From NCBI RefSeq assembly GCF_039541115.1, contig NZ_BAABFP010000008.1, forward strand, positions 1-64,000: a DNA stretch of 64,000 bases, given 5' to 3'. Within the stretch, counting starts at the first letter, position 1, and each line of letters opens with the position of its first letter. This DNA is from Angustibacter luteus (GTDB taxonomy: Bacteria > Actinomycetota > Actinomycetes > Actinomycetales > Angustibacteraceae). The position numbers and the translations under genes were made by a program. The notes under the pieces are model-generated. The model saw nothing but the letters and a program-made list of their open reading frames with translations. It had not been told where the DNA came from and made no database searches. Of the stretch, positions 1 through 64,000 are shown piece by piece.

Positions 1-2144
1 GTCAGCGCCGTACCAGCCGGCACCCCGGTGTTCGACGCCCCCGGCTTACCCGCCGGCACGGGCGGCGCTGCGGCGAGGACCGTGACGTGGCGGGTGACGA
101 GCGACGCGATGTTCCCGGCCGAGTCGGTGGCGCGCAGGTCGATGGTGTGCGCACCGACCGCGAGCCCGCTGTAGCTGACCGGCGAGGTGCAGACCGTCCA
201 GCTCCCGCCGTCCAGGCGGCAGGCGAAGGTCGCGGTCTCGTTGGCGGCGAAGGTGTACTGCACCGACGTGCCCTGCTGGGACGAACCCTCCGCGGGACCG
301 GCGCTGACAGTGGTCACCGGCGCGGCCGTGTCGACCTTCCAGGACCGGGTGACCGAGGAGCCGCCGTTGCCGACGACGTCCGTGGCCGTCACGACGAGCG
401 TGTGCGCGCCGTCGGCGAGACCGCTGAAGGACACCGGGGAGGTGCACGCCTTGGCCGCGGCGGCGTCGAGCTTGCAGGACAGCGTGGCCGGCTCGTCCGT
501 GGTGACGTCGAAGGTGGCGCTGCCGGAGGTCACAGTGGCGCCTGCGGCCGGACCGGAGGTCAGGCTGAGCACCGGAGCGGCCGTGTCGACCTTCCAGGAC
601 CGGCTGACCGGGCTGCTCACGTTGCCGACCGCGTCGGCGCCGGTGACGACGAGGGTGTGCGCGCCGTCACCGAGGCCGGTCAGCGAGACCGGCGAGGTGC
701 AGGCCTTGGCAGCGGCGCCGTCCACCGTGCAGGACAGGGCGGCGGGGCCGTCGGTCGCGACGTCGAACGTCGCACCGCTGGAGGCCACGGTCGCGCCGGC
801 GGCCGGACCGGAGGTCAGGCTGAGCACCGGTGCGGTCGTGTCGACCTTCCAGGCCCGGCTGACGGCGGAGCTGACGTTGCCGACGCTGTCGGTCGCGACG
901 ACGGACAGCGTGTGCGCGCCGTCGTTCAGGCCGGTCAGCGAGACCGGCGAGGTGCACGGCGCCGCGGCGCCGCCGTCGACCACGCAGGACAGCGTGGCCG
1001 GTTCGTTGGTGGCGACGGCGAACGTCGCCGCGGCCGAGGCGGTGGTCGAGCCGGCAGCCGGACCCGAGGTCACAGCGGGCACGGGTGCCGTGGTGTCCAG
1101 CACCCAGGTGCGCGCGGCCGAGGCCACGACCTTGCCGTCCGGGGCGACCCCACGCAGCTGGAAGCTGTGCGCGCCGTCAGCGGGCTGCTGCACCGCGGTC
1201 GGGCTGGTGCAGGCGCTCCAGGCAGCGGTGTCCACGCGGCACTGGGCGGTGCCGGCGCCGGCGGCGACGAACTCGAAGGTCTGCGGGACGGTCCTGGTGC
1301 TGACGCCCTCCTGCGGGCCGGCCGTGATCGCGAGCAGCGGAGCGTCCAGCGTGCTGACGGCGGTGCTCCACAGGTTGTCGACGGAGACGACCTGGGCGTT
1401 CTTGGTGGACGAGCCCGAGAGGTAGGCGCTCAGCCCGAGGCCGCCGTTGCCCATGGCCGGGTCGGCGGCGGCGTCGGTGGCGGTCATGGTCCAGGCGGCA
1501 GGCTCGGTCGAGCCCTGCCACACCTTGGCGGCGACCTGGACCGGCGCGGAGCCGGTGACCCCGACGAGCACGTGCAGCTGGGTGCCGGGCGCGTAGGTCA
1601 GGCCGGCAACCCGCGCGGACTTGAAGGTGAGCTCCTTGGCGCCGGTGCCGTGCACCAGCGCGAGGTTCACCGAGCCGTCGGCCAGCAGGCGCAGCTTGGC
1701 GCGGTAGCCGTCGCCGTCGCTGGTGCCGCGGCCGGCCACGGTCAGGTACGTGCCACTGCCGGTCTGGGCGGTGCTCACGGACAGGTCAGCGTGGGTCAGC
1801 ACGTCACGCGACTGACCCGGCAGGAACGCCGAGTAGGTCGCGCCCGGCGTACCCGTCGCGATCCGCCCGGCGCCGCCGGAGACGGAGAAGTTCGGGGACT
1901 GGTAGTTCAGCTCCCAGGCGGCGCCGCTGTCGGCGGCGCCCCAACCCGGGGTGAGGCTGCGGGTGAAGCTGTCCTGCACGGTGCCGGTCGAGCTCGGGTT
2001 GGAACTGTCGGCCGAGGCGGTCGCGGCGGTGAGCACCTGGCCGGCCAGCGCGGCCGGGACGACCAGCGTCGCTGCCACGGCGGCGCCAGCCGCTCTACCA
2101 CAGGCGCGAAGCCTGTGTCGATGGGATGAGGGGTGTCTGGTCAT
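1..2144 (-). CDS. Large secreted repeat protein, 5' part (runs off the window)
   Basis: Only the first about 714 codons are inside the window; the gene continues beyond position 1. ATG at 2144 is chosen because a TAG lies three codons upstream in frame. Residues 1 to about 47 form an Arg-rich then hydrophobic signal peptide (AATLVVPAALAG). Residues about 55-265 are a concanavalin-like module (VQDSFTRSL, LLADGSVNLAL, LSAYLSGSS) that also closes the two giant proteins at 13500-18200 and 18338-21586. About five Ig-like repeats of 85 aa follow, each with two Cys (SC..DG, then CTSPVS) and DGAHTL..TD..GN; the Cys pairs may form disulfides. The last visible residues (GASNTGVPAGTAL) resemble the entry of a right-handed beta-helix, so the missing C-terminus may be a beta-helix. 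I infer a surface or matrix protein of the polysaccharide locus. Exact function is unknown. Confidence 0.85.
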   Translation of the reverse strand, partial: MTRHPSSHRHRLRACGRAAGAAVAATLVVPAALAGQVLTAATASADSSNPSSTGTVQDSFTRSLTPGWGAADSGAAWELNYQSPNFSVSGGAGRIATGTPGATYSAFLPGQSRDVLTHADLSVSTAQTGSGTYLTVAGRGTSDGDGYRAKLRLLADGSVNLALVHGTGAKELTFKSARVAGLTYAPGTQLHVLVGVTGSAPVQVAAKVWQGSTEPAAWTMTATDAAADPAMGNGGLGLSAYLSGSSTKNAQVVSVDNLWSTAVSTLDAPLLAITAGPQEGVSTRTVPQTFEFVAAGAGTAQCRVDTAAWSACTSPTAVQQPADGAHSFQLRGVAPDGKVVASAARTWVLDTTAPVPAVTSGPAAGSTTASAAATFAVATNEPATLSCVVDGGAAAPCTSPVSLTGLNDGAHTLSVVATDSVGNVSSAVSRAWKVDTTAPVLSLTSGPAAGATVASSGATFDVATDGPAALSCTVDGAAAKACTSPVSLTGLGDGAHTLVVTGADAVGNVSSPVSRSWKVDTAAPVLSLTSGPAAGATVTSGSATFDVTTDEPATLSCKLDAAAAKACTSPVSFSGLADGAHTLVVTATDVVGNGGSSVTRSWKVDTAAPVTTVSAGPAEGSSQQGTSVQYTFAANETATFACRLDGGSWTVCTSPVSYSGLAVGAHTIDLRATDSAGNIASLVTRHVTVLAAAPPVPAGKPGASNTGVPAGTAL
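76..1350 (-). repeat. Tandem 255-bp repeats encoding 85-aa Ig-like units
   Basis: The plus-strand string tcgaccttcc recurs at 331, 586 and 841, and a diverged copy starts near 1096, so the period is exactly 255 bp (85 codons). Flanking units at about 76-330 and 1096-1350 are more diverged. The repeats are coding and in frame. Their near-identity suggests recent expansion or recombinational homogenisation, and copy number may vary between strains. Confidence 0.8.
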
Positions 2145-2189
2145 AAATAACTAGTCGTGCGACACCGCAGGGGTCTTGAGGAGCTCTCA

Positions 2190-2205
2190 CGTGATATCGG
2201 TCACA
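2190..2205. promoter_or_regulatory. CRP/GlxR-like operator
   Basis: CGTGATATCGGTCACA matches the actinobacterial GlxR/CRP consensus TGTGA-N6-TCACA at nine of ten fixed bases. It lies 46-61 bp upstream of the ATG at 2144, in the only intergenic gap before the large repeat protein. The match is seen in the sequence. Binding by a cAMP-responsive regulator is inferred from the consensus. Confidence 0.5.
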
Positions 2206-2285
2206 TAGCGTGGCGTGTCGCTACACAAGGTGATACGTATGACGGATCTGACCCGATACGTCCGATTGCGATTCGGTGCGTGACC

Positions 2286-3248
2286 CTAGCGGTGCGACGT
2301 CGCGCGCCGAGCCCAGCGCCCGCGGACGGCAGCGAGGGCAGCGGCCACCCGCATCCGTCGAAGCCCCGCCCTGGCCCGCGCCGGTGAGGAGTACAGCCCC
2401 CGCTCGGCCCAGAAGCCGCAGAGCGCCGCACGGGCCGCGCGGTCCAGCCGCACCAGCGCGGAGCGGTGCACGGCGAAGAACGGGAGGCTGCCCGCGAGCG
2501 AGCGCTCGATCTGCCGGCGCACCCCGGCGGCGTCCGCCGCGCCCGGCCACACCGTGGGGCTGTCCGGCTGCCCGAAGGCGAACACGTCCTCGAGCGCGCG
2601 CCCCGTGGACAGCAGCCAGCCGCTGTAGAGGAAGAACTCGGTGAGCCGGTGGTCGACGAACTCGCGCTCGAATCCTCGCTCGGACCGGCCGGCGACGTCG
2701 TCCAGGAGCGCGCGCACCAGGTCCGGGCGGAGCGGGAACGGCGTCACCGTCGGAGTGAACCGGCCGACGTGCTGCGCCGGGTCCAACCCCAGGTACCGCA
2801 GGGTCTGCTCGAACGACGGAAGGTGCGGGTGGCCGTGCAGGTCGTACGCGCGGGTGCGGTCGTGACCGTCGTCGTCCCGGAAGAACCCCAGGTCGACGTC
2901 GTGCACGAGGTGGTTCTTGGCATCCAGGACGATGCAGAGGCTTCCCGTCAGCTCGGCGGCGGCTCGCAGCTTCAGCACCTGCTGCAGCCGCCAGCCGCTG
3001 GTCCGCAGGCCGTCCAGCACCGCCGGGTCCACCAGCTCCGCCGGACGCCGGAACTGCACCCGGTCCCGCAGGCCGCCGTAGTCGTGCCCGAGCCGGCGCC
3101 GCTGGCGACTGCTCAGCCCGCGCCGGGTGTTGTCGACGACCACGATCCGCCCCACCAGGTCGGGCGACAGGAAGCGGTCGAGCGAGCGCGCCTGCAGCCC
3201 GAGCATCGGCAGCTCGGGTTCATAGCAGACCGTGACGAGGTCGAGCAC
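2286..3248 (-). CDS. DUF6492-like putative glycosyltransferase
   Basis: A 320-aa protein that begins like a nucleotide-sugar-binding fold (MLDLVTVCYEPELPML, then IVVVDNTRRG) and has a DxD-like acidic patch (VHDVDLGFFRDDD). The overall layout recalls the DUF6492 family, often found in surface-polysaccharide loci. GTG at 3248 is the only reasonable start, 24 bp after the stop of the cytidylyltransferase gene, so the two are probably co-transcribed. The substrate cannot be read from the sequence. Family assignment is by recalled pattern, not a search. Confidence 0.65.
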   Translation of the reverse strand: MLDLVTVCYEPELPMLGLQARSLDRFLSPDLVGRIVVVDNTRRGLSSRQRRRLGHDYGGLRDRVQFRRPAELVDPAVLDGLRTSGWRLQQVLKLRAAAELTGSLCIVLDAKNHLVHDVDLGFFRDDDGHDRTRAYDLHGHPHLPSFEQTLRYLGLDPAQHVGRFTPTVTPFPLRPDLVRALLDDVAGRSERGFEREFVDHRLTEFFLYSGWLLSTGRALEDVFAFGQPDSPTVWPGAADAAGVRRQIERSLAGSLPFFAVHRSALVRLDRAARAALCGFWAERGLYSSPARARAGLRRMRVAAALAAVRGRWARRATSHR

Positions 3249-3272
3249 GGGTCCGCGGTCGCGATGCAGCGG

Positions 3273-3695
3273 TCAGGCCGACAGCTCGTCGAGCACCCGA
3301 CGCAGCTGCGTGCTCGAGGTGTGCGCCGTGTACGGCAGGTACACGACCTCGACGCCGACCGACGCGAAGTCCCGCTCCAGCTTGTGACCCTTCGCCGTGC
3401 CGCGCCAGTCGTCACCCTTGAAGATCACGTCGAACCTGAGCTCGCGCCAGGTGTCGAGCTTCTCCGGGACGACCTCGGCGTGGACGTCGTCGACGTACCG
3501 GCAGCTGCGGACGATCTCGAGGCGCTCGACCAGCGGGACCACCGGGGTGCGCCCCTTGGCCAGCATGGACATCTCGTCCGACACCACCCCGGCGACGAGG
3601 TGGTCGCAGAGCTCCCGCGAGGTGCGCAGGATGTTGAGGTGCCCGATGTGGAACAGGTCGTAGATCCCGGGCGCGTACCCGACACGGCGACTCAT
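3273..3695 (-). CDS. Glycerol-3-phosphate cytidylyltransferase-like (TagD family)
   Basis: A 140-aa nucleotidyltransferase expected to activate a small phosphorylated alcohol with CTP, for example to CDP-glycerol. It has the signature HIGH motif (YDLFHIGHLN, about residues 12-21), the GDDW element near residue 90 (FKGDDWRGT) and a terminal SSTQLRR like TagD's ISTT. Length is normal for TagD. ATG at 3695 is chosen over longer in-frame starts because GGAGGGGAG sits just upstream with correct spacing. The gene diverges from the BY-kinase gene, and a BldD-like box lies between them. A CDP-alcohol phosphatidyltransferase in the same locus (22359-23120) is a possible consumer of the product. The actual alcohol could also be ribitol- or another polyol-phosphate. 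Confidence 0.8.
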   Translation of the reverse strand: MSRRVGYAPGIYDLFHIGHLNILRTSRELCDHLVAGVVSDEMSMLAKGRTPVVPLVERLEIVRSCRYVDDVHAEVVPEKLDTWRELRFDVIFKGDDWRGTAKGHKLERDFASVGVEVVYLPYTAHTSSTQLRRVLDELSA

Positions 3696-3776
3696 GGGAC
3701 TCCCCTCCGACGACGAGGTCAATGCTAGGAGGGGCCGGGCGCCCATGCGGCAAGATCGCGAAAGTCGACGGGTGCG

Positions 3777-3791
3777 CTCACCCTGAGTGAC
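3777..3791. promoter_or_regulatory. BldD-like box, perfect match
   Basis: CTCACCCTGAGTGAC fits the Streptomyces BldD consensus nTnACnC(A/T)GnGTnAn at every fixed position. It sits in the 204-bp divergent gap, centred about 89 bp from the TagD-like start (3695) and about 116 bp from the BY-kinase start (3900), so it could control both. The match is directly seen; the regulator is inferred. Confidence 0.6.
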
Positions 3792-3899
3792 TGGGCTGTT
3801 CGGGGAATCGCCCCTGGCACGCCGAACGGTGTGAAACCATCGAGGTGAGCACCGACGTACCCGTCCCCCGTCCACCACCGAGCCGAGGAGCAGCAGGAC

Positions 3900-5525
3900 A
3901 TGGATCTGCGCGAGTACGTCCTGATCCTGGTCAAGAGCTGGAAGCTCTTCGTGCTCCTGGGTCTGGCGGGCATCGCCCTCGGTATGGCGCAGAACCAGAG
4001 CAGCACGCCGCAGTACAAGGCGTCCAGCACGGTCTTCTTCTCACTCTCCCAGGGCGACTCGGTCAGTGAGCTCGTCCAGGGCTCGACGTACACCCAGAAC
4101 CTCGTCACCTCCTACGCCCAGCTCGCCCGGATGCCCGTGGTGCTGGAGCCGGTGATCGAGGACCTCGGCCTGGACACCACGGCCAAGCGGCTGTCCGGCC
4201 AGGTCGCGGCCGAGGCCCCGCTGGACACGGTCCTGCTCAAGATCACCGTCACCGACTCCTCGCCCAGCCGGGCCGCCGCCGTGGCGAACGGCATCGGCCA
4301 CCAGCTCGCGGTGTCCGTCGGTCAGCTCTCGCCGAAGTCCACCGACAAGGCCGAGGCGGTGAAGGTGACGACGGTCGCCGCCGCGGACGTCCCGCGCTAC
4401 CCGTCCGCGCCGCGCACGAAGGTCAACCTGGCGGCCGGCCTGCTGGCCGGACTGGCGGCCGCCTTTGCGATCGTGGCCGTCCGTCGCCTGCTGGACAACA
4501 AGGTCCGCAGCGAGGACGACGTCCGGCGGGTCACCGACGCCCCCGTCATCGGGTCCATCGGCATGCGCCGCGGTCGGCGGCGCAGCGCGCTGGTGCTCGA
4601 CCCGACCAGCCACGACCCGCAGGTCGAGGCGTTCCGCCGGCTGCGCACCAACCTGCGCTCGCTGGACGTCGACCAGCAGCACCGGGCGCTGGTCATCACC
4701 TCCGCCCTGGCCGGCGAGGGCAAGACCACCGTGGCGCTGAACCTGGCCCGCACGCTCGCCGAGTCCGACCTGCGGGTGCTGCTCGTGGACGCCGACCTGC
4801 GCCGCCCGAGCCTCGCCGACTACCTCGGGCTGGAGGGGACGATCGGGCTGACCACCGCACTCCTGCAGAACGTCCCGCTCGAAGAGCTCATCCAGGGTTG
4901 GGGCCCCATCCACGTGCTCACCGCCGGCGAGACCGCCGTGCGCCCGAGCGAGCTGCTCGGCTCCGACGCCATGGGCCGCCTCGTCCAGCAGATGGCCCAG
5001 CTGTACGACATCGTCCTCCTGGACGGCGCGCCGCTGCTGCCGGTCACGGACTCGGCGAGCCTGGGCAAGCACACCAGCGGCGCCCTGGTCGTCGTCGACG
5101 CCCGGCGCACGCGCCGCCAGCAGTTCGCGCAGGCGGTGGCCGCTCTGGAGATCGCGTCGGTGGACGTGCACGGCGTCGTGATCAACCGGGTGTCCGGGCA
5201 CGCGGACAGCTACGGCTACTACTCCGACACGAACAAGCCGGGCCTGCGCCGGCGCTGGCTGCAGCGGCGCCAGCACCGTCGCCCCCGGACGCCTGCCCGA
5301 CCGGCTGACCCGGGCCACACCCCGCTGACCGGCGGGAACGTCCGCCCGATACCGACGCCGGCGCCGACGCCGACGCCCGCGACCGCACCGACGCCCGCGC
5401 CTGCGCCGGCGCCCGCGCCGGCCAGCGGACCGGCTCCGCTGACCCCGCCCGCCGGCCCGGCGGCCGGTGCGCCCAACCCGCACCGGCCCGCGAGCGGCGA
5501 CCCGCACGCTGCGGGACGGCGCTAG
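3900..5525 (+). CDS. Polysaccharide copolymerase / BY-type tyrosine kinase (Wzz-Wzc fusion)
   Basis: A 541-aa membrane protein that should set polysaccharide chain length and regulate export by tyrosine autophosphorylation. Residues 1 to about 195 form a Wzz domain with two membrane segments (near residues 15-32 and 178-196). The cytoplasmic kinase follows: Walker A (LAGEGKTT, about 268-276), Walker A' (VLLVDADLRRPS, about 292) and Walker B (IVLLDGAP, about 370). Instead of the usual long Tyr cluster, only SYGYY remains near residue 440, followed by a basic then Pro/Ala/Thr-rich tail (about 480-540) of hexanucleotide-type repeats. ATG at 3900 has GAGGAG upstream. It is the first gene of a three-gene plus-strand operon with the polymerase and a glycosyltransferase. 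Confidence 0.9.
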   Translation: MDLREYVLILVKSWKLFVLLGLAGIALGMAQNQSSTPQYKASSTVFFSLSQGDSVSELVQGSTYTQNLVTSYAQLARMPVVLEPVIEDLGLDTTAKRLSGQVAAEAPLDTVLLKITVTDSSPSRAAAVANGIGHQLAVSVGQLSPKSTDKAEAVKVTTVAAADVPRYPSAPRTKVNLAAGLLAGLAAAFAIVAVRRLLDNKVRSEDDVRRVTDAPVIGSIGMRRGRRRSALVLDPTSHDPQVEAFRRLRTNLRSLDVDQQHRALVITSALAGEGKTTVALNLARTLAESDLRVLLVDADLRRPSLADYLGLEGTIGLTTALLQNVPLEELIQGWGPIHVLTAGETAVRPSELLGSDAMGRLVQQMAQLYDIVLLDGAPLLPVTDSASLGKHTSGALVVVDARRTRRQQFAQAVAALEIASVDVHGVVINRVSGHADSYGYYSDTNKPGLRRRWLQRRQHRRPRTPARPADPGHTPLTGGNVRPIPTPAPTPTPATAPTPAPAPAPAPASGPAPLTPPAGPAAGAPNPHRPASGDPHAAGRR

Positions 5526-5529
5526 CGCG

Positions 5530-6930
5530 GTGCCCGCGACGCAGTCGCAGCTCCGCGAGAAGGCCCTCGGGATCGTCCTCGCCACCGAGGCGACACCCGC
5601 GGTGCGCTCCGCCGCCATCCGGTCCACCGCAGCCGGCCTCGGCGTGCCCACCCGTCAGGTGCGCCAGTGGGTGCGCGAGGCGGAGGACGACCAGGTCGTC
5701 CCGACGTGGGCCAAGATCATCGCCGTGGGGCTGCTGGTGCTGCTGGCCTGGAGCCCGCACCTGAGGAAGGACATCCCGGCACCCCTGCCGATCGAGCTGC
5801 TGCTGCTCCCCCTGTGGTGGCCGGCGACGCGCCGCGCGCCCGCCTTCGCCCCGTTGATGTGGCTGGTCGGGGTGGCGCTGGCCAGCGGGTTCTGGCTCGC
5901 TGTCTGGAACGGCTCGGACCACGCCTACACCCACGGCGGGATGATCGCCACGACCAGCCTGGTCCTGAGCGTCTTCCTCGGCGTCGGCGTCATCCTGTGG
6001 GCGCGGACCGTGCTGGGCCTGCGCTGGACCGGCGTGGCGTTCGCGGTCGGGCTCCTGATGTCGGCCGCGCAGACGGCCAGCTCGGGTCTCGCCGCGACCA
6101 ACCCGTGGAAGTTCGCCTGGTCGCTGCCGGTGACCCTGCTGCTCCTGTCGCTGCTCGCCCCGGTGCGTTCACGGCTGGTCCAGGTCCTGGCCCTGGGCGG
6201 GCTCGCCCTGAGCGGTGTCACCAACGACGCCCGCAGCTTCTTCGGCATGTGCCTGTTCACGGCCGGGCTGGTCATCTGGCAGGGCCTGCCGGCGGGTCAG
6301 CCGGGCCGGCTCCGACGCATCACCCCGGCCGTCCTGCTCGCAGGCCTGCTCGCCCTCGTCTACTGGGGCGGCACGAAGCTGTTGCTCGACGGCGCCCTCG
6401 GCTCGGGCCTGCAGGAACGGTCCCAGGCCCAGGTGCTCAAGAGCGGCTCGCTGCTGGCCGGCGGCCGGCCCGAGTGGACGGCGACCTGGCAGCTCATGCA
6501 CGAACGTCCGCTCGGCTTCGGCCTGGGCTCGGTGCCGACCAGCAGCGACATCGTCGTGGCCAAGACGGGCCTGTCGAAGGTGCTGGAGGACTACGACAGC
6601 GGCTACGTGGACAAGTTCATGTTCGGTGGCGCGTTCAAGCTGCACTCGGTGGCCGCGGACCTGTGGGTCAACCTCGGGGTGCTCGGCCTGCTGCTGGCCC
6701 TGGTGGTCGCGGTGATCCTGCTCGGCTCGCTGGTCCGCGCGCTCGCCGACCGCACCGCGTCCGCGGTCGTCATCTTCACCACGGTCGTGGCGGTCTGGTT
6801 CCTCGCGTTCGGGCCCATCGTGTCCAACCTCGGCGACATCGGCCTGGCCCTGGGGCTGACCCTGCTGGTTCGGGACGCACCGGGGTCGGGCGCACCCGGC
6901 CCCGAGCCCGCCGGCCACGGTCCCGGGTGA
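5530..6930 (+). CDS. O-antigen ligase/polymerase-like membrane protein (Wzy-type)
   Basis: About 466 aa with around ten hydrophobic segments and, in the second half, a large extracytoplasmic loop bearing the family signature (MHERPLGFGLGSVP followed by LHSVAADLWVNLGVLG). This is typical of Wzy/WaaL-type enzymes that join undecaprenyl-linked repeat units outside the membrane. The N-terminal about 55 residues are soluble and HTH-like (AAGLGVPTRQVRQWVREAE), which is unusual. I prefer GTG at 5530, 4 bp after the kinase stop. A GTG at 5467 would give 21 more residues and overlap the kinase gene. The 3' end overlaps the next gene by GTGA. Confidence 0.8.
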   Translation: MPATQSQLREKALGIVLATEATPAVRSAAIRSTAAGLGVPTRQVRQWVREAEDDQVVPTWAKIIAVGLLVLLAWSPHLRKDIPAPLPIELLLLPLWWPATRRAPAFAPLMWLVGVALASGFWLAVWNGSDHAYTHGGMIATTSLVLSVFLGVGVILWARTVLGLRWTGVAFAVGLLMSAAQTASSGLAATNPWKFAWSLPVTLLLLSLLAPVRSRLVQVLALGGLALSGVTNDARSFFGMCLFTAGLVIWQGLPAGQPGRLRRITPAVLLAGLLALVYWGGTKLLLDGALGSGLQERSQAQVLKSGSLLAGGRPEWTATWQLMHERPLGFGLGSVPTSSDIVVAKTGLSKVLEDYDSGYVDKFMFGGAFKLHSVAADLWVNLGVLGLLLALVVAVILLGSLVRALADRTASAVVIFTTVVAVWFLAFGPIVSNLGDIGLALGLTLLVRDAPGSGAPGPEPAGHGPG

Positions 6931-8006
6931 GTCCACGCCACGACGGGCGGGTCGTCGTCCTGCAGTCGTTCGGCCGCCCGCGCCCGACCACGAACCCGTA
7001 CCTGCAGCTGCTGGCCCGCTCCGTGCCGGCCGACCGGGTGCACATGCTCCCGTTCAGCTGGCGGACGGCCCTGGTCGGGCGCTGGGACGTCTTCCACGTG
7101 CACTGGCCGGACGTGCTGATCCGGGGCTCCGGTCGCGTCCGGACCATCGGCCGCCAGCTGGCCGCGCTGGCGTTGCTGCTGCGCATCCGGGTCACCGGCG
7201 CCGGACTGGTCCGCACGGTGCACAACGTGCGCCCGCACGAGGGCGGGAGTCGCCTGGAGCAGCTCGTGCTGGGCCTGTTCGACCGGTGGACCACCGCGCA
7301 GATCGAGCTCGGCCCGGTGCGGGCGCCGCAGGTCCGCGCGCCGGCCACCCTGGTGCCGCACGGCCACTACCAGGACTGGTACCGCGGCGCGGACGTGCCG
7401 GACTCGGTGCCGGGTCGACTGATGTACTTCGGCCTGATCCGGCCGTACAAGGGCGTGCTGCCCCTCGTGGGCGCGTTCCGCGAGCTGGCCGACCCGGCGC
7501 TGAGCCTGCGGGTCGCCGGGCAGGTTCCCTCGCCGCAGCTGCGGGCCGAGCTGGAGCTCGCGCTCTCGAGCACCCCCTCGGCGAGTGGCCTGCTGGAGCA
7601 CGTGGACGACGCGACGCTGGCCGCCGAGGTCGGTCACGCCGAGCTGGTCGTGCTGCCCTACCTCGAGATGGGCAACTCGGGCGCCGCCCTGCTCGCCCTG
7701 TCGCTGGGCCGTCCGGTCCTGGTCCCGGCCAGCGAGTCCACCCGGGCGCTGGCCGCTGAGGTGGGCGAAGCCTGGGTGCTGACCTACGACGGCGAGCTCG
7801 GGCCGGACATCCTGCGCCAGGGGCTCGCGCGGGCGCGCGCCGGCCACGACGCGGGAGCCACCCCGGACCTGGGCGCCCGCGAGTGGGTGGCCGCAGGACG
7901 CCGGCACGCCGACGTGTACGCGGCCGCCCCCCGGCGGGCCCGCCGCCGGGCCCGCTTCAGCGAGCCAGGATCCCCAGCAGGTCGCGGCACATCGCGGTCG
8001 ACGTGA
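6927..8006 (+). CDS. GT-B fold glycosyltransferase
   Basis: A 359-aa enzyme starting at GTG 6927, which overlaps the polymerase stop (GTGA). The N-terminal half has the acceptor-side pattern VFHVHWPDVL and RTVHNVRPHE. The C-terminal half has the donor-side pattern LMYFGLIRPYKGV and ELVVLPYLEMGNSGAALLAL, as in retaining GT4-like enzymes and some beta-mannosyltransferases. It probably adds one sugar to the lipid-linked repeat unit on the cytoplasmic face. Its last 50 bp overlap tail-to-tail with the convergent glycosyltransferase gene ending at 7957, and the basic C-terminus (PRRARRRARF) falls partly in this overlap. Sugar specificity is unknown. Confidence 0.8.
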   Translation: MSPRHDGRVVVLQSFGRPRPTTNPYLQLLARSVPADRVHMLPFSWRTALVGRWDVFHVHWPDVLIRGSGRVRTIGRQLAALALLLRIRVTGAGLVRTVHNVRPHEGGSRLEQLVLGLFDRWTTAQIELGPVRAPQVRAPATLVPHGHYQDWYRGADVPDSVPGRLMYFGLIRPYKGVLPLVGAFRELADPALSLRVAGQVPSPQLRAELELALSSTPSASGLLEHVDDATLAAEVGHAELVVLPYLEMGNSGAALLALSLGRPVLVPASESTRALAAEVGEAWVLTYDGELGPDILRQGLARARAGHDAGATPDLGAREWVAAGRRHADVYAAAPRRARRRARFSEPGSPAGRGTSRST

Positions 8007-9000
8007 AACGGTCCTCGACCGCCGCGCGACCCGCGGCACCGAGGGTGCCGGCGGTCCCGCGGTCCGCGAGCAGCGCGAGGATCTGCGCGGCCATGGCTGC
8101 CGGGTCGGCGACCGGCACGACCCGACCGGTCGTCTCGTCCACGTAGTCGTCCATGCCCGGGGTGTCGGAGATCACGACGGGGCGGCCCGTGCTCATCGCC
8201 TCCAGCGCCACGGTCATGCCGGACACGTGCTGGTTCGGGCGGGTGGCGACGGCGACGACCGAGGCGCGAGCGTAGAGCTCGGCGACCTGGGCGTGCGGCA
8301 CGTGGGCGAGCACCTCGATGCCCTCCGGGGCCGGCTCCTTGGACGACGACTGCACCACGACCCGCACGTCCGGGCGCTCGCTCCGCACGATCTCCAGGGC
8401 CGCGAACAACGTCCGCGGGTCGCGGTCGCGGTCACCGCCGATGCTCACCACCATCGGCTCCGCCTGCTGGTAGGGCGCGAACCCGTAGAAGTCCGGGTCG
8501 ACGCCGAACCGCAGGAAGCTGACCGGCGGGGCGTCCGGGCCGAGCCACTGCGCGAGGACGTCGACCTGCGGGCGGCTGAGCGTCCACAGCCCGTCCAGGC
8601 CGCGCAGCAGGTCCCGGGTCCTGGCGACGTCCGCGGCGGCCTCGGGCCGGTCGAGCCGGTCGGTCACCCAGATCACGCCGGACAGCAGCCGCTCGCCGCG
8701 GACCGTCCCGTGGATCTGCGCGGCGGTCTGCTCGTCCCAGCAGAGCAGGTCACCGGCGACCCGGGTGGCCGGGCGCAGCGCCGAGACCCGCCCCGCGCTC
8801 GCCCGGCGGGCCAGGCGGGCCGCGGCGGACGGGGGACGAAGCTCCACTGCCGAGACCTGCGCGCCGCCCTGCTCGAGACCGTCCAGGCCGTACGGCCAGC
8901 GGCCGGGCACCGGACTCTGCGCGTGCCGCCGGGCCCACGCCTGCGGACCCTTCCCGGGGGCGAACAGGACGGTGGCGCGGACGTCGCTCGTGCCGGTCAT
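7957..9000 (-). CDS. GT4 glycosyltransferase, alternative separate start inside the apparent fusion
   Basis: ATG at 9000 is preceded by AGGAG with about 6-nt spacing and opens a self-contained 347-aa GT4 protein (MTGTSDVRATVLFAPGKG at the N-terminus). Even if the upstream reading frame is genuinely fused, this ribosome site could give a free C-terminal enzyme. If the upstream G run is one base too long, this is simply the next gene of the operon. Confidence 0.5.
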   Translation of the reverse strand: MTGTSDVRATVLFAPGKGPQAWARRHAQSPVPGRWPYGLDGLEQGGAQVSAVELRPPSAAARLARRASAGRVSALRPATRVAGDLLCWDEQTAAQIHGTVRGERLLSGVIWVTDRLDRPEAAADVARTRDLLRGLDGLWTLSRPQVDVLAQWLGPDAPPVSFLRFGVDPDFYGFAPYQQAEPMVVSIGGDRDRDPRTLFAALEIVRSERPDVRVVVQSSSKEPAPEGIEVLAHVPHAQVAELYARASVVAVATRPNQHVSGMTVALEAMSTGRPVVISDTPGMDDYVDETTGRVVPVADPAAMAAQILALLADRGTAGTLGAAGRAAVEDRFTSTAMCRDLLGILAR

Positions 9001-10095
9001 AGCGGTCTCCTGGCCTCGGCCGGTCGGGGGGCGCAGCAGCCACCGGTCGGCGGCGATGCGGCTGTCGGTGGTGGGCAGGTCGGCGAGGACCTGCCCGGCG
9101 TCTCGCGGCGAGCCCGCCGCCCGGGCCAGGGCCTGGGCCACCTGCGACGCCGGCGCCGTCGGAGCCAGGACCTCGTGCCCGTGGGCCTGCAGCCAGCCGG
9201 CCAGCCCCGTCTCGCTCGTCGTGACGACCTCGCAGCCGTGGCCGAGCCCCTCGACCAGCGGCAGGCCGACCTGCTCGCGCCAGGCGCCGACCCGTTGGGA
9301 GAGCAGCACGAGCACGTGCGCGCGGCGCAGCGCCTCGTGCACCAGCGAGCGCGGCGGGTCGACGTCGACCCGGACCTCGTCCCGGCCGGCCGCCCAGTGC
9401 TGGACGTGCTCGAGCAACGGACCCTTGCCGATCAGGTGCAGTCGCAGGCCCTGCGCACCGGCGCCGAGGGCCTCCCACCCGGCCAGGAGCTGCCGCACGC
9501 CCTTGCGCTCGCTGAACGCCCCCACGAACAGCACGGTGCCCGGCTCACGCTCGCCGGGTGGGCAGTCGCACGCCGTGGGCAGCGCCGGGAAGACGGCGGC
9601 CCGGCGGGCGAGCACCCGGTGCGGGACGTAGCCGGCCACCAGGTCGTAGCAGCCCTGGGTACCGAAGGCCAGGCGGTCGAAGCCGCGCACCAGCACCCCC
9701 AGGACCACGCGGGTGGCCAGCCGGGCGAGCGGCCGGGGCAGCCTCGCGGCGAGCTCGTCGGCCGGGTCGGTCAGCCCGATGCAGTAGGCCACGGCCAGCG
9801 CTCGCCGCCGCGGCGCCAGGCGGGCGGCGACCAGCTGGGCCAGCAGGTCCGGCCAGCGCCGGGTCATCAGCGGCTCGTTGAGCTCGACGACGTCGTAGCC
9901 CCCGGTGAGCAGCTCACGCACCGCCGCGGGCCGGGAGACCTGGCGCGGCACCGGCACGCCGTCCGGCAGGACGCTGAGGTCGTAGTCGTACCGGGTGCCG
10001 TGGTACAGCACGGTGGCCGGCGCCATCACGGCGAAGCGCTCGAGGTGCGCCGTCCGCAGCGACTCGTAGACGCGCGCGACCCGCACCTGCCTCAC
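7957..10095 (-). CDS. Two tandem GT4 glycosyltransferases read as one 712-aa ORF (possible fusion)
   Basis: From GTG at 10095 (GTGA overlap with the flippase stop) the frame stays open to the TGA at 7957. Residues 1 to about 360 form one complete GT4 enzyme (VLYHGTRYDYDL; donor half VLFVGAFSERKGV, LPLVEGLGHGCEVV). Residues 366-712 form a second (VSIGGDRDRDPRTL, VALEAMSTGRPVVIS). At the junction a G6 run (9026-9031, plus strand) precedes ATG 9000, which has its own AGGAG. Losing one G would stop the first gene at a TGA overlapping that ATG as ATGA, exactly the junction style of neighbouring genes. So this is either a true fusion, a slippery or phase-variable junction, or a one-base assembly error. 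Both enzymes probably act on the lipid-linked repeat unit. Confidence 0.6.
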   Translation of the reverse strand: MRQVRVARVYESLRTAHLERFAVMAPATVLYHGTRYDYDLSVLPDGVPVPRQVSRPAAVRELLTGGYDVVELNEPLMTRRWPDLLAQLVAARLAPRRRALAVAYCIGLTDPADELAARLPRPLARLATRVVLGVLVRGFDRLAFGTQGCYDLVAGYVPHRVLARRAAVFPALPTACDCPPGEREPGTVLFVGAFSERKGVRQLLAGWEALGAGAQGLRLHLIGKGPLLEHVQHWAAGRDEVRVDVDPPRSLVHEALRRAHVLVLLSQRVGAWREQVGLPLVEGLGHGCEVVTTSETGLAGWLQAHGHEVLAPTAPASQVAQALARAAGSPRDAGQVLADLPTTDSRIAADRWLLRPPTGRGQETAMTGTSDVRATVLFAPGKGPQAWARRHAQSPVPGRWPYGLDGLEQGGAQVSAVELRPPSAAARLARRASAGRVSALRPATRVAGDLLCWDEQTAAQIHGTVRGERLLSGVIWVTDRLDRPEAAADVARTRDLLRGLDGLWTLSRPQVDVLAQWLGPDAPPVSFLRFGVDPDFYGFAPYQQAEPMVVSIGGDRDRDPRTLFAALEIVRSERPDVRVVVQSSSKEPAPEGIEVLAHVPHAQVAELYARASVVAVATRPNQHVSGMTVALEAMSTGRPVVISDTPGMDDYVDETTGRVVPVADPAAMAAQILALLADRGTAGTLGAAGRAAVEDRFTSTAMCRDLLGILAR

Positions 10096-11459
10096 GTGCC
10101 GACGACCTTGGCCCGGTCCCGCCGCACGTACACGACGTTCGCGATGACCTGGAACAGCAGCACTCCCACGGCCGAGCCGATGATCGGCCCGGACGGCCCG
10201 ATCAGCCCGGTCAGCCAGATCGAGAGGCCGAGGTTCACCGGCAGCAGCAGGCAGATCATGACCGCCTGGTAGCGCAGGCCCCGCGCGTCGGTCATGTACA
10301 TCCCGAGCGGGTACTTGACCGCCTGGCAGATCATGAACAACGAGTAGGCGACGAGCAGGCTGACCGGCAGGTGGATCGTGCCGCCCGTGGCCACCTGGGA
10401 CAGCAGCGGCGAGGCGAGCGACAGACCCAGGCAGACGAGTGCCGCCGCCACCCCGAACACCAGCGAGATGCTCATCGGTGAGGCGTGCCGGCCCCGGGCG
10501 CGCTCGCGGGCGAACACCGGCCACAGCGTGAAGCCGGCCGCGCTGACCACCGCCCAGACCGGCGAGTAGATCTGCGAGGCGAGGTTGTACTGCGCCAGCG
10601 ACGTGGTGCCGGACAGGTGGCTGAGCACGATCCGGTCGGTCTGCATGGCGATCGGCAACGCGATCATCTGGACCAGCATCGGCCAGGCCACGCTGAAGAC
10701 CTCGCCACCGCGTTCGGTGCGCACGTGCGGCGCGCTGCGCACCGAGCGACCGAGCATCGGGGCGATCATCCGGCCGCCGAGGACGGTGGCGATCAGCGCG
10801 ATGAGCACGGCGGTGCCGTACGGGATCACCGCGACGAAGTTCCCGGCCGGCACGTGCCAGTGGGTCAGGATCAGCAGCGTCACCAGCGTGACCGGGGCCT
10901 GCAGGCCGAGCAGCGCCAGCCCGACGTGGTTCTTGCCCATCCCGGCCAGGATCCGCTGACCGATGCCGAACGGCATGCCGATTCCGAGCAGCGCGAGGCA
11001 GACGGCCGCGGCGACCGCTCCGCCACCCGGTTGCAGCCCCTCACCGAAGATCGTCGGCCACAGCCCGAGCACCGAGATGCCCACCGACACCGCGCAGATC
11101 GTGACCATCGACCCGCACAGGATCCGGATGCAGGTGACCAGGACGCCGTGCACCTTGGAGTCCCGGCTGGGGTCGTGCGAACCGCCGATGACGTTCATGA
11201 TCGCGGCCGAGATGCCGAGGTCGGCCCACGGCAGCAGGGCGCCGATCCCGACGAGCAGGCCGTACTGGGCGTAGGACGCCTCGCCGTAGTGCTCGATGAT
11301 GATCCGGGTGTTGAAGATGCCGATGACCGCCGAGATCGGCAGCACGGCCATCCGGGTGCCACCGCTGCGGATCAGCCCGATCCAGGTGTCCCGGGCGTGC
11401 TTGACCTCGACCTTCTCCGGCACCGACGGCTGCTGGTCCTGGTCGTCCACGACGCTCAT
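10092..11459 (-). CDS. Polysaccharide flippase, Wzx/MATE-like
   Basis: A 455-aa integral membrane protein with about 12 hydrophobic segments separated by short charged loops (for example MAVLPISAVIGIFNTRIII and MLVQMIALPIAMQTDRIVL). The pattern fits the polysaccharide-transport branch of the MOP superfamily, which moves undecaprenyl-linked repeat units across the membrane. The longer frame upstream overlaps the GT2 gene; I start at ATG 11459, which overlaps its stop as ATGA. The TGA at the 3' end likewise overlaps the GTG of the next glycosyltransferase. It is part of the minus-strand operon 13323 to 7957. Confidence 0.85.
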   Translation of the reverse strand: MSVVDDQDQQPSVPEKVEVKHARDTWIGLIRSGGTRMAVLPISAVIGIFNTRIIIEHYGEASYAQYGLLVGIGALLPWADLGISAAIMNVIGGSHDPSRDSKVHGVLVTCIRILCGSMVTICAVSVGISVLGLWPTIFGEGLQPGGGAVAAAVCLALLGIGMPFGIGQRILAGMGKNHVGLALLGLQAPVTLVTLLILTHWHVPAGNFVAVIPYGTAVLIALIATVLGGRMIAPMLGRSVRSAPHVRTERGGEVFSVAWPMLVQMIALPIAMQTDRIVLSHLSGTTSLAQYNLASQIYSPVWAVVSAAGFTLWPVFARERARGRHASPMSISLVFGVAAALVCLGLSLASPLLSQVATGGTIHLPVSLLVAYSLFMICQAVKYPLGMYMTDARGLRYQAVMICLLLPVNLGLSIWLTGLIGPSGPIIGSAVGVLLFQVIANVVYVRRDRAKVVGT

Positions 11460-12382
11460 CCGGCACCCGCCCCGGTGGGCCGCAGCAACGCGCCCACACC
11501 GGCCAGCGTCCCGCGGACGGCGCCCAGCACGACGCGCGGCGAACGCAGGATCCGCTTGCGCCCACCGTGCCGGCGCAGGACCCGCCACGACGCCCGCGGC
11601 GTGGCCAGCAGCCAGCGCAGCCGCTCCCGGCGCGGCAGGTTCTTCGCGGCGAAGAGCAACCGGTTGCGGCAGTTGAAGTAGAAGTACAGCGGCGACTTGG
11701 CGTCGCCGCTCTGGGTGCCACCGACGTGGTGCACCACCTCGACGTCGTCCAGCACGACCAGCGGCAGCCCCTGCTGGGCGGCCCGCCAGCTGAGGTCGAC
11801 GTCCTCCCAGTACATGAAGTAGCGGTCGTCGAAGCCGCCGACCGCCCGCCACGTCGACAGCGGCACCAGCAGGCAGGCGGCGGTGAGCCAGGAGCCGCGC
11901 GCGGTCAGGTCCGGGCCGCCGCCGGCGCGCAGGTCACCGGTGGCCAGCTGCAGGACGCCACCGGAGAACCAGGTGCGACCGCCCGGCAGCACGATCCGCG
12001 GGGAGACCAGGGCGCCCGGGTGTCGCCGGGCGCCATCCAGCAGCGCCTCGACCACCGCCGGGTCGACGTCGACGTCCGGGTTCAGCAGCAGGACGGCGTC
12101 GCAGCCGAGCTCGGCCGCCCGCGCGACGCCCAGGTTCATGCCACCGCCGAAGCCCAGGTTGCGGTCGGCCTCGATCACCTGCCAGCCGTGCTGGTGGGCC
12201 AGTGCGCCGACGGCGGACCGCTCCGCGCCGGTCGTCAGGTTGTCGACGACCACGACGTCGTGCGGGGCCTCGAGCGCGCGCAGCGCCGGCAGCCGATCGG
12301 CCAGGAGCTGGTGCGAGGCGTAGTTCACGACGACCACGCCCAACCGGGAGACGTGGGCCGGGGCCTGCGGCTGGGCGCTCAC
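11456..12382 (-). CDS. GT2 family glycosyltransferase (rhamnosyltransferase-like)
   Basis: A 308-aa GT-A enzyme. The N-terminus GVVVVNYASHQLL and VVVVDNLTT is the nucleotide-binding part, DRNLGFGGGMNLG and LLLNPDVDVDP carry the DxD-type metal site, and FDDRYFMYWEDVDLSWRA is the acceptor/base region typical of dTDP-rhamnose-type transferases. No membrane segments. GTG at 12382 overlaps the upstream stop (GTGA) and the 3' stop overlaps the flippase ATG, so it is translationally coupled on both sides. The sugar donated is not certain. Confidence 0.85.
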   Translation of the reverse strand: MSAQPQAPAHVSRLGVVVVNYASHQLLADRLPALRALEAPHDVVVVDNLTTGAERSAVGALAHQHGWQVIEADRNLGFGGGMNLGVARAAELGCDAVLLLNPDVDVDPAVVEALLDGARRHPGALVSPRIVLPGGRTWFSGGVLQLATGDLRAGGGPDLTARGSWLTAACLLVPLSTWRAVGGFDDRYFMYWEDVDLSWRAAQQGLPLVVLDDVEVVHHVGGTQSGDAKSPLYFYFNCRNRLLFAAKNLPRRERLRWLLATPRASWRVLRRHGGRKRILRSPRVVLGAVRGTLAGVGALLRPTGAGAG

Positions 12383-13323
12383 GGCCGCTTGTACTCGGAG
12401 TAGACGTAACCCCAGGTGCCGGCGACCATGCCGGCGCCGCGGGCCAGGGTGCGCACCCCACGCGCCTGGTCACCGACGTCGCGGCGGACCAACCCGACCA
12501 GCGCCCGGGCGCCGCCGCCCAGGACCCGGACCGCACCGGCGCCCAGCAGCCGTACGCGCACCCCCAGGCGACCGGCGGCGTTGCCGCTGAGCTGGAGCGA
12601 CGTGCGCGTCCAGCCGTTGCCGCTGCGGAACGCCCGCGCCAGCACCCAGCGGCGCTCGACCCGCGCGGCCGGCACGACGTCCACCACCAGGGCCTCGTCG
12701 CACCAGAGCATCGCACCGCCGCTCTCGTGCAGCTGACGGGTGAACAACGTGTCGGAGCCGCCACTGAGGCCGAACCGCTCGTCGAAGGTCAGGCCGGCCG
12801 AGCGCACCTGCGCCAGGTCCAGCAGCAGGTTGTTGGTGGCGGCCACCTGCACCGCCGTGCCGGTGGGCAGCCGGCGCCGGTCGAAGAAGCGGCCCGCCGA
12901 CACCCAGGCGGACGGCTCGACCGCGAACTCCGAGACGACCGGACCCACGACGGCCGCACAGCGCCGCTCGACCCAGACCGCCAGCAGCAGGTCCAGCCAG
13001 TCCGGCACCGGGCGCTCGTCGTCGTCCACGAACACCAGCAGGTCGTCGCGACCGGCCTCGGCCAGCGCACGGTTGCGGGCCGCGGCGATGCCGGGCCGGG
13101 GCTCGTGGACGTACTGGACGTCGGGCCAGCCCTCGACGACCGTCTGGCGCGCCGCAGCCTCCGGGTCGTTGTCGACGACCAGCACGCGCGCCGGCCGGCT
13201 GGCCAGCGTGGCCTGGCGCACCAGCTCGGGCAGGATCGCCGCCAGGTCGTCGGGCCTGCGGTAGGTCAGCACCGCGACCACCACGGACTCGACGTCCGCT
13301 CGGGGCGGCTGCTCGACCTGCAC
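12379..13323 (-). CDS. GT2 family glycosyltransferase
   Basis: A 314-aa GT-A enzyme with VVVAVLTYRRPDDL at the N-terminus, PGIAAARNRALAE, and FVDDDERPVPDWL as the metal-binding DDD motif near residue 100. It is the first gene of the minus-strand operon GT2-GT2-Wzx-GT4(-GT4). GTG at 13323 has GGTGAGGAG upstream. A 16-bp perfect palindrome lies 20-35 bp upstream and may be its operator. It differs clearly from the next GT2 and probably adds a different residue. Confidence 0.85.
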   Translation of the reverse strand: MQVEQPPRADVESVVVAVLTYRRPDDLAAILPELVRQATLASRPARVLVVDNDPEAAARQTVVEGWPDVQYVHEPRPGIAAARNRALAEAGRDDLLVFVDDDERPVPDWLDLLLAVWVERRCAAVVGPVVSEFAVEPSAWVSAGRFFDRRRLPTGTAVQVAATNNLLLDLAQVRSAGLTFDERFGLSGGSDTLFTRQLHESGGAMLWCDEALVVDVVPAARVERRWVLARAFRSGNGWTRTSLQLSGNAAGRLGVRVRLLGAGAVRVLGGGARALVGLVRRDVGDQARGVRTLARGAGMVAGTWGYVYSEYKRP

Positions 13324-13342
13324 GCTCGCTCCTCACCGCTCG

Positions 13343-13358
13343 GATCGGACGTCCGATC
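13343..13358. promoter_or_regulatory. 16-bp perfect palindrome upstream of the GT operon
   Basis: GATCGGACGTCCGATC is self-complementary over its whole length and lies 20-35 bp before the GTG at 13323, a normal repressor position. The strings ACGTCCGAT and GATCTGACCC in and beside it both recur at 2245-2266 before the partial repeat-protein gene. The cognate regulator is unknown. Confidence 0.45.
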
Positions 13359-13448
13359 TGACCCCCGTCCCATTCTGCCAGCCCGTTCCGCGCGCCGTGG
13401 CCGTTCCCGGAGAGTCCCCCGGGGCCCTCGCCCCGTGCTGCGGACGTG

Positions 13449-13486
13449 CCGGTGGGCCACCGGGACTGGTCCCTGTGGCCCACCGG
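13449..13486 (-). terminator. Intrinsic-type terminator hairpin after the 1566-aa gene
   Basis: CCGGTGGGCCAC and GTGGCCCACCGG form a perfect 12-bp stem with a 14-nt loop, starting about 14 bp beyond the stop codon at 13500. There is no clear U-tract, which is common for actinobacterial terminators. Confidence 0.65.
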
Positions 13487-13499
13487 AAACCCTGTCTGA

Positions 13500-16400
13500 T
13501 CAGGGGTTGAGCGGTCCCGCGGCGAAGTTGTCCACGATGACGTTCTCCGGGACGTTCGTCGACGTACCGGACAGGTACGCGTTCAGTCCAACCGATCCCG
13601 CCGCCTGCAGCGTCGCGCTGGAGTCGGTGGCCGATGCGGTCCACGCCGTCGGCTCCGTGCCACCGACCGGCCAGATCTTGGCCCGCACCGTGGTCGGCGT
13701 GGTGCCGAACACCTGCAGCCGGATGCGCAGCGGCGTGCTCGGGCTGTTGGTCAACCCGGTCACCGTCAGCGAACGGAGCGCGGTCTCCGTCGTGCCGACC
13801 ACGCTGACCAGCGAGAGGTTGACCCGGCCGTCGGCCAGCAGCTTGACCTTCGCGGCGTACGTGTTCGCGCCGACCTTGCGTCCGGTGACCCCGATGAAGG
13901 TGCCCCCGCCGGTCTGCGCCGAGTCCGCCACGACGTCCACGACGACCTCGGTCGAGGTGGCGGAGACGCCGTCCAGGTTGGCCGTCACCGTGGAACCAGC
14001 CTTGGCCAGCTTGAGCCGGGCCTGCCCGGAGGCCACCGAGAAGTTGGTGTTACCTCCCGACAGCGTCCACGGGCCGCCCTTGTCCGCCGTCCCCAGTCCG
14101 TTGACCACCGTCCGACCGAAGAGGTCCTGGGCGTAGAACGGGTTGACCACCGGTGCGGTGACCGTGACCGAGCCGCTCTTGGTGGCGGTCGCGCCCTGGT
14201 TGTCGGTGACCGTCAGCACGACCGGGTAGGTGCCCGGCGCGCTGTACGGGTGCGACGTGATCTTGCCCGAGCCCGTGGTGCTGTCACCGAAGGTCCAGGA
14301 CCAGGCCACGACCGAGCCGTCCGGGTCGGCCGAGCCCGAGGCGTCGAACGACGCGGTCAGGTCGGTCGGGGTGGCCGTGAAGGCCGCGGTCGGCGGGACG
14401 TTCGCCGGCGCCGGCGCCACGGTCACCGACTGGGTGGTCGTGTTCGTACCACCGCGGTTGTCGGTCACCTTGAGCGTCACCACGTACGTGTCGCCCGCGG
14501 CGTAGTCGTGCGCGCTGGTCACACCGGTGTCGGTGCTCCCGTCGCCGAACGACCACTCGTAGCTCGAGATCGAGCCGTCCGGGTCGTGCGACGTCGTCGC
14601 GTTCACCGCGACGTGCAGGTTGGACTTCGTGACCGTGAAGGCCGCGACCGGGTTCACGTTCGCCGGAGCCGTCACCACGACCGACTGCTGGGTCAGGTTG
14701 GTGGCACCGTCGTCGTCCGCCACCGTCAGCTTCACCACGTAGGTGCCGGGGTCGGTGTAGGTGTGCGACGTGGTGATGCCCGTGTCCGTGGCCCCGTCAC
14801 CGAAGTTCCAGGCGTAGCTCACCACCGAGCCGTCCCCGTCGTGCGAGGTCGAGCCGTCGAACGCCACGCTCAGGTTGGTCGGCGTCGCGGTGAAGGCCGC
14901 CGTCGGCGCCTGGTTCGGCGCCGTGGTGACCACGGCCTGGGTGACCTGCGCGGTCGCCCCCTGGTTGTCGGTGACCGTCAGGACGACCTGGTGCGTGCCC
15001 GGGTCGGCGTAGGTGTGCGACGGGGTGGCGCCGGTGTCGTGCGCGCCGTCACCGAAGTCCCACGCGTAGCCCGCGATCGTCCCGTCGGGGTCGTGCGAGC
15101 CGGTGGCGTCGAAGTCGACCTTCAGGTCCGTCGTGGTGGAGCCGAACGCCGCGGTGGGCGACTGGTTCGGCACGATGCCCTTGCCCAGCGAGTAGTGCTG
15201 GGACACCTGGGCGTCGGTGAGCAGGCTGGAGTACACCGCCACCTCGTCCAGGTCACCGTTGAAGTACGCGCTGGTGCCACCCCAGTCGGAGTCGCCACCG
15301 ATGCGCCAGTAGCCCGCGTAGTCCTGCGCGCCGCCGGTGCTGTTGGAGGCCACGAGCCCACCGTCGACGTACAGCTTCAGGCCCGAGGAGCTGCCCTCGG
15401 CGACCATGTGGTGCCAGCTGTTGTCGTTGTAGGCCAACGGGGACGACACCGTGTTGGTGAAGCCCAACCAGGTCCCGAAGGTCAGCCGCCCGTCGTCCTC
15501 CATGTAGACGTGCCGGTCGTACCCGCTGCTGTAGCCGGCCTGGGTGTTGCCGAAGCCGATCAGCTTGCCGCCGACGTGCGTACCGGTGCGGAACCACAGC
15601 TCCTCGGTGAAGGTCTGCGGGTTGTTCGCCTGCTGGCTGCTGTACACCCCGCCCGTGCTGCCGTCGAACGTCGCCGAGCCGGTCGGTCCGCCGGTCACCG
15701 CGCTCGGACCACCCTGGGTGACGCCGCCGGTGTAGGCGCCGTCCTGCCCGTTCGGGGTCGAGTCCACCGCGGTGCCCGCAGCGTCGCCGAGACGCCAGTA
15801 CAGGTCCGGCTCCGCGTCGTAGACCGCCTGGCCGTAGGTGTCGGCCGGACGGGTCCCGGGCAGGGTGCGACCGCTGAGCGAGTAGTGCGAGCGCACCTGG
15901 GCGAAGGTGAGCTGGCTCGGGTAGATCGCGACGTCGTCGATGTCGCCCTGGAAGCCGTTGGAGCTCTTGTCGCCCGGCCACCCGCCGATGTTGTCACCGC
16001 CGATCCGCCAGTAGCCGTCGTACGGCTGGCCGCTGTGGATCCCGCCGTTGGCGCCGACCCGCTTGCCGTCGACGTACAGGAACTCGCCGGCGCTGCCCAG
16101 GGTGCCCACGACGTGGTGCCACTGGCCGTCGTTGTACGACTGCGCGCTGGTCACGATGGCCGGGAAGCCCAGCCAGGTGCCGAAGGTCAGCTTGCCGTCG
16201 TTGGTCATGTAGACGTGCCGGTCGTAGTTGCCGCTGAGCCCGGTGGTGCTGCCACCGAAGCCCAGGATCTTGCCGCCCGAGGTCGTGGTGGTCTTGAACC
16301 ACGCCTCCGCCGAGAAGGTGTCCGGCGCCGTGACGGGCTGGCTGTTGACCCCGAACGCGGTGTCGGTGCCGTTGAAGGTCGAGGCCTTGTCGGCGTCGCC

Positions 16401-18200
16401 GGTACCTCCGGCGGCTCCGCGGGTGACCCCGGCGCCGAGCGTCAGGTCGTCGAAGCCGGCCGAGTTGTAGGCCGTCGTCGCCGAGCTCTCCCCCAGCCGC
16501 CAGTACTGGCTGGCGCCGTCCGCCAGCACGCCGTCGGCGTAGGCGCTGGCCGCGCCGCCGTTCACCACCACGGTCACGTTCTCGCTGGTGGCCGTGTTCC
16601 CGAGCGGGTCGGTGACGACGAGCCGGTACCGGTGCGTGCTGCCGTTGACCAGCCCGCGGTCGATGAAGCCCATCGGTGGGCGCAGCCAGAACGTGGACTT
16701 CTGCTTGCCCGTGTAGATCGGGTGCGCCGTGTCGTTGTCGCGCACGAGGTCGTAGCTGAGCTCCTCGTTGTCGCGGTCCCAGTTCGCCGGCCACGCCACC
16801 CGGACCGAGCCGGAGGACAGGGAGACCGCGTTGGGGTTCAGCGCCGCGCCCTTGACGACCGGGCCCTGCACGTTCGGTGCGATCGAGCGCTTGGCGAACC
16901 GCACGATGCCCTGCTGCGCCACGCCGTTCACCCGGGGGAACTCGCCGCCCATGACGACGTAGTCGCTGTTGCCGGTGACGGTCCAGGCCGCCTGCGTCTG
17001 GCCGGTGAAGCTCCCCGCGTCCAGCGTGGGCCACCAGCGCAGCAGGTCCGGAGCCGGGTAGCCGGCCCAGTTGTAGTAGCCGTAGGGGTCGTTCGTCACG
17101 GTCGTCTTCGCGTCCTTGGTGAACGCCATCGCGCGCTGGAACGACCACGGCGTGGTCTGCGGGAACTGGCCGATGTTGCCGCAGTAGTGCGAGTGCCCGA
17201 CGCCGTAGACGGCGTCCGCCCCCGCCCAGACCCAGTAGGTGTCGCCGTGGCAGTCGTCGATCCAGTTGATCGCGCCGGTGGTCGGGTCGGCCGCGACGAT
17301 GCCCTCCAGGTTGCCGTTCGACCCGTAGACGTAGCCGCTGCCGAAGATCTGCTGGCCGTCCGTCGTGAGCGAGAGCATGGCCGCGTCGGTGCCCCAGTTC
17401 TGGACCGTCGCGTTCATCGCCCACGGCATGCTGGCGCCCGTGTTCAGGTCGACCTTGGCGCTGCCGCGGGCCTGCTGGCCGTTCATGTTGCCGAAGTTGC
17501 CGGCCAGCACCATGCCGTCACCGGCCGGGGTCAGGACCATCGACATGACGTCCTTGTCGGCGACCGGTGCCCAGCTGGTCACCGCGCCGTCCGAGGCACG
17601 GAAGGCGGCCAGGCGCGAGCGCGGCGCGCCGGCGCTGCTGAAGCCGCCACCGGCGTACACCGTGGTGTTCGTCGCGACGAGGGTGCGCACCTTGTAGTCC
17701 GTGCCGGGGTTGAAGGTCGTGATCAGCGCGCCGGTGGCGGTGCTGTACGCCGCGATGCGGTACCGGTTCACCCCGTTGGCCGTGGTGAAGTCACCGCCGA
17801 CGTAGATGCGGCTGCCGTCGGGCGAGGCCGCGACGGTGAGCACCTGGCGGTTCAGGTTCGGTGCGAAGGAGGTGATCAGCGCGCCGGTCTGCAGGTTGTA
17901 GGCCAGCAGGTTGTTGCGGGGCGTCTCGTTCGTCCCGGCCGGTGAGCCGGCCGGACGCGCCGACGTGAACGACCCGCCCGCGTACACGGTGTTGCCGACG
18001 ATGACCTGGGACCAGACGACTCCGTTGACCTGGACGGTCGGGAGTGCGTCGGCGCTGACCGTGGGGACGGTGCCGGCCGGCGGGGTGGTATCCGCGTGCG
18101 CGGCGCCGGCGGGGAGGGCGACCAGCGCGGTGACCGCCAGTACGGCAGCCACGGTGGCCAAGGTGAACGTCTTGGCGGCGCGGGCGATAGCTGAGCTCAT
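13500..18200 (-). CDS. Giant secreted beta-propeller / 2x LamG / 4x PKD protein
   Basis: A 1566-aa exported protein. Residues 1 to about 37 are a Sec signal peptide ending AAHA-D. About 40-440 form a propeller of repeated blades (VYAGGSFT, IYVGGDFT, VYAGGGFS) with a Cys pair near residues 315-345 (DDCHGD, HYCGNIG) that could form a disulfide. About 445-550 is an Fn3-like domain. Two LamG domains follow (about 553-777 and 790-1005; QYWRLGES and LYWRLGDA starts). Four PKD domains (about 1010-1350; WDFGDG, WNFGDG, WSFGDG, WTFGDS) and a C-terminal concanavalin-like module (about 1355-1566) complete it. No sortase signal or membrane anchor is seen. I infer a matrix or carbohydrate-binding scaffold for the polysaccharide made here. 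ATG at 18200 has AAGGAAGC upstream. Confidence 0.9.
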   Translation of the reverse strand: MSSAIARAAKTFTLATVAAVLAVTALVALPAGAAHADTTPPAGTVPTVSADALPTVQVNGVVWSQVIVGNTVYAGGSFTSARPAGSPAGTNETPRNNLLAYNLQTGALITSFAPNLNRQVLTVAASPDGSRIYVGGDFTTANGVNRYRIAAYSTATGALITTFNPGTDYKVRTLVATNTTVYAGGGFSSAGAPRSRLAAFRASDGAVTSWAPVADKDVMSMVLTPAGDGMVLAGNFGNMNGQQARGSAKVDLNTGASMPWAMNATVQNWGTDAAMLSLTTDGQQIFGSGYVYGSNGNLEGIVAADPTTGAINWIDDCHGDTYWVWAGADAVYGVGHSHYCGNIGQFPQTTPWSFQRAMAFTKDAKTTVTNDPYGYYNWAGYPAPDLLRWWPTLDAGSFTGQTQAAWTVTGNSDYVVMGGEFPRVNGVAQQGIVRFAKRSIAPNVQGPVVKGAALNPNAVSLSSGSVRVAWPANWDRDNEELSYDLVRDNDTAHPIYTGKQKSTFWLRPPMGFIDRGLVNGSTHRYRLVVTDPLGNTATSENVTVVVNGGAASAYADGVLADGASQYWRLGESSATTAYNSAGFDDLTLGAGVTRGAAGGTGDADKASTFNGTDTAFGVNSQPVTAPDTFSAEAWFKTTTTSGGKILGFGGSTTGLSGNYDRHVYMTNDGKLTFGTWLGFPAIVTSAQSYNDGQWHHVVGTLGSAGEFLYVDGKRVGANGGIHSGQPYDGYWRIGGDNIGGWPGDKSSNGFQGDIDDVAIYPSQLTFAQVRSHYSLSGRTLPGTRPADTYGQAVYDAEPDLYWRLGDAAGTAVDSTPNGQDGAYTGGVTQGGPSAVTGGPTGSATFDGSTGGVYSSQQANNPQTFTEELWFRTGTHVGGKLIGFGNTQAGYSSGYDRHVYMEDDGRLTFGTWLGFTNTVSSPLAYNDNSWHHMVAEGSSSGLKLYVDGGLVASNSTGGAQDYAGYWRIGGDSDWGGTSAYFNGDLDEVAVYSSLLTDAQVSQHYSLGKGIVPNQSPTAAFGSTTTDLKVDFDATGSHDPDGTIAGYAWDFGDGAHDTGATPSHTYADPGTHQVVLTVTDNQGATAQVTQAVVTTAPNQAPTAAFTATPTNLSVAFDGSTSHDGDGSVVSYAWNFGDGATDTGITTSHTYTDPGTYVVKLTVADDDGATNLTQQSVVVTAPANVNPVAAFTVTKSNLHVAVNATTSHDPDGSISSYEWSFGDGSTDTGVTSAHDYAAGDTYVVTLKVTDNRGGTNTTTQSVTVAPAPANVPPTAAFTATPTDLTASFDASGSADPDGSVVAWSWTFGDSTTGSGKITSHPYSAPGTYPVVLTVTDNQGATATKSGSVTVTAPVVNPFYAQDLFGRTVVNGLGTADKGGPWTLSGGNTNFSVASGQARLKLAKAGSTVTANLDGVSATSTEVVVDVVADSAQTGGGTFIGVTGRKVGANTYAAKVKLLADGRVNLSLVSVVGTTETALRSLTVTGLTNSPSTPLRIRLQVFGTTPTTVRAKIWPVGGTEPTAWTASATDSSATLQAAGSVGLNAYLSGTSTNVPENVIVDNFAAGPLNP

Positions 18201-18258
18201 GAGCTTCCTTCATGTCGCAGCGTTGACGGCCCCTGCTGACCGCCCCTGTGGAACACGT

Positions 18259-18266
18259 CGAACGTA
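18259..18266 (-). promoter_or_regulatory. CGAACGTA promoter/leader element (copy 1)
   Basis: The plus-strand 8-mer CGAACGTA (TACGTTCG in gene direction) starts 59 nt before the ATG at 18200. The same 8-mer lies at 55 and 57 nt before two other locus genes (21586 and 25946). Here and in copy 2 it is preceded, in gene direction, by GTTGCGC. The role, as promoter element or 5'-leader element, is unknown. Confidence 0.4.
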
Positions 18267-18278
18267 ACTGCGCGCAAC

Positions 18279-18311
18279 GGACCCCGTCCGGCGAATGGCC
18301 AAACGGGGTCC
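18279..18311 (-). terminator. Terminator hairpin after the 1082-aa gene
   Basis: In gene direction, GGACCCCGTTTGGC and GCCGGACGGGGTCC pair over 14 bp (two G-U) around a 5-nt loop CATTC, 27 bp beyond the stop at 18338. It separates the two giant genes and lies just upstream of the promoter region of the 1566-aa gene. Confidence 0.7.
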
Positions 18312-18316
18312 GAAGT

Positions 18317-18331
18317 ACTACGCAGCGTAAC
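18317..18331. promoter_or_regulatory. BldD-like box, one mismatch
   Basis: ACTACGCAGCGTAAC matches nTnACnC(A/T)GnGTnAn except C for the first T. It is centred about 124 bp before the ATG at 18200. In gene direction GTTACGCTGCGTAGTACT aligns with the box before the paralogue (GTAACTCAGGGTAGTATT), including the same mismatch and the adjacent -10-like bases. Confidence 0.5.
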
Positions 18332-18337
18332 TAGTTG

Positions 18338-21300
18338 TTATGGCAAGTCGACGTGCCGGACGTGCAGCTCGTCCACCGTGAGCGTCATCGGGGCGTTGGT
18401 GACCGAGCCGGACAGGTACCCCTGGACGGCGACGCCGCCGGGGTTCTGCAGGTCGGCCGTCGCGTCCGTGGCACTGACGTTCCAGGTAGCCGGCTCGGCG
18501 TCCCCGGCCTTCCAGACCCTGGCCCGCACGGTGGTGGGCGAGGCGCCGATCGTCTGGATGCGCACGTGGAACACGTCGCCGGGCTGGACCCCGGACGCCG
18601 CGGTGACCGCGGTGGCGATGGCCGTGTCGGTGCCCGCCACGGTGCGCGAGAGCCCGAGGGTCAGCCGCCCGTCGGCGAGGAAGCGCATCTTCGCCCGGTA
18701 GTCGGTGGTCGCCGTGATCCGACGGCCGATCACGGACACGTACGTGCCGCCACCGGTCTGGGCCTTGTCGAGCGAGACGTCCACGACGGTGTCCGCGCTC
18801 GGGTCGCCGATCCCGGCCAGGGCCGCCGTGAGCGTGGCACCGGCCGCCATCTTCAGCTTGCCTGCGCTGCCGTCCACCGAGAAGTTGGCGTTCCCGCCGG
18901 AGATCGTCCAGGCACCGCCGAGGTCGGCGGGGCCGAAGCCGGAGGCGACCGTCCGGGAGAACGTGTCGTCCGCCACCACACCGGACACCGGCGCCACGAC
19001 GGTGACCGCCTTGGTGATCGACCCGGTCGCCCCGTCGTCGTCCGTCACGGTCAGCCGGACGTTGTAGGTCCCGCCCGCCGGGAAGGTGTGGCTCGGCGTG
19101 GCGGACGTCGAGGTGCCGCCGTCGTCGAAGTTCCAGCTGTACCCGGTGATCGTGCCGTCCGTGTCGCTCGAGGCGGTGCCGTCGAACGCGGCGTCCAAGC
19201 CGCTGGCGGTGTTGCTGAACGCCGCGGTCGGCGCGTCGTTCACGTTCGGCGGGTGGTACTCGCTGGCCACCGTCGCGGCGGACACCTGACGGTTGAAGAC
19301 GGCGATGTCGTCGATCGTGCCCGCGAGGTAGGACGACGTCGGCGCGCCGGTCCACCCGCTGAGGGTGTCACCGATCCGCCAGTACCCGGTCAGCACGCTG
19401 GCCGAGGTCACCGTCGGGGCGGAGGCCACCTGGACGCCGTCGACGTACAGCACCTGACCGGCGCTGCCGAGGGTGGCGACCACGTGGTGCCACTGCCCGT
19501 TGTTGACGACGCCCGGGCTGGTCAGGATGCGGTTCACCCCGGACTGCCGGGCCCCGAACGAGATCTTGCCGTCGTTGCGCAGCCACACGTTGCGGTCGGT
19601 CGTCGTGCTGTTGCCGCTGGCCGCCGTGCCGGCGCCGAGGATCTTCCCGCCACGCGTCGTGGTGGTCTTCACCCAGGCGCCGATGCTGAACGCGCCGGGC
19701 ATCGCCGCGGAGGCGCGGGTGGCCCCTCGACCGTTGCTCGTCCCGTCGAACAACGACGCCGGGTCGCTGTCGCCGGTGATCGCACCGGCCTGTCCGCCGC
19801 TGACGCCGGTGCCGAGCACCAGGTCGTCCACGCCGGCCCAGTCGTGCGCGATCGCCTCGGACTCACCCAACCGCCAGTACTCGGTCGGTCCGTCCGCGAG
19901 GACCTGACGGGCCGACGAGCTGAGGCCCGCGGCCGAGGCGACGGTGATCTGCTGGTTCTCGCTCAGCGAGGTGTTGCCCAGCGGGTCGGTCACCGTGAGG
20001 CGGTAGCGGTGGGTCGAGCCCGGGGCCACCCCGGTGTCGATGAACGAGAGCCGCGGCAGCGTCCAGAAGTTGGAGACCACGGTCTGCTGCCACACGGGGT
20101 TGGCCGTGTCGTTGTCCCGGATCAGCTTGTAGACCAGGGTGTCGTTGTCCCGGTCCCAGGTCGCGGGGAAGGTGAACCGCACGGTGCCCGGCTGGTACGA
20201 CTGCATGTCCGGGTTGAGCGCGGCGCCGCCACGGTTCACCGGGCCGGACTGGTTCGGTCCCAGGGCCCGGGTGGTGAAGCGCGCCAGCCCTTGCTGCGGG
20301 ACGCCGTCGACGCGGGGGAACTCGCCACCGATCACCACGTAGTCGCTGTTGCCGGTGATGTTCCAGGCCGCCTGGCCCTGCCCGGTGAAGGTGCCGGCCT
20401 CGGGGTCCGGGAACCAGTGCAGCAGGTTCGGGCGGGGGTTGCCCTCCCAGTTGGTGTAGTTGCCGGTGGTGTTCCTGGTGATCGTCCCGCCGACCGTCTT
20501 GGTCCAGGCCAGCGCGTGGTGGTGGGTGCGCGGGTTCGTCTCGGGGTACCCGCCGACGTTCCCGCAGAAGTGCACGTGCCCGATGGAGTAGACGACGTCA
20601 GGCATGCCGCCGTACGCGGAGTACGTGTCGCCGTGGCAGTCCTCCATCCAGACCAGCGCACCGCTGTTCGGGTTGGCTGCGAAGGTGCCCTCGAAGTTGC
20701 CGCCCGAGCCGAACACGTAGCCAGTGCCGTACACGTTCGTGCCGTCCGTGGACAGGCTCGTGATCCCCGCGTTCGCGCCGGCGTCCATGATCTTCTGGTT
20801 GGCCGCCCAGGGCAGGACCGCCCCGGTGCTGGCGTCGAGCGCGCCCAGCCCGTACGCCGCCACCCCGCTCAGCTGGGTGAACACCCCACCGACGACGAGT
20901 CGGCTGCCGTCCGGGCTCATCACCATGGCGCCGACCGCGGCGTTGGCCGTCGGAGCCCAGGGCAGGACCGCGCCGGTGATGGCGTCCACCGCGCCCAGGT
21001 TGGTGCGCACCGTGGAGCTCAGACCGGAGAAGGAGCCCGCGATGTACAGCGTCGTGTTGGTCGCCGTCAGCGCGCGGACCTTGTAGTCCACGCCGGGGCT
21101 GAACGAGCTGATGATCTGGCCGGTCGCGGTGTTGTAGGCCGCGATGCGGTACCGCTTCAGCCCGTTGGCCATCGTGAAGTCGCCGCCGACGTACAGCCGG
21201 GAGCCGTCCGGCGAGGCCGCCACGGTCATCACCTGCGCGTTCAGGTCGGGCGCGAAGCTGGTGATCAGCTCGCCGGTGGTGATGTCGTAGGCGAGCAGGT

Positions 21301-21586
21301 TGTTGCGGGTCACCTCGCCGGTACCGGCCGGGGCGCCGGCCGGACGTGCACTGGTGAACCGGCCGCCGGCGTAGACCGTGTTGCCGACCACCACCTGGGA
21401 CCACACGACGCCGTTGATCTGCACCGTGGGCAGGATGTCGGCGCCGACGGTCTGCGGGACCCCGGGCGCAGGGTTGGTGTCCGCCAGCGCCTGCGAGGGC
21501 AGCACCAGGGCGGTCAGCCCGGTGAGCAGCAGGGCGGCGACGGGCGCCAGGGCGACCAGGGCGCGAGGGCGGCGATTGGTGAGCAT
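18338..21586 (-). CDS. Giant secreted beta-propeller / LamG / PKD protein (paralogue)
   Basis: A 1082-aa exported paralogue of the neighbouring 1566-aa protein. Signal peptide residues 1-36 (LTGLTALVLPSQALA), propeller about 38-440 with the same Cys pair (EDCHGD, HFCGNVG), an Fn3-like segment about 450-550, one LamG (about 564-775, EYWRLGES), one PKD (about 782-865, WNFDDG, so the usual FGDG is altered) and the C-terminal concanavalin-like module (about 873-1082). I choose ATG 21586, not GTG 21637, because GGGGA lies six bases before it and the protein then begins directly with a signal peptide; the upstream motif spacing also then equals that of the paralogue. Tandem duplication with later domain gain or loss is likely. 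The role is presumably extracellular matrix binding. Confidence 0.88.
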   Translation of the reverse strand: MLTNRRPRALVALAPVAALLLTGLTALVLPSQALADTNPAPGVPQTVGADILPTVQINGVVWSQVVVGNTVYAGGRFTSARPAGAPAGTGEVTRNNLLAYDITTGELITSFAPDLNAQVMTVAASPDGSRLYVGGDFTMANGLKRYRIAAYNTATGQIISSFSPGVDYKVRALTATNTTLYIAGSFSGLSSTVRTNLGAVDAITGAVLPWAPTANAAVGAMVMSPDGSRLVVGGVFTQLSGVAAYGLGALDASTGAVLPWAANQKIMDAGANAGITSLSTDGTNVYGTGYVFGSGGNFEGTFAANPNSGALVWMEDCHGDTYSAYGGMPDVVYSIGHVHFCGNVGGYPETNPRTHHHALAWTKTVGGTITRNTTGNYTNWEGNPRPNLLHWFPDPEAGTFTGQGQAAWNITGNSDYVVIGGEFPRVDGVPQQGLARFTTRALGPNQSGPVNRGGAALNPDMQSYQPGTVRFTFPATWDRDNDTLVYKLIRDNDTANPVWQQTVVSNFWTLPRLSFIDTGVAPGSTHRYRLTVTDPLGNTSLSENQQITVASAAGLSSSARQVLADGPTEYWRLGESEAIAHDWAGVDDLVLGTGVSGGQAGAITGDSDPASLFDGTSNGRGATRASAAMPGAFSIGAWVKTTTTRGGKILGAGTAASGNSTTTDRNVWLRNDGKISFGARQSGVNRILTSPGVVNNGQWHHVVATLGSAGQVLYVDGVQVASAPTVTSASVLTGYWRIGDTLSGWTGAPTSSYLAGTIDDIAVFNRQVSAATVASEYHPPNVNDAPTAAFSNTASGLDAAFDGTASSDTDGTITGYSWNFDDGGTSTSATPSHTFPAGGTYNVRLTVTDDDGATGSITKAVTVVAPVSGVVADDTFSRTVASGFGPADLGGAWTISGGNANFSVDGSAGKLKMAAGATLTAALAGIGDPSADTVVDVSLDKAQTGGGTYVSVIGRRITATTDYRAKMRFLADGRLTLGLSRTVAGTDTAIATAVTAASGVQPGDVFHVRIQTIGASPTTVRARVWKAGDAEPATWNVSATDATADLQNPGGVAVQGYLSGSVTNAPMTLTVDELHVRHVDLP

Positions 21587-21640
21587 GTGGTGTCCCCAGC
21601 GGTGCGATGGTGCGCGCCGCGAGATCGCGGCGCTCACCAG

Positions 21641-21648
21641 CGAACGTA
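21641..21648 (-). promoter_or_regulatory. CGAACGTA promoter/leader element (copy 2)
   Basis: CGAACGTA on the plus strand starts 55 nt before the preferred ATG at 21586, matching the 57-59 nt spacing at the other two genes that carry it. It abuts a BldD-like sequence at 21646-21660. Confidence 0.4.
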
Positions 21649-21660
21649 ACGCTGCGCAAC
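21646..21660. promoter_or_regulatory. BldD-like box, one mismatch (promoter-proximal)
   Basis: GTAACGCTGCGCAAC fits nTnACnC(A/T)GnGTnAn except C for the second T. A more degenerate version (GTAACTGCGCGCAAC, 18264-18278) lies at the equivalent place before the paralogue at 18200. Confidence 0.4.
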
Positions 21661-21697
21661 ATTTCTCGCTGGAAAATCACCAATCTCGTGGGATAAT

Positions 21698-21712
21698 ACT
21701 ACCCTGAGTTAC
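21698..21712. promoter_or_regulatory. BldD-like box, one mismatch (promoter-distal)
   Basis: ACTACCCTGAGTTAC matches the BldD consensus except C for the first T. It is centred about 119 bp before ATG 21586. In gene direction it ends in TAGTATTATC, so a TATTAT -10-like hexamer (21693-21698) directly adjoins the box, a repression-type arrangement. Confidence 0.5.
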
Positions 21713-21718
21713 TGATGA

Positions 21719-22342
21719 TCACGCGGAAGCGTCTCCGCGGAGCAGCACGACCGGCTTCGTCGGGTCGTAGCTGACGTTCAGCTCGACCGATCCGCGCGAC
21801 GACTTCGGCACCAGCCAGACGTACGTGGCGCTCGCGTCCTGACCGGCCTTGACCGAGCCGGTCCAGGGCTTGGACGGCGGTGACGAGCTGTCCACCGCCG
21901 GCGTCGCCGCCTTGCCGTACGACGCCGTCACCACCGCGTTGCCGAGGTCCAGTGTCGTGGGGGTCCCGTTGTGCAGCTGCAGCGTGATGGCGACCGCCGA
22001 CCCGCTCAGCTCGCCCGGCCCTCGACCCTTGACCGTCACCGCCTTGACCGACGAGACGTGCACCGTGACCCCGCTGCCGAAGGTTGCCGTGGAGCGCAGC
22101 GGCTGCGCCTTGTGCGTGGGGCGGGCACTGCCGGCCACACCGGTCGTGGGAGCGGACGAGGTCGAGGCCGACGGGCCTGACGTCGTACCGCCCGGCGTCG
22201 TCGACGAGCCGGTCGGCTGGGCGCTGGCGGTGGCGGACGTGCCCGAACCGGCAGTCGGGTTGCCGTCGGAGCCGGAGCAGCCGGCGAGGAGCCCGCCCAC
22301 CACCACCAGCCCCGTCACGGTCGCGAGTGCGACTCGGGTCAT
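21719..22342 (-). CDS. Putative lipoprotein with DUF4352-like C-terminal domain
   Basis: A 207-aa predicted lipoprotein. The lipobox LLAGC places the modified Cys at residue 22. Residues about 23-75 are a Ser/Thr/Gly/Pro-rich linker and about 80-205 form a beta-rich domain (ITLQLHNGTPTTLDLG, ASYGKAATPA) resembling DUF4352-type immunoglobulin-like domains. It lies 16 bp after the CDP-alcohol phosphatidyltransferase gene, so it is probably the last gene of the operon starting at 25946. It may bind or anchor material at the outer face of the membrane. No enzymatic motif is seen. Confidence 0.75.
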   Translation of the reverse strand: MTRVALATVTGLVVVGGLLAGCSGSDGNPTAGSGTSATASAQPTGSSTTPGGTTSGPSASTSSAPTTGVAGSARPTHKAQPLRSTATFGSGVTVHVSSVKAVTVKGRGPGELSGSAVAITLQLHNGTPTTLDLGNAVVTASYGKAATPAVDSSSPPSKPWTGSVKAGQDASATYVWLVPKSSRGSVELNVSYDPTKPVVLLRGDASA

Positions 22343-22358
22343 CCGTCGTGCCTCCTGG

Positions 22359-23120
22359 TCATCGCGGCGCCGGACCTGCCAGCGCCTGCATGTCGTGGAA
22401 CCACTTCACCACGGCAAGCGCCAGGAATCCGGCGTTCGCGAGGAAGAACAGGCAATACACAGGGAAGAACGCCGCGGGCACACCGAACAGCACGAACGCC
22501 AGGCAGAGGAACCCGTAGTCGGTGGGGATCACCAGCAACGACCGCAGCCGGGACGTGCCGCCCCGCTCGATCGGCACCCCGGTGGCGGCGACCTGCCGCT
22601 GGCGGAGCAGGTCGTTGAGGATCATGCCGAAGAAGGCGACCGACGACACCGCACTGAACGCCAGGGGGACCAGCAGCCAGCCGTCCGCGACGTCGTAGAA
22701 CCGGTACACCGCAACGAGAACGGCCAGGTGCAGCGTGGCGACCTTGCCCGCGTCGAACATGTGGTCCAGCCACTCCCCCGCCGGCGAGCCGCCGCCGCGC
22801 AGCCGGGCGAGCTGGCCGTCCGCGGCGTCCAGGGCGTACCCGAGCACCAGCAGGGCGGCCACCAGCACGCCGACCCACCACTGCGGCCGGACCAGGAACA
22901 CCACGGCGATCGCCGCGTACGTGAAGCAGGCGCTGACCGCGGTGACCTGGTTCGGGGTGCGCCCGAGCAGGTACGCGGCGGCCGCGAACGAGCGCCCCAG
23001 CGGCCGGTTGACGTAGCGCGAGTATGCCGGCGCGCCCTTGGTCGTCTTCTGCGCCTGCGACAGCCGCTGCCTGGTCTCCCGGAAGCCCGGCCGCTCGTTC
23101 GCGGCATCCAGCTGCATCAT
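22359..23120 (-). CDS. CDP-alcohol phosphatidyltransferase family membrane protein
   Basis: A 253-aa integral membrane protein with about six hydrophobic segments and the complete family signature D-x2-DG-x2-AR-x8-G-x3-D-x3-D (DAADGQLAR, then GEWLDHMFD, near residues 98-123). These enzymes move a phospho-alcohol from a CDP-alcohol, or a phosphatidyl group from CDP-diacylglycerol, to an acceptor. Within a polysaccharide locus that also has a TagD-like gene, it may attach a polyol-phosphate or make a lipid anchor such as a phosphatidylinositol-type lipid. The first ATG (23120) overlaps the upstream stop as ATGA, with a second ATG three bases later. The substrate pair is inference. Confidence 0.85.
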   Translation of the reverse strand: MMQLDAANERPGFRETRQRLSQAQKTTKGAPAYSRYVNRPLGRSFAAAAYLLGRTPNQVTAVSACFTYAAIAVVFLVRPQWWVGVLVAALLVLGYALDAADGQLARLRGGGSPAGEWLDHMFDAGKVATLHLAVLVAVYRFYDVADGWLLVPLAFSAVSSVAFFGMILNDLLRQRQVAATGVPIERGGTSRLRSLLVIPTDYGFLCLAFVLFGVPAAFFPVYCLFFLANAGFLALAVVKWFHDMQALAGPAPR

Positions 23121-24289
23121 CGCTCGGCCCCCACTCGGTCAGCCTGGCTCGTCGCCGCGCGCCGGCGTCCGGATGCCCTGTGCCGCAACGGGCCCGAGGC
23201 CGCCAGCCGGGCGCAGAGCTGCTCGTACGCGGCCGTCACGTCGTCCCAGTCGTAGCGGGCCGCGCGCTCGCCCGACGCGACGCCCCGCTCCCGCTCGGCC
23301 TGCGGGTCCGCCTCCGCCTTGGTCACCAGGGCGCGGACGTCCTCCGGCGTGCCGAAGTAGTGTCCGGCCTCGCCCAGCACCTCGCGGTTGAAGACCACGT
23401 CGAACGCCGACACCGGAGCCTGCGCCCCGATCGCCCGCAGCAGGGAGGGGTTCGTGCCACCGACGGAGTGGCCGTGCAGGTAGGTCAGCGAGCCGGCGTA
23501 CAGCTGGTCCAGCAGCTCCTGGTCCCAGATACCGCCGAGCAGCCGCACCCGGTCGTCGGCCAGGGACGTGACCCGCTCGGTGTAGGCGTCGGAGTAGGGC
23601 GCCGAGCCCACGACCACGAGGGGCAGCCGCGCGTCGCTGCGCACGTAGCCCTCGACGACCAGGTCGAGGTGGTTCTCCGGCTCGAAGCGGGCGACCACCA
23701 GGTGGTATCCCCGAGGCGTGAGGTCCAGCTCACCGAGCCGGTCCAGCCGCTCGGGGTCGATGGTGGGGGCGCCGTACGCGATCAGGTCGGTGCCAGCGTC
23801 GAACTCGTCACGGTAGTAGTCCGCGATGCCCTGGGCGTCGGCGATGAGCGCGTCGGACCAGCGCACCGCGAGCGCCTCTGCAGCGCGGTAGTAGCGCCGA
23901 CCGGTCGGTCCCCACTTGCCACGCCGCCACTCCAGGCCGTCGACGTGGGTGGCGACCGGGACCCGCCGGGCGCGCAGCACCGGCAGGAACGGCGAGTTGG
24001 CCGCGTTGAACACCACGACGGCGTCCGGACGGCGCCGGCTCACCAGGTGCAGCACGGAGAGCGCGCTGTGGCTGAGCGTCTCGAGGGAGCGCTTGCGCAG
24101 CGCCGGCAGGTGCACCAGGCGCATCCCGAGGTAGCTGTCGCCGACCTCGGCGTCCCCGCGGCAGTAGACGACGACCTCGTGGCCGCGCTCGACCAGGCGA
24201 CGCCCGACCTCCTCGACGCAGGTCTCGAAACCGCCGTACCGGGCCGGCACGCCACGAGTCCCCACCAGTGCGATGCGCATGCTCGACAT
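23117..24289 (-). CDS. DUF1972 / GT4 glycosyltransferase (WchF-like)
   Basis: About 390 aa. The N-terminus MRIALVGTRGVPARYGGFET is the hallmark of DUF1972 glycosyltransferases, several of which add rhamnose as the second sugar after the initiating phosphoglycosyltransferase. The donor half has HLVVARFEPENHLDLV and LHGHSVGGTNPSLLRA, the usual E-x7-E region being replaced by a GTNPS pattern as in this family. It directly follows the WbaP-like gene, consistent with the second step of assembly. ATG 24289 is a tentative start; ATG 24280 or a GTG further upstream is possible. The stop overlaps the next ATG. Confidence 0.85.
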   Translation of the reverse strand: MSSMRIALVGTRGVPARYGGFETCVEEVGRRLVERGHEVVVYCRGDAEVGDSYLGMRLVHLPALRKRSLETLSHSALSVLHLVSRRRPDAVVVFNAANSPFLPVLRARRVPVATHVDGLEWRRGKWGPTGRRYYRAAEALAVRWSDALIADAQGIADYYRDEFDAGTDLIAYGAPTIDPERLDRLGELDLTPRGYHLVVARFEPENHLDLVVEGYVRSDARLPLVVVGSAPYSDAYTERVTSLADDRVRLLGGIWDQELLDQLYAGSLTYLHGHSVGGTNPSLLRAIGAQAPVSAFDVVFNREVLGEAGHYFGTPEDVRALVTKAEADPQAERERGVASGERAARYDWDDVTAAYEQLCARLAASGPLRHRASGRRRAATSQADRVGAER

Positions 24290-24335
24290 TCTCTCGTACG
24301 GAACGGCGTCCTCGGACGGTCGCAAACCGGAAACC

Positions 24336-25946
24336 TCAGTAGGCGCCGGATCCGCGCACGACGGCCCGGGCCGTCTTCCACAGGATCTGCAGGTCGAACG
24401 CCACCGACCAGTTGTCGACGTAGCGCAGGTCCAGCCGGACCGACTCCTCCCAGCTGAGGTCGGCTCGTCCGCTGACCTGCCACAGGCCCGTCAGGCCGGG
24501 CTTGACGCGCAGCCGGCGGTGCACGGCGTCGTGGTAGGCGTCGTACTCGACGCGCAGCGGCGGACGCGGTCCGACCAGCGACATGTCACCGCGCACCACG
24601 TTCCACAGCTGCGGCAGCTCGTCGAGGGAGTAGCGGCGCAGGAAGCGGCCCACCGTGGTGACCCGCGGGTCCTGGCGCATCTTGAACATCAGTCCGTCGC
24701 GGTCGCTGGAGTCCAGCACCTCGTGCCGACGATCCTCGGCGTCCACCACCATCGAGCGCAGCTTCCACAGCCGGAAGGGGCGCCCGTCCTGCCCGATCCG
24801 CTCCTGCGGGAAGAAGGCCGGTCCGCGGCTGGACAGCCGCACCAGCAGCGCGCTGACGGCGATCACCGGGAGCGCGGCGAGGAAGAGCGCGGTGCCGAGC
24901 GTGCGGTCCAGCGCCGCCTTGGCGAGCATCTGGCCCTGCCGGGAGTCCGGGGACTCCACGTGCAGCAGCGAGAGTCCTGCTGCCGGGCGAACGTGCAGCC
25001 GCGGGCCTGCCACCTCCACCAGGCCCGGGGCGACCACCAGCTCGGCTCCGGTGCGCTCGAGGGCCCAGCTGAGCCGGCGCAGCGACGCGGAGGACATGCC
25101 GGACCCGGCGACGATCACGACGTCCACCTGGTGGTCGATGACCGCCTGCGGGATGTCCGACAGGCTGCCCAGCACCGACAGGTCCCCGATGAGGTCCCGG
25201 TCGGACAGCATGGTCGGCACGCAGGTGCCGATGACCTGGTAGCCGTGGTAGGGCACCGACGAGAGGTCGCGCACGACATCGTCCACGGCGGACGGGTGGC
25301 CGACCACGATGGTGCGCATGAGCGCCTGACCCCGGTCGCGCTGGCGGTGCAGCTGCAGCCGCAGCACGTACCGGTAGATCGCGGTGAACAGGGCGACCAT
25401 GGGGACGACGACCAGCACGAACCGGCGCGGCAGCAGCAGGCCGAGGCTGTAGGACGACAGCGCCATCGTCACCAGGACCAGCACGGCGGCGCGGCCGATC
25501 ATGTTGAACTCGTCCGGGCCCTCGCCGGTGCGGCGGCTGTCGTAGGCCCGGAGCAGCCCCAGGGCCGCGCACCAGGAGATGGCGGCGACCAGGCTCAGCG
25601 CGACGTATCCGGCGAACTCCGCGATGGAGTCCTGCCTGGACAGCAGCGTCATCAGCAGGAACGAGACGAAGGCGATGACGAAGTCACCCGTGAAGGCGCG
25701 ACGGCGCCACGGGCCGGCCCAGAGCTGGCGACGGTCCGCCGCCCGGGCGACCGGGTTGAACTCCCCGCTCGCCGGCGACTCGCCCTCGCCCTCGCCCGGT
25801 CGGGTCGGCTGGCGGACGATGAAGGGCTGCTTCGAGGCCCACGACACGCGGTCGGTGGACGCGGGAGATCGACGGTCCGCCACGGTGGACGAGGGGGTCA
25901 CGTCGTCATCGGCGTCGACCCCGAGCGAGTCGTCGTACGTCGTCAT
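24336..25946 (-). CDS. Undecaprenyl-phosphate sugar phosphotransferase (WbaP/CpsE type)
   Basis: A 536-aa polyprenyl glycosylphosphotransferase, the predicted initiating enzyme of repeat-unit synthesis on undecaprenyl phosphate. The N-terminal about 95 residues are soluble and acidic. Four hydrophobic segments (about 110-215), a Rossmann-like CoA-binding-type region (TIVVGHPSAVDDVV) and another membrane segment (about 350) follow. The catalytic domain has PAFFPQERIG, FRLWKLRSM, LRRYSLDELPQLWNV and GDMSLVGPRP, as in all bacterial sugar transferases, and ends LWKTARAV. ATG 25946 is chosen over a longer upstream frame because that extension runs through the promoter sites. It heads the operon 25946 to 21719. 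Confidence 0.9.
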   Translation of the reverse strand: MTTYDDSLGVDADDDVTPSSTVADRRSPASTDRVSWASKQPFIVRQPTRPGEGEGESPASGEFNPVARAADRRQLWAGPWRRRAFTGDFVIAFVSFLLMTLLSRQDSIAEFAGYVALSLVAAISWCAALGLLRAYDSRRTGEGPDEFNMIGRAAVLVLVTMALSSYSLGLLLPRRFVLVVVPMVALFTAIYRYVLRLQLHRQRDRGQALMRTIVVGHPSAVDDVVRDLSSVPYHGYQVIGTCVPTMLSDRDLIGDLSVLGSLSDIPQAVIDHQVDVVIVAGSGMSSASLRRLSWALERTGAELVVAPGLVEVAGPRLHVRPAAGLSLLHVESPDSRQGQMLAKAALDRTLGTALFLAALPVIAVSALLVRLSSRGPAFFPQERIGQDGRPFRLWKLRSMVVDAEDRRHEVLDSSDRDGLMFKMRQDPRVTTVGRFLRRYSLDELPQLWNVVRGDMSLVGPRPPLRVEYDAYHDAVHRRLRVKPGLTGLWQVSGRADLSWEESVRLDLRYVDNWSVAFDLQILWKTARAVVRGSGAY

Positions 25947-26002
25947 CTCCACCCCAACCACGTCCACGCGGCGTCGCCCCCTAGCAACTCCGTCGGTGTC
26001 AC

Positions 26003-26010
26003 CGAACGTA
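26003..26010 (-). promoter_or_regulatory. CGAACGTA promoter/leader element (copy 3)
   Basis: CGAACGTA starts 57 nt before the ATG at 25946, the same distance (55-59 nt) as before both giant secreted-protein genes. Here the preceding sequence in gene direction is CGTCCCTAC, not GTTGCGC, so only the 8-mer core is conserved. Confidence 0.4.
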
Positions 26011-26080
26011 GTAGGGACGTGTAACGGGCGTGTGAAAATGGCGGAATCGCCCGCGCAAACCATCAATAGTGACTAGTTAT

Positions 26081-26095
26081 CTCACGCAGAGTGAA
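26081..26095. promoter_or_regulatory. BldD-like box, perfect match
   Basis: CTCACGCAGAGTGAA fits nTnACnC(A/T)GnGTnAn at every fixed position, centred about 142 bp before the initiating-transferase ATG (25946). In gene direction it is followed by GATAACTAGTCAC, where GATAAC could be a -10 hexamer. It also lies about 33 bp past the pth stop. Confidence 0.6.
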
Positions 26096-26127
26096 CGCTT
26101 GATCAACTACGCGCGGCGGTGAACACG

Positions 26128-26733
26128 CTATGCAGTCGGCGCGTGGAACCGGCCCTGCGCGGCCAGCAGCCCCTCGTGGGCGAGCGCCTCGACGGCGTCC
26201 GCGGCCTCCTCGAGCGTCACGCCGAGGTCCTTGCGCTCGGTGGCCGAGAAGTCGCGCAGCACGTAGTCGGCGGCGTCCATCCGGCCGGGCGGGCGACCGA
26301 TCCCCACCCGCACCCGCAGGTAGTCCTTGGTGCCCACCGAGCGGGTGATCGAGCGCAGCCCGTTGTGCCCGCCCTCGCCACCACCGAGCTTGAGCCGGAT
26401 CTGGCCGTACGGGATGTCGAGCTCGTCGTGGACCACGACCAGCTGGGCCGGGTCGACCTTGAAGAACTGGGACAGCCCCGCGACCGGGCCGCCCGACTCG
26501 TTCATGTAGGTCGCGGGCTTGGCCAGCACCGCGCGCGGACCCGGCGCACCACCGGGTCGCACGCCGAGCCGCCCCTCGAGCACGGCAGCGCGCGCCTTGT
26601 GGCTCTTGAACGAGCCACCGACGCGCGCGCCGAGGACGTCGAGGACCATGGCCCCGACGTTGTGCCGGTGGCCGGCGTAGCCGGGCCCGGGGTTGCCGAG
26701 CCCGACCACCAGCCAGGTGTGGTCTGTGCTCAC
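26128..26733 (-). CDS. pth: Peptidyl-tRNA hydrolase
   Basis: A 201-aa enzyme that releases peptides from prematurely dropped peptidyl-tRNA. All family motifs are visible: [19 protein letters not shown] with Asn14 and catalytic His24, [20 protein letters not shown], and [12 protein letters not shown]. Length is standard. GTG 26733 overlaps the rplY stop (GTGA), the common actinobacterial rplY-pth pair. Transcription ends close to the exopolysaccharide promoter region. Confidence 0.97.
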
Positions 26734-27398
26734 TCCTGCTCGGCGGCGGGCGCGGCCTCGCCCTCGGCGGACTCGGCGTCGTCGGCCGCAGCGTCGGGCG
26801 CCTCGTGCTCGATGCCGGCCTCGGCCTCGGCCTCGGCCAGCTCGGCCTCGAGCGCCTCGGCGGTGACCTGGGCGGTGATGTTGACGATGAGGATCTCGGC
26901 GTCGGTCAGCAGGGTGGCACCGGCGGGCAGCGCGACGTCGGAGGCGTGGATCTGGGTGCCGGCGGACAGGCCCTCGACGCTGACCTCGACGTTCTCCGGG
27001 ATCGCGGTCGCTGCGACCTCGAGCGACAGCGTCTGGTTCTCGACGGTGACGACGGTCTCGGGTGCGGCGTCGCCCACGACGTGCACCTGGACGTCGACAG
27101 CGACCTTCTCGCCCTTGCGGACCACGACCAGGTCGATGTGCTCGATGACCGGCTTGATCGGGTCGCGCTGCACGTCCTTGGCCAGGGCGAGCTGCTCCTT
27201 GCCGTCGATCACGATGGTGAGCAGCGCGTTGGGGTTCTTCAGCGCCAGCATCGTGTCGTGGCCGGGCAGCGTGATGTGGATGGGGTCGGTGCCGTGGCCG
27301 TACATGACCGCCGGGATCTGGTGCGCGCGACGGATCTTGCGGGCAGCGCCCTTGCCGAACTCGGTGCGGGTCTCGGCGTTCAGGGTGAGGTCGGTCAC
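26730..27398 (-). CDS. rplY: 50S ribosomal protein bL25 (Ctc form)
   Basis: A 222-aa long-form bL25 that binds 5S rRNA. The N-terminal domain ([20 protein letters not shown], then VLIVNITAQ in the TL5 domain) and the acidic Glu/Ala-rich C-terminal tail (about 185-222) are typical of the Ctc/TL5 type in actinobacteria. GTG 27398 has AAGGAG seven bases upstream. It is probably co-transcribed with pth from a promoter at 27553-27582. Confidence 0.95.
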
Positions 27399-27552
27399 GG
27401 TGAGGCTCCTTCAAGCGATCTGCGGTCGGTGCGGAGGTCTGGGCCTCGACGCGGGGCGCAGCACGAAGGGGCGCCCACCGGGCGCCGCGTCGATCACGGA
27501 GACGTGGACGGACTGCCCGTCGTACGTCGTCCCTCGCCGAGGCAACCTGGCA

Positions 27553-27582
27553 ATCCTACCGTCAGGTTGCAGAGGTTCCCAA
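27553..27582 (-). promoter_or_regulatory. Sigma70-type promoter for rplY-pth
   Basis: In gene direction TTGGGA (27582-27577), an 18-bp spacer and TAGGAT (27558-27553). The leader to GTG 27398 is about 150 nt and contains a GC hairpin (GGCGCCC-ACC-GGGCGCC, 27470-27486). No other recognisable element is seen in this 225-bp gap. Confidence 0.45.
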
Positions 27583-27623
27583 ACGCGGCGTCGCTCGGTG
27601 CGCTGGTTCCCGCACTGGGGTGT

Positions 27624-28619
27624 TCAGCTGACGGCAGCCAGGGTGGACGGTCGGGTCGCCTGGGCGTAGACCGTGTCGCCGGGCTCGAGCCGCAGCTGGT
27701 CGCTGGCGCCGCGGGTGACCTGGGCGACGAAGCGCTGGCCGGTCCCGGCGTCCTCGAGCTCCACCCGCACCTCGAAGCCCAGCCGGACGACCCGCTCGAC
27801 CCGGGCGGCCACCACCCGCGCTGAGCCGGCCGGACCGGAGTCGGCGGCCAGCCGCTGCTGGTCACGGTCCAGCCGGATGTCGTGCGGGCGCACCAGGTCG
27901 TCGCCCAGACGCGACACCGAGCCCAGGAACGACATGACGAAGTCGTTGGCCGGGCGGTCGTACAGCTCCTCGGGGTCACCGACCTGCTCGATCCGGCCCT
28001 GGTTCAGCACCGCGATCCGGTCGGCCACGTCCAGGGCCTCCTCCTGGTCGTGGGTGACCAGGACGGTGGTCACCTTCACCTCGTTGTGCAGCCGGCGCAG
28101 CCACGCCCGCAGGTCGCCGCGCACCTTGGCGTCCAGCGCACCGAACGGCTCGTCGAGCAGCAGCACCTGCGGGTCCACGGCGAGCGCCCGGGCCAGCGCC
28201 ATCCGCTGGCGCTGCCCGCCGGACAGCTGCGCGGGGTAACGGTGCTGGAACCCGCCGAGGCCGACGATCTCGAGCAGGTCGTCGACCTTGCGGGCGATCT
28301 CGGGCTTGGGGCGCTTGCGGATCTTGAGACCGAAGGCAACGTTGTCGCGCACCGTCATGTGCTTGAACGCGGCGTAGTGCTGGAAGACGAAGCCGATGTC
28401 GCGCCGCTGCGGTGCGACCCGGGTGACGTCGCGGCCCATGATCGTGACGGTGCCGGCGTCCAGCTGCTCGAGGCCGGCGATGGAGCGCAGCAGGGTCGAC
28501 TTGCCCGAACCGCTCGGGCCGAGCAGCGCGGTCAGCGAGCCGTCCGGGATCTGCAGCGAGACGTCGTCCAGGGCGAGGAAGTCGCCGTAGCTCTTGCGGG
28601 CCGCGCTGACGGTGATCAT
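27624..28619 (-). CDS. cysA: Sulfate/thiosulfate ABC transporter ATP-binding protein
   Basis: A 331-aa ATPase of the sulfate importer. Walker [10 protein letters not shown] (about 34-42), Q-loop [14 protein letters not shown] (typical of CysA), signature [15 protein letters not shown], Walker [15 protein letters not shown] and the switch His (LVTHDQEEA) are all present. The C-terminal about 90 residues form a TOBE-like regulatory domain. ATG 28619 overlaps the cysW stop (ATGA). It is last of the operon sbp-cysT-cysW-cysA. Confidence 0.93.
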
Positions 28620-29422
28620 CGGGTGCTCCTCTTGCGGTCCAGCAGGGTCATCAGGGCCAGCACGATGACGGCGATCGCCATCAGCAGGGTGGCGGCGCAG
28701 TACGCGCCGTAGGTGTTGTGGTCGTCGATGTAGCGCGAGTGCACCAGCAGGGTCAGCGTCTGGGAGACCCCGGGGAAGTTGGACGAGACCATGATCACGG
28801 CGCCGAACTCGCCCAGCGAGCGGGCCACGGTCAGCACGACGCCGTAGGTCAGGCCCCAGCGGATCGCGGGCAGGGTGATCCGCCAGAGGGTCTGCCAGCG
28901 CGACGCGCCCAGGGTCACCGCGGCCTGCTCCTGCTCGTCGCCGATCTCGTGCAGCACCGGCTCGACCTCGCGGACGACGAAGGGCAGGGTCACGAAGATG
29001 GTGGCCAGGACGAGCCCGGGGAAGCCGAAGATGACGCGCAGCCCGGTCTGCTCCACGGCGCCGAACCAGCCGTCGACCCCCCAGAGCAGGATCAGCGAGA
29101 CCCCGATGACGATGGGCGACACGGCGAACGGCAGGTCGACCACCGCCTGGACGAGGTTGCGGCCGGGGAAGCGCCCGCGGACCAGCGCGAGCGCCGTGGT
29201 CACGCCGAACACCACGTTGACGGGGACGACGATCGCGACGATGAGCAGGGAGAGGTGCAGGGCGGAGATGGCGGCCGGCGTGGAGATGGACTCCACGAAC
29301 GCGCCGATGCCGCGCTCGAAGGTGCGGTAGAGGATCAGCGCCAGCGGGACGACCACGAGCACGAACAGGTAGCCCAGCGCCACGGTGCGCAGCGTGAGGC
29401 GGGTACCGGTCGACGTCCTCAT
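28616..29422 (-). CDS. cysW: Sulfate ABC transporter permease
   Basis: A 268-aa permease with six membrane segments and the EAA-type coupling loop near residue 175 ([18 protein letters not shown]). Sequence patterns such as [15 protein letters not shown] and [17 protein letters not shown] match CysW, the partner of CysT. ATG 29422 overlaps the cysT stop. The longer frame upstream of this ATG is the shadow of cysT. Confidence 0.9.
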
Positions 29423-30312
29423 GCGGCCCGCTCCTGCCGACGGAGGCCGCGCCCGGCCAGCACCCGCAGCACGAACAGCGCCACGAACGCGATGAGCAGC
29501 AGCGCCACCGAGACCGCCGCCGCGTTCACCGGGCTGTCCACCTCGATCTGCTGCTGGATGTACTGCGAGGCGACCTGGGTGTGCCGCGGGATGTTGCCGC
29601 CGATCAGCACGACCGAGCCGTACTCGCCGATGGCCCGGGCGAAGGCCAGGCCCGCGCCGCTGGCGACGGCGGGCAGCAGGACGGGCAGGACGACCGTCCG
29701 GAAGATCGTCAGGTTGCTCGCGCCGAGCGAGGCGGCGGCCTGCTCGACGTCCCGGTCGGCCTCGATCAGCACGGGCTGCACCGACCGGACCACGAAGGGC
29801 AGGGTGACGAAGGCGAGCGCCACCAGGACGCCGGGCTGGGTGGCGTTGAGGTGGATGCCGACGGGACTCTGCGGGCCGTACAGCGACAGCAGCACGATGC
29901 TCGCCACGATGGTCGGCAGCGCGAACGGCAGGTCGATCAGGGCGTTGACCGCGCCCTTGCCGGGGAACTCGTCCCGCACCAGCACCCAGGCGATGAGGGT
30001 GCCCATGAACGCGTTCAGCACCGCGACGACGAGCGAGATGCCGACCGTCACCTTGAGTGCGGCCAGCGCGCTGGGTGCGGTGACGGCGTCCCACCAGCCC
30101 GAGAGACCGTTCTCGAACGACGTCACGGTGAGCGCGGCGAGCGGCAGCAGGACGATGACGCTGAGCCAGAGCGTCACCAGGCCGTAGCCCAGCGGGCCGA
30201 CCGCGCCCGTGATGCTCGCCCGGCCACCGCCGCCCCGACCATCGCGACCACGCCACCCCCGCCCGCTGGTCGCGGGCGGGGGCGTGGGCTCGGTGAGCAG
30301 GGCGCTGGTCAT
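29419..30312 (-). CDS. cysT: Sulfate ABC transporter permease
   Basis: A 297-aa permease with six membrane segments. [20 protein letters not shown], the coupling loop [18 protein letters not shown], and [19 protein letters not shown] are typical of CysT. A Gly/Arg-rich cytoplasmic N-terminus (about 35 aa) precedes the first segment. ATG 30312 lies 5 bp after the binding-protein stop. Confidence 0.9.
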
Positions 30313-30317
30313 GGCGG

Positions 30318-31346
30318 CTACTGGGTGGCGGCGTCGTAGATCTTCGCCACGCTGCCCTTCTCCTTGTCGAACAGGGCCTTGTCGACGGACGGCCAGCCAC
30401 CGAGGTCGGCGATCGTCCACAGCTTGGTCGGGGCCGGGAAGTCCTTGGCGTACTCGCTGGCCACGGCCGGGTCGACGGGCCGGAAGCCGGCCTGCGCCCA
30501 CAGCTTCTGCGCCGCCGGGGTGAAGGTGTAGGCGACGAACGCCTTGGCCTTCGCCAGGTCCTTGCTCGTGTTCACCACCGCGATGGGGTTCTCGATCTTG
30601 AAGGTGGCCGGCGGGGTGACGTGCTCGACCTTCTCGCCGCTGCGCTCCAGGAACAGCGCCTCGTTCTCGTAGGTGAGCAGCGCGTCGCCGGTTCCCTGCA
30701 GGAACGCCTCGCTGGCCTCGCGGCCGGACTTCGGCTGGATCTTGACGTGGTCGCCGACGAGCTTGCCCAGGTAGTCCAGGCCGGCCTGGGCGTTCTGGCC
30801 GCCGTCGCTCTTGGCCGCGTACGGCGCGAGCAGGTTCCACTTCGCCGAGCCGGAGCTGAACGGGTTGGGGGTGACCACCTCGAGGCCGGGCTGCAGCAGG
30901 TCGTCCCAGTCCTTGATGCCCTGGGGGTTGCCCTTGCGGACGACGACGGTGACCACCGAGCCGAACGGGACGCCCTTGTACTGGTTGGCGTTCCAGTCCT
31001 TGTCGACGAGGCCGGCGTCGACCAGGCGGGTGACGTCCGGCTCGACGGAGAAGTTGACGACGTCGGCCTCCGCGCCCGCAGCGACCTTGCGAGACTGGTC
31101 GCCGGACGCGCCGTAGGACTGCTGGAACGCGATGCCCTTCCCGTCCGCGGTGGCGTTGAAGCCCGGGATGATCTTGTCGAAGCCCGGCTTGGGCACCGCG
31201 TACGCGTACAGGCTCAGCGTGCCGACGCTCTTGCCACCGGCCTGGTTGCCGGCGCCGGCGACGTCGCTGGAGCCACCCCCACAGGCCGCGAGCACGGCAG
31301 CTGCCACCCCCGTAGCGGCGATCAGGGCAAGGCGGGGGCGGTTCAT
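30318..31346 (-). CDS. Sulfate-binding lipoprotein of the ABC importer
   Basis: A 342-aa periplasmic-type binding protein anchored by a lipobox (VLAAC, Cys22). Characteristic elements of the Sbp/CysP family are LSLYAYAVPKPGFDKIIPGF, FQQSYGASGDQSRKV (sulfate-contacting loop), ADVVNFSVEPDV, and TPNPFSSGSAKWNLLA. ATG 31346 is preceded by AAGGGA. It is the first transporter gene, with a perfect 10-bp-arm inverted repeat 22-44 bp upstream. The annotation could be sbp or cysP. Confidence 0.92.
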   Translation of the reverse strand: MNRPRLALIAATGVAAAVLAACGGGSSDVAGAGNQAGGKSVGTLSLYAYAVPKPGFDKIIPGFNATADGKGIAFQQSYGASGDQSRKVAAGAEADVVNFSVEPDVTRLVDAGLVDKDWNANQYKGVPFGSVVTVVVRKGNPQGIKDWDDLLQPGLEVVTPNPFSSGSAKWNLLAPYAAKSDGGQNAQAGLDYLGKLVGDHVKIQPKSGREASEAFLQGTGDALLTYENEALFLERSGEKVEHVTPPATFKIENPIAVVNTSKDLAKAKAFVAYTFTPAAQKLWAQAGFRPVDPAVASEYAKDFPAPTKLWTIADLGGWPSVDKALFDKEKGSVAKIYDAATQ

Positions 31347-31367
31347 CCGGTGGGGTCCCTTCGCAGT

Positions 31368-31390
31368 AAGTCGAGCACCTTGCTCGACTT
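31368..31390. promoter_or_regulatory. Perfect inverted repeat before the sulfate operon (likely operator)
   Basis: AAGTCGAGCA-CCT-TGCTCGACTT has 10-bp perfect arms and a 3-nt centre, 22-44 bp upstream of the binding-protein ATG. No U-tract follows, so an operator is more likely than a terminator. Nearby, GTCTCACC is repeated (31436-31443, 31457-31464). The adjacent Rrf2 gene is the obvious candidate regulator. Confidence 0.5.
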
Positions 31391-31498
31391 CCTACGGTTC
31401 CCAATCCCCTGCCAGGTCACAACCCCTGTCGCCTACGTCTCACCCACCGGACACCTGTCTCACCAGCCGTGCACGTGGTGTTCACCTCCGGACCGCGG

Positions 31499-31918
31499 TC
31501 AGGGCGCCAGGTCCGCGATCGTCGTCCCGTCCAGGACCTCGCGCTCCGCCGCGCGCAGGCGCAGCCAGAGCTGCTGCACCGCCGCACCGCTGTCCGGGTA
31601 GGCGAGGTTCTCCGGTCGGAGCCCGCGCACCAGCGCCAGCGGCCCGTCGATGGCGCGGATCACCTCGGCCACGGTGATCTGCGCCGCCGGACGGGCCAGC
31701 CGGTGCCCGCCGTCCTGCCCGCGCCGGCTGTCCAGCAACCCGCCGCGGCGCAGGTCCCGCAGGATCGTGTCCAGGAACTGGGCCGGGATCGCCTGTGCCG
31801 CAGCGATGTCGTCCGCCTTCGTCCACCCGCCGCTCGGCTCGCCCGCGCCGTCACCCTGCTGGGTGGCCAGCACCACGCAGGCCCGGACGGCGTAGTCGAC
31901 CCGAGCGGACAGTCGCAT
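31499..31918 (-). CDS. Rrf2-family transcriptional regulator
   Basis: A 139-aa winged-helix protein beginning MRLSARVDYAVRACVVLA, the family hallmark, with the wing GGLLDSRRGQDGGHRLARP. The only cysteine is Cys14, so the three-Cys Fe-S cluster of IscR/NsrR is missing. It may therefore resemble CymR-type sulfur regulators, which sense cysteine status through partners. It lies directly upstream of the sulfate importer on the same strand, supporting a role in sulfur control. Confidence 0.88.
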   Translation of the reverse strand: MRLSARVDYAVRACVVLATQQGDGAGEPSGGWTKADDIAAAQAIPAQFLDTILRDLRRGGLLDSRRGQDGGHRLARPAAQITVAEVIRAIDGPLALVRGLRPENLAYPDSGAAVQQLWLRLRAAEREVLDGTTIADLAP

Positions 31919-31930
31919 CGACGCCGCGGC

Positions 31931-32908
31931 TCAGACGTTGCCGTCGAACAGGCTGGTCACCGAGCCGTCGTCGAACACCTCGCGGATCGCCCGGGCGACC
32001 AGTGGGGCGATGGAGAGCACGGTGAGCTGGTCGAACTGGCGCTCCTCGGGGATCGGCAGCGTGTTGGTCACGATGACCTCGCTGATCCGGCTGTTCTTCA
32101 GCCGGTCCACCGCGGGGCCCGACAGGACGGCGTGCGTGGCGGTGACGATGACGTCGGCCGCCCCGCTGTCGAACAGCGCGTCGGCGGCCTGGCAGATGGT
32201 GCCGGCGGTGTCGATCATGTCGTCGACCAGCACGCAGGTGCGGCCCTGCACGTCACCGACGACCTCGTGCACCTTCACCTGGTTCGGCACGTTCGGGTCG
32301 CGGCGCTTGTGGATGATCGCCAGCGGCGCGCCCAGCTTGTCCGACCACTGGTCCGCCACCCGGACCCGGCCGGCGTCCGGGGACACGATGGTCAGGCTCG
32401 AGCGGTCCACCCGCGAGCCGACGTACCCGGCGAGCAGCGGCAGTGCCCACAGGTGGTCGACCGGGCCGTCGAAGTAGCCCTGGATCTGCGCGGCGTGCAG
32501 GTCGACGCAGATCAGCCGGTCCGCACCGGCCGCCTTGAACAGGTCGGCCATCAGCCGCGCCGAGATCGGCTCGCGGCCCCGGTGCTTCTTGTCCTGCCGG
32601 GCGTAGCCGTAGAACGGCATCACGCAGCTGATCCGCTTGGCCGAGGCGCGCTTGAGCGCGTCGGTCATGATCAGCTGCTCCATGACCCACTGGTTGATGG
32701 GCGCGGTGTGGCTCTGGATCACGAACGCGTCGCAGCCGCGCAGGCTCTCCTGGAAGCGCACGTAGATCTCGCCGTTGGCGAAGTCGTACGCCGTGGTGTC
32801 GACGAGCTCGACCCCCAGCTCACGCGCCACCTCCTGGGCCAGCTCGGGATAGCCGCGGCCGCTGATCAGCACGAGGCGCTTCTCGCCCGTGGTGGTGATG
32901 CCCGTCAT
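31931..32908 (-). CDS. prs: Ribose-phosphate pyrophosphokinase
   Basis: A 325-aa enzyme that makes PRPP from ribose-5-phosphate and ATP for nucleotide, His and Trp synthesis. It has [18 protein letters not shown], the flexible loop [28 protein letters not shown], and the PRPP-binding [14 protein letters not shown]. Length is standard for class I enzymes. ATG 32908 overlaps the glmU stop (ATGA), the usual glmU-prs operon. Confidence 0.96.
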
Positions 32909-34383
32909 GCCGGGGCGTTCCCTTCGGTGGTGGTGAGGTCGTCCTGGCTGGGGTCCTGCTCGCCCAAGGCCTTCGCGGCCGCCTCGGCCGACGGGGTGCC
33001 GGGCCGCTTGCGCAGCGTCCAGCCCTCGACGTTGCGCTGCGGCGCGACGTTCAGCGCCAGGGCGCCCGGCGGCACGTCCTTGCGGATCACGGTGCCGGCG
33101 CCGCTGTACGCGCCGTCGCCCACGGTGACCGGCGCGACGAACATGTTGTCCGAACCGGTGCGGCAGTGGTCGCCGACCGTGGTGCGCGACTTCGTCACCC
33201 CGTCGTAGTTCACGAACACCGAGGCGGCACCGATGTTGGAGTGCTCGCCGATCGTGGCGTCCCCGACGTACGACAGGTGCGGCACCTTGGAGCCCGTGCC
33301 GATCTGCGCGTTCTTGGTCTCCACGAAGGTGCCGATCTTGCCCCGGTCGCCCAGCGCCGTCCCCGGCCGCAGGTAGGCGAACGGTCCGACCGAGGCACCG
33401 TCCCCGATCACCGAGCTGCTGCCGTGCGTGCGGACCACGGTGGCGCCCTCGCCCACCCGGACGTCGGTCAGCGTGCTGTCCGGCCCGATCGTCGCGCCGG
33501 TGGCGACCGTGGTCTCGCCGTGCAGCTGGGTGCCGGGCAGCAGCCGGACGTCGCGGGCGAGCTGCACCTGGACGTCGACCCAGGTGCTGGCCGGGTCGAC
33601 CACGGTGACGCCGGCCCGCATCCAGCCCTGCACGACGCGGCGGTTCAGCTCGGCGCCCACCTCGGCGAGCTGGACCCGGTCGTTGACGCCCTCGGTCTGC
33701 CACACGTCGTCCAGCGGGTGCGCGCTGACCCGGCGTCCGGCGTCCCGCGCGATCGCCACGACGTCGGTCAGGTACTTCTCGCCCTGGGCGTTGTCGGTGG
33801 TGACCTGCGCGAGCGCCACGCGCAGCACCTGCGCGTCGAAGGCGTAGATGCCGGAGTTGATCTCACGGATGGCGGCGGTCGCCTCGTCGGCGTCCTTGAG
33901 CTCGACGACTGCCAGCACGCTGCCGTCCCGGTCGCGGACCACCCGACCGTAGGCCTTCGGGTCGTCCAGCACCGAGGTCAGGATCGTCACCGCGCTCTCG
34001 CTGGCGTGGTGCGCGGCGACCAGCTCGCGGAGCGTCTCGGCGGCCAGCAGCGGGACGTCGCCGTAGGTGACCACGACGGTGCCGGTCAGCGCCGGCAGGG
34101 CGTCCAGCCCGCACTCGACGGCGCGGCCGGTGCCCTTGACGTCGTCCTGGTCGGCGACCACGGCGTGCGGGGCCACCTGGAGCACGTGCTCCGCCACCTG
34201 GTCCCGGCCGTGCCGGACCACCACGGCGAGGTGCTCCGGGTCGACCGCCCGGGCCGCCGCGAGCGCGTGCCCGAGCAGCGAACGCCCCCCGATCTCGTGC
34301 AGGACCTTCGGCAGGGCCGACTTCATGCGGGTTCCCTCACCTGCCGCGAGGACGACGACGGCGGCCGGGCGCTGATCTGGCAC
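32905..34383 (-). CDS. glmU: Bifunctional UDP-GlcNAc pyrophosphorylase / GlcN-1-P acetyltransferase
   Basis: A 492-aa enzyme that supplies UDP-GlcNAc for peptidoglycan and probably for surface polysaccharide. The N-terminal uridylyltransferase has [20 protein letters not shown] and YGDVPLL. The left-handed beta-helix acetyltransferase has [18 protein letters not shown] and [17 protein letters not shown]. The C-terminal about 30 residues ([11 protein letters not shown]) are an actinobacteria-type extension. GTG 34383 lies about 30 bp downstream of tRNA-Gln. Confidence 0.96.
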
Positions 34384-34416
34384 CTGCGCATGCTACCCGC
34401 GAGTCGCTTCGACTGG

Positions 34417-34488
34417 CTCCGCCCCCACGATTCGAACGTGGACTGCAAGGCTCCAAAGGCCTGCGTGCTGCCGTTACACCAGGGCGGA
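34417..34488 (-). tRNA. tRNA-Gln (anticodon TTG)
   Basis: In gene direction the acceptor TCCGCCC pairs with GGGCGGA, the anticodon loop is CTTTGGA (TTG, read as Gln CAA/CAG), and the T-arm is CCACG-TTCGAAT-CGTGG. CCA is encoded just beyond (34416-34414). It lies immediately upstream of glmU, a known actinobacterial arrangement. The top pair of the anticodon stem is a C-T mismatch, which slightly lowers certainty of the stem. Confidence 0.88.
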
Positions 34489-34549
34489 CCGGCGCGGGAC
34501 GGGCCCACGCGGACGCTCCATACTGCCAGCGACGGGCATGATGGGGGCC

Positions 34550-35200
34550 ATGACCCCTTCCGACGCACGCCCGGGCGCCCCCTCGGGGCGGCGGGCCCGG
34601 ATGACCGGACCGCAGCGCCGCGAGCAGCTGCTGGACGTCGGTCGCCGGCTGTTCGCCGAGAAGGGCTTCGAGGGCACCAGCGTCGAGGAGATCGCGTCGC
34701 GCGCCGAGGTGTCCAAGCCGGTGGTGTACGAGCACTTCGGGGGCAAGGAGGGGCTCTACGCCGTCGTCGTCGACCGCGAGATCCGGCTGCTGCTCGACGA
34801 GATCACCGGGGCGCTTTCCGCCGGCAGCTCGCGCATGCTGGTCGAGCAGGCCGCGCTCGCGCTCCTCGGGTACATCGAGGAGTCCGCGGACGGCTTCCGG
34901 ATCCTGGTCCGCGACTCCCCCGTCGCACAGGCCTCGGGGTCGTTCTCCAGCCTGATCAGCGACGTCGCCACCCAGGTCGAGCACCTGCTGGCCGACGAGT
35001 TCAAGCGACGGAAGCTGGACCCGAAGAACGCGCCCATGTACGCCCAGATGCTGGTCGGCATGGTCGCCCTCACCGGGCAGTGGTGGCTGGACGCCCGCAA
35101 ACCCCAGCGTTCCGAGGTCGCCGCGCACCTGGTGAACCTGGCCTGGAACGGGCTGTCCGGCCTCGAGGCGAAGCCCACGCTGAGCAGCACCGACTCCTAG
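34550..35200 (+). CDS. TetR-family transcriptional regulator
   Basis: A 216-aa regulator. The N-terminal HTH RLFAEKGFEGTSVEEIASRA followed by VSKPVVYEHFGGKEGLYAVV is unmistakable (about residues 33-75). The C-terminal all-helical ligand domain is unassigned. ATG 34550 is chosen because GGGGG precedes it; two earlier ATGs (34538, 34541) are possible. It is divergent from tRNA-Gln/glmU, and orthologues of this type often sit here. Targets are unknown. Confidence 0.9.
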   Translation: MTPSDARPGAPSGRRARMTGPQRREQLLDVGRRLFAEKGFEGTSVEEIASRAEVSKPVVYEHFGGKEGLYAVVVDREIRLLLDEITGALSAGSSRMLVEQAALALLGYIEESADGFRILVRDSPVAQASGSFSSLISDVATQVEHLLADEFKRRKLDPKNAPMYAQMLVGMVALTGQWWLDARKPQRSEVAAHLVNLAWNGLSGLEAKPTLSSTDS

Positions 35201-35223
35201 GCCCGCTCGTCCAACAGGCCCGG

Positions 35224-35592
35224 TCAGGCTTGCTGGAGCTCGATCCGGTTGCCGACGCCGTCCTGGGTGTGGAAGCGCCGCAGCCCGGGGATCTGCTCGT
35301 CCCAGAGCACGGGCAGCCCGGCGGCGGCCACCCGCTCGGCCAGCGCGTCGACGTCCGAGACCGCGATGCCCGGGTGCGCCTTCAGCGCGGGGGTGAACCC
35401 GTCCTCGACGCCGCAGTGCAGCTCGCACGAGCCGGCGCGGAACCAGACCCCGCCCCGCGCGGCCAGGGCGGCCGGCTTGGGCACCTCGCTCATGCCCAGG
35501 ACGCCGGAGTAGAAGGAGCGCTGGGCGTCCTCGCTGCCGGCCGGGCAGGAGACCTGCACGTGGTGCAGGCCCACGACCAGCGGCTCGCTCAT
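35224..35592 (-). CDS. VOC (glyoxalase/dioxygenase-like) family protein
   Basis: A 122-aa single-domain protein with VGLHHVQVSCPAG (metal-ligand His), FYSGVLGMSEVPKP, HPGIAVSDVDALA and the terminal metal Glu (NRIELQQA). ATG 35592 overlaps the tam stop (ATGA), so the two are coupled. The substrate is unknown. Confidence 0.85.
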   Translation of the reverse strand: MSEPLVVGLHHVQVSCPAGSEDAQRSFYSGVLGMSEVPKPAALAARGGVWFRAGSCELHCGVEDGFTPALKAHPGIAVSDVDALAERVAAAGLPVLWDEQIPGLRRFHTQDGVGNRIELQQA

Positions 35593-36422
35593 GCGGCACC
35601 CCCCGTCGGCGGCTCGGCGCGGCGGGCGACGCAGAACACCCGCCGGAACGGCAGCGCCGTCCCCCACGGACGGCGCGGGTACGCCGCCCGCAGCCGCCCG
35701 GCGTACTCGTCGAGGAACGCCTGGCGCAGCTCGGGCTGCTCCTGCAGCGCGTCCATCACCGGACGCAGGCCGGTGCCGCTCACCCACGCCAGCACCGCGT
35801 CGTCGCCGAACTCGCCGGCCGGGTCCAGCACGTGCACGTACGTGGTCTCCCAGGCGTCGACGGCGCACCCGGCGTCGGCCAGCAGCGCGGCGTACGTCGT
35901 CGGCTGGCCGACCGCCTCGCCGTGCCGCAGCGCTCCCTCGACGTGGGCCGCGAACTGCGGCTGGGCCGCGACCTCACGCATCAGGGTGTGCGACGGCGAG
36001 TCGAAGTTGCCGGGCACCTGGAGCGCGAGCCAGCCGCCCGGAGCGAGCCCGGACACCCACTGCCTCAGCAGCTGTAGGTGACCGGGGACCCACTGCAGCG
36101 TCGCGTTCGTGACCAGGACGTCCACCGGGTGCTCGGGCTGCCAGTCGGCCACGTCCCCGAGCTCGAACCGCAGCCGGCCCGCGACGTCCGCGCGCCCGAC
36201 CTGGTCCTGCGCGCGGGACAGCATCTCCGGCGAGGAGTCGACGCCGAGCACCTCGGCGGCCGGCCAGCGCCGGGCGAGCGAGGCGGTCAGGTCACCGGGA
36301 CCGCAGCCCAGGTCGACCACCCGGCGCGGCGCGCCGGCTCCGACCCGGGCGAGCAGGTCGGCGAACGGCCGCGACCGCTCGGAGGCGAACCGCGCGTAGA
36401 CCGACGGGTCCCAGCTGACCAT
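35589..36422 (-). CDS. tam: Trans-aconitate 2-methyltransferase
   Basis: A 277-aa SAM-dependent enzyme that methylates trans-aconitate, an inhibitor of aconitase formed from cis-aconitate. It has the Tam N-terminus (SWDPSVYARFASERSRP), SAM motif I VVDLGCGPGDLT, VLGVDSSPEML, LVTNATLQWVPGH and LQVPGNFDSPSH. ATG 36422 is divergent from a MarR gene with two matching operator dyads in between, as described for Streptomyces tam/tamR. That pairing raises confidence in both calls. Confidence 0.93.
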   Translation of the reverse strand: MVSWDPSVYARFASERSRPFADLLARVGAGAPRRVVDLGCGPGDLTASLARRWPAAEVLGVDSSPEMLSRAQDQVGRADVAGRLRFELGDVADWQPEHPVDVLVTNATLQWVPGHLQLLRQWVSGLAPGGWLALQVPGNFDSPSHTLMREVAAQPQFAAHVEGALRHGEAVGQPTTYAALLADAGCAVDAWETTYVHVLDPAGEFGDDAVLAWVSGTGLRPVMDALQEQPELRQAFLDEYAGRLRAAYPRRPWGTALPFRRVFCVARRAEPPTGGAA

Positions 36423-36477
36423 GAGCGCTCCTCGGGTGGGCTGCGGGCTCGACGGCCCCAGCCTGACAGGCGCAGTA

Positions 36478-36491
36478 TCTTGACGTCAAGA
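36478..36491. promoter_or_regulatory. MarR/TamR-type operator dyad 1
   Basis: TCTTGACGTCAAGA is a perfect 14-bp palindrome in the tam/MarR divergent gap, 56-69 bp from the tam ATG. It shares the half-site TCTYGA with the second dyad. Confidence 0.65.
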
Positions 36492-36500
36492 GACTTTGTT

Positions 36501-36514
36501 TCTCGATGTCGAGA
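36501..36514. promoter_or_regulatory. MarR/TamR-type operator dyad 2
   Basis: TCTCGATGTCGAGA is palindromic apart from its central two bases, centred 23 bp (about two helical turns) from the first dyad and close to the MarR start. This suggests cooperative binding and autorepression. Confidence 0.65.
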
Positions 36515-36531
36515 TGCTTGATGGACCTAGG

Positions 36532-37047
36532 ATGACGAGCGTGAGCACCCCCGGGCCCGGCGACGAGGTCGACCGCATCGTCGCCGCCTGGCAGCGCGAG
36601 CGCCCGGACCTGGACGTCGAGCCGCTCGAGGTGCTGTCCCGCGTCTCGCGCCTGGCCCGGCACCTGGACCGCGCCCGCAGCGCCGCCTTCGCCGAGCACG
36701 ACCTCGAGAGCTGGGAGTTCGACGTGCTGTCGGCGCTGCGCCGAGCCGGTGCGCCGTACGAGCTGTCCCCCGGCCAGCTGGTCACCCAGACCCTGGTGAC
36801 CAGCGGCACCATGACCAACCGGGTGGACCGGCTCACCGCCCGCGGGCTGGTGCAGCGCCTACCGGACCCGCGGGACCGGCGCGGCGTGATCGTCCGGCTG
36901 ACCCCGGCCGGCCGGGCCACCGTGGACGACGCGTTCGCCGGGCTGCTGGCCCGCGAGCACGACCTGCTGGCCGAGCTCGACGCCACGGATCGCCAGGAGC
37001 TCGCGGGGCTGCTCCGCCGGCTCGTGCTCCCCTTCGACTCCCGCTGA
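36532..37047 (+). CDS. MarR-family regulator (TamR-like)
   Basis: About 171 aa. The winged HTH is LSPGQLVTQTLVTSGTMTNR followed by VDRLTARGLVQRLPDPRDRR, the MarR signature. It is divergent from tam with two shared dyads, so it most likely represses tam and itself and may respond to trans-aconitate or citrate. The start could be ATG 36532 or GTG 36541. An upstream in-frame ATG (36496) would run through the operator and is rejected. Confidence 0.88.
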   Translation: MTSVSTPGPGDEVDRIVAAWQRERPDLDVEPLEVLSRVSRLARHLDRARSAAFAEHDLESWEFDVLSALRRAGAPYELSPGQLVTQTLVTSGTMTNRVDRLTARGLVQRLPDPRDRRGVIVRLTPAGRATVDDAFAGLLAREHDLLAELDATDRQELAGLLRRLVLPFDSR

Positions 37048-37050
37048 GCG

Positions 37051-37821
37051 CTAGACCGGCTTCGCGTGCTCGACGGCCGCCGGGGTGAACGAGCCCTGGC
37101 GCAGCACCGGGACGACGTCCGAGGCGTCCAGCTGACCGGCGAGCTCGACGTCCTGCGCGAAGCCGCGCTCGATCAGCTCGCGACCGGACGGCGTGCCCGC
37201 CAACGGCTGACGGTGCTCGAACGCCAGCGCGGCGACCGCAGCCTCGGGCGACAGCTCGATGCCCGGCGCCGCCGTCCGCAGCCCGGCGATCACCGCACCC
37301 GCGCCGACGTGGTCCTCGTAGGCGACCCGCAGCGAGCCGTCGCCCCAGCGCTCACCGGCCGGCACGACCGCGACCCGCAGCGGGGCGGACCCGGCCAGCG
37401 AGCGCTCCCGCACCTCGTGGGCCACCCGCTGCGCGACGGCCGACGCGTTGCGCAGGCAGCCGACCAGGACGAGCGCCGGCGAGCTCATCAGCACGTGCGA
37501 GATCGAGGACCCGTTCGGCGACGGGAGCACGAGACGGGTGCCTTCGGGCAGGTCCAGCAGCGACGCCGGTGACAGCGACGGGCCGGAGGTGTGCGAGCGG
37601 GTCCCGGCCAGCAGCGCCTCCAGCGAGCGGGCCAGCTCGTGCGCCTGCTCCCCACCGGGGTGCGGCCACACCCGCGCGCCGCGCTCCAGCGCGACGGTGA
37701 CCGAGGTGGAGAACGACAGGACGTCGACCACGACCACCACGTCGGCACGCTCGGCGCCCTCGGTGAACCGGCGAGCGCCCGAGACGCCCCACTCGACGTC
37801 GATCCGCGCGGTGGTCGTCAC
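37051..37821 (-). CDS. 2-phosphosulfolactate phosphatase-like protein (ComB family)
   Basis: About 256 aa. RADVVVVVDVLSFSTSVTVAL, LPSPNGSSISH and VVPAGERWGDGSLRVAYEDH match the ComB family, first known from coenzyme M synthesis but widespread in bacteria that lack coenzyme M, where the substrate is unclear. GTG 37821 (TTTARIDVEWG) is chosen because upstream residues look non-coding. It converges with the MarR gene 4 bp away. Confidence 0.8.
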   Translation of the reverse strand: MTTTARIDVEWGVSGARRFTEGAERADVVVVVDVLSFSTSVTVALERGARVWPHPGGEQAHELARSLEALLAGTRSHTSGPSLSPASLLDLPEGTRLVLPSPNGSSISHVLMSSPALVLVGCLRNASAVAQRVAHEVRERSLAGSAPLRVAVVPAGERWGDGSLRVAYEDHVGAGAVIAGLRTAAPGIELSPEAAVAALAFEHRQPLAGTPSGRELIERGFAQDVELAGQLDASDVVPVLRQGSFTPAAVEHAKPV

Positions 37822-37926
37822 GAGCCGGGAGCCTACCGTCGCACGGGGTCCGCCGTGCCCGGGAGCGCAGAACCGCTTCGTCGCCGACGGGTCGGACGAC
37901 GTCACCCCCGGACGGGTCGGCCGACG

Positions 37927-39753
37927 TCAGCCGCCGACGTCAGCCGCCTCCAGCCAGCGGGACTCGACGTCCTCGCGTTCGGCGAGCAGGCCGCGCAGTC
38001 GCTCGTCCAGCTCGCCGACGGCGACGTGGTCGGTGGCCTGCGCCGCCATCTCGGCGTGCAGCAGCGCGACCTGGCGCTCGATCCGCTCCACCTGCCGTTC
38101 CAGGCGGGCCATCTCCTTGCGGGCCACGCGCTGCTCCTCGGCGGTGTGCACCCGGACGTCCGACGGGATCGCCGCAGTAGGTGCATTCCGTTCGGACGCA
38201 ACGGACCTGGCCCGCGCGGGCGGGCCGCTCGCGCGCAGGTGCAGGTACTCCTCGACGCCGCCGGGCAGGTCCCGCAGGTGGCCGTCACCGAGCAGCGCCA
38301 CCTGCCGGTCGCACATCCGCTCGAGGGCGTACCGGTCGTGCGAGACCACGATCAGGGTGCCCGCCCAACCGTCCAGCAGGTCCTCCAACGCGGTCAGGGT
38401 GTCGACGTCCAGGTCATTGGTCGGCTCGTCCAGCAGCAGCACGTTCGGCTCGTCCATCAGCAGCCGCAGCAGCTGCAGCCGGCGTCGCTCGCCGCCGGAC
38501 AGCTCCTTGACCAGCGACTGCTGGCGCTGTCCGGTGAAGCCGAGCCGCTCGGCCAGCTGGGACGCCGTGACCTCGCGCTCCCCCAGGTGCGTCGTCTCGC
38601 GGACGTCGGCGACCGCGTCCACCACGCGCAGCTCGGCGAGCGCCTCGAGCTCGCGGACCTCCTGGCTGAGGAACGCCAGCTTGACGGTCCGCCCGGTCTT
38701 CACCTTGCCTGCGGTGGGCGCGACGTCCCCGGACAGCACCCGCAGCAGGGTCGACTTGCCCGAGCCGTTGACCCCGACGACACCGATCCGGTCGCCGGGC
38801 CCGATCAGCCAGGTGAGGTCGTCCAGCAGCACCCGCTCGCCCAGCTGGACCCGGACGCCGTGCAGGTCGATGACGTCCTTGCCCAGGCGGCGGGTGGCGA
38901 AGCGCAACAGCTCCACGTCGTCGCGCGGCGGCGGGACGTCGGCGACCAGCGCGTTGGCGGCGTCGATCCGGAACTTGGGCTTGCTGGTCCGGGCTGGCGG
39001 CCCGCGGCGCAGCCAGGCGAGCTCCTTGCGCAGCAGGTTCTGCCGCCGCTCCTCCGTCGTGGCGGCGACCCGGGACCGCTCGGCCCGAGCCAGCACGTAC
39101 GCCGCGTAGCCGCCGTCGTAGGCGTCGACGGTGCCGTCGTGCACCTCCCACGTGGTGGTGGCCATCGCATCCAGGAACCACCGGTCGTGGGTGATGGCGA
39201 CCAGCGCGGACGACGGTCGCCGGGCCGACAGGTGCCGGGCCAGCCACGCCACCCCCTCGACGTCCAGGTGGTTGGTCGGCTCGTCCAGCAGCAGCAGGTC
39301 GGGGTCGGCCACCAGGTGCTTGGCCAGCGCGATCCGGCGGCGCTCGCCACCGGACATGGGTCCGACCACCGCATCCAGGCCGCCGACCGCCTCGGCCCCC
39401 AGGCCGCCGAGCAGTCCGCTCACCACGTCCCGTACCCGGGCGTCGCCGGCCCACTCGTGGTCGTCCAGGTCGCCGACGACGCACGCGCGGACGGTCGAGT
39501 CCGGGTCCAGCTCGTCGTCCTGGCCGAGCACCGCCACGGTGAGGCCACCGGTCTGGGTGACCCGGCCGTCGTCCACCGCCTGCAGGCCGGCGAGCACCCG
39601 CAGCAGCGTCGACTTGCCGCCTCCGTTGCGGCCGACCACCCCGATCCGGTCCCCGGCCGCGACGCCCAGCGAGACGTCGTCCAGGATCACCCGGGTGGCG
39701 AACGCCAGGCGAGCGCGTTCGAGGTTGACGAGGTTGACCGGTCCGGCTGCCAT
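37927..39753 (-). CDS. ABC-F family ATPase (Uup-like)
   Basis: A 608-aa soluble protein with two ABC cassettes and no membrane segments. Walker A motifs are GRNGGGKST (about 42) and GVNGSGKST (about 330), signatures MSGGERRRIAL and LSGGERRRLQL, Walker B LLLLDEPTNHLDVEG and LLLDEPTNDLDVDT. The C-terminal about 75 residues (RLERQVERIERQVALLHAEM) are a coiled coil as in Uup. ABC-F proteins act on ribosomes or DNA structures rather than transport. It lies 10 bp after ispE and so may join that operon. Confidence 0.92.
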   Translation of the reverse strand: MAAGPVNLVNLERARLAFATRVILDDVSLGVAAGDRIGVVGRNGGGKSTLLRVLAGLQAVDDGRVTQTGGLTVAVLGQDDELDPDSTVRACVVGDLDDHEWAGDARVRDVVSGLLGGLGAEAVGGLDAVVGPMSGGERRRIALAKHLVADPDLLLLDEPTNHLDVEGVAWLARHLSARRPSSALVAITHDRWFLDAMATTTWEVHDGTVDAYDGGYAAYVLARAERSRVAATTEERRQNLLRKELAWLRRGPPARTSKPKFRIDAANALVADVPPPRDDVELLRFATRRLGKDVIDLHGVRVQLGERVLLDDLTWLIGPGDRIGVVGVNGSGKSTLLRVLSGDVAPTAGKVKTGRTVKLAFLSQEVRELEALAELRVVDAVADVRETTHLGEREVTASQLAERLGFTGQRQQSLVKELSGGERRRLQLLRLLMDEPNVLLLDEPTNDLDVDTLTALEDLLDGWAGTLIVVSHDRYALERMCDRQVALLGDGHLRDLPGGVEEYLHLRASGPPARARSVASERNAPTAAIPSDVRVHTAEEQRVARKEMARLERQVERIERQVALLHAEMAAQATDHVAVGELDERLRGLLAEREDVESRWLEAADVGG

Positions 39754-39763
39754 GGGTGCGCCG

Positions 39764-40696
39764 TCAGGTCAGCCGGGGCAGGTCGCCCACCCGGGCGCCG
39801 TGCACCGGGCCGTGCGCGCGCTTGACGACCTCGCAGGCGCCCGAGGCCGTGAGCGCCACCGACAGGTCCAGGGCGTGCTCGTGGTCGCGGACCAGGAAGG
39901 CCAGGGTGGGGCCGGAGCCGCTGACGACGCCGCCGAGGGCGCCGTACTCCAGGCCCACCTCGAGGAGGTCCGACAGGTCCGGCCGCAGCGAGAACGCCGC
40001 GGGCTGCAGGTCGTTGCGCAGCGCCTTGCCGAGGGCCACGCAGTCCCCGCTGCGCAGCGCCTGCATCACCTCGTCGCCGACCCGGGGCTCGGCCAGGGCG
40101 CGTCCCGCGGTGAGCCGGTCGAACTCGGCGTACACCGCGGGGGTGGACAGGCCGTCCTCGCTGAGCGCGAGCACCCAGTGGTACTGGCCGCGGGCCAGGG
40201 CGGGGGTGATCTGCTCGCCGCGGCCGGCCCCGATCGCGGTGCCACCGACCAGCGCGAACGCGACGTCGGCGCCGAGCTGGGCGGCGAGCTCGAGCAGCTC
40301 GGCGCGGTCCAGGCCGGTGCGCCAGGCAGCGTCGCAGGCGACCAGCGCGGCGGCGGCGTCCGCCGAGCCACCGGCCATGCCCGCGGCCACCGGGATCCCC
40401 TTGTGCAGCAGGATGCGGGCGCCGGCCTGCACGCCGCCGCGGCGGGCAACCAGCTGGGCTGCGCGCAGCACGAGGTTGTCAGGCGTCAGCGGGACGCCGT
40501 CCGTGTGCTCGCCGGTGACCTCGAGCTCGAGCCCGCCGCCGGTCGGCGTCACCGTGACGTCGTCGAAGACGCTGACCGCGTGGTAGACGGTGCTGACCGG
40601 GTGGAAGCCGTCGTCACCCAGTGCCCCGACCGACAGGTCGAGGTTGATCTTGGCCGGAGCGCGCACGCTGACGCTGTCCGTCCGGTCACCTGACAT
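39764..40696 (-). CDS. ispE: 4-diphosphocytidyl-2-C-methyl-D-erythritol kinase
   Basis: A 310-aa GHMP kinase of the MEP isoprenoid pathway, also the source of undecaprenyl phosphate for cell-wall and polysaccharide assembly. VRAPAKINLDLSVG, VAAGMAGGSADAAAAL (ATP loop) and GGVVSGSGPTLAFLV are the three family motifs. ATG 40696 is preferred because AGGG lies seven bases upstream; GTG 40702 is possible. It follows rsmA by 9 bp, the conserved rpfB-rsmA-ispE order. Confidence 0.95.
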   Translation of the reverse strand: MSGDRTDSVSVRAPAKINLDLSVGALGDDGFHPVSTVYHAVSVFDDVTVTPTGGGLELEVTGEHTDGVPLTPDNLVLRAAQLVARRGGVQAGARILLHKGIPVAAGMAGGSADAAAALVACDAAWRTGLDRAELLELAAQLGADVAFALVGGTAIGAGRGEQITPALARGQYHWVLALSEDGLSTPAVYAEFDRLTAGRALAEPRVGDEVMQALRSGDCVALGKALRNDLQPAAFSLRPDLSDLLEVGLEYGALGGVVSGSGPTLAFLVRDHEHALDLSVALTASGACEVVKRAHGPVHGARVGDLPRLT

Positions 40697-40705
40697 GCGC
40701 ACACC

Positions 40706-41575
40706 CTAGGTGAGAGTGGCGGACGCCCGCGCACCGGCGAGCGCCACGAACGCCTCGATGCCCAGCTGCTCGCCGCGGGTGCGCGGGTCGATGCCCGCCG
40801 CGCGCAGCAGCTCCTCGGCCGCCGCGGGGCTGCCCGCCCAGGTCGCGAGCGCGGCCCGCAGGGTCTTGCGGCGTTGGGCGAAGGCGGCGTCGACGGCGGC
40901 GAAGACCGCTGCGCGGCCGGCGGTGGACGGCGGGGGCGGGCGGCGCACCAGCCGGACCAGCCCGGAGTCGACGTTCGGCACCGGCCAGAACACGGACCGG
41001 CCGACGTCGCCTGCCCGGGTCACCTCGCCGTACCAGGCGGCCTTGACGCTGGGCACCCCGTAGATCTTCGAGCCGGGTCCGGCGGCGAGCCGTTCGGCGA
41101 CCTCGGCCTGCACCATGACCAGCACGCTGCGCAGCGTGGGCAGCCGCTCGAGCAGGTGCAGCAGCACGGGCACGGAGACGTTGTAGGGCAGGTTCGCGAC
41201 CAGTGCGGTCGGCGCCGGGCCCGGGACGCCGTCCACCTGCAGCGCGTCCGCGGTGACCACCTCGAGCCGGTCGGCGACGTCCGGCCGGCGCTCGCGCACC
41301 GTCTGCGGCAGTCGCCCGGCCAGCAGCGGGTCGATCTCGAGCGCGACGACCCGGCTCACGACGTCCAGCAGCCCGAGCGTCAGCGAGCCGAGGCCCGGGC
41401 CGACCTCGACCACGACGTCGTCGGGCACCAGCTGGGCAGCCTTGACGATGCGCCGCACGGTGTTGCCGTCCGTGACGAAGTTCTGCCCCCGCTGCTTCGT
41501 CGGCCGCAGATCCAGCTCACCCGCCAAAGCCCGGATGTCAGAGCCCCCCAACAACCCATCCACCGAACGACTCAC
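40706..41575 (-). CDS. rsmA: 16S rRNA (adenine1518/1519-N6)-dimethyltransferase
   Basis: A 289-aa KsgA enzyme that dimethylates two adenines near the 3' end of 16S r[48 protein letters not shown] and the catalytic [10 protein letters not shown] are visible. GTG 41575 starts the gene. The 105-bp gap to rpfB contains a long inverted repeat (41585-41668) that may reduce read-through. Confidence 0.96.
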
Positions 41576-41584
41576 ACGATCACG

Positions 41585-41668
41585 GTCCCAGACGGACCGG
41601 GCAGACCGGAGGTCGGCGTAAAGGAGCTTGCGACAGCCGACCGCAGGTGTGCCCGGTCCGTCTGGGAC
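41585..41668. repeat. Long nested inverted repeat between rpfB and rsmA
   Basis: Outer arms of 19 bp (GTCCCAGACGGACCGGGCA, 41585-41603, and its exact complement 41650-41668) enclose a 46-nt interval with an inner 7-bp stem (GGTCGGC 41611-41617, GCCGACC 41636-41642). It starts about 12 bp after the rpfB stop. It could act as terminator, attenuator or mRNA stabiliser, or be a mobile palindromic unit. Confidence 0.7.
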
Positions 41669-41680
41669 GAAGCCACGCGA

Positions 41681-42778
41681 TCAGTCGTACAGGTGGCTGC
41701 CGCAGCCCCACTGGCCGGAACCACCGCGGGCGTACAGCGCCTGCGCGCGGGCGGTCTGCTCGGACGCCGAGGCGTCGATCGGGTTGCCCGCGCCACCGAC
41801 GCTGTGCCAGGTGCTCAGGGAGAACTGGTAGAGGCCGTAGTAGCCGGCGGGGTTCACCGCACGCGGGTTGCCGCCGGACTCGCACTGCGCCAGCGCGGCC
41901 CAGTTCAGGCCGCCGCCGCTGCCGGCCGGGATCGCGCCACCGGTGGGCTTCTTCGTGCCGACCTGCTGGACCTGCTGGACCGGCTTGGCGAGGATCGTGC
42001 GCGAGACGAGCTTGGTGGCGCTGGCCTTGCCGTTCACGTAGGTGATCAGGTACGTCACCTTGGCCCTGCCGGGCTTGCCCTTCGTGGTGACCTTGGTGGT
42101 GCCCTTGTCCAGGGTCGCCGACTTCGTGGACGTGGTGCCGAACCTCAGGGCGGCAGTGCGGGCGACCTGCTTCTGGGTCACCCGGTCCAGCTTGACGGTG
42201 GCGCCGTCGACCAGCGGGGTGCTCAGCGGGGCGGAGAGCTTGTCCAGCGTGCGCGGCTGCACGGCGGCCTCGTCCAGCAGCTCACCGACCGTGCTGGCGT
42301 AGGTGATGTGCTGGTCGGCCTTGCCGCCGACGACCAGCGCGACGTCCTTGCGGGTGTCGAGGTCCATGCTCAGGCCCTGCCGGCCGAGCGGGAGGGAGCG
42401 CGAGACGGACAGGCGGGCCGAGTCGGCGCGCAGGCCGAGCTGGGCCAGCGCCTCGTCGACGTTCAGCGCCGTCGTCCAGTACTGGCGGTCGCGGCCGTCG
42501 ATGGTCACGGTCAGCTGGCGGCCGTAGCGGACCACCACCTGGGTGCCGTCCTTGATCTTCGCGTTCGGCGCCGGCGACACGATGTCGTGCCCGCCGACCC
42601 GCACGCCCTCACTGCTGAGCACGTCCTGCACCGAGTCCCCGAAGGCGTGCACGTTCTGGTGCCGCCCGTCGACCACGAGGTCGACGCTCTTGTCGAAGCT
42701 GGCAAAGGCGACCGTGCTGGCGACGACACCAGCAAGGGTCAAGCCTTGGACAATCAGGCGAGTGGGGCGTGAGATCAC
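41681..42778 (-). CDS. rpfB: Resuscitation-promoting factor RpfB
   Basis: A 365-aa secreted or membrane-tethered muralytic enzyme that promotes regrowth from dormancy by cleaving peptidoglycan. Residues 1 to about 28 form the signal/anchor. Three DUF348 repeats (about 30-200; VDLVVDGRHQNVHAF, LTVTIDGRDRQYW), a G5 domain (about 205-275) and a C-terminal Rpf lysozyme-like domain (about 290-365; NWAALAQCESGGNPRA with catalytic Glu, GYYGLYQFSLSTW) match RpfB of mycobacteria. GTG 42778 is the only fitting start. The 192-bp leader upstream is strongly structured. Confidence 0.95.
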   Translation of the reverse strand: MISRPTRLIVQGLTLAGVVASTVAFASFDKSVDLVVDGRHQNVHAFGDSVQDVLSSEGVRVGGHDIVSPAPNAKIKDGTQVVVRYGRQLTVTIDGRDRQYWTTALNVDEALAQLGLRADSARLSVSRSLPLGRQGLSMDLDTRKDVALVVGGKADQHITYASTVGELLDEAAVQPRTLDKLSAPLSTPLVDGATVKLDRVTQKQVARTAALRFGTTSTKSATLDKGTTKVTTKGKPGRAKVTYLITYVNGKASATKLVSRTILAKPVQQVQQVGTKKPTGGAIPAGSGGGLNWAALAQCESGGNPRAVNPAGYYGLYQFSLSTWHSVGGAGNPIDASASEQTARAQALYARGGSGQWGCGSHLYD

Positions 42779-42970
42779 AGTGGTCCAGACCTAGCAGCAC
42801 CCGGGCACGGAACGGGCTCACGTGCTGCCTCGGCACCGGCACAGGCCGTCATGAGGGCCTGGTCGGTGCACAGGCGAGCAGATTCGCCCGGATGGACGAG
42901 CCCACTGCTGTGCACGTCGCCCGAGGACTTCCCCGACCCCGGCCAACAGCGTCCGACAGTAACGAACCCG
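42779..42970 (-). promoter_or_regulatory. Structured 5' leader of rpfB
   Basis: This 192-bp gap carries several complementary segments: GTGCACAG (42866-42873) with CTGTGCAC (42908-42915), enclosing GGCGA/TCGCC, and a stem CAGGCC/GGCCTG extended by GCACCG/CGGTGC near 42833-42868. These can form multi-branched RNA near the start codon. rpf genes in actinobacteria are known to have riboswitch or attenuator leaders (c-di-AMP ydaO in Streptomyces), but I cannot match that consensus here. Confidence 0.4.
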
Positions 42971-44161
42971 TCAGGAGAGTCCAAGTGCACCGCTCTGACC
43001 TGCGGCTTTGCCCTCAGCCTCGGCGCTGCCGGCGGGTCGACCGGGCCGTTGGGCGTCCGATTGACGGCCAATTGTCGCGGTTGCCCGACGCATCGCGCCC
43101 CGTGGGACGTCGCGGACGACGTCCCGCAGGAAGCCGTAGCGGCGCAGCCACTGGGCGCTGCCGCCGCTCGTGCGCTGGTCCGCCTGGTGCCACCAGTCGG
43201 CGATGTCACCCCACCCGGGCGCCGCCAGCGAGCCGCCGAACTGCTGCACCGCAAGGGCTGCGGCCAGGTTCGCCAGCCCCAGCCGGTCGGCCAGCGGCCA
43301 GCCCGCGAGGGTGCCGGTGACGAACGCGGCAGCGAACACGTCACCCGCCCCCGTCGGGTCCAGCGGGGTCACCGGCAGCGCCGGCACCCACTCCTCCTCG
43401 CCGCTGATCGAGTCCACCGCGAGCGCGCCGTGCGCCCCCGCGGTCACCACCGCGATCGGCACCCGGTCGGCCAACGCGTACAGCGCCGCCCACGGGTCGT
43501 CGGTGCGCGTGTAGCGCATCGCCTCCACGCTGTTCGGCAGGAACGCGTGGTACCGCTCGAGCTGGGCCAGCGTGTCGTGCGACCACTCGCCGCTGGGGTC
43601 CCAGCCGGTGTCGGCGAACAGCAGCGTGCCCGCGTCCGCGGCCTGCCGGGTCCACGGCTCGAGCTCGGGCCGCAGGTCGACGAGGGTCGCGCGCGCCTTG
43701 GGCGGCTCGCCGATCATGGCGCTCGCGTCCTGCGGCGGCTGGTGGCCGTGCGAGACCATCGAGCGGTCCCGGTCCACGGACATCGACACGGTCACCGGCG
43801 AGTGCCAGCCGTCGTAGCGCCGCGAACGGGACAGGTCGACGTCCTCCTGCTCGCTCAGCGTCGACCAGTTGAACTCCCCGTACGAGTCGTCGCCGAACGC
43901 CGCCGCCAGGCTGGTGCGCAGGCCGAGCCGGCTCGCCGCGATCGCCGCGTTGGCCACCCCGCCCGGGCACGAGCCCATGCCCTGCGCCCACACCTCCGTG
44001 CCGGTGGCCGGCCGCTCCGGCAGGCCCGTGAAGATCAGGTCGAAGAACACGGTCCCTGCCAGCAGCAGGTCGAACCCGCCGTCGGTGCCCCGCTGCCCGG
44101 CGAGCGGGTCGTAGCGGTGCGGCTGGGGCTCGTCGTGGGCGGCTGACGTCGGGGTGCTGAT
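42971..44161 (-). CDS. PfkB-family carbohydrate kinase, apparent ATC start
   Basis: A 396-aa sugar kinase. GTEVWAQGMGSCPGGVANAAIA is the first PfkB signature region (about 55-76) and TPLDPTGAGDVFAAAFVTG the second, with the catalytic Asp. The conserved first strand FDLLLAGTVFFDLIF lies upstream of the only GTG (44050), so translation must begin earlier, yet no ATG/GTG/TTG exists in frame. ATC at 44161 follows GAGGGAG with good spacing and opens ISTPTSAAHDEP, a typical 'MSTPTS' start, so I propose AUC initiation or a sequence error. It is divergent from the GH4 gene, 33 bp away. It may phosphorylate the sugar handled by GH4 and the ABC importer. Confidence 0.75.
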   Translation of the reverse strand: MSTPTSAAHDEPQPHRYDPLAGQRGTDGGFDLLLAGTVFFDLIFTGLPERPATGTEVWAQGMGSCPGGVANAAIAASRLGLRTSLAAAFGDDSYGEFNWSTLSEQEDVDLSRSRRYDGWHSPVTVSMSVDRDRSMVSHGHQPPQDASAMIGEPPKARATLVDLRPELEPWTRQAADAGTLLFADTGWDPSGEWSHDTLAQLERYHAFLPNSVEAMRYTRTDDPWAALYALADRVPIAVVTAGAHGALAVDSISGEEEWVPALPVTPLDPTGAGDVFAAAFVTGTLAGWPLADRLGLANLAAALAVQQFGGSLAAPGWGDIADWWHQADQRTSGGSAQWLRRYGFLRDVVRDVPRGAMRRATATIGRQSDAQRPGRPAGSAEAEGKAAGQSGALGLS

Positions 44162-44194
44162 GCGTGGCTCCCTCGGGCAGGACAGGATCGGACC

Positions 44195-45544
44195 ATGCGC
44201 TTGACGATCCTAGGCGGTGGCGGGTTCCGGGTGCCGCTCGTCGTGCGGGCGCTGCGCGCGCCCGCCGCGCGCGGCCTCGTCGACGAGGTGGTGCTGCACG
44301 ACGTCGACCCGCAGCGGCTGCGGGCCATCGCGAACGTCGTCGCCGAGCTCCCCGGGGGGATGGCGGGCGAGGGTCCGGTCGTCGGCGGGACGACGTCCCT
44401 GGACGTCGCGCTGCGCGGCGCCGACGTGGTGTTCTCGGCGATCCGGGTGGGCTCGGCCGCCGGCCGGGTGGCCGACGAGCGGGTCGCATTGGACCTCGGC
44501 GTGCTCGGCCAGGAGACCACCGGCGCCGGCGGCGTGGCCTACGCACTGCGCACCCTGCCCGTCGCCGTGGACGTCGCCCGCCGGGTCGCCGAGCTCGCGC
44601 CGTCCGCCTGGGTGGTGAACTTCACCAACCCGGCCGGGATGGTGACCCGGGCCATGGGCGAGGTGCTGGGCGAGAAGGTCATCGGGATCTGCGACTCGCC
44701 GTCCGGACTGGTGCGCCGCGCGGCGCTCGCGGCCGGGCTCGACCCGGCGGCGACCGTGCTACCGGACTACGTCGGGCTGAACCACCTCGGCTGGCTGCGC
44801 GGGCTCTGGTCCGACGGCGTGGACCACCTGCCGGCGCTGCTCGCGGACGACGGGCGGCTCGCCACGTTCGAGGAGGGCCGGCTGTTCGGGCCGTCCCTGC
44901 CGCGCCTGCTCGGCGCCCTGCCCAACGAGTACCTGCACTACTACTACTACGCGCGCGAGTCGGTGGCCGCGACGCGGGCCGCCGTTGCCACCCGCGGCGA
45001 GACCCTGGCCGCCGCCCAGGCCGAGCTGTACCCGGCGCTCGCCGCGTCGCCGTCCGGGGCGCTGGAGCGGTGGGAGGCGGCGCGGCGCGCGCGCGAGGAG
45101 GGCTATCTCGCCGAGGCGCGGCCGGCCGGCGAGGCCCGCGACGAGGCGGACCTGGCCGGCGGCGGCTACGAACAGGTCGCGCTCGCCGTGATGCGGGCGG
45201 TGCTGACCGGGGAGCCGGCCGAGCTGATCCTCAACGTGCGCAACGGTTCTGCGCTGCCGCAGCTGTCCCCGGACGCGGTCGTCGAGGTGCCGTGCACGGT
45301 GGACGGCACCGGCGCGCACCCGCACACCATGCGGGCGCTGGACGCGCACCAGCTCGGCCTGGTGCTCGCCCTGGGCGCGGTCGAGGACGCCACCGTGGCC
45401 GCCGCGACCACCGGGTCGCGGTCCGCCGCGCTGCGGGCGCTGACCGTGCACCCGCTGGTCGACTCCGCCCGGGTGGCCGAGCAGCTGCTCGACGGGTACG
45501 TCGCCGCGCACCCCGAGCTGGCCGCGCTGCTCGTCCAACGCTGA
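44195..45544 (+). CDS. GH4 family 6-phospho-beta-glucosidase-like enzyme
   Basis: A 449-aa NAD- and metal-dependent glycosidase. LTILGGGGFRVPLVVRAL is the N-terminal NAD site, NFTNPAGMVTRA, ICDSPSGLV (metal Cys, about 166) and GLNHLGWLRG (metal His, about 196) are the GH4 core, and QETTGAGGVAYALRT is typical of the phospho-beta-glucosidase branch. ATG 44195 has GGACAGGA upstream. It converges with the solute-binding protein gene 7 bp away. As no PTS is present locally, the phosphorylated substrate may come from the neighbouring PfkB kinase. Confidence 0.88.
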   Translation: MRLTILGGGGFRVPLVVRALRAPAARGLVDEVVLHDVDPQRLRAIANVVAELPGGMAGEGPVVGGTTSLDVALRGADVVFSAIRVGSAAGRVADERVALDLGVLGQETTGAGGVAYALRTLPVAVDVARRVAELAPSAWVVNFTNPAGMVTRAMGEVLGEKVIGICDSPSGLVRRAALAAGLDPAATVLPDYVGLNHLGWLRGLWSDGVDHLPALLADDGRLATFEEGRLFGPSLPRLLGALPNEYLHYYYYARESVAATRAAVATRGETLAAAQAELYPALAASPSGALERWEAARRAREEGYLAEARPAGEARDEADLAGGGYEQVALAVMRAVLTGEPAELILNVRNGSALPQLSPDAVVEVPCTVDGTGAHPHTMRALDAHQLGLVLALGAVEDATVAAATTGSRSAALRALTVHPLVDSARVAEQLLDGYVAAHPELAALLVQR

Positions 45545-45551
45545 CCCGGGC

Positions 45552-46880
45552 CTACTTCGAGGCGGCGTTCGCGGCGTCCTGCGCCTTCTTCAGCCCCGAG
45601 TCCACCGGCGTCCGGCCGGCGAAGATCTCCTTGAAGATCGGGTTGTAGGCGTTGTTGGCGTCCAGGAACTTCGGGCCGAACGGCGGCTCGATCGTCGCGC
45701 TGCCGCTGGCCTCGCCGAACTGCGCGGTGTCGACGTCCTCCTTCTTCCAGTAGTCGTAGTACGACTGCTGGGCGGCGGTGACGGCCGGCAGCGCGGCGCC
45801 GGACTTGCCGACGTACGACGCGCCCTCGGTGGAGCCGAGCCACTTGAGCACCTTGACGGTGGCGTCCTCGTGCTTGGTCTTGGCGTTGCCCGCGGCGATG
45901 ACGCTGTTCACGACGCTGACCCGCCCGGCCGGACCGGCCGGCATCGGCGCGATCCCCCAGTCGAACTGCGCGCCGTCCGCGACGTTCTTCAGGTTGTAGG
46001 TGCCGGACTCGAACAGCGCGAGCTTGCCCTGGATGAACTTGTCGCGGCTGAAGTCGCCGTTGTCGTTGGTGTCGGCGGCGGACGGCGCGACGTGGTCGGC
46101 GTTGATCAGCTTCACCAGGTAGGCCATGGCCTGGGCGCTCTTGGCGTCCTGGGAGAAGACGAAGCTGCCGTCCTCGGCCTGGAACTTGCCGCCGTTGGAC
46201 CCGATGAAGTTGTAGTAGATCGCGCCGAGGTCGTTCGCGATGTTGGTGCCGTACTGGGCGAGCTTCTTGCCGTCGAAGCCGGGCTGGTCGGCCGTGCGGC
46301 CCTTGCTGTCCTTCGTGAGCTTCTTGGCCGCGGCGAGGTAGCTGTCGGACGCCGGGTCGCTGGGGTTCCAGGTCAGCTTGCTCGGGTCGACTCCGGCCGC
46401 CGAGAGCAGCTTCTTGTTGTAGTAGACGACGGTGCGTCCGTCGGTCAGCGCCGGGACGCCGTACAGCGTGCCGTTGCGGGAGTACTGGTCGACGGCCGCC
46501 TTGACCCAGCCGGACTTCTCGTCGGGCAGCGCCTTGTCGATGTTCATCAGCGCGCCGGAGTCGGCGAGCTGGCCGAACGGCGAGGAGTTCAGCCAGAAGA
46601 TGTCGTCGATGTCACCGCTCGAGACGTCCAGCGGCAGCTTGGTGAAGTAGTCCGCGTACGGCACCAGGTTGATCTTCACCGTGATGTCGGGGTTCGCCTT
46701 GGTGAACGCGGCGAACGACTCCGCGTAGGACTTCTGCACCTGGTCGTCCCAGATCCGCACCGTCACGGTGGTCTTGCCACCGGAGTCGGCGGAGTCGTCG
46801 CCGGAGGACGACGGCGAGCAGGCCGCGGCGGCCAGGGCGAGCACCGCGAGCGAGGCGAGGGCGGTCAGGCGGGTTCTCAT
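45552..46880 (-). CDS. Sugar ABC transporter substrate-binding lipoprotein
   Basis: A 442-aa family-1 binding protein. The lipobox AAAAC gives Cys21. TVRIWDDQVQKSYAESFAAF and FWLNSSPFGQLADSGALMNI are typical, as is GKLALFESGTYNL. ATG 46880 has GAGAGG eight bases upstream; the longer upstream frame overlaps the permease region. It forms an importer with the permeases at 46903-48658. No ATPase gene is nearby, so a shared MsiK-type ATPase is likely. The substrate is probably an oligo- or beta-glycoside, given GH4 next door. Confidence 0.9.
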   Translation of the reverse strand: MRTRLTALASLAVLALAAAACSPSSSGDDSADSGGKTTVTVRIWDDQVQKSYAESFAAFTKANPDITVKINLVPYADYFTKLPLDVSSGDIDDIFWLNSSPFGQLADSGALMNIDKALPDEKSGWVKAAVDQYSRNGTLYGVPALTDGRTVVYYNKKLLSAAGVDPSKLTWNPSDPASDSYLAAAKKLTKDSKGRTADQPGFDGKKLAQYGTNIANDLGAIYYNFIGSNGGKFQAEDGSFVFSQDAKSAQAMAYLVKLINADHVAPSAADTNDNGDFSRDKFIQGKLALFESGTYNLKNVADGAQFDWGIAPMPAGPAGRVSVVNSVIAAGNAKTKHEDATVKVLKWLGSTEGASYVGKSGAALPAVTAAQQSYYDYWKKEDVDTAQFGEASGSATIEPPFGPKFLDANNAYNPIFKEIFAGRTPVDSGLKKAQDAANAASK

Positions 46881-46902
46881 GGTGGGACCTCTCACGTTGA
46901 TG

Positions 46903-47763
46903 TCACTTGAAACCGGTGATGGTGATGGACCGGACGACGTGCCGCTGGAACACCAGGAAGATGACGAGCAGGGGGACGACCGCAACCGTGGTCGCGGCCA
47001 TCACGAGGGTCCAGTTGCCGTTGTACTGGGACTGCAGGTTCGCGGTGGCGAGGGTGAGCGTCTGCCAGGTCGGCCCGCTGGTGATCACCAGCGGCCACAG
47101 GAAGTTGTTCCAGTGCGAGACCACGGTGATCACCGCGAGGGTGGCCAGGATGGGCCGGCTCACCGGGACGACCACGTACCGCAGCACCTGCATGGTGTTG
47201 CAACCGTCCAGTCGCGCGGCGCTGATCAGGTCCTCCGGGATGCCCCGGAAGTACTCGCGCAGCAGGAAGATCGCATACGGGGAGCCGAACACCTGCGGCA
47301 GCACCAGCGCCCAGAACGTGTTCCGCAGGCCGGCGGCGGCGAACATCGCGTACAGCGGGATGATCGTCACGATCTGCGGCACCATCAACGTCGCCAGGTA
47401 CACCCAGAACAGGGCGTCGCGGCCCGGGAAGTCCAGCCGGGCGAACGCGTAGGCCGCGAGCACCGAGAAGAACAGCTGGCCGACCAGGATCACCCCGACC
47501 ACCTGGGCGGTCACCACGACGGGGGTCACGAAGTCGTACTGGCCGCCGAACAGCGTGCTGAAGTTGCCGCCGGTGACCGGGTGCGGTGGCGCCAGCGAGG
47601 TCTGCGCCGCGAACTGCTGCGGGGTCTTGACCGCCGTCATCAGGCTGAGCAGGAACGGCGCGATCGTGACCAGCGCGCAGACCGACAGGACGACGTACGC
47701 CGTCACGTCGCCGCGCCGGGTGCCGCGCAGCGCGCGTGGCGGCCGGGTGTCGAGGGTGCTCAC
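46903..47763 (-). CDS. Sugar ABC transporter permease (MalG-like)
   Basis: A 286-aa permease with six membrane segments and the EAA loop ISAARLDGCNTMQVLRYV near residue 190, followed by HWNNFLWPLVIT, a MalG-type feature. GTG 47763 lies 10 bp after the partner permease stop. The binding-protein gene follows 22 bp downstream, in the order permease-permease-binding protein. Confidence 0.9.
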   Translation of the reverse strand: MSTLDTRPPRALRGTRRGDVTAYVVLSVCALVTIAPFLLSLMTAVKTPQQFAAQTSLAPPHPVTGGNFSTLFGGQYDFVTPVVVTAQVVGVILVGQLFFSVLAAYAFARLDFPGRDALFWVYLATLMVPQIVTIIPLYAMFAAAGLRNTFWALVLPQVFGSPYAIFLLREYFRGIPEDLISAARLDGCNTMQVLRYVVVPVSRPILATLAVITVVSHWNNFLWPLVITSGPTWQTLTLATANLQSQYNGNWTLVMAATTVAVVPLLVIFLVFQRHVVRSITITGFK

Positions 47764-47773
47764 ATCGGGCCCC

Positions 47774-48658
47774 TCACGTCGAGAGGTCGTACGTCGTGCG
47801 GCGGCCGAACCACCGCTGCTGGGCGAGCGTGATGGCGACCAGGATCGCCAGCAGCACCAGGGCCATGACCGCGGCCTCCCCGATGTTGCGGGACTGGAAG
47901 GCCTGGTAGTAGATCCGGCCGGCGATGACGTCGGTGACCCCCTCCGGCCCGCCCTGCGGGGTCAGCGCGTAGATGGAGTCGAACACCTGGAAGCTGCTGA
48001 TCACGCCGGTCACCAGGACGAAGAACAGCGTGGGCCGCAGCAGCGGCAGGGTGATCCGCCAGAAGGCCTGCCAGGCGCTCGCGCCGTCGATCCGGGCGGC
48101 CTCCTGCAGGTGCGTCGGGATGGACTGCAGCCCGGCGGTGAAGAAGAGGGTGACGTAGCCGACCTGCGTCCAGACGGTCACCGCGATCACCGAGGGCAGC
48201 GCCAGCCTGGGGTCGGCCAGCCACTCGACTCGCTGGTGGATCAGTGCGTTCAGCGCGCCGTCCGTGGGCGCCAGGATCCAGCGCCACACCACCCCCAGGA
48301 CGAGCGGGGCGCAGATCCAGGGCAGCACGTAGACGACCCGGAAGGCCGAGGAGCCGCGCAGGCCCCGGGTGAGCAGGGTGGCGCCGAGCAGGCCCAGCGC
48401 GGTCTGGATCGGGATGACGGCGAGCACGAACACCGCGGTGATGGCCAGCGAGCGGGCGAACGCGGGGTCGCTCAGCACCGCCCGCCAGTTGTCCAGCCCC
48501 GCCGGCGTCACGGACGAGATGAGGTTCCAGTGGCTGAACGAGAGCCAGATGACCACCAGGATCGGCAGCACCAGGAAGACCGTGATCCCGAAGAGGCTGG
48601 GGGCGAGCAGGGCGTACGCGGTGCGGGTCTGCGACCTGGAGTGCCGTCCCTCGCCCAT
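47774..48658 (-). CDS. Sugar ABC transporter permease (MalF-like)
   Basis: A 294-aa permease. TAYALLAPSLFGITVFLVLP opens the first membrane segment, the EAA loop is LQEAARIDGASAWQAFWRI, and FQVFDSIYALTPQGGP is typical of the MalF/UgpA type. It is the first gene of the importer operon. ATG 48658 is followed directly by the first segment. Upstream TGTCCGGCAAGTCCGACA (48716-48733) is an imperfect dyad that could be a LacI- or GntR-type operator. Confidence 0.9.
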   Translation of the reverse strand: MGEGRHSRSQTRTAYALLAPSLFGITVFLVLPILVVIWLSFSHWNLISSVTPAGLDNWRAVLSDPAFARSLAITAVFVLAVIPIQTALGLLGATLLTRGLRGSSAFRVVYVLPWICAPLVLGVVWRWILAPTDGALNALIHQRVEWLADPRLALPSVIAVTVWTQVGYVTLFFTAGLQSIPTHLQEAARIDGASAWQAFWRITLPLLRPTLFFVLVTGVISSFQVFDSIYALTPQGGPEGVTDVIAGRIYYQAFQSRNIGEAAVMALVLLAILVAITLAQQRWFGRRTTYDLST

Positions 48659-48774
48659 CTGTCACCCGCCTCGCGTCGTCCGGTGGTCTCCTCGTCCACC
48701 TGAACGTCTACCCCATGTCCGGCAAGTCCGACACTCGAGATCTGTCCCGTCTCACCACGGGCGCACGCCGCGCA

Positions 48775-48833
48775 CACCATTCGCGCTACTCGTGCCTATG
48801 GAGGCCCGATCACCACGTCAAGCGCGAATGGTG
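48775..48833. repeat. Long inverted repeat downstream of arfB
   Basis: CACCATTCGCGCT (48775-48787) and AGCGCGAATGGTG (48821-48833) are perfect 13-bp arms around a 33-nt loop, 13 bp beyond the arfB stop. It may be a terminator shielding the sugar-transport promoter. It has the same design and position as the repeats after rpfB and rsmI. Confidence 0.65.
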
Positions 48834-48846
48834 CGGGAACGGGGTC

Positions 48847-49272
48847 TCAGTCGGGGTCGCTGCGGCGCAGTCGCTTGGTCTGGCCGCGCCGCTTCTTGGC
48901 CGAGATCCGGCGCTCGACCGAGCCCTTGGTGGCCTTGGTCGGACGCCGGGCCTTCGGCGGGGCGGCGACGGCCTGCGCGAGCGTCTCGGCGAGCCGCTTC
49001 TGCGCGGCGTCCCGGTTGCGCAGCTGCGACCGGTGCTCGCTCGCGCTGATCACGAGCACACCGTCGACCAGCCGTCCGGCCAGCCGGTCCAGCGCCCGGG
49101 CCTTCAGGGTCGGGCCGAGCGCGGTCGTCGCGACGACGTCGAACAGCAGCTCGACCCGCGAGTCGCTCGTGTTCACGCTCTGTCCGCCCGGCCCGGACGA
49201 GCGGGAGAACCGCCAGGTCAGCTCCGCCTCGGGGATCGACACCCGGGCACTCACCCGGACCGGCCCGGCCAT
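48847..49272 (-). CDS. arfB: Alternative ribosome-rescue factor ArfB (peptidyl-tRNA hydrolase)
   Basis: A 141-aa release-factor-like protein that frees stalled ribosomes. The GGQ catalytic motif is in RSSGPGGQSVNTSDSRVEL (about residues 25-43). The C-terminus is a basic tail (ISAKKRRGQTKRLRR) that in this family enters the empty mRNA channel. No codon-recognition domain is present, as expected. ATG 49272 lies 7 bp after tatD. Confidence 0.93.
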   Translation of the reverse strand: MAGPVRVSARVSIPEAELTWRFSRSSGPGGQSVNTSDSRVELLFDVVATTALGPTLKARALDRLAGRLVDGVLVISASEHRSQLRNRDAAQKRLAETLAQAVAAPPKARRPTKATKGSVERRISAKKRRGQTKRLRRSDPD

Positions 49273-49279
49273 AACCGCG

Positions 49280-50146
49280 TCAGTCCCAGGGACCGTAGAG
49301 CTGCTCGGACGTCGCAGCCAGGGCCCGACACAGCGTGGGGACGTCGACCGCTAGGGTCTGCGCCATCGCGCGCACGGTGTGCGGCACCAGGTAGCTGGCG
49401 TTGGGGCGACCCCGGTAGGGGGTCGGCGTCAGGTACGGCGCGTCCGTCTCGACCTGCAGCCGGTCGAGCGGGGTGACGGCGAGCGCGTCCCGCAGGCCCT
49501 GGGCGTTCTTGAAGGTCACCGTGCCCGCGAAGGACAGGTAGTAGCCGGCCTCCACCGCGCGGCGCGCCATGTCGCCGTCCCCGCTGAAGCAGTGGAAGAC
49601 CGTACGGCGCGGTGCGCCCTCCTCAGCCAGGAGGCGCAGCACGTCCTCGTGCGCGTCCCGGTCGTGGATCTGCAGCGTGAGGTCGAGCTCCTTGGCCAGC
49701 GCGATGTGCCAGCGGAACGACTCCTGCTGCACGGCCTGGCCCTCGGGACCGGTGCGGAAGTAGTCCAGACCGGTCTCGCCGACGCACCGGATCCGCGGCC
49801 GGCGGGCCAGCGCGGCGATCTCGGCGTAGGCGGCCTCCAGCTCGCCGGTCTCGGCCAGCCGGGGCGCCTCGTTGGGGTGCAGCGCGACGGCGCCGACCAG
49901 CCGGGGCTCGCGGGCCACCAGCTCGGCGGTCCAACGGGCGCTCGGCAGGTCGCAGCCCACCTGGACGGCTCGGGGCACGTTGACCCGGACCGCGTCGTCC
50001 AGCAGTGCGGCCAGCTCGGCGTCCGCGGCGTCCACCGCGGCGTGCTCGGGCCAGCTGTCCCGCGAGCTCGCCCCGATGTCGAGGTGGGTGTGGTTGTCCA
50101 CGACCGGCAGCGGCAGGGCGTCCGGCAGCGGCGGCCGCTCGCTCAC
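49280..50146 (-). CDS. TatD-family metal-dependent hydrolase
   Basis: A 288-aa TIM-barrel nuclease-type enzyme. DNHTHLD (metal site), [33 protein letters not shown] and [12 protein letters not shown] are all family motifs. GTG 50146 overlaps the metG stop (GTGA), and the pairing of metG with tatD is widely conserved. The longer frame upstream is a shadow of metG. Confidence 0.93.
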
Positions 50147-51960
50147 GACTCCTGACCCGCCGGCTCCTGACCGGCCGGCTCCTGACCCAGCCGGGCCAGC
50201 TCCTCGTCCACCACGGAAGCGTCGAGCTTGGTGAAGATCGGCACGGGCTGACCGACCGGCGCGCCGACGGTGACCGGCACCGACTCCCAGGCCGGGAAGC
50301 CGGTGTAGTCCCCCATCAGCACGGGGTAGCTCGGGCCGCCGTCCAGGTCGTCCACCTCGCGGATCTCGGGCATCGGCGAGACCACGCCCGTGCCACCGAA
50401 GACCTCGTGCACGGTCTGCGCGCTGAACGGCAGGAACGGCGAGAGCTGGGTGCGGCAGTCGCTGATCGCCTGGGCCGCGACGTGCAGCACCGTGGCCATC
50501 CGGTCCTTGTCCTCCTTGAGCTTCCACGGCGCCTGGTCGGACAGGTAGGCGTTGACCGACGCCACCACCCGCATCGCCTCGGCCAGCGCCTGCTTCATCC
50601 GGTGCGAGCCGATCAGGTCGCCGACCACGTCGAACCCGGCCGCGGTGGCGGCGAGCAGCGCGCGGTCGTCGTCCGTGAGGTCACCGGCCGCCGGGATCTC
50701 GCCGAAGTTCTTGTGGATCAGGTTGGCCGTGCGGTTCACCAGGTTGCCCCAGCCGGCGACCAGCTCGTCGTTGGTCCGCCGGACGAACTCGGCCCAGGTG
50801 AAGTCCGTGTCCTGCGTCTCCGGACCCGCCGCGGACAGGAAGTAGCGCAAGGCGTCCGGCTGGTAGCGCTCGAGGAAGTCGCGGACGTAGATCACCACGC
50901 CGCGGCTCGACGAGAACTTGCGGCTCTCCATCGTCAGGAACTCGCTGCTGACCACCTCGGTCGGGAGGTCCAGCACGCCGTACTCGCCGGGCTCACCGCC
51001 CTTGTCCCCCTGGCCGTTGTAGCCGATCAGCTCGGCCGGCCAGATCTGGGAGTGGAACGTGATGTTGTCCTTGCCCATGAAGTAGTAGGACAGCGCGTCG
51101 GGGTCGTTCCACCACTGGCGCCAGGCCTCCGGGTCGCCCGTGCGCCGCGCCCACTCGATGGACGCGGACAGGTAGCCGATCACCGCGTCGAACCACACGT
51201 ACAGGCGCTTGGTCGGCTGGTCCTCCCAGCCCGGCACCGGGATGCCCCAGTCCAGGTCGCGGGTCATGGCCCGCGGGCGCAGGTCGTCCAGCAGGTTCTT
51301 GCTGAACCGGATCACGTTCGGCCGCCAGGTGCCGGTGGCCTCGCGCTCGTCCAGCCAGCGGGACAGCTCGCCCGCCAGCGCCGGCAGGTCGAGGAAGAAG
51401 TGCTGGGTCTCGACGAACTCCGGCGCCTCGCCGTTGATCCGGCTGCGCGGGTTGATCAGGTCGGTCGGGTCGAGCTGGTTGCCGCAGTTGTCGCACTGGT
51501 CGCCGCGGGCGCTGTCGTAGCCGCAGATCGGGCAGGTGCCCTCGATGAACCGGTCCGGCAGGGTGCGGCCGGTCGACGGCGAGATGGCGCCCTTGGTGGT
51601 CTGCTCGATCATGTAGCCGTTGCGCTGCACGCCGCGGAAGAGCTCCTGCGCGACCGCGTAGTGGTTGCGCGTCGTCGTCCGGGTGAACAGGTCGTAGGTG
51701 AGGCCGAGCGAGGCGAGGTCCTCGACGATCATCCGGTTGTAGCGGTCGGCGAACTCCCGCGCGCTGACCCCCTCGGCGTCCGCCTGCACCAGGATCGGCG
51801 TGCCGTGCTCGTCGGTGCCGCTGACCATCAGCACGTCGTGCCCACGCATCCGCATGTACCGGCTGAACACGTCGGAGGGCACGCCGAAACCGGCGACGTG
51901 GCCGATGTGGCGCGGGCCGTTGGCGTACGGCCAGGCGACGGCAGACAGGACATGACTCAT
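50143..51960 (-). CDS. metG: Methionyl-tRNA synthetase
   Basis: A 605-aa class I synthetase. The HIGH motif appears as [12 protein letters not shown] (about residues 13-24), the zinc knuckle as [17 protein letters not shown] (about 147-163) and KMSKS as KFSSSRG (about 340). The anticodon-binding region has [15 protein letters not shown]. The C-terminus ends in short repeats of GQEPA. There is no C-terminal dimerisation domain. ATG 51960 is chosen because [15 protein letters not shown] is the normal N-terminus. Confidence 0.96.
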
Positions 51961-52049
51961 GCGCCCCAGCCTAGTGATCGCGCGCCACCCGGTTTTGCAC
52001 GGTCCACAGGCCGCTCGCGCTGTCGGCGTCACTGGGTAGGTTCTGCCGC

Positions 52050-52439
52050 ATGAGTGATCGTCAGCGGGTCAGCAGCGGCGCGGTGTGGGAGGAGTCCGTC
52101 GGCTACAGCCGGGCGGTGCGGGTGCGCGACCACGTGTGGGTCGCCGGCACGACCGCGGCCGGCAGCAACGGCGACCCGGTCGGCGGGGACGACGCGTACG
52201 CGCAGACCCGCGAGGCGCTGCGGCGGGTCGTGGCCGCGCTGGCGGAGGTGGGCGCGAGCCCGGCGGACGTCGTCCGGACCCGGATGTACGTCACGGACAT
52301 CGCCTTCTGGGCCGAGGTGGGTCGCGCGCACGGCGAGGTGTTCGGTGACGTCCGGCCGGTCGCCACGATGCTCGAGGTCTCGGCGCTCATCGACCGGCGG
52401 CTCGTCGTCGAGGTCGAGGCCGAGGCGGTGCTCGGGTGA
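52050..52439 (+). CDS. RidA/YjgF-family protein
   Basis: A 129-aa RidA-type protein, members of which hydrolyse reactive enamine/imine intermediates from PLP enzymes. [18 protein letters not shown] and [11 protein letters not shown] (with the conserved Arg) are the family core. ATG 52050 is divergent from metG. The stop overlaps the next gene (GTGA). Specific substrate unknown. Confidence 0.87.
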
Positions 52440-53176
52440 CGACCGCGTTCGAGCACGTCGTGGTCAACGCGAAGGACGTCGACGCGCAGGCCGCCTGGTG
52501 GGCGCTGGCCCTGGGCTGGTCCGAGTCGTTCCGCGACGAGTGGGAGGTGGACGTCGACGCGCCGGCCGGCGACCCGCCGCTGCGGCTGGTGTTCGGGCAC
52601 GCGCCGGACGCACCACCGCACCGCAACCGCATCCACCTGGACCTGGCCAGCCGTGACACCGAGCACCAGCGCGAGATCGTGACCCGGCTGCTGGCCAGCG
52701 GCGCCAGCCGCGCCGACATCGGCCAGGGCGACGTGCCGTGGGAGGTGCTGCGCGACCCCGAGGGCAACCTCTTCTGCGTGCTCGAGCCCCGACCGGTGTA
52801 CGCCGCCGGTGCGGTGGCCGCGGTCGTCGTCCAGGCCGTCGACCCGGAGCGGATGGTCACGTTCTGGCAGGCGGCGACCGGCTGGGAGCGGTCCGACACC
52901 GAGCTGGTCGCGCTGCGCTCGCCCGGCGGCGTGTACCTCGAGCTGTACCCGGTCGAGGACCGCCCCCTGGCCCCGCCGGAGGGGCTGGACCGGCTGCACC
53001 TCGACGTCCGGCCGGCGCCCGGCGCCGCGCAGGCCGACGAGGTCACCCGGCTCACCGGGCTCGGCGCCGCACCCCTCGACATAGCGCAGGGCGACGTCCC
53101 CTGGCAGGTGATGAGCGACCCCGAGGGAAACGCCTTCTGCATCCTCTCGACCCCGAAGGAGGCCACCGATGGCTGA
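52436..53176 (+). CDS. Tandem VOC-domain protein
   Basis: A 246-aa protein with two glyoxalase-like domains (about 1-118 and 125-240). Both share a GQGDVPW.V..DPEGN.FC(V/I)L block, so they arose by internal duplication. HVVVNAKDVDAQAAWWALAL opens the first. It is coupled to the RidA gene. Probably an enzyme or binding protein for a small molecule; function is unassigned. Confidence 0.83.
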   Translation: MTTAFEHVVVNAKDVDAQAAWWALALGWSESFRDEWEVDVDAPAGDPPLRLVFGHAPDAPPHRNRIHLDLASRDTEHQREIVTRLLASGASRADIGQGDVPWEVLRDPEGNLFCVLEPRPVYAAGAVAAVVVQAVDPERMVTFWQAATGWERSDTELVALRSPGGVYLELYPVEDRPLAPPEGLDRLHLDVRPAPGAAQADEVTRLTGLGAAPLDIAQGDVPWQVMSDPEGNAFCILSTPKEATDG

Positions 53177-53765
53177 CGAGCTGCCCGAGCTGCTGGTGCC
53201 GGACGTCCAGGCCTGGCGGGTCTGGCTCGCCGAGCACCACGGTGAGGAACGCGGGGTCCGGCTGGTGCTCGCGAAGAAGGGCACCACCGAGCCGACCACC
53301 CTGCGCTACGAGGAGGCGCTGCAGGAGGCGCTCTGCCAGGGCTGGATCGACGGCCAGGTCAACCGGCGCGACGAGGCGACGATGTACCAGCGGTTCACCC
53401 CGCGCCGGTCCCGCAGCATGTGGTCGAAGAACAACGTCGAGCGGATCGCCCGGCTCACCGAGGAGGGCCGGATGCGACCGGCCGGCGTCGCGGCGGTCGA
53501 CGCGGCCAAGGCGGACGGGCGCTGGGAGGCCGCCTACGCCGGTCCGGCCACGATCACGGTCCCGGAGGACCTGGCCGCAGCGCTGCGGCTCGACCCCGCC
53601 GCAGCCACGACCTTCGAGAAGCTGACCAGCCAGAACCGGTACGCGATCCTGCTGCGGATCGGCCAGGCCAAGCGCGCCGACACCCGGGCCCGCCGGATCA
53701 CCCAGTACGTCGAGATGCTGGCCCGCGGCGAGTCGATCTACCCGCAGAAGGGCCTCGGCGCCTAG
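53169..53765 (+). CDS. YdeI/OmpD-associated family protein
   Basis: A 198-aa protein with LRYEEALQEALCQGWIDGQV, MYQRFTPRRSRSMWSKNNVE and AYAGPATITVPEDLAAAL, matching the YdeI/OmpD-associated family (bacteriocin-protection group). The ATG at 53169 overlaps the VOC stop, so RidA, VOC and this gene form one operon. Biochemical role is unclear. Confidence 0.85.
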   Translation: MADELPELLVPDVQAWRVWLAEHHGEERGVRLVLAKKGTTEPTTLRYEEALQEALCQGWIDGQVNRRDEATMYQRFTPRRSRSMWSKNNVERIARLTEEGRMRPAGVAAVDAAKADGRWEAAYAGPATITVPEDLAAALRLDPAAATTFEKLTSQNRYAILLRIGQAKRADTRARRITQYVEMLARGESIYPQKGLGA

Positions 53766-53768
53766 CGG

Positions 53769-54944
53769 TCAGCCGAGCCGGGTGAGCCCCCGCTTGAGCT
53801 GGCGGGCGGCCTGGGCGATCCGCTGCTCGTTCTCGATCAGCGCGAACCGCACGTACCCGTCGCCCTGCGCACCGAACCCGACGCCGGGCGAGAGCGCCAC
53901 GTCGCACTCGCGCACCACGTGGGTGGCGAACTCGATGGATCCCATGTCCGAGTAGGGCTCCGGGATCGGCGCCCAGGCGAACATGGTTCCCCTCGGCCGC
54001 TCGATGTGCCAACCGGCCCGGTCCAGCCCGTCGCACAGCGCGTCCCGCCGGCTCTGGTAGATCGCGTTGACCTCGAGCGGGTAGTCGACGGCCTCGTCGA
54101 GGGTCACGGTCGCGGCGATCTGGATCGGCTGGAAGGTGCCGTAGTCCAGGTAGCTCTTCAGCTTCGCGAGGGCCGCGACGACCTCGCGGTTGCCCACCAG
54201 GAAGGCCACCCGCCAGCCGGCCATCGAGAACGACTTGGTCATCGAGTACAGCTCGACCGCGACGTCCCGGCCGCCCTCGCACTGCAGGATCGACGGCGGC
54301 ATCCAGCCGTCGAACGCGGTCTCGGCGTACGCGAAGTCGTGCACCAGGACGACGTCCCGCTCCTTCGCCCAGTCCACCAGCCGCTGCAGGTCGGCCAGCT
54401 CCACGGTGGCCGTGGTGGGGTTGTGCGGGAAGGACAGCACGACGACGCGCGGCTTGGGCCAGCCGTACTCCCAGGCCTCCATGACGTTCTCCACGAAGTC
54501 CTGGCCGGGGCCGATGCCGACCTGCCGTGCGTCCGCCCCGGCGAAGTACGGGCCCCAGATGTGGATCGGGTAGGACGGCGACGGCACCAGCGCGGCGTCG
54601 CCCGGCTGCAGCAGCACCCACATCAGGTGGCTGAAGCCCTCCTTGGCACCGATGGTGCTGATCACCTCGGTCTCCGGGTCGAGCTCGACGCCGAACCGGC
54701 GCTGGTAGAGCCCGGCGACGGCCTGGCGCAGCTTGGGGATACCCCGGGAGGAGGAATAACGGTGGTTGCGCGGGTTGTGCGCCGCCTCGGCGAGCTTCTC
54801 GACCGTCAGCGCGGGCGAGGGGATGTCGGGGTTGCCGAAGCCGAGGTCGATGACGTCACGTCCGGCGCGCCGCGCCTCGACCTTCAGCCCGTCGATGATC
54901 GTGAAGACGTACGGCGGCAGGCCGGGAATGCGACGGAACTCCAT
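53769..54944 (-). CDS. PLP-dependent aminotransferase class I (AlaC-like)
   Basis: A 391-aa fold-type I aminotransferase. The PLP Lys is in YSMTKSFSMAGWR (Lys237). FGNPDIPSPALTVEKL, SFPHNPTTATVE and LSPGVGFGAQGDGYVRFALI are typical of the AlaC/YfbQ-like group that makes alanine or branched amino acids. ATG 54944 begins MEFRRIPGLPPYVF. It stands alone between convergent genes and an inverted repeat. Confidence 0.9.
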   Translation of the reverse strand: MEFRRIPGLPPYVFTIIDGLKVEARRAGRDVIDLGFGNPDIPSPALTVEKLAEAAHNPRNHRYSSSRGIPKLRQAVAGLYQRRFGVELDPETEVISTIGAKEGFSHLMWVLLQPGDAALVPSPSYPIHIWGPYFAGADARQVGIGPGQDFVENVMEAWEYGWPKPRVVVLSFPHNPTTATVELADLQRLVDWAKERDVVLVHDFAYAETAFDGWMPPSILQCEGGRDVAVELYSMTKSFSMAGWRVAFLVGNREVVAALAKLKSYLDYGTFQPIQIAATVTLDEAVDYPLEVNAIYQSRRDALCDGLDRAGWHIERPRGTMFAWAPIPEPYSDMGSIEFATHVVRECDVALSPGVGFGAQGDGYVRFALIENEQRIAQAARQLKRGLTRLG

Positions 54945-54976
54945 CCCCCCAACCTATCCGGACGGCTCCGGTGGGC

Positions 54977-55041
54977 GAACGTGCATGATCACCGCGGAGT
55001 GGGGGCGAGTCGGTCGCGCCCGGCGGTGATCATGCACGTTC
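54977..55041. repeat. Long inverted repeat at the end of rsmI
   Basis: GAACGTGCATGATCACCGC (54977-54995) and its exact complement (55023-55041) form 19-bp arms with a 27-nt loop. The right arm touches the rsmI stop codon (TGA at 55042-55040), and the left arm lies 33 bp upstream of the aminotransferase start. It could act as a terminator; the palindromic GATCATGC core also suggests a dispersed repeat family. Confidence 0.7.
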
Positions 55042-55891
55042 ACCCCGGGCGGCGGGCGGCGAGGACGGCGTCGTAGAGCTCGCGCTTGCTCACCCCGGAC
55101 GCCGCCGCCACCTCCCCGGCGGCCTCCTTCAGACGGGCGCCCGAGTCGACGAGCTGCTGCACGCGCGGGACCAGGGACTCCACCGAAACCTCGGACGGCG
55201 CGGCGCCGGCCACCACGACGGTGATCTCCCCCCGGACCTCGCCGGACTGCGCCCAGTCGACCAGCTCGGCCAGTCCCCCACGCAGCACCTCCTCGTACGT
55301 CTTGGTCAGCTCGCGGCAGACGGCCGCCGGGCGCTGCGGCCCGAACGCCGCCGCCATCGCCGCGAGCGACACCGCCAGCCGGTGCGGCGCCTCGAAGAAG
55401 ACCATCGTGCGCGGCTCGTCAGCCAGCGCGGCCAGTGCCCGGGAGCGCTCGCCGGCCTTGCGGGGCAGGAAGCCCTCGAAGCAGAACCGGTCCACGGGCA
55501 GCCCGCTCACCGCGAGCGCGGTGAGGACGGCGCTCGGGCCCGGCACGGCACTGACCCGCACCCCGGCGGCCACCGCGGCGGCGACCAGCCGGTACCCGGG
55601 GTCGGACACGGACGGCATTCCGGCATCGGTCACCACGACCACGGTGGCGCCGCCGACGAGCGCCTCGACCAGCTCCGGCGTCCGCTTGGACTCGTTGTGC
55701 TCGTGGTAGCTCAGCACCCGGCCGGCCAGCGTGATGCCCAGGGCACCGACGAGCCGGCTGAGCCGCCGGGTGTCCTCCGCGGCGACGAGGTCGGCACCGG
55801 CCAGCGCCGCGGCCAGTCGCGGCGGCGCGTCGGCGACGTCCCCGATGGGCGTGCCGGCGAGCACGAGCAGGCCGCTGCCGGCAGTACTCAC
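55040..55891 (-). CDS. rsmI: 16S rRNA (cytidine1402-2'-O)-methyltransferase
   Basis: A 283-aa SAM-dependent tetrapyrrole-methylase-fold enzyme. LVLAGTPIGDVADAPPR, AEDTRRLSRLVGAL, YHEHNESKRTPELV, VTDAGMPSVSDPG and AVPGPSAVLTAL are the RsmI motifs. GTG 55891 overlaps the SDR stop (GTGA). The C-terminal segment (SGVSKRELYDAVL) is typical. It is divergent, via the SDR gene, from the O-mannosyltransferase, a conserved actinobacterial rsmI-pmt neighbourhood. Confidence 0.95.
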   Translation of the reverse strand: MSTAGSGLLVLAGTPIGDVADAPPRLAAALAGADLVAAEDTRRLSRLVGALGITLAGRVLSYHEHNESKRTPELVEALVGGATVVVVTDAGMPSVSDPGYRLVAAAVAAGVRVSAVPGPSAVLTALAVSGLPVDRFCFEGFLPRKAGERSRALAALADEPRTMVFFEAPHRLAVSLAAMAAAFGPQRPAAVCRELTKTYEEVLRGGLAELVDWAQSGEVRGEITVVVAGAAPSEVSVESLVPRVQQLVDSGARLKEAAGEVAAASGVSKRELYDAVLAARRPG

Positions 55892-56676
55892 GGCGCGCCG
55901 AAGCGACGTGCGCTGGCCCGGTGCTGACCGCCGTCCACGACGACGTCCGAGCCGGTCACCCAGGACGCGCGCTCGCTGAGCAGGAAGGCGACGACGTCCG
56001 CGACCTCCTCGACGGTGCCGAGGCGGCCCCAGGGGAACTCGCCGGACTCGAACTGCTCGAAGGCCTCGGGGTCGCCGAGCCGCAGCGAGTCCCAGCCGCC
56101 GCCGGGGAACAGGATGCTTCCCGGGCTGACCGCGTTCACCCGGATCCGGTCGCCGGCCAGCTCGTCCGCGAGCACCCGCGCCAGGTGGATCTCGGCGGCC
56201 TTGGCGACCGCGTAGGTCGTGCGCGGCGCGACCCGCGAGCCGGTCACGCTGGTGACGAACACGATGGCCCCGCCGCCGGCGCGCACCAGGTGCGGGTAGC
56301 CGGCGCTGACCAGGGCGGCGGCGTGCCCGGCGTTGAGCTCGAAGGTGGCGGTGAAGTCGGCCGGGTTGCTGTCCAGCAGGTTGCCGCCCACCGTGCCGCC
56401 GGCGTTGGCGACGAGCCGGTCCAGGCCGCCCAGCTCGTCCGCCACCGAGTCGACGGCGGCGGCGAGGGCCGCGTGGTCGGTGACGTCCACCTTGCGGGTC
56501 ACCACCCGTCCGCGGTGCCGGCCCACCTGCCGCGCGGCCGCCGCCAGCCCCTCGGCTCCTCGGGCCAGCAGGGCGACGTCCGCGCCCTCGGCGGCCAGCG
56601 CGTCCGCGATGCCCAGGCCGATCCCCCGACTCGCGCCGGTGACCAGCGCCCGGCAACTGCTCAGACCCAAGTCCAT
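55888..56676 (-). CDS. Short-chain dehydrogenase/reductase
   Basis: A 262-aa classical SDR. TGASRGIGLGIAD binds NAD(P), VANAGG is the NAG motif, and the catalytic Ser-Tyr-Lys are in FVTSVTGS and TYAVAKAAE. The C-terminal NAVSPGSILFPGG and VVVDGGQH are standard. It resembles 3-oxoacyl-ACP reductase-type SDRs but the substrate is unknown. ATG 56676 is 33 bp from the divergent mannosyltransferase GTG. Confidence 0.9.
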   Translation of the reverse strand: MDLGLSSCRALVTGASRGIGLGIADALAAEGADVALLARGAEGLAAAARQVGRHRGRVVTRKVDVTDHAALAAAVDSVADELGGLDRLVANAGGTVGGNLLDSNPADFTATFELNAGHAAALVSAGYPHLVRAGGGAIVFVTSVTGSRVAPRTTYAVAKAAEIHLARVLADELAGDRIRVNAVSPGSILFPGGGWDSLRLGDPEAFEQFESGEFPWGRLGTVEEVADVVAFLLSERASWVTGSDVVVDGGQHRASARRFGAP

Positions 56677-56709
56677 GTACGGACCCTACGGCTTGCCTAC
56701 GATGGCGCC

Positions 56710-58320
56710 GTGACCACCGCTGCGACGACCGCCGCGACGCAGCCGAGCACTGCCGTCGAGAAGCTGCGCACCCACCTCGTCGGCTACCGACCGTCCGGCC
56801 GGTTGTGGGGGTGGCTCGGCCCGCTGGCGGTCACCGCGGTCGGTGGGTTCCTGCGCTTCTGGCACCTCGGCAACCCGCACCAGCTCGTGTTCGACGAGAC
56901 GTACTACGTGAAGCAGGGCTCGTCCTTCCTGGACTACGGCTACGAGCGCTCGATCGACCCCAGCTTCAGCGGGACGCCGGACACCGCGTTCACCCACGGC
57001 ACGACCGACGTCTGGGGGCAGGCGGCCGACTTCGTGGTCCACCCACCCGTCGGCAAGTGGATGATCGCCGGTGGTGAGTGGATCTTCGGGCAGGACAGCT
57101 CGTTCGGCTGGCGGTTCACGGTCGCGTTGTGCGGGACGCTCTCGATCCTGATGACCGCGCGGATCGCCCGACGGATGTTCGGCTCCACGCTGCTCGGCTG
57201 CGTCGCGGGCGTCCTGATCGCCTTCGACGGTCACCATTTCGTGCACAGCCGGACGTCGCTGCTCGACCTGTTCGTGATGTTCTGGGCGCTCGCCGCGTTC
57301 GGGGCGCTGCTGATCGACCGGGACCACGCGCGGGAACGGCTGGCGGTAGCGGTCGCCCGAGCCAGGTCGAGCGCCGGCTCAGCGACGACGAACGCGCGGC
57401 TGGCGGGGTACGGACCGGGCCTGGGGCTGCGGCCGTGGCGGCTGCTCGCGGCGCTGTGCCTGGGCCTGTGCTGCGGCACGAAGTGGTCGGGCGTGTACTT
57501 CCTCGCGGCGTTCGGGCTGATGACGGTGCTCTGGGACGTCGGGGCGCGCCGGGCCGCCGGCGTCGAGCGCTGGTTCGCGGGCGGGCTGCTGCGGGACGGC
57601 GTCCCGGCGTTCCTCACCGTGGTGCCCATCGCGCTGCTCACCTACCTGGCGTCCTGGACCGGCTGGTTCCTCACCAAGGGCGGCTGGGACCGCGAGTGGG
57701 CGAAGGCTCATCCGAGCGACTCCTGGGTCCCGGACGCGCTGCGCGGGCTCTGGCACTACCACCAGGAGATGTACCACTTTCACGTCACGCTCTTCAGTGA
57801 CCACCCATACAAGACGAATCCATGGTCGTGGATGATCCAGGGCCGGCCCACCTCGTTCTTCTACGAGGGCAAGACCAAGGGCCAGGAGGGCTGCCTCGTC
57901 GACCAGTGCAGCAAGGCGATCACCTCCATCGGGACGCCGACGCTGTGGTGGGGCGGCGTGGCGGCGGTCTTCGTGCTGCTCGCGATGTGGGCCCTGCGGC
58001 GCGACTGGCGGGCCGGCGCCATCCTGGCCGGGCTGACCGCCGGGTACCTGCCCTGGTTCGCGTTCCAGCACCGGACCATCTACTCGTTCTATGCGATCGC
58101 GTTCGTGCCGTGGATGGTGCTGGGCGTGACCTACGTGCTCGGTATGGTGCTCGGCCCGCGCACCGCGAGCCCCACCCGACGCCTGGTCGGCGCAGTGGTG
58201 AGTGGCTCGTACGTGGTGATCTGCGTCATGCTGTTCTTCTTCTTCTGGCCGGTCCTGACCGCACAGGTCATCCCGTACGCGCAGTGGGCGGCGCGCATGT
58301 GGTTCCCGAGCTGGATCTGA
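56710..58320 (+). CDS. Protein O-mannosyltransferase (PMT, GT39)
   Basis: A 536-aa polytopic membrane enzyme that moves mannose from polyprenyl-phosphomannose to Ser/Thr of exported proteins. The catalytic Asp-Glu is in LVFDETYYVKQG (about residue 62), with VHPPVGKWMIAGGEWIFG and FDGHHFVHSRTSLLDLFVMF, the PMT signatures. About eleven hydrophobic segments. GTG 56710 is chosen since ATG 56702 hits a stop. The Ser/Thr/Pro-rich surface proteins of this window are plausible clients (inference). Confidence 0.92.
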   Translation: MTTAATTAATQPSTAVEKLRTHLVGYRPSGRLWGWLGPLAVTAVGGFLRFWHLGNPHQLVFDETYYVKQGSSFLDYGYERSIDPSFSGTPDTAFTHGTTDVWGQAADFVVHPPVGKWMIAGGEWIFGQDSSFGWRFTVALCGTLSILMTARIARRMFGSTLLGCVAGVLIAFDGHHFVHSRTSLLDLFVMFWALAAFGALLIDRDHARERLAVAVARARSSAGSATTNARLAGYGPGLGLRPWRLLAALCLGLCCGTKWSGVYFLAAFGLMTVLWDVGARRAAGVERWFAGGLLRDGVPAFLTVVPIALLTYLASWTGWFLTKGGWDREWAKAHPSDSWVPDALRGLWHYHQEMYHFHVTLFSDHPYKTNPWSWMIQGRPTSFFYEGKTKGQEGCLVDQCSKAITSIGTPTLWWGGVAAVFVLLAMWALRRDWRAGAILAGLTAGYLPWFAFQHRTIYSFYAIAFVPWMVLGVTYVLGMVLGPRTASPTRRLVGAVVSGSYVVICVMLFFFFWPVLTAQVIPYAQWAARMWFPSWI

Positions 58321-58357
58321 GCTCCCACCATTCGAGCTCCCAGGAACTGAGGCGCAC

Positions 58358-59650
58358 GTGACGCAGTCCCGCGGTTGGCGGCCCTGGCCCCGCCAGGGCC
58401 GTCGCCGGCGTGCCCTCTTCGCCGCGCTCGTCGCGGCCGTGACCGGGTCGCTGGTCTGGCAGGGCCTGCTCGCCGGGTCCGCGCAGTCCACCGCACCGCT
58501 GCTCACCACGTCGTCCTGGCGGGTGGTCACGGACCCCACGGGCAAGTCCGCCGAGGGCGCCGCCGCCCAGGGGCCGACCGCCGAGAACGCCTGGGTGGCC
58601 CAGGGCAGCGACCCCGGCACGGGGGGACGCTGGGCGGACATGACGCACTGGGCGCTCGTCGACCTGCGCCAGCTGTCCGGCAAGAACGGCTCCATGTCCG
58701 CCGGCGCGGCCCGGTACTGGTCGTACACGTGGCCGCGGGACGCCGCCTTCGCAGCCGCCGCACTGGCCCGCACCGGCCACGTGGGCGAGGCGTGGCAGAT
58801 GATCGACTTCCTGCGCAGCGTGCAGGAGGACGACGGTGGCTTCGAGGCCCGCTACCGCCCGGACGGCACCGGCTCGCCGGACGCCCGTGAGCGCCAGTCG
58901 GACGGCGCGGCCTGGGCGTTGTGGGGCACCGCGCAGGTGCTCGCGCAGACGAAGGACGACGACGCCCGGGTGGCTCAGCTGGTCGCGCACTACGACATGG
59001 TCGACGAGGCGTCCGACTACCTGATGCGGCTCACCTTCTCGGGCACCACGATGCCGCCACCGGGACCGGACTACTGGGAGGTGCCGACCCGCAAGCTGAC
59101 CCTGGGCACCGCGGCTCCCGTGCTCTTCGGGTTGCGCGCCGCGGCCCAGCTCTACGGCGAGCTCGGGTCGCCGGCGCTGGCGACGAGGGCCTCCGGCGCC
59201 GCCGACCAGTACCAGCGCGTGCTCTACCAGACCTTCGCCCGCAAGGGTTTTCAGCGCTATCCCGCGGGCGGTGGCGTGGACGCCGCCATCACCTTCCTGA
59301 TGCCGCCGTTCGTCGAGCACCCGCGAGCCGACGTCGTCCGCGCGTGGCGCAAGTACCAGCGCGACGCCGAGCGCCCCGCGGGCGGCCTCGCCCCGGGGAC
59401 CTCGTGGAAGAACGACGGCATCTCGTGGACGCCAGAGGTCGGCCTGGTCGCGCTGACCGCCGCCGCCTCGGGCGACCAGACCCGCGCCGAGCACTGGCTG
59501 GACTGGCTGGACTGGCACCGCGTCCCGTGGGGCAGCCTGCCCGAGAAGGTCCTGGGCGACGGCTCGCCGGCCGGACCGGCACCACTGGCCTGGACGGCGT
59601 CGTCCGTGCTCATCGCCGTGGCGACGCTGCGCGACCGCGGGACGGGCTGA
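58358..59650 (+). CDS. GH15-like glycoside hydrolase with N-terminal membrane anchor
   Basis: A 430-aa protein. The first about 40 residues are Arg-rich then hydrophobic (ALFAALVAAVTGSLVWQG), a signal anchor or signal peptide. The (alpha/alpha)6-barrel has WSYTWPRDAAFAAAALARTG, DYWEVPTRKLTLGTA, and WGSLPEKVLGDG with PLAWTASSVLIAV, which correspond to the GH15 glucoamylase/trehalase fold including the basic Glu. It follows the O-mannosyltransferase by 37 bp on the same strand. An extracytoplasmic alpha-glucan or glycan-trimming enzyme is likely; the substrate is not certain. Confidence 0.83.
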   Translation: MTQSRGWRPWPRQGRRRRALFAALVAAVTGSLVWQGLLAGSAQSTAPLLTTSSWRVVTDPTGKSAEGAAAQGPTAENAWVAQGSDPGTGGRWADMTHWALVDLRQLSGKNGSMSAGAARYWSYTWPRDAAFAAAALARTGHVGEAWQMIDFLRSVQEDDGGFEARYRPDGTGSPDARERQSDGAAWALWGTAQVLAQTKDDDARVAQLVAHYDMVDEASDYLMRLTFSGTTMPPPGPDYWEVPTRKLTLGTAAPVLFGLRAAAQLYGELGSPALATRASGAADQYQRVLYQTFARKGFQRYPAGGGVDAAITFLMPPFVEHPRADVVRAWRKYQRDAERPAGGLAPGTSWKNDGISWTPEVGLVALTAAASGDQTRAEHWLDWLDWHRVPWGSLPEKVLGDGSPAGPAPLAWTASSVLIAVATLRDRGTG

Positions 59651-59669
59651 GGGCAGGATCGAGCGCAGG

Positions 59670-59696
59670 TGTCGATCCGGCCGGTCGCCGTTCGTG
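59670..59696 (+). promoter_or_regulatory. Candidate ECF42-type promoter for the DGPF-sigma pair
   Basis: TGTCGA (59670-59675), a 17-bp spacer and CGTG (59693-59696) lie about 43 bp before the DGPF gene. TGTCGA is the -35 motif known for ECF42 sigma factors, so autoregulation is plausible. The -10 part is a weaker match. Confidence 0.4.
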
Positions 59697-59738
59697 TAAG
59701 GGGTGACCGACCGACCTGATCGACCTAGGAGGTGCGAC

Positions 59739-60089
59739 ATGCAGCAGTACCTGCTCAGCGTGTACCAGCCCGAGGGCCCCATGCCCGACCAGGAGTTCCT
59801 GGACCAGATCCAGCGCAACCTCGACGAGCTCAACGCCGAGATGCGCGCCGCGGACGCGTGGGTGTTCGCCGGCGGGCTGCACGCCCCCAGCACCGCGACC
59901 GTGGTGCGGGCCAAGGGTGACGAGGTGCTCACCACCGACGGCCCGTTCCTGGAGGCCAAGGAGTACCTCGGCGGCTTCACCATCGTGCAGGCGCCCGACC
60001 TGGACGCCGCGCTCGAGTGGGGTCGCAAGCTGACCCGGGCGACCACGCTGCCCATCGAGGTCCGCCCCTTCTCCTGGCAGACGGACTGA
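59739..60089 (+). CDS. YCII-related (DGPF-domain) protein
   Basis: A 116-aa protein of the YCII/DGPF family: [13 protein letters not shown] at the start and [20 protein letters not shown] with the DGPF hallmark. AGGAGGT six bases before ATG 59739 is a near-perfect ribosome site, unusual in strength for this window. Such proteins are standard partners of ECF42 sigma factors and are thought to be the main target. The molecular role is not known. Confidence 0.9.
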
Positions 60090-60096
60090 GCGGTCC

Positions 60097-61305
60097 GTGG
60101 TCTCGGCGTCCGGGATCGAGCAGGTCTTCCGGGCCGAGTACGGGCGGGCGGTGGCCGTGCTGGTCCGCGTCCTGGGTGACATCGACCTCGCCGAGGAGGC
60201 CGTGCAGGAGGCGTTCACGGTGGCGGTGGCCCGGTGGCCGGACGACGGGCTGCCGCCCAGCCCGGCCGGCTGGATCATCACCACCGCCCGCCGGCGGGCC
60301 ATCGACCGGCTGCGCCGCGAGGCGACCCGGGCCGACCGGCAGGCGCAGGCCGCGCTGTTGCACGCTCAGGACGAGCCCGTCGAGGAGGGCGCCGTGCGCG
60401 ACGACCGGCTCCGCCTGCTCTTCACCTGCTGCCACCCGGCGCTCGCCCGCCCCGCCCAGGTCGCGCTCACCCTGCGGCTGCTGGGCGGCCTGAGCACCGC
60501 GGAGGTGGCCCGGGCGTTCCTCGTGCCCGAGCCGACGATGGCTCAGCGGCTGGTGCGGGCGAAGGGCAAGATCCGGGACGCCCGCATCCCCTACCGGGTG
60601 CCCCGCGAGGCGGACCTGCCGGAGCGGCTCGGCGGGGTGCTCGCCGTGATCTACCTGGTCTTCAACGAGGGTTACACCGCCAGCTCGGGAGCGGAGCTGG
60701 CGCGGACCGACCTCGCCGCCGAGGCCGTGCGGCTGGCCCGGCTGCTCGTCGAGCTCATGCCGGACGAGCCCGAGGCGCTGGGCCTGCTCGCCCTGATGCT
60801 GCTGGTGCGGTCCCGGGAGCCGGCGCGGGTCGGTCCGGACGGCGCGCTGGTGCCGCTCGACAAGCAGGACCGGTCGCGGTGGGACGCCGGGCTGGTCCGC
60901 GAGGGCCAGGACCTGGTGCGCCGCTGCCTGCGGCGCGGCCGGCCGGGGACGTACCAGCTGCAGGCCGCGATCCAGGCGGTGCACAGCGACGCCCTGACCC
61001 TGGCCGCGACCGACTGGCGTGCGGTGCTGCGCCTGTACGACGACCTGCTGGCTGTGGCCCCCACCCCCGTCGTCGCGCTGAACCGGGCGGTCGCCGTGGC
61101 GGAGGTGCAGGGGCCGGCGGCCGGGCTGGCGCTGGTCGACGACGTCGAGCTGCCGCAGTACTACCTGTGGCACGCGGTGCGCGCGGACCTGCTGCGTCGG
61201 CTGGGCCGCGACGGCGAGGCGCGGGCGGCGTACCTCGCCGCGTCGGATCTCACCGACAACGACGCCGAGCGCGCCTTCCTCCTCGTGCAGGCCGGCGCAG
61301 ACTAG
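60097..61305 (+). CDS. ECF sigma factor, ECF42-like with C-terminal extension
   Basis: A 402-aa sigma factor. Region 2 ([20 protein letters not shown]) and region 4 ([19 protein letters not shown] then [12 protein letters not shown]) occupy the first about 170 residues. The remaining about 230 form a helical extension ([35 protein letters not shown]) as in ECF42 proteins, which lack a classical anti-sigma factor. The DGPF-protein partner lies 7 bp upstream. GTG 60097 is the only close start. Confidence 0.92.
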
Positions 61306-61318
61306 AACACCAGTTCGA
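61303..61318 (+). promoter_or_regulatory. LexA (SOS) box before the AlkB-like gene
   Basis: TAGAACACCAGTTCGA matches the mycobacterial/actinobacterial SOS box TCGAAC-N4-GTTCGA with one mismatch. It overlaps a putative -35 (TAGAAC, 61303-61308) whose -10 (TAACGT, 61326-61331) is 17 bp away. It also overlaps the stop codon of the sigma-factor gene. Confidence 0.6.
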
Positions 61319-61339
61319 TTTCAGGTAACGTGGGGCGGC

Positions 61340-61993
61340 ATGACGGCCACCGTGCACGCCGCCCTGCAGGGCGGGCTCCAGGGCTCCCTGCTGGACGTCG
61401 GCGACGAGCTCGAGCTGCGCTCGCTGGGGTCGATGCGGCGGACGATGCTGGGTGACGGCGCCTGGGTCGACCTGCGGCCGGGTTGGCTGGCCGGGTCCGA
61501 CGTTCTGTTCGACCACCTGGTCGAGCACGTCCCGTGGCATGGCGAGCGCCGGCAGATGTACGAGCGGGTGGTCGACGTCCCCCGGTTGCTCAGCCACTAC
61601 GGGGAGGGCGACGCCCTGCCGCACGAGATCCTGACGACGGCTCGCTCCATGCTGGACGCCCGCTACGCCGATGAGCTCGGCGAGCCGTTCGTCACCGCCG
61701 GCCTGTGCCTGTACCGGGACGGTCGCGACAGCGTGGCCTGGCACGGCGACCGCTTCGGCCGCGGCGCCACGCACGACACCATGGTCGCCATCCTGTCGGT
61801 CGGCACCGCCCGCACCCTCGCGCTACGCCCGACCGGTGGCGGCGGCCCGACGCACCACTTCCCGCTCGGGCACGGCGACCTGGTCGTGATGGGCGGGTCG
61901 TGCCAGCGCACCTGGGACCACGCGATCCCGAAGACCACCAAGGCCGTCGGCCCGCGGATCAGCATCCAGTTCCGCCCCCGCGGCGTGCTCTAG
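61340..61993 (+). CDS. AlkB-like 2-oxoglutarate/Fe(II) dioxygenase
   Basis: A 217-aa dioxygenase expected to repair alkylated bases by oxidative demethylation. The metal triad is visible: WHGDRFGRG (His, Asp) and RTWDHAIPK (His), and the 2-oxoglutarate Arg is in PRISIQFRPR. LCLYRDGRDSVAWHGD is typical of the family. ATG 61340 has GGGGCGG upstream and lies only 9 bp after the -10, giving a short leader. The LexA-like box suggests DNA-damage induction. Confidence 0.9.
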   Translation: MTATVHAALQGGLQGSLLDVGDELELRSLGSMRRTMLGDGAWVDLRPGWLAGSDVLFDHLVEHVPWHGERRQMYERVVDVPRLLSHYGEGDALPHEILTTARSMLDARYADELGEPFVTAGLCLYRDGRDSVAWHGDRFGRGATHDTMVAILSVGTARTLALRPTGGGGPTHHFPLGHGDLVVMGGSCQRTWDHAIPKTTKAVGPRISIQFRPRGVL

Positions 61994-62019
61994 GCCGGTC
62001 GCCGCACGGGTGATGCGGC

Positions 62020-62868
62020 TCAGTCGGGGATGTAGTCGAACTCGTCGGGGTTGGGGCCGGTGCGCCCCTGCTCCCCGCGGTCGAGGCCGCCGACCGCCGC
62101 GAGCTGGGCGTCGTCCAGCTCGAAGTCGAACAGCTCGAAGTTCTCCTTCACCCGCTCCGGCGTCACGGACTTGGGGAAGATCACGTCACCGCGCTGGATG
62201 TGCCAGCGGAGCACGACCTGCGCCGGGGTGCGCCCGACCTGCTCGGCGACAGCGGTGATCGCCTCGTCGTCCAGCACGCCACCCTGGGCGATCGGTGACC
62301 ACGCCTCGGTGACGATCTGGTGGTCGTGGCCGTACGCGCGCACCTGCTCGTTGGTCAGGAACGGGTGCACCTCGATCTGGTTGACCGCCGGCACCGTGTC
62401 GGTCTCGGCCGCCAGCCGCTGAAGGTGCGCGACCTGGAAGTTGGAGACCCCGATCGACCGCGCCCGACCGTCCTTGGCGAACTCCTCCAGCACCTTCCAG
62501 GTGGAGACGAAGTCGCCGTCGTAGCGCGTCGGCAGCGGCCAGTGGATCAGGAACAGGTCGACGTAGTCCGAGCCGAGCGCCTCCAGCGTGCGGTCGAAGG
62601 CCCGGCGGGCGTCGTCCGGACGGTGGAAACCGTTGTTCAGCTTGCTGGTGATCCACACGTCCTCGCGGTCGAGGTCGCTCTCGCTCACGGCCTGGCCCAC
62701 CTCGCGCTCGTTCCCGTACATCTGGGCCGTGTCGATGTGCCGGTAGCCGATGTCGAGGGCGGCCCGGGTGGCCTGCGCCGTCTGCGCCGGGTCGATCTGG
62801 AAGACGCCGAACCCCAGCTGGGGGATCGCGCGCCCGTCGTTCAACGTGATGGTGGGAACGGTGGTCAC
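62020..62868 (-). CDS. Aldo/keto reductase
   Basis: A 282-aa NADPH-dependent reductase of the AKR5/DkgA-like type. The catalytic tetrad is in YRHIDTAQMYGNE (Asp, Tyr), ITSKLNNG (Lys) and FLIHWPLPT (His). IGVSNFQVAHL and FPKSVTPERVKENFELF bind the cofactor. GTG 62868 is the start. Possible roles are 2,5-diketo-gluconate or methylglyoxal reduction; the physiological substrate is unknown. Confidence 0.92.
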   Translation of the reverse strand: MTTVPTITLNDGRAIPQLGFGVFQIDPAQTAQATRAALDIGYRHIDTAQMYGNEREVGQAVSESDLDREDVWITSKLNNGFHRPDDARRAFDRTLEALGSDYVDLFLIHWPLPTRYDGDFVSTWKVLEEFAKDGRARSIGVSNFQVAHLQRLAAETDTVPAVNQIEVHPFLTNEQVRAYGHDHQIVTEAWSPIAQGGVLDDEAITAVAEQVGRTPAQVVLRWHIQRGDVIFPKSVTPERVKENFELFDFELDDAQLAAVGGLDRGEQGRTGPNPDEFDYIPD

Positions 62869-62965
62869 CGGTCGACTCCTCGGGTGCGGACGTACGGGCG
62901 GACCTAGCGATCCTCGCGGACGCCAGGGCCGCCCGCATCCCGGCGCCCCACCACCACAGCCCTGG

Positions 62966-63451
62966 TCAGCCCCCGGCGAGCAGCTCGTCGAGCTGCTCGT
63001 AGCCCTCGACGACGCCGACGTCCATGCCGCTGGCCATGATCATGTCGCGGATCTCCATCGACTCGACGACCGACAGGACGGTCGTGCGGGTGCGCCCGTC
63101 GCCGAGGTCCTCGAGCGTCAGGGTGTCCAGGCTGACGCCGTCCGGTGCGCCGTCGAAGCTGAAGGTCTGCACGATGCGGTCCTCGCGGACGTCGTGGAAC
63201 GAGCCCCAGAAGCCGGCGATCCGCTCGCCCTCGCGCCAGGCCGTGTAGCGGTAGCTGCCGCCGGTGCGCAGGTCCCAGTGCTCGATCGTCATCTCGAGGT
63301 TGCGCGGACCCATCCAGCGGGCCACCAGCTCGGGGTCGGTCCAGGCGCGGAAGACCTTGTCCCGCGGGTGGTCGAAGTCGCGGACCACCTTCACGGTCGG
63401 CAGCTTCGGGTCGGCCTCGATGCGGGTCTCGTGCGTTGCGGTGGTGGTCAC
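62966..63451 (-). CDS. SRPBCC (AHSA1-like) domain protein
   Basis: A 161-aa START-like ligand-binding protein: VVRDFDHPRDKVFRAWTDPE, WMGPRNLEMTIEHWDLRTGG and GFWGSFHDV are the hallmark of AHSA1/YndB-type SRPBCC proteins commonly encoded next to ArsR regulators. GTG 63451 overlaps the ArsR stop (GTGA), so the two are coupled. The ligand is not known. Confidence 0.88.
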   Translation of the reverse strand: MTTTATHETRIEADPKLPTVKVVRDFDHPRDKVFRAWTDPELVARWMGPRNLEMTIEHWDLRTGGSYRYTAWREGERIAGFWGSFHDVREDRIVQTFSFDGAPDGVSLDTLTLEDLGDGRTRTTVLSVVESMEIRDMIMASGMDVGVVEGYEQLDELLAGG

Positions 63452-63819
63452 GATGCTGCTCCTGCCTGGTCGGGGCCGGTCGTGCGGACCGTGCCGTCGT
63501 CGTCCATCTGGTCGAGCAGGGCGTCGAGGCGGCGGTAGCGCTCCTCGGCCTCCTTCCGGTATCGCTCGATCCACTTCGTCATGAGGTCGAACACCTCCGC
63601 CTCGAGGTGCCGCGGCCGGCGCTGCGCGTCCTTGCTGCCGCTGACCAGCCCGGCGTCCTCCAGCACCCTGAGGTGCTTGGACACGGCCTGGACCGAGACG
63701 TCGTAGGGCTCGGCCAGCTGGCCGACCGTGGCGTCCGCGGTGGCCAGCCGGGCCACCAGGTCACGCCTGATCGGGTCGGCGAGGGCCGCGAACACCCGGG
63801 AGAGCTGGTCGTCCGCCAC
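63448..63819 (-). CDS. ArsR-family winged-helix regulator
   Basis: A 123-aa repressor. SRVFAALADPIRRDLVARL, VGQLAEPYDVSVQAVSKHL and RVLEDAGLVSGSKDAQRRP give the classic ArsR fold without metal-binding Cys motifs, as in the SRPBCC-linked subgroup. GTG 63819 has AAGGAGG five bases upstream; upstream in-frame codons run through the promoter and operators. It likely represses its own operon through the two TCAACC dyads. Confidence 0.92.
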   Translation of the reverse strand: MADDQLSRVFAALADPIRRDLVARLATADATVGQLAEPYDVSVQAVSKHLRVLEDAGLVSGSKDAQRRPRHLEAEVFDLMTKWIERYRKEAEERYRRLDALLDQMDDDGTVRTTGPDQAGAAS

Positions 63820-63832
63820 GACGCCTCCTTCG

Positions 63833-63848
63833 TCAACCGTTTGGTTGA
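63833..63848. promoter_or_regulatory. ArsR operator, proximal copy
   Basis: TCAACCGTTTGGTTGA, a 6-bp inverted repeat around GTTT, lies between the -10 and the ribosome site of the ArsR gene. Confidence 0.65.
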
Positions 63849-63853
63849 GGACG

Positions 63854-63882
63854 ACGCTACGGCCGCCTCCAGCCGTTGTCAA
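63854..63882 (-). promoter_or_regulatory. Sigma70 promoter of the ArsR-SRPBCC operon
   Basis: In gene direction TTGACA (63882-63877), a 17-bp spacer and TAGCGT (63859-63854). The -35 is a perfect consensus. The leader to GTG 63819 is about 30 nt. Confidence 0.7.
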
Positions 63883-63894
63883 CCCTTTGGTTGA
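63879..63894. promoter_or_regulatory. ArsR operator, distal copy
   Basis: TCAACCCTTTGGTTGA differs from the proximal copy at one base and overlaps the -35 hexamer. The two centres are 46 bp apart, so the dyads flank the promoter and looping or dual occupancy is possible. Confidence 0.65.
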
Positions 63895-63970
63895 ATAAAC
63901 GGCGCAACCGCCCTGGCAAAGCAGGAACGGCGACCCGCTCGATGCAGGTCGCCGTCCTCAGGTGATCGGG

Positions 63971-64000
63971 TGGAGCTGAGGGGACTCGAACCCCTGACCC
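63971..64000 (-). tRNA. tRNA, 3' part only (probably tRNA-Ala)
   Basis: In gene direction the T-arm AGGGG-TTCGAGT-CCCCT is followed by acceptor CAGCTCC and discriminator A (position 63971); CCA is not encoded. The CAGCTCC-A end resembles tRNA-Ala (GGGGCTG/CAGCTCC), but the anticodon is outside the window. Confidence 0.7.

Follow-up and report, generated by a model that had tools for sequence, protein, structure and literature searches.

Does BldD, acting with c-di-GMP, control the matrix-polysaccharide locus found in the 64-kb window (that is, the whole stretch of DNA analysed here)? In Streptomyces, BldD is known for blocking spore formation, and its regulon was reportedly described by den Hengst et al. 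in 2010. The most likely answer, to which we give a probability of roughly 0.8, is that the BldD-like boxes of this locus are functional BldD operators, through which BldD-(c-di-GMP) would directly control, and probably repress, the locus.

The original prediction placed five boxes in intergenic DNA of the locus, two of them perfect and three with one mismatch. All five are found there (13-bp cores; Table 1), and together they occupy 4/4 promoter regions. Their centres lie 116, 124, 67, 119 and 142 bp upstream of start codons read from the sequence, in keeping with the predicted distances of mostly 116-142 bp. The single mismatches of the boxes at 18318, 21647 and 21699 are counted against a consensus stricter than TNAC(N)5GTNA, exact matches to which occur in the promoters of the window at 3778, 18328 and 26082. 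At the end of the match at 18328, positions 18338-18340 are the stop codon of the gene for the second giant. The window has two more one-mismatch matches, at 15709 and 30156, both within frames with Pfam matches. Among the gene products, the 1566-aa LamG/PKD protein is predicted from its N-terminus to be secreted.

Table 1. Genes and BldD boxes of the locus, in window coordinates.
Feature	Position	Strand	Basis or location
TagD-like cytidylyltransferase	3273-3695	-	Pfam PF01467, 2.1e-15, on frame 3273-3878; ATG read from sequence
BldD box TCACCCTGAGTGA, perfect	3778-3790	+	between divergent TagD-like gene (ATG 3695, -) and Wzz/BY-kinase (ATG 3900, +); centre 116 bp upstream of Wzz/BY-kinase start
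Wzz/BY-kinase	3900-5525	+	Pfam Wzz PF02706 and CbiA/AAA_31
Open frame downstream of kinase	5467-6930	+	Pfam: none; relatives in L053, L062, L158
Group-1 glycosyltransferase(s)	7957-10524	-	Pfam PF13692
Wzx-like flippase	10092-11852	-	Pfam PF01943
Family-2 glycosyltransferase	12379-13323	-	Pfam PF00535
1566-aa protein, LamG + PKD domains, Rax2-like propeller match	13500-18200	-	Pfam
BldD box, one mismatch	18318-18330	-	centre 124 bp upstream of 1566-aa LamG/PKD gene
Exact TNAC(N)5GTNA match TAACTAGTTGTTA	18328-18340	-	overlaps box 18318-18330, 10 bp apart
Second LamG/PKD protein (second giant)	18338-21586	-	Pfam on frame 18338-21637; ATG 21586 read from sequence
BldD box, one mismatch	21647-21659	-	centre 67 bp upstream of second giant (ATG 21586)
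BldD box, one mismatch	21699-21711	-	centre 119 bp upstream of second giant (ATG 21586)
207-aa protein, N-terminus lipoprotein-like by eye	21719-22342	-	Pfam: none; relatives in several loci
CDP-alcohol phosphatidyltransferase family	22359-23120	-	Pfam
Glycosyltransferase (Glyco_trans_4_4, DUF1972)	23117-24325	-	Pfam
Initiating polyprenyl-phosphate sugar transferase	24336-25946	-	Pfam Bac_transf PF02397, 6.9e-66, frame 24336-26066; start read from sequence
BldD box TCACGCAGAGTGA, perfect	26082-26094	-	centre 142 bp upstream of initiating transferase (ATG 25946)

Perfect matches number 2 in the window against 0.15 in shuffles (2 being reached in 1/100 shuffles), and 10 in the 4.16-Mb genome against 2 for the reversed pattern. 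At about one per 416 kb genome-wide they are scarcer than the original estimate of one in over 100 kb. If one mismatch is tolerated, the count in the window is not in excess (7 vs 6.31 in shuffles, with 46/100 shuffles reaching 7), so the three imperfect boxes are not significant by count alone; genome-wide there are 221 such sites, and 111 for the reversed control. Measured by that genome-wide rate, the 22.3 kb of the locus contain 6 sites (one intragenic) against 1.2 expected (Poisson P 0.0014, post hoc); for the whole window, P is 0.058. The case for the one-mismatch boxes is therefore one of position and of recurrence in relatives, not of counts. As for the other eight perfect sites of the genome, three (L001, L005 and L008) fall within long open frames of coding-like composition, while for L006, whose long open frames lack a clear codon bias, the location is uncertain. 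L002 stands directly ahead of a 138-aa frame without a Pfam match, L004 about 135 bp ahead of a frame that weakly matches AdoMet_dc, and L007 directly ahead of a LysR-type gene.

Control by BldD and c-di-GMP implies a BldD orthologue and diguanylate cyclases, and the genome encodes the former and candidates for the latter. The BldD orthologue, its sole match at E<=0.001, is 79% identical to the typed S. coelicolor sequence, of whose 166 residues the alignment takes in 1-161; the similarity spans the N-terminal helix-turn-helix, and 60/71 residues of the DNA-binding part are identical. Its own promoter has a one-mismatch box at -83, and a box is also present in the bldD promoters of 2/2 Streptomyces and 6/8 Geodermatophilaceae (we take this name, and Streptosporangiales below, to be the family and order of the genera concerned). 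The motif RXD-X8-RXXD, described as the bipartite c-di-GMP signature of BldD (PMC4151990), is intact in the orthologue (RGDYNGKVLSIRQDD), and these residues suggest that it depends on c-di-GMP. Diguanylate cyclase activity is predicted for 32 GGDEF domains above the Pfam cut-off. The boxes are not equally dense around these genes, with 12 in ~217 kb (some stretches overlapping), and 30/32 GGDEF promoters are without a box, the other two having a one-mismatch box. The feedback by which BldD is described as acting on genes for diguanylate cyclases in Streptomyces (PMC8325347) is hence not seen here.

In a set of 79 loci of relatives, boxes were scored for 76 (L087, L095 and L097 were excluded, their match starting near query residue 1000); BldD was sought for 36/79 loci of our choosing, 35 of which were searched. 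In promoter windows spanning -350 to +30 of matching genes, genomes with BldD yield 30 boxes in 45 regions, compared to 1 in 58 from genomes without it, although BldD loss and box loss track phylogeny, so that the genomes are not independent. The 30 boxes comprise 15 in 21 regions of Geodermatophilaceae, 10 in 20 of order relatives and 5 in 4 of the window. Set against 180 permuted palindromes, the motif comes 2nd, 2nd and 1st in these three sets, and 137th in the genomes without BldD; the sole pattern outranking it, TCACNNWNNGTGA, is also a TNAC(N)5GTNA form. Permuting its letters into other palindromes gives means of 1.13, 0.68 and 0.20, against 15, 10 and 5 for the motif itself. In a motif-blind scan of the 45 BldD-positive regions (3,584 dyads, scored where hits numbered 8 or more, which left 1,242), TCAC-N5-GTGA comes first (50 vs 4.7 expected) and TGAC-N5-GTCA second (28 vs 2.3 expected); both are the published BldD box TNAC(N)5GTNA. 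Eleven one-mismatch TCAC-N5-GTGA dyads remain in the BldD-negative promoters. For the order relatives the association was predicted beforehand, and BldD is present in 6/6 box-positive and absent in 4/7 box-negative genomes.

A replicate had thresholds set in advance, namely a strict box in at least 50% of genomes with BldD and in at most 10% of those without. Strict boxes were found in 5/13 BldD-positive genomes, short of the threshold, and in 1/19 BldD-negative genomes, within it. Exact TNAC(N)5GTNA boxes numbered 17, in 9/17 BldD-positive regions, against 0 in 36 BldD-negative regions, where there was 1 strict box. One BldD-negative replicate genome (G198) is probably the same as the already-used L027; leaving it out gives 1/18 genomes with a strict box and 33 regions without an exact one. 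A genome of the same genus (G001) yields nothing at E<=1e-40 with either the Wzz/BY-kinase or the LamG query and is thus unusable as a footprint.

Recurrence extends over several families and is firmest before the LamG/PKD giants; it is weaker at the transferase and, at Wzz, confined among relatives to Geodermatophilaceae. LamG genes have boxes in 7/11 regions of Geodermatophilaceae and 7/12 of order relatives (families f7 and f18 and one f15 genome). By promoter region, the corresponding values are 2/5 and 1/3 for the transferase, and 2/5 and 0/5 for Wzz. The TagD/Wzz divergent region contains a box in 3/6 Geodermatophilaceae loci where that region is seen (L061, L067, with two, one perfect, and L077) and none in L058, L060 and L064. 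Counted by locus, the transferase box occurs in 4/6 Geodermatophilaceae loci holding that gene (L061, L062, L064 and L067; absent from L053 and L060) and, beyond these, in L162 (absent from L159 and L161). The word CGTCACGCTTAGT, within a TCAC-N5-GTGT site, lies 60-76 bp before LamG in 6/8 Geodermatophilaceae loci for which the start was set, and it is present in L077 too; the Geodermatophilaceae site reads TCACGCTTAGTGT. Some lineages with BldD are without this wiring: G051, G083, G069 and six further genomes from families f14 and f15 have BldD and a LamG gene and are boxless before it (no f14 genome has a box there), and in BldD-tested genomes the box occurs in 0/4 Streptosporangiales, 0/1 Nakamurella and 1/2 Streptomyces.

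The predicted c-di-GMP-controlled matrix locus thus gains support from the orthologue, the GGDEF domains and the recurrence with BldD, from which we infer that BldD binds the boxes. In the mechanism that we favour, a single BldD would be dimerised by tetrameric c-di-GMP, and the dimer would bind at the TNAC(N)5GTNA boxes ahead of the units of the locus (the Wzz/BY-kinase with the divergent TagD-like gene, the two LamG/PKD giants and the initiating transferase). Matrix polysaccharide and surface proteins would then be switched together by c-di-GMP, with repression at high c-di-GMP and release as it falls, by analogy with Streptomyces.

Given binding, repression is the somewhat likelier sign. 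That BldD binds and activates instead, high c-di-GMP turning the matrix on as in proteobacteria, is possible but doubtful. The sequence TACGTTCG is common to three units, ~62-66 bp ahead of their start codons, and if it marks the promoter, 3/4 boxes of those units would lie upstream, in an activator-like place. On the other hand, the box at 21647-21659 shares two bases with TACGTTCG (21641-21648) and a TATTAT hexamer adjoins the box at 21699-21711, both of which suit occlusion, and in Streptomyces BldD-(c-di-GMP) is described as a repressor (PMC4151990, PMC8325347).

It is improbable that the boxes are bound by another XRE-type regulator sharing BldD's DNA preference. Distant BldD-like paralogues in a Nakamurella genome indicate that the family can duplicate, yet the genome of the window has only the one BldD match at E<=0.001, the boxes accompany BldD itself and occur in the bldD promoter, and the helix-turn-helix is nearly invariant in 20 BldD proteins (L138-L157). 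Chance matches in AT-richer intergenic DNA would suit the unremarkable number of one-mismatch sites in the window, but are highly improbable, and are rejected for the gene family as a whole, in view of the box counts without BldD (1 in 58 regions, and 1 in 36 in the replicate), the palindrome controls and the top two ranks of the dyad scan.

Direct control by BldD bears comparison with known systems. In proteobacteria, c-di-GMP controls exopolysaccharide; here, too, it would be tied to matrix production, but through a BldD-type transcription factor and probably with the opposite sign. Common to the locus and the Streptomyces BldD regulon are the regulator, its c-di-GMP signature, the TNAC(N)5GTNA box and the box in the bldD promoter. 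The Streptomyces targets described in PMC4151990 and PMC8325347 are regulatory genes, developmental ones among them, and genes for diguanylate cyclases, whereas the candidate targets here are matrix polysaccharide and surface-protein units, nearly all GGDEF promoters being box-free. The locus also resembles the Wzx/Wzy-type sporangium-matrix clusters of Actinoplanes missouriensis, which are described as switched on in development and for which control by TcrA was tested (PMC13390465). The regulator and box are already known, and we found no literature report of this target set; a 2013 review, in the relevant passage, could only suggest BldD roles in simpler actinomycetes (PMC4255298).

The locus therefore offers a concrete, conserved candidate set of BldD targets outside Streptomyces, with exact sites, that would tie c-di-GMP to matrix production. 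Many genomes keep the surface-protein gene without BldD, which amounts to a natural experiment, and the locus lends itself to deciding between repression and activation. More speculatively, and rather against the odds, control of a matrix locus may be an ancient function of BldD, which Geodermatophilaceae and several families of the window's order have retained and which disappeared along with BldD elsewhere. As BldD-(c-di-GMP) would repress, c-di-GMP would then shut the matrix down, contrary to what holds in proteobacteria, and the part that BldD plays in Streptomyces sporulation would be a single branch of a broader programme of surface differentiation.

The five BldD-like boxes of the original prediction all lie where it had placed them, in front of four units of the locus: the divergent TagD-like and Wzz/BY-kinase genes, two giant LamG/PKD genes (the first encoding 1566 aa) and the initiating sugar transferase. 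Pfam backs a Wzx/Wzz-type polysaccharide locus, with matches to a TagD-like cytidylyltransferase, Wzz/BY-kinase, glycosyltransferases, a flippase, the initiating sugar transferase and a CDP-alcohol phosphatidyltransferase; two large proteins with LamG and PKD domains are encoded there too. The BldD box is given as TNAC(N)5GTNA in a passage of PMC4151990. For counts we used the stricter consensus of the prediction (core TNACNCWGNGTNA, at most one mismatch), here called the strict box. Perfect cores occur twice in the window and ten times across the 4.16-Mb genome, where the reversed pattern gives two. With one mismatch allowed, the genome holds 221 sites and this control 111; the seven in the window are not above shuffles (6.31). 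On these counts the perfect pair is unusual, and the three imperfect boxes, taken alone, are only suggestive. Box centres had been put mostly 116-142 bp upstream and measure 116, 124, 67 and 119, and 142 bp from the start codons (assigned from sequence). Overlapping the box upstream of the 1566-aa gene, at an offset of 10 bp, is another exact match to TNAC(N)5GTNA.

The genome also encodes the regulator and candidate enzymes that such control would call for. One BldD orthologue is present (79% identical over residues 1-161), its c-di-GMP signature intact by sequence comparison, and the search for diguanylate cyclases returned 32 GGDEF domains at 32 places; only two of the 32 GGDEF-gene promoters carry a BldD-like box. 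Such a number in 4.16 Mb indicates a rich c-di-GMP network. The bldD gene itself has a one-mismatch box 83 bp upstream, and a box stands before bldD in both Streptomyces and six of eight Geodermatophilaceae; it is absent in all four Streptosporangiales and before the closest of four Nakamurella copies. The S. coelicolor protein reportedly binds its own promoter, and binding at a one-mismatch site is therefore plausible. In three genomes of family f7 within the order (G062, G093 and G078; loci L155-L157) BldD is only 61-63% identical and the stretch between both c-di-GMP motifs is changed (RGDEQ.DEMPIRVDD); the signature residues and helix-turn-helix are retained, and G062 and G093 have boxes. 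A Nakamurella MAG (L112-L115) encodes one BldD and three BldD-like paralogues, 40-46% identical and, by eye, without an intact c-di-GMP signature.

A search with the 1566-aa protein gave 79 related loci, and scoring covered 76 of them. Upstream of the LamG gene, a strict box is present in 7/9 Geodermatophilaceae loci (Blastococcus, Modestobacter), whose gene order mostly matches the window's, and in 1/67 others (a Streptomyces); the reversed pattern occurs there in five of the 76, none in Geodermatophilaceae. BldD was sought for 36 loci picked by the analyst, 35 of them searchable. It is present in 15 (all eight Geodermatophilaceae, two Streptomyces, four Streptosporangiales and one Nakamurella) and absent in 20 (Cellulomonas, Actinotalea, Microbacterium, Arthrobacter and others); the upstream strict box is found in 8/15 loci with BldD versus 0/20 without. 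Within Geodermatophilaceae, a box precedes the initiating transferase in four of six loci holding that gene (L061, L062, L064, L067) and lies between the Wzz and TagD-like genes in three of six showing the pair (L061, L067, L077).

Promoter regions (-350 to +30 of LamG, transferase and Wzz genes) were then contrasted formally. Geodermatophilaceae, BldD-carrying genomes of the window's order and the window together have 30 strict boxes in 45 regions (17,143 bp), genomes lacking BldD one in 58 (22,041 bp), and the other BldD carriers (Streptomyces, Streptosporangiales, Nakamurella) one in nine. By gene, regions with a box in Geodermatophilaceae, order relatives and genomes lacking BldD number 7/11, 7/12 and 0/37 for LamG, 2/5, 1/3 and 0/8 for the transferase, and 2/5, 0/5 and 1/13 for Wzz; the window has 4/4. 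From these counts, the signal is carried by LamG promoters, and conservation of the Wzz site is confined to Geodermatophilaceae. The motif was also ranked against 180 palindromes built from permuted letters of its half-site: it takes rank 2 in Geodermatophilaceae, 2 in order relatives, 1 in the window, 47 in the remaining BldD carriers and 137 in genomes without BldD. Only TCACNNWNNGTGA, itself a variant of the BldD box, places above it in the first two of these sets. A BldD-blind scan of 3,584 dyads (256 half-sites, spacers 0-13; the 1,242 with at least eight hits scored) placed TCAC-N5-GTGA first (50 against 4.7 expected; 11 in the larger BldD-lacking set) and TGAC-N5-GTCA second (28 against 2.3; 6 in the BldD-lacking set).

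Among 59 relatives of the window's genome, 13 others carry the LamG gene, six with and seven without an upstream box. It was predicted beforehand that BldD would be found in all of the six and be missing from all or most of the seven; it is present in 6/6, and of the seven, four lack it and three (G051, G069, G083) carry it. A replicate search of 248 genomes from the order with the LamG N-terminus gave 32 further genomes (BldD present in 13, absent in 19; one of the latter, G198, probably represents the L027 genome, hence is not new) and 53 promoter regions. Strict boxes occur in 5/13 BldD carriers, short of the predicted half or more, versus 1/19 of the rest. Exact published boxes number 17, in 9/17 regions with BldD versus 0 of 36 without, and fall in 7/13 carriers, all seven of family f7; the six carriers of f14 and f15 have none. 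The motif again ranks 2 among the permuted palindromes with BldD, and 129 without. Pooling both comparisons, a box (strict or exact) precedes LamG in 10/10 genomes of f7, 2/2 of f18, 1/5 of f15 and 0/5 of f14. Among BldD carriers, the box wiring is lineage-restricted.

Found post hoc, by word counts in promoters of BldD carriers and follow-up, CGTCACGCTTAGT lies upstream of LamG in 7/9 Geodermatophilaceae loci, including the two without a strict box (L058, L077); in the six that have an estimated start, its distance from that start is 60-76 bp. Six of the seven copies run on GTGT-like to give TCACGCTTAGTGT, which departs from TNAC(N)5GTNA by a single mismatch. The word may represent a BldD site overlooked by the strict motif, or a promoter element. 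At L058, L060 and L077, GATCGGGTG precedes CGCTTAGT by exactly 41 bp. About 1.5 kb past the TagD-like gene, four Geodermatophilaceae loci share the one-mismatch word TCACCCAGGGCAA, or its variant TGACCCAGGGCAA, which may be coding sequence or an operator. At L004, elsewhere in the window's genome, a perfect box lies about 135 bp upstream of a frame whose match to S-adenosylmethionine decarboxylase is weak (2.1e-6).

Coordinates of BldD-like boxes and recurrent words
Feature	Locus	Position	Strand
Perfect box (13-bp core)	window	3778-3790	
One-mismatch box (core)	window	18318-18330	
One-mismatch box (core)	window	21647-21659	
One-mismatch box (core)	window	21699-21711	
Perfect box (13-bp core)	window	26082-26094	
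TACGTTCG	window	18259-18266	-
TACGTTCG	window	21641-21648	-
TACGTTCG	window	26003-26010	-
CGTCACGCTTAGT	L053	9841	
CGTCACGCTTAGT	L058	5029	
CGTCACGCTTAGT	L060	9838	
CGTCACGCTTAGT	L061	9817	
CGTCACGCTTAGT	L062	6530	
CGTCACGCTTAGT	L064	9848	
CGTCACGCTTAGT	L077	3456	
TCACCCAGGGCAA	L060	20979	
TCACCCAGGGCAA	L061	19929	
TCACCCAGGGCAA	L064	23618	
TGACCCAGGGCAA	L058	15850	
Perfect box	L004	1501-1513	

BldD control of such a locus is not described among the matches listed (titles, abstract openings and passages of PMC4151990, PMC8325347, PMC4255298, PMC12691653, PMC8166509 and PMC13390465); den Hengst 2010 and Mouri 2017 lie outside these, so prior mention is possible. A 2013 review leaves open what BldD does in simpler actinomycetes (PMC4255298). 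BldD may activate the locus instead of repressing it, and here the position of the boxes relative to TACGTTCG would matter if that word is a promoter element. Its only copies in the 64-kb window (three; shuffle mean 0.63, with three reached in 1/100 shuffles) lie 62-66 bp upstream of the start codons of both giants and the initiating transferase, and three of the four boxes of these units are upstream of it, the fourth overlapping. It is possibly a shared promoter element or a second operator; ACGTTCG is absent from the other 41 promoter regions of BldD carriers. As judged from sequence, BldD-(c-di-GMP) most likely binds these predicted operators and co-regulates the locus, and on the default reading, carried over from Streptomyces, it would repress it at high c-di-GMP.
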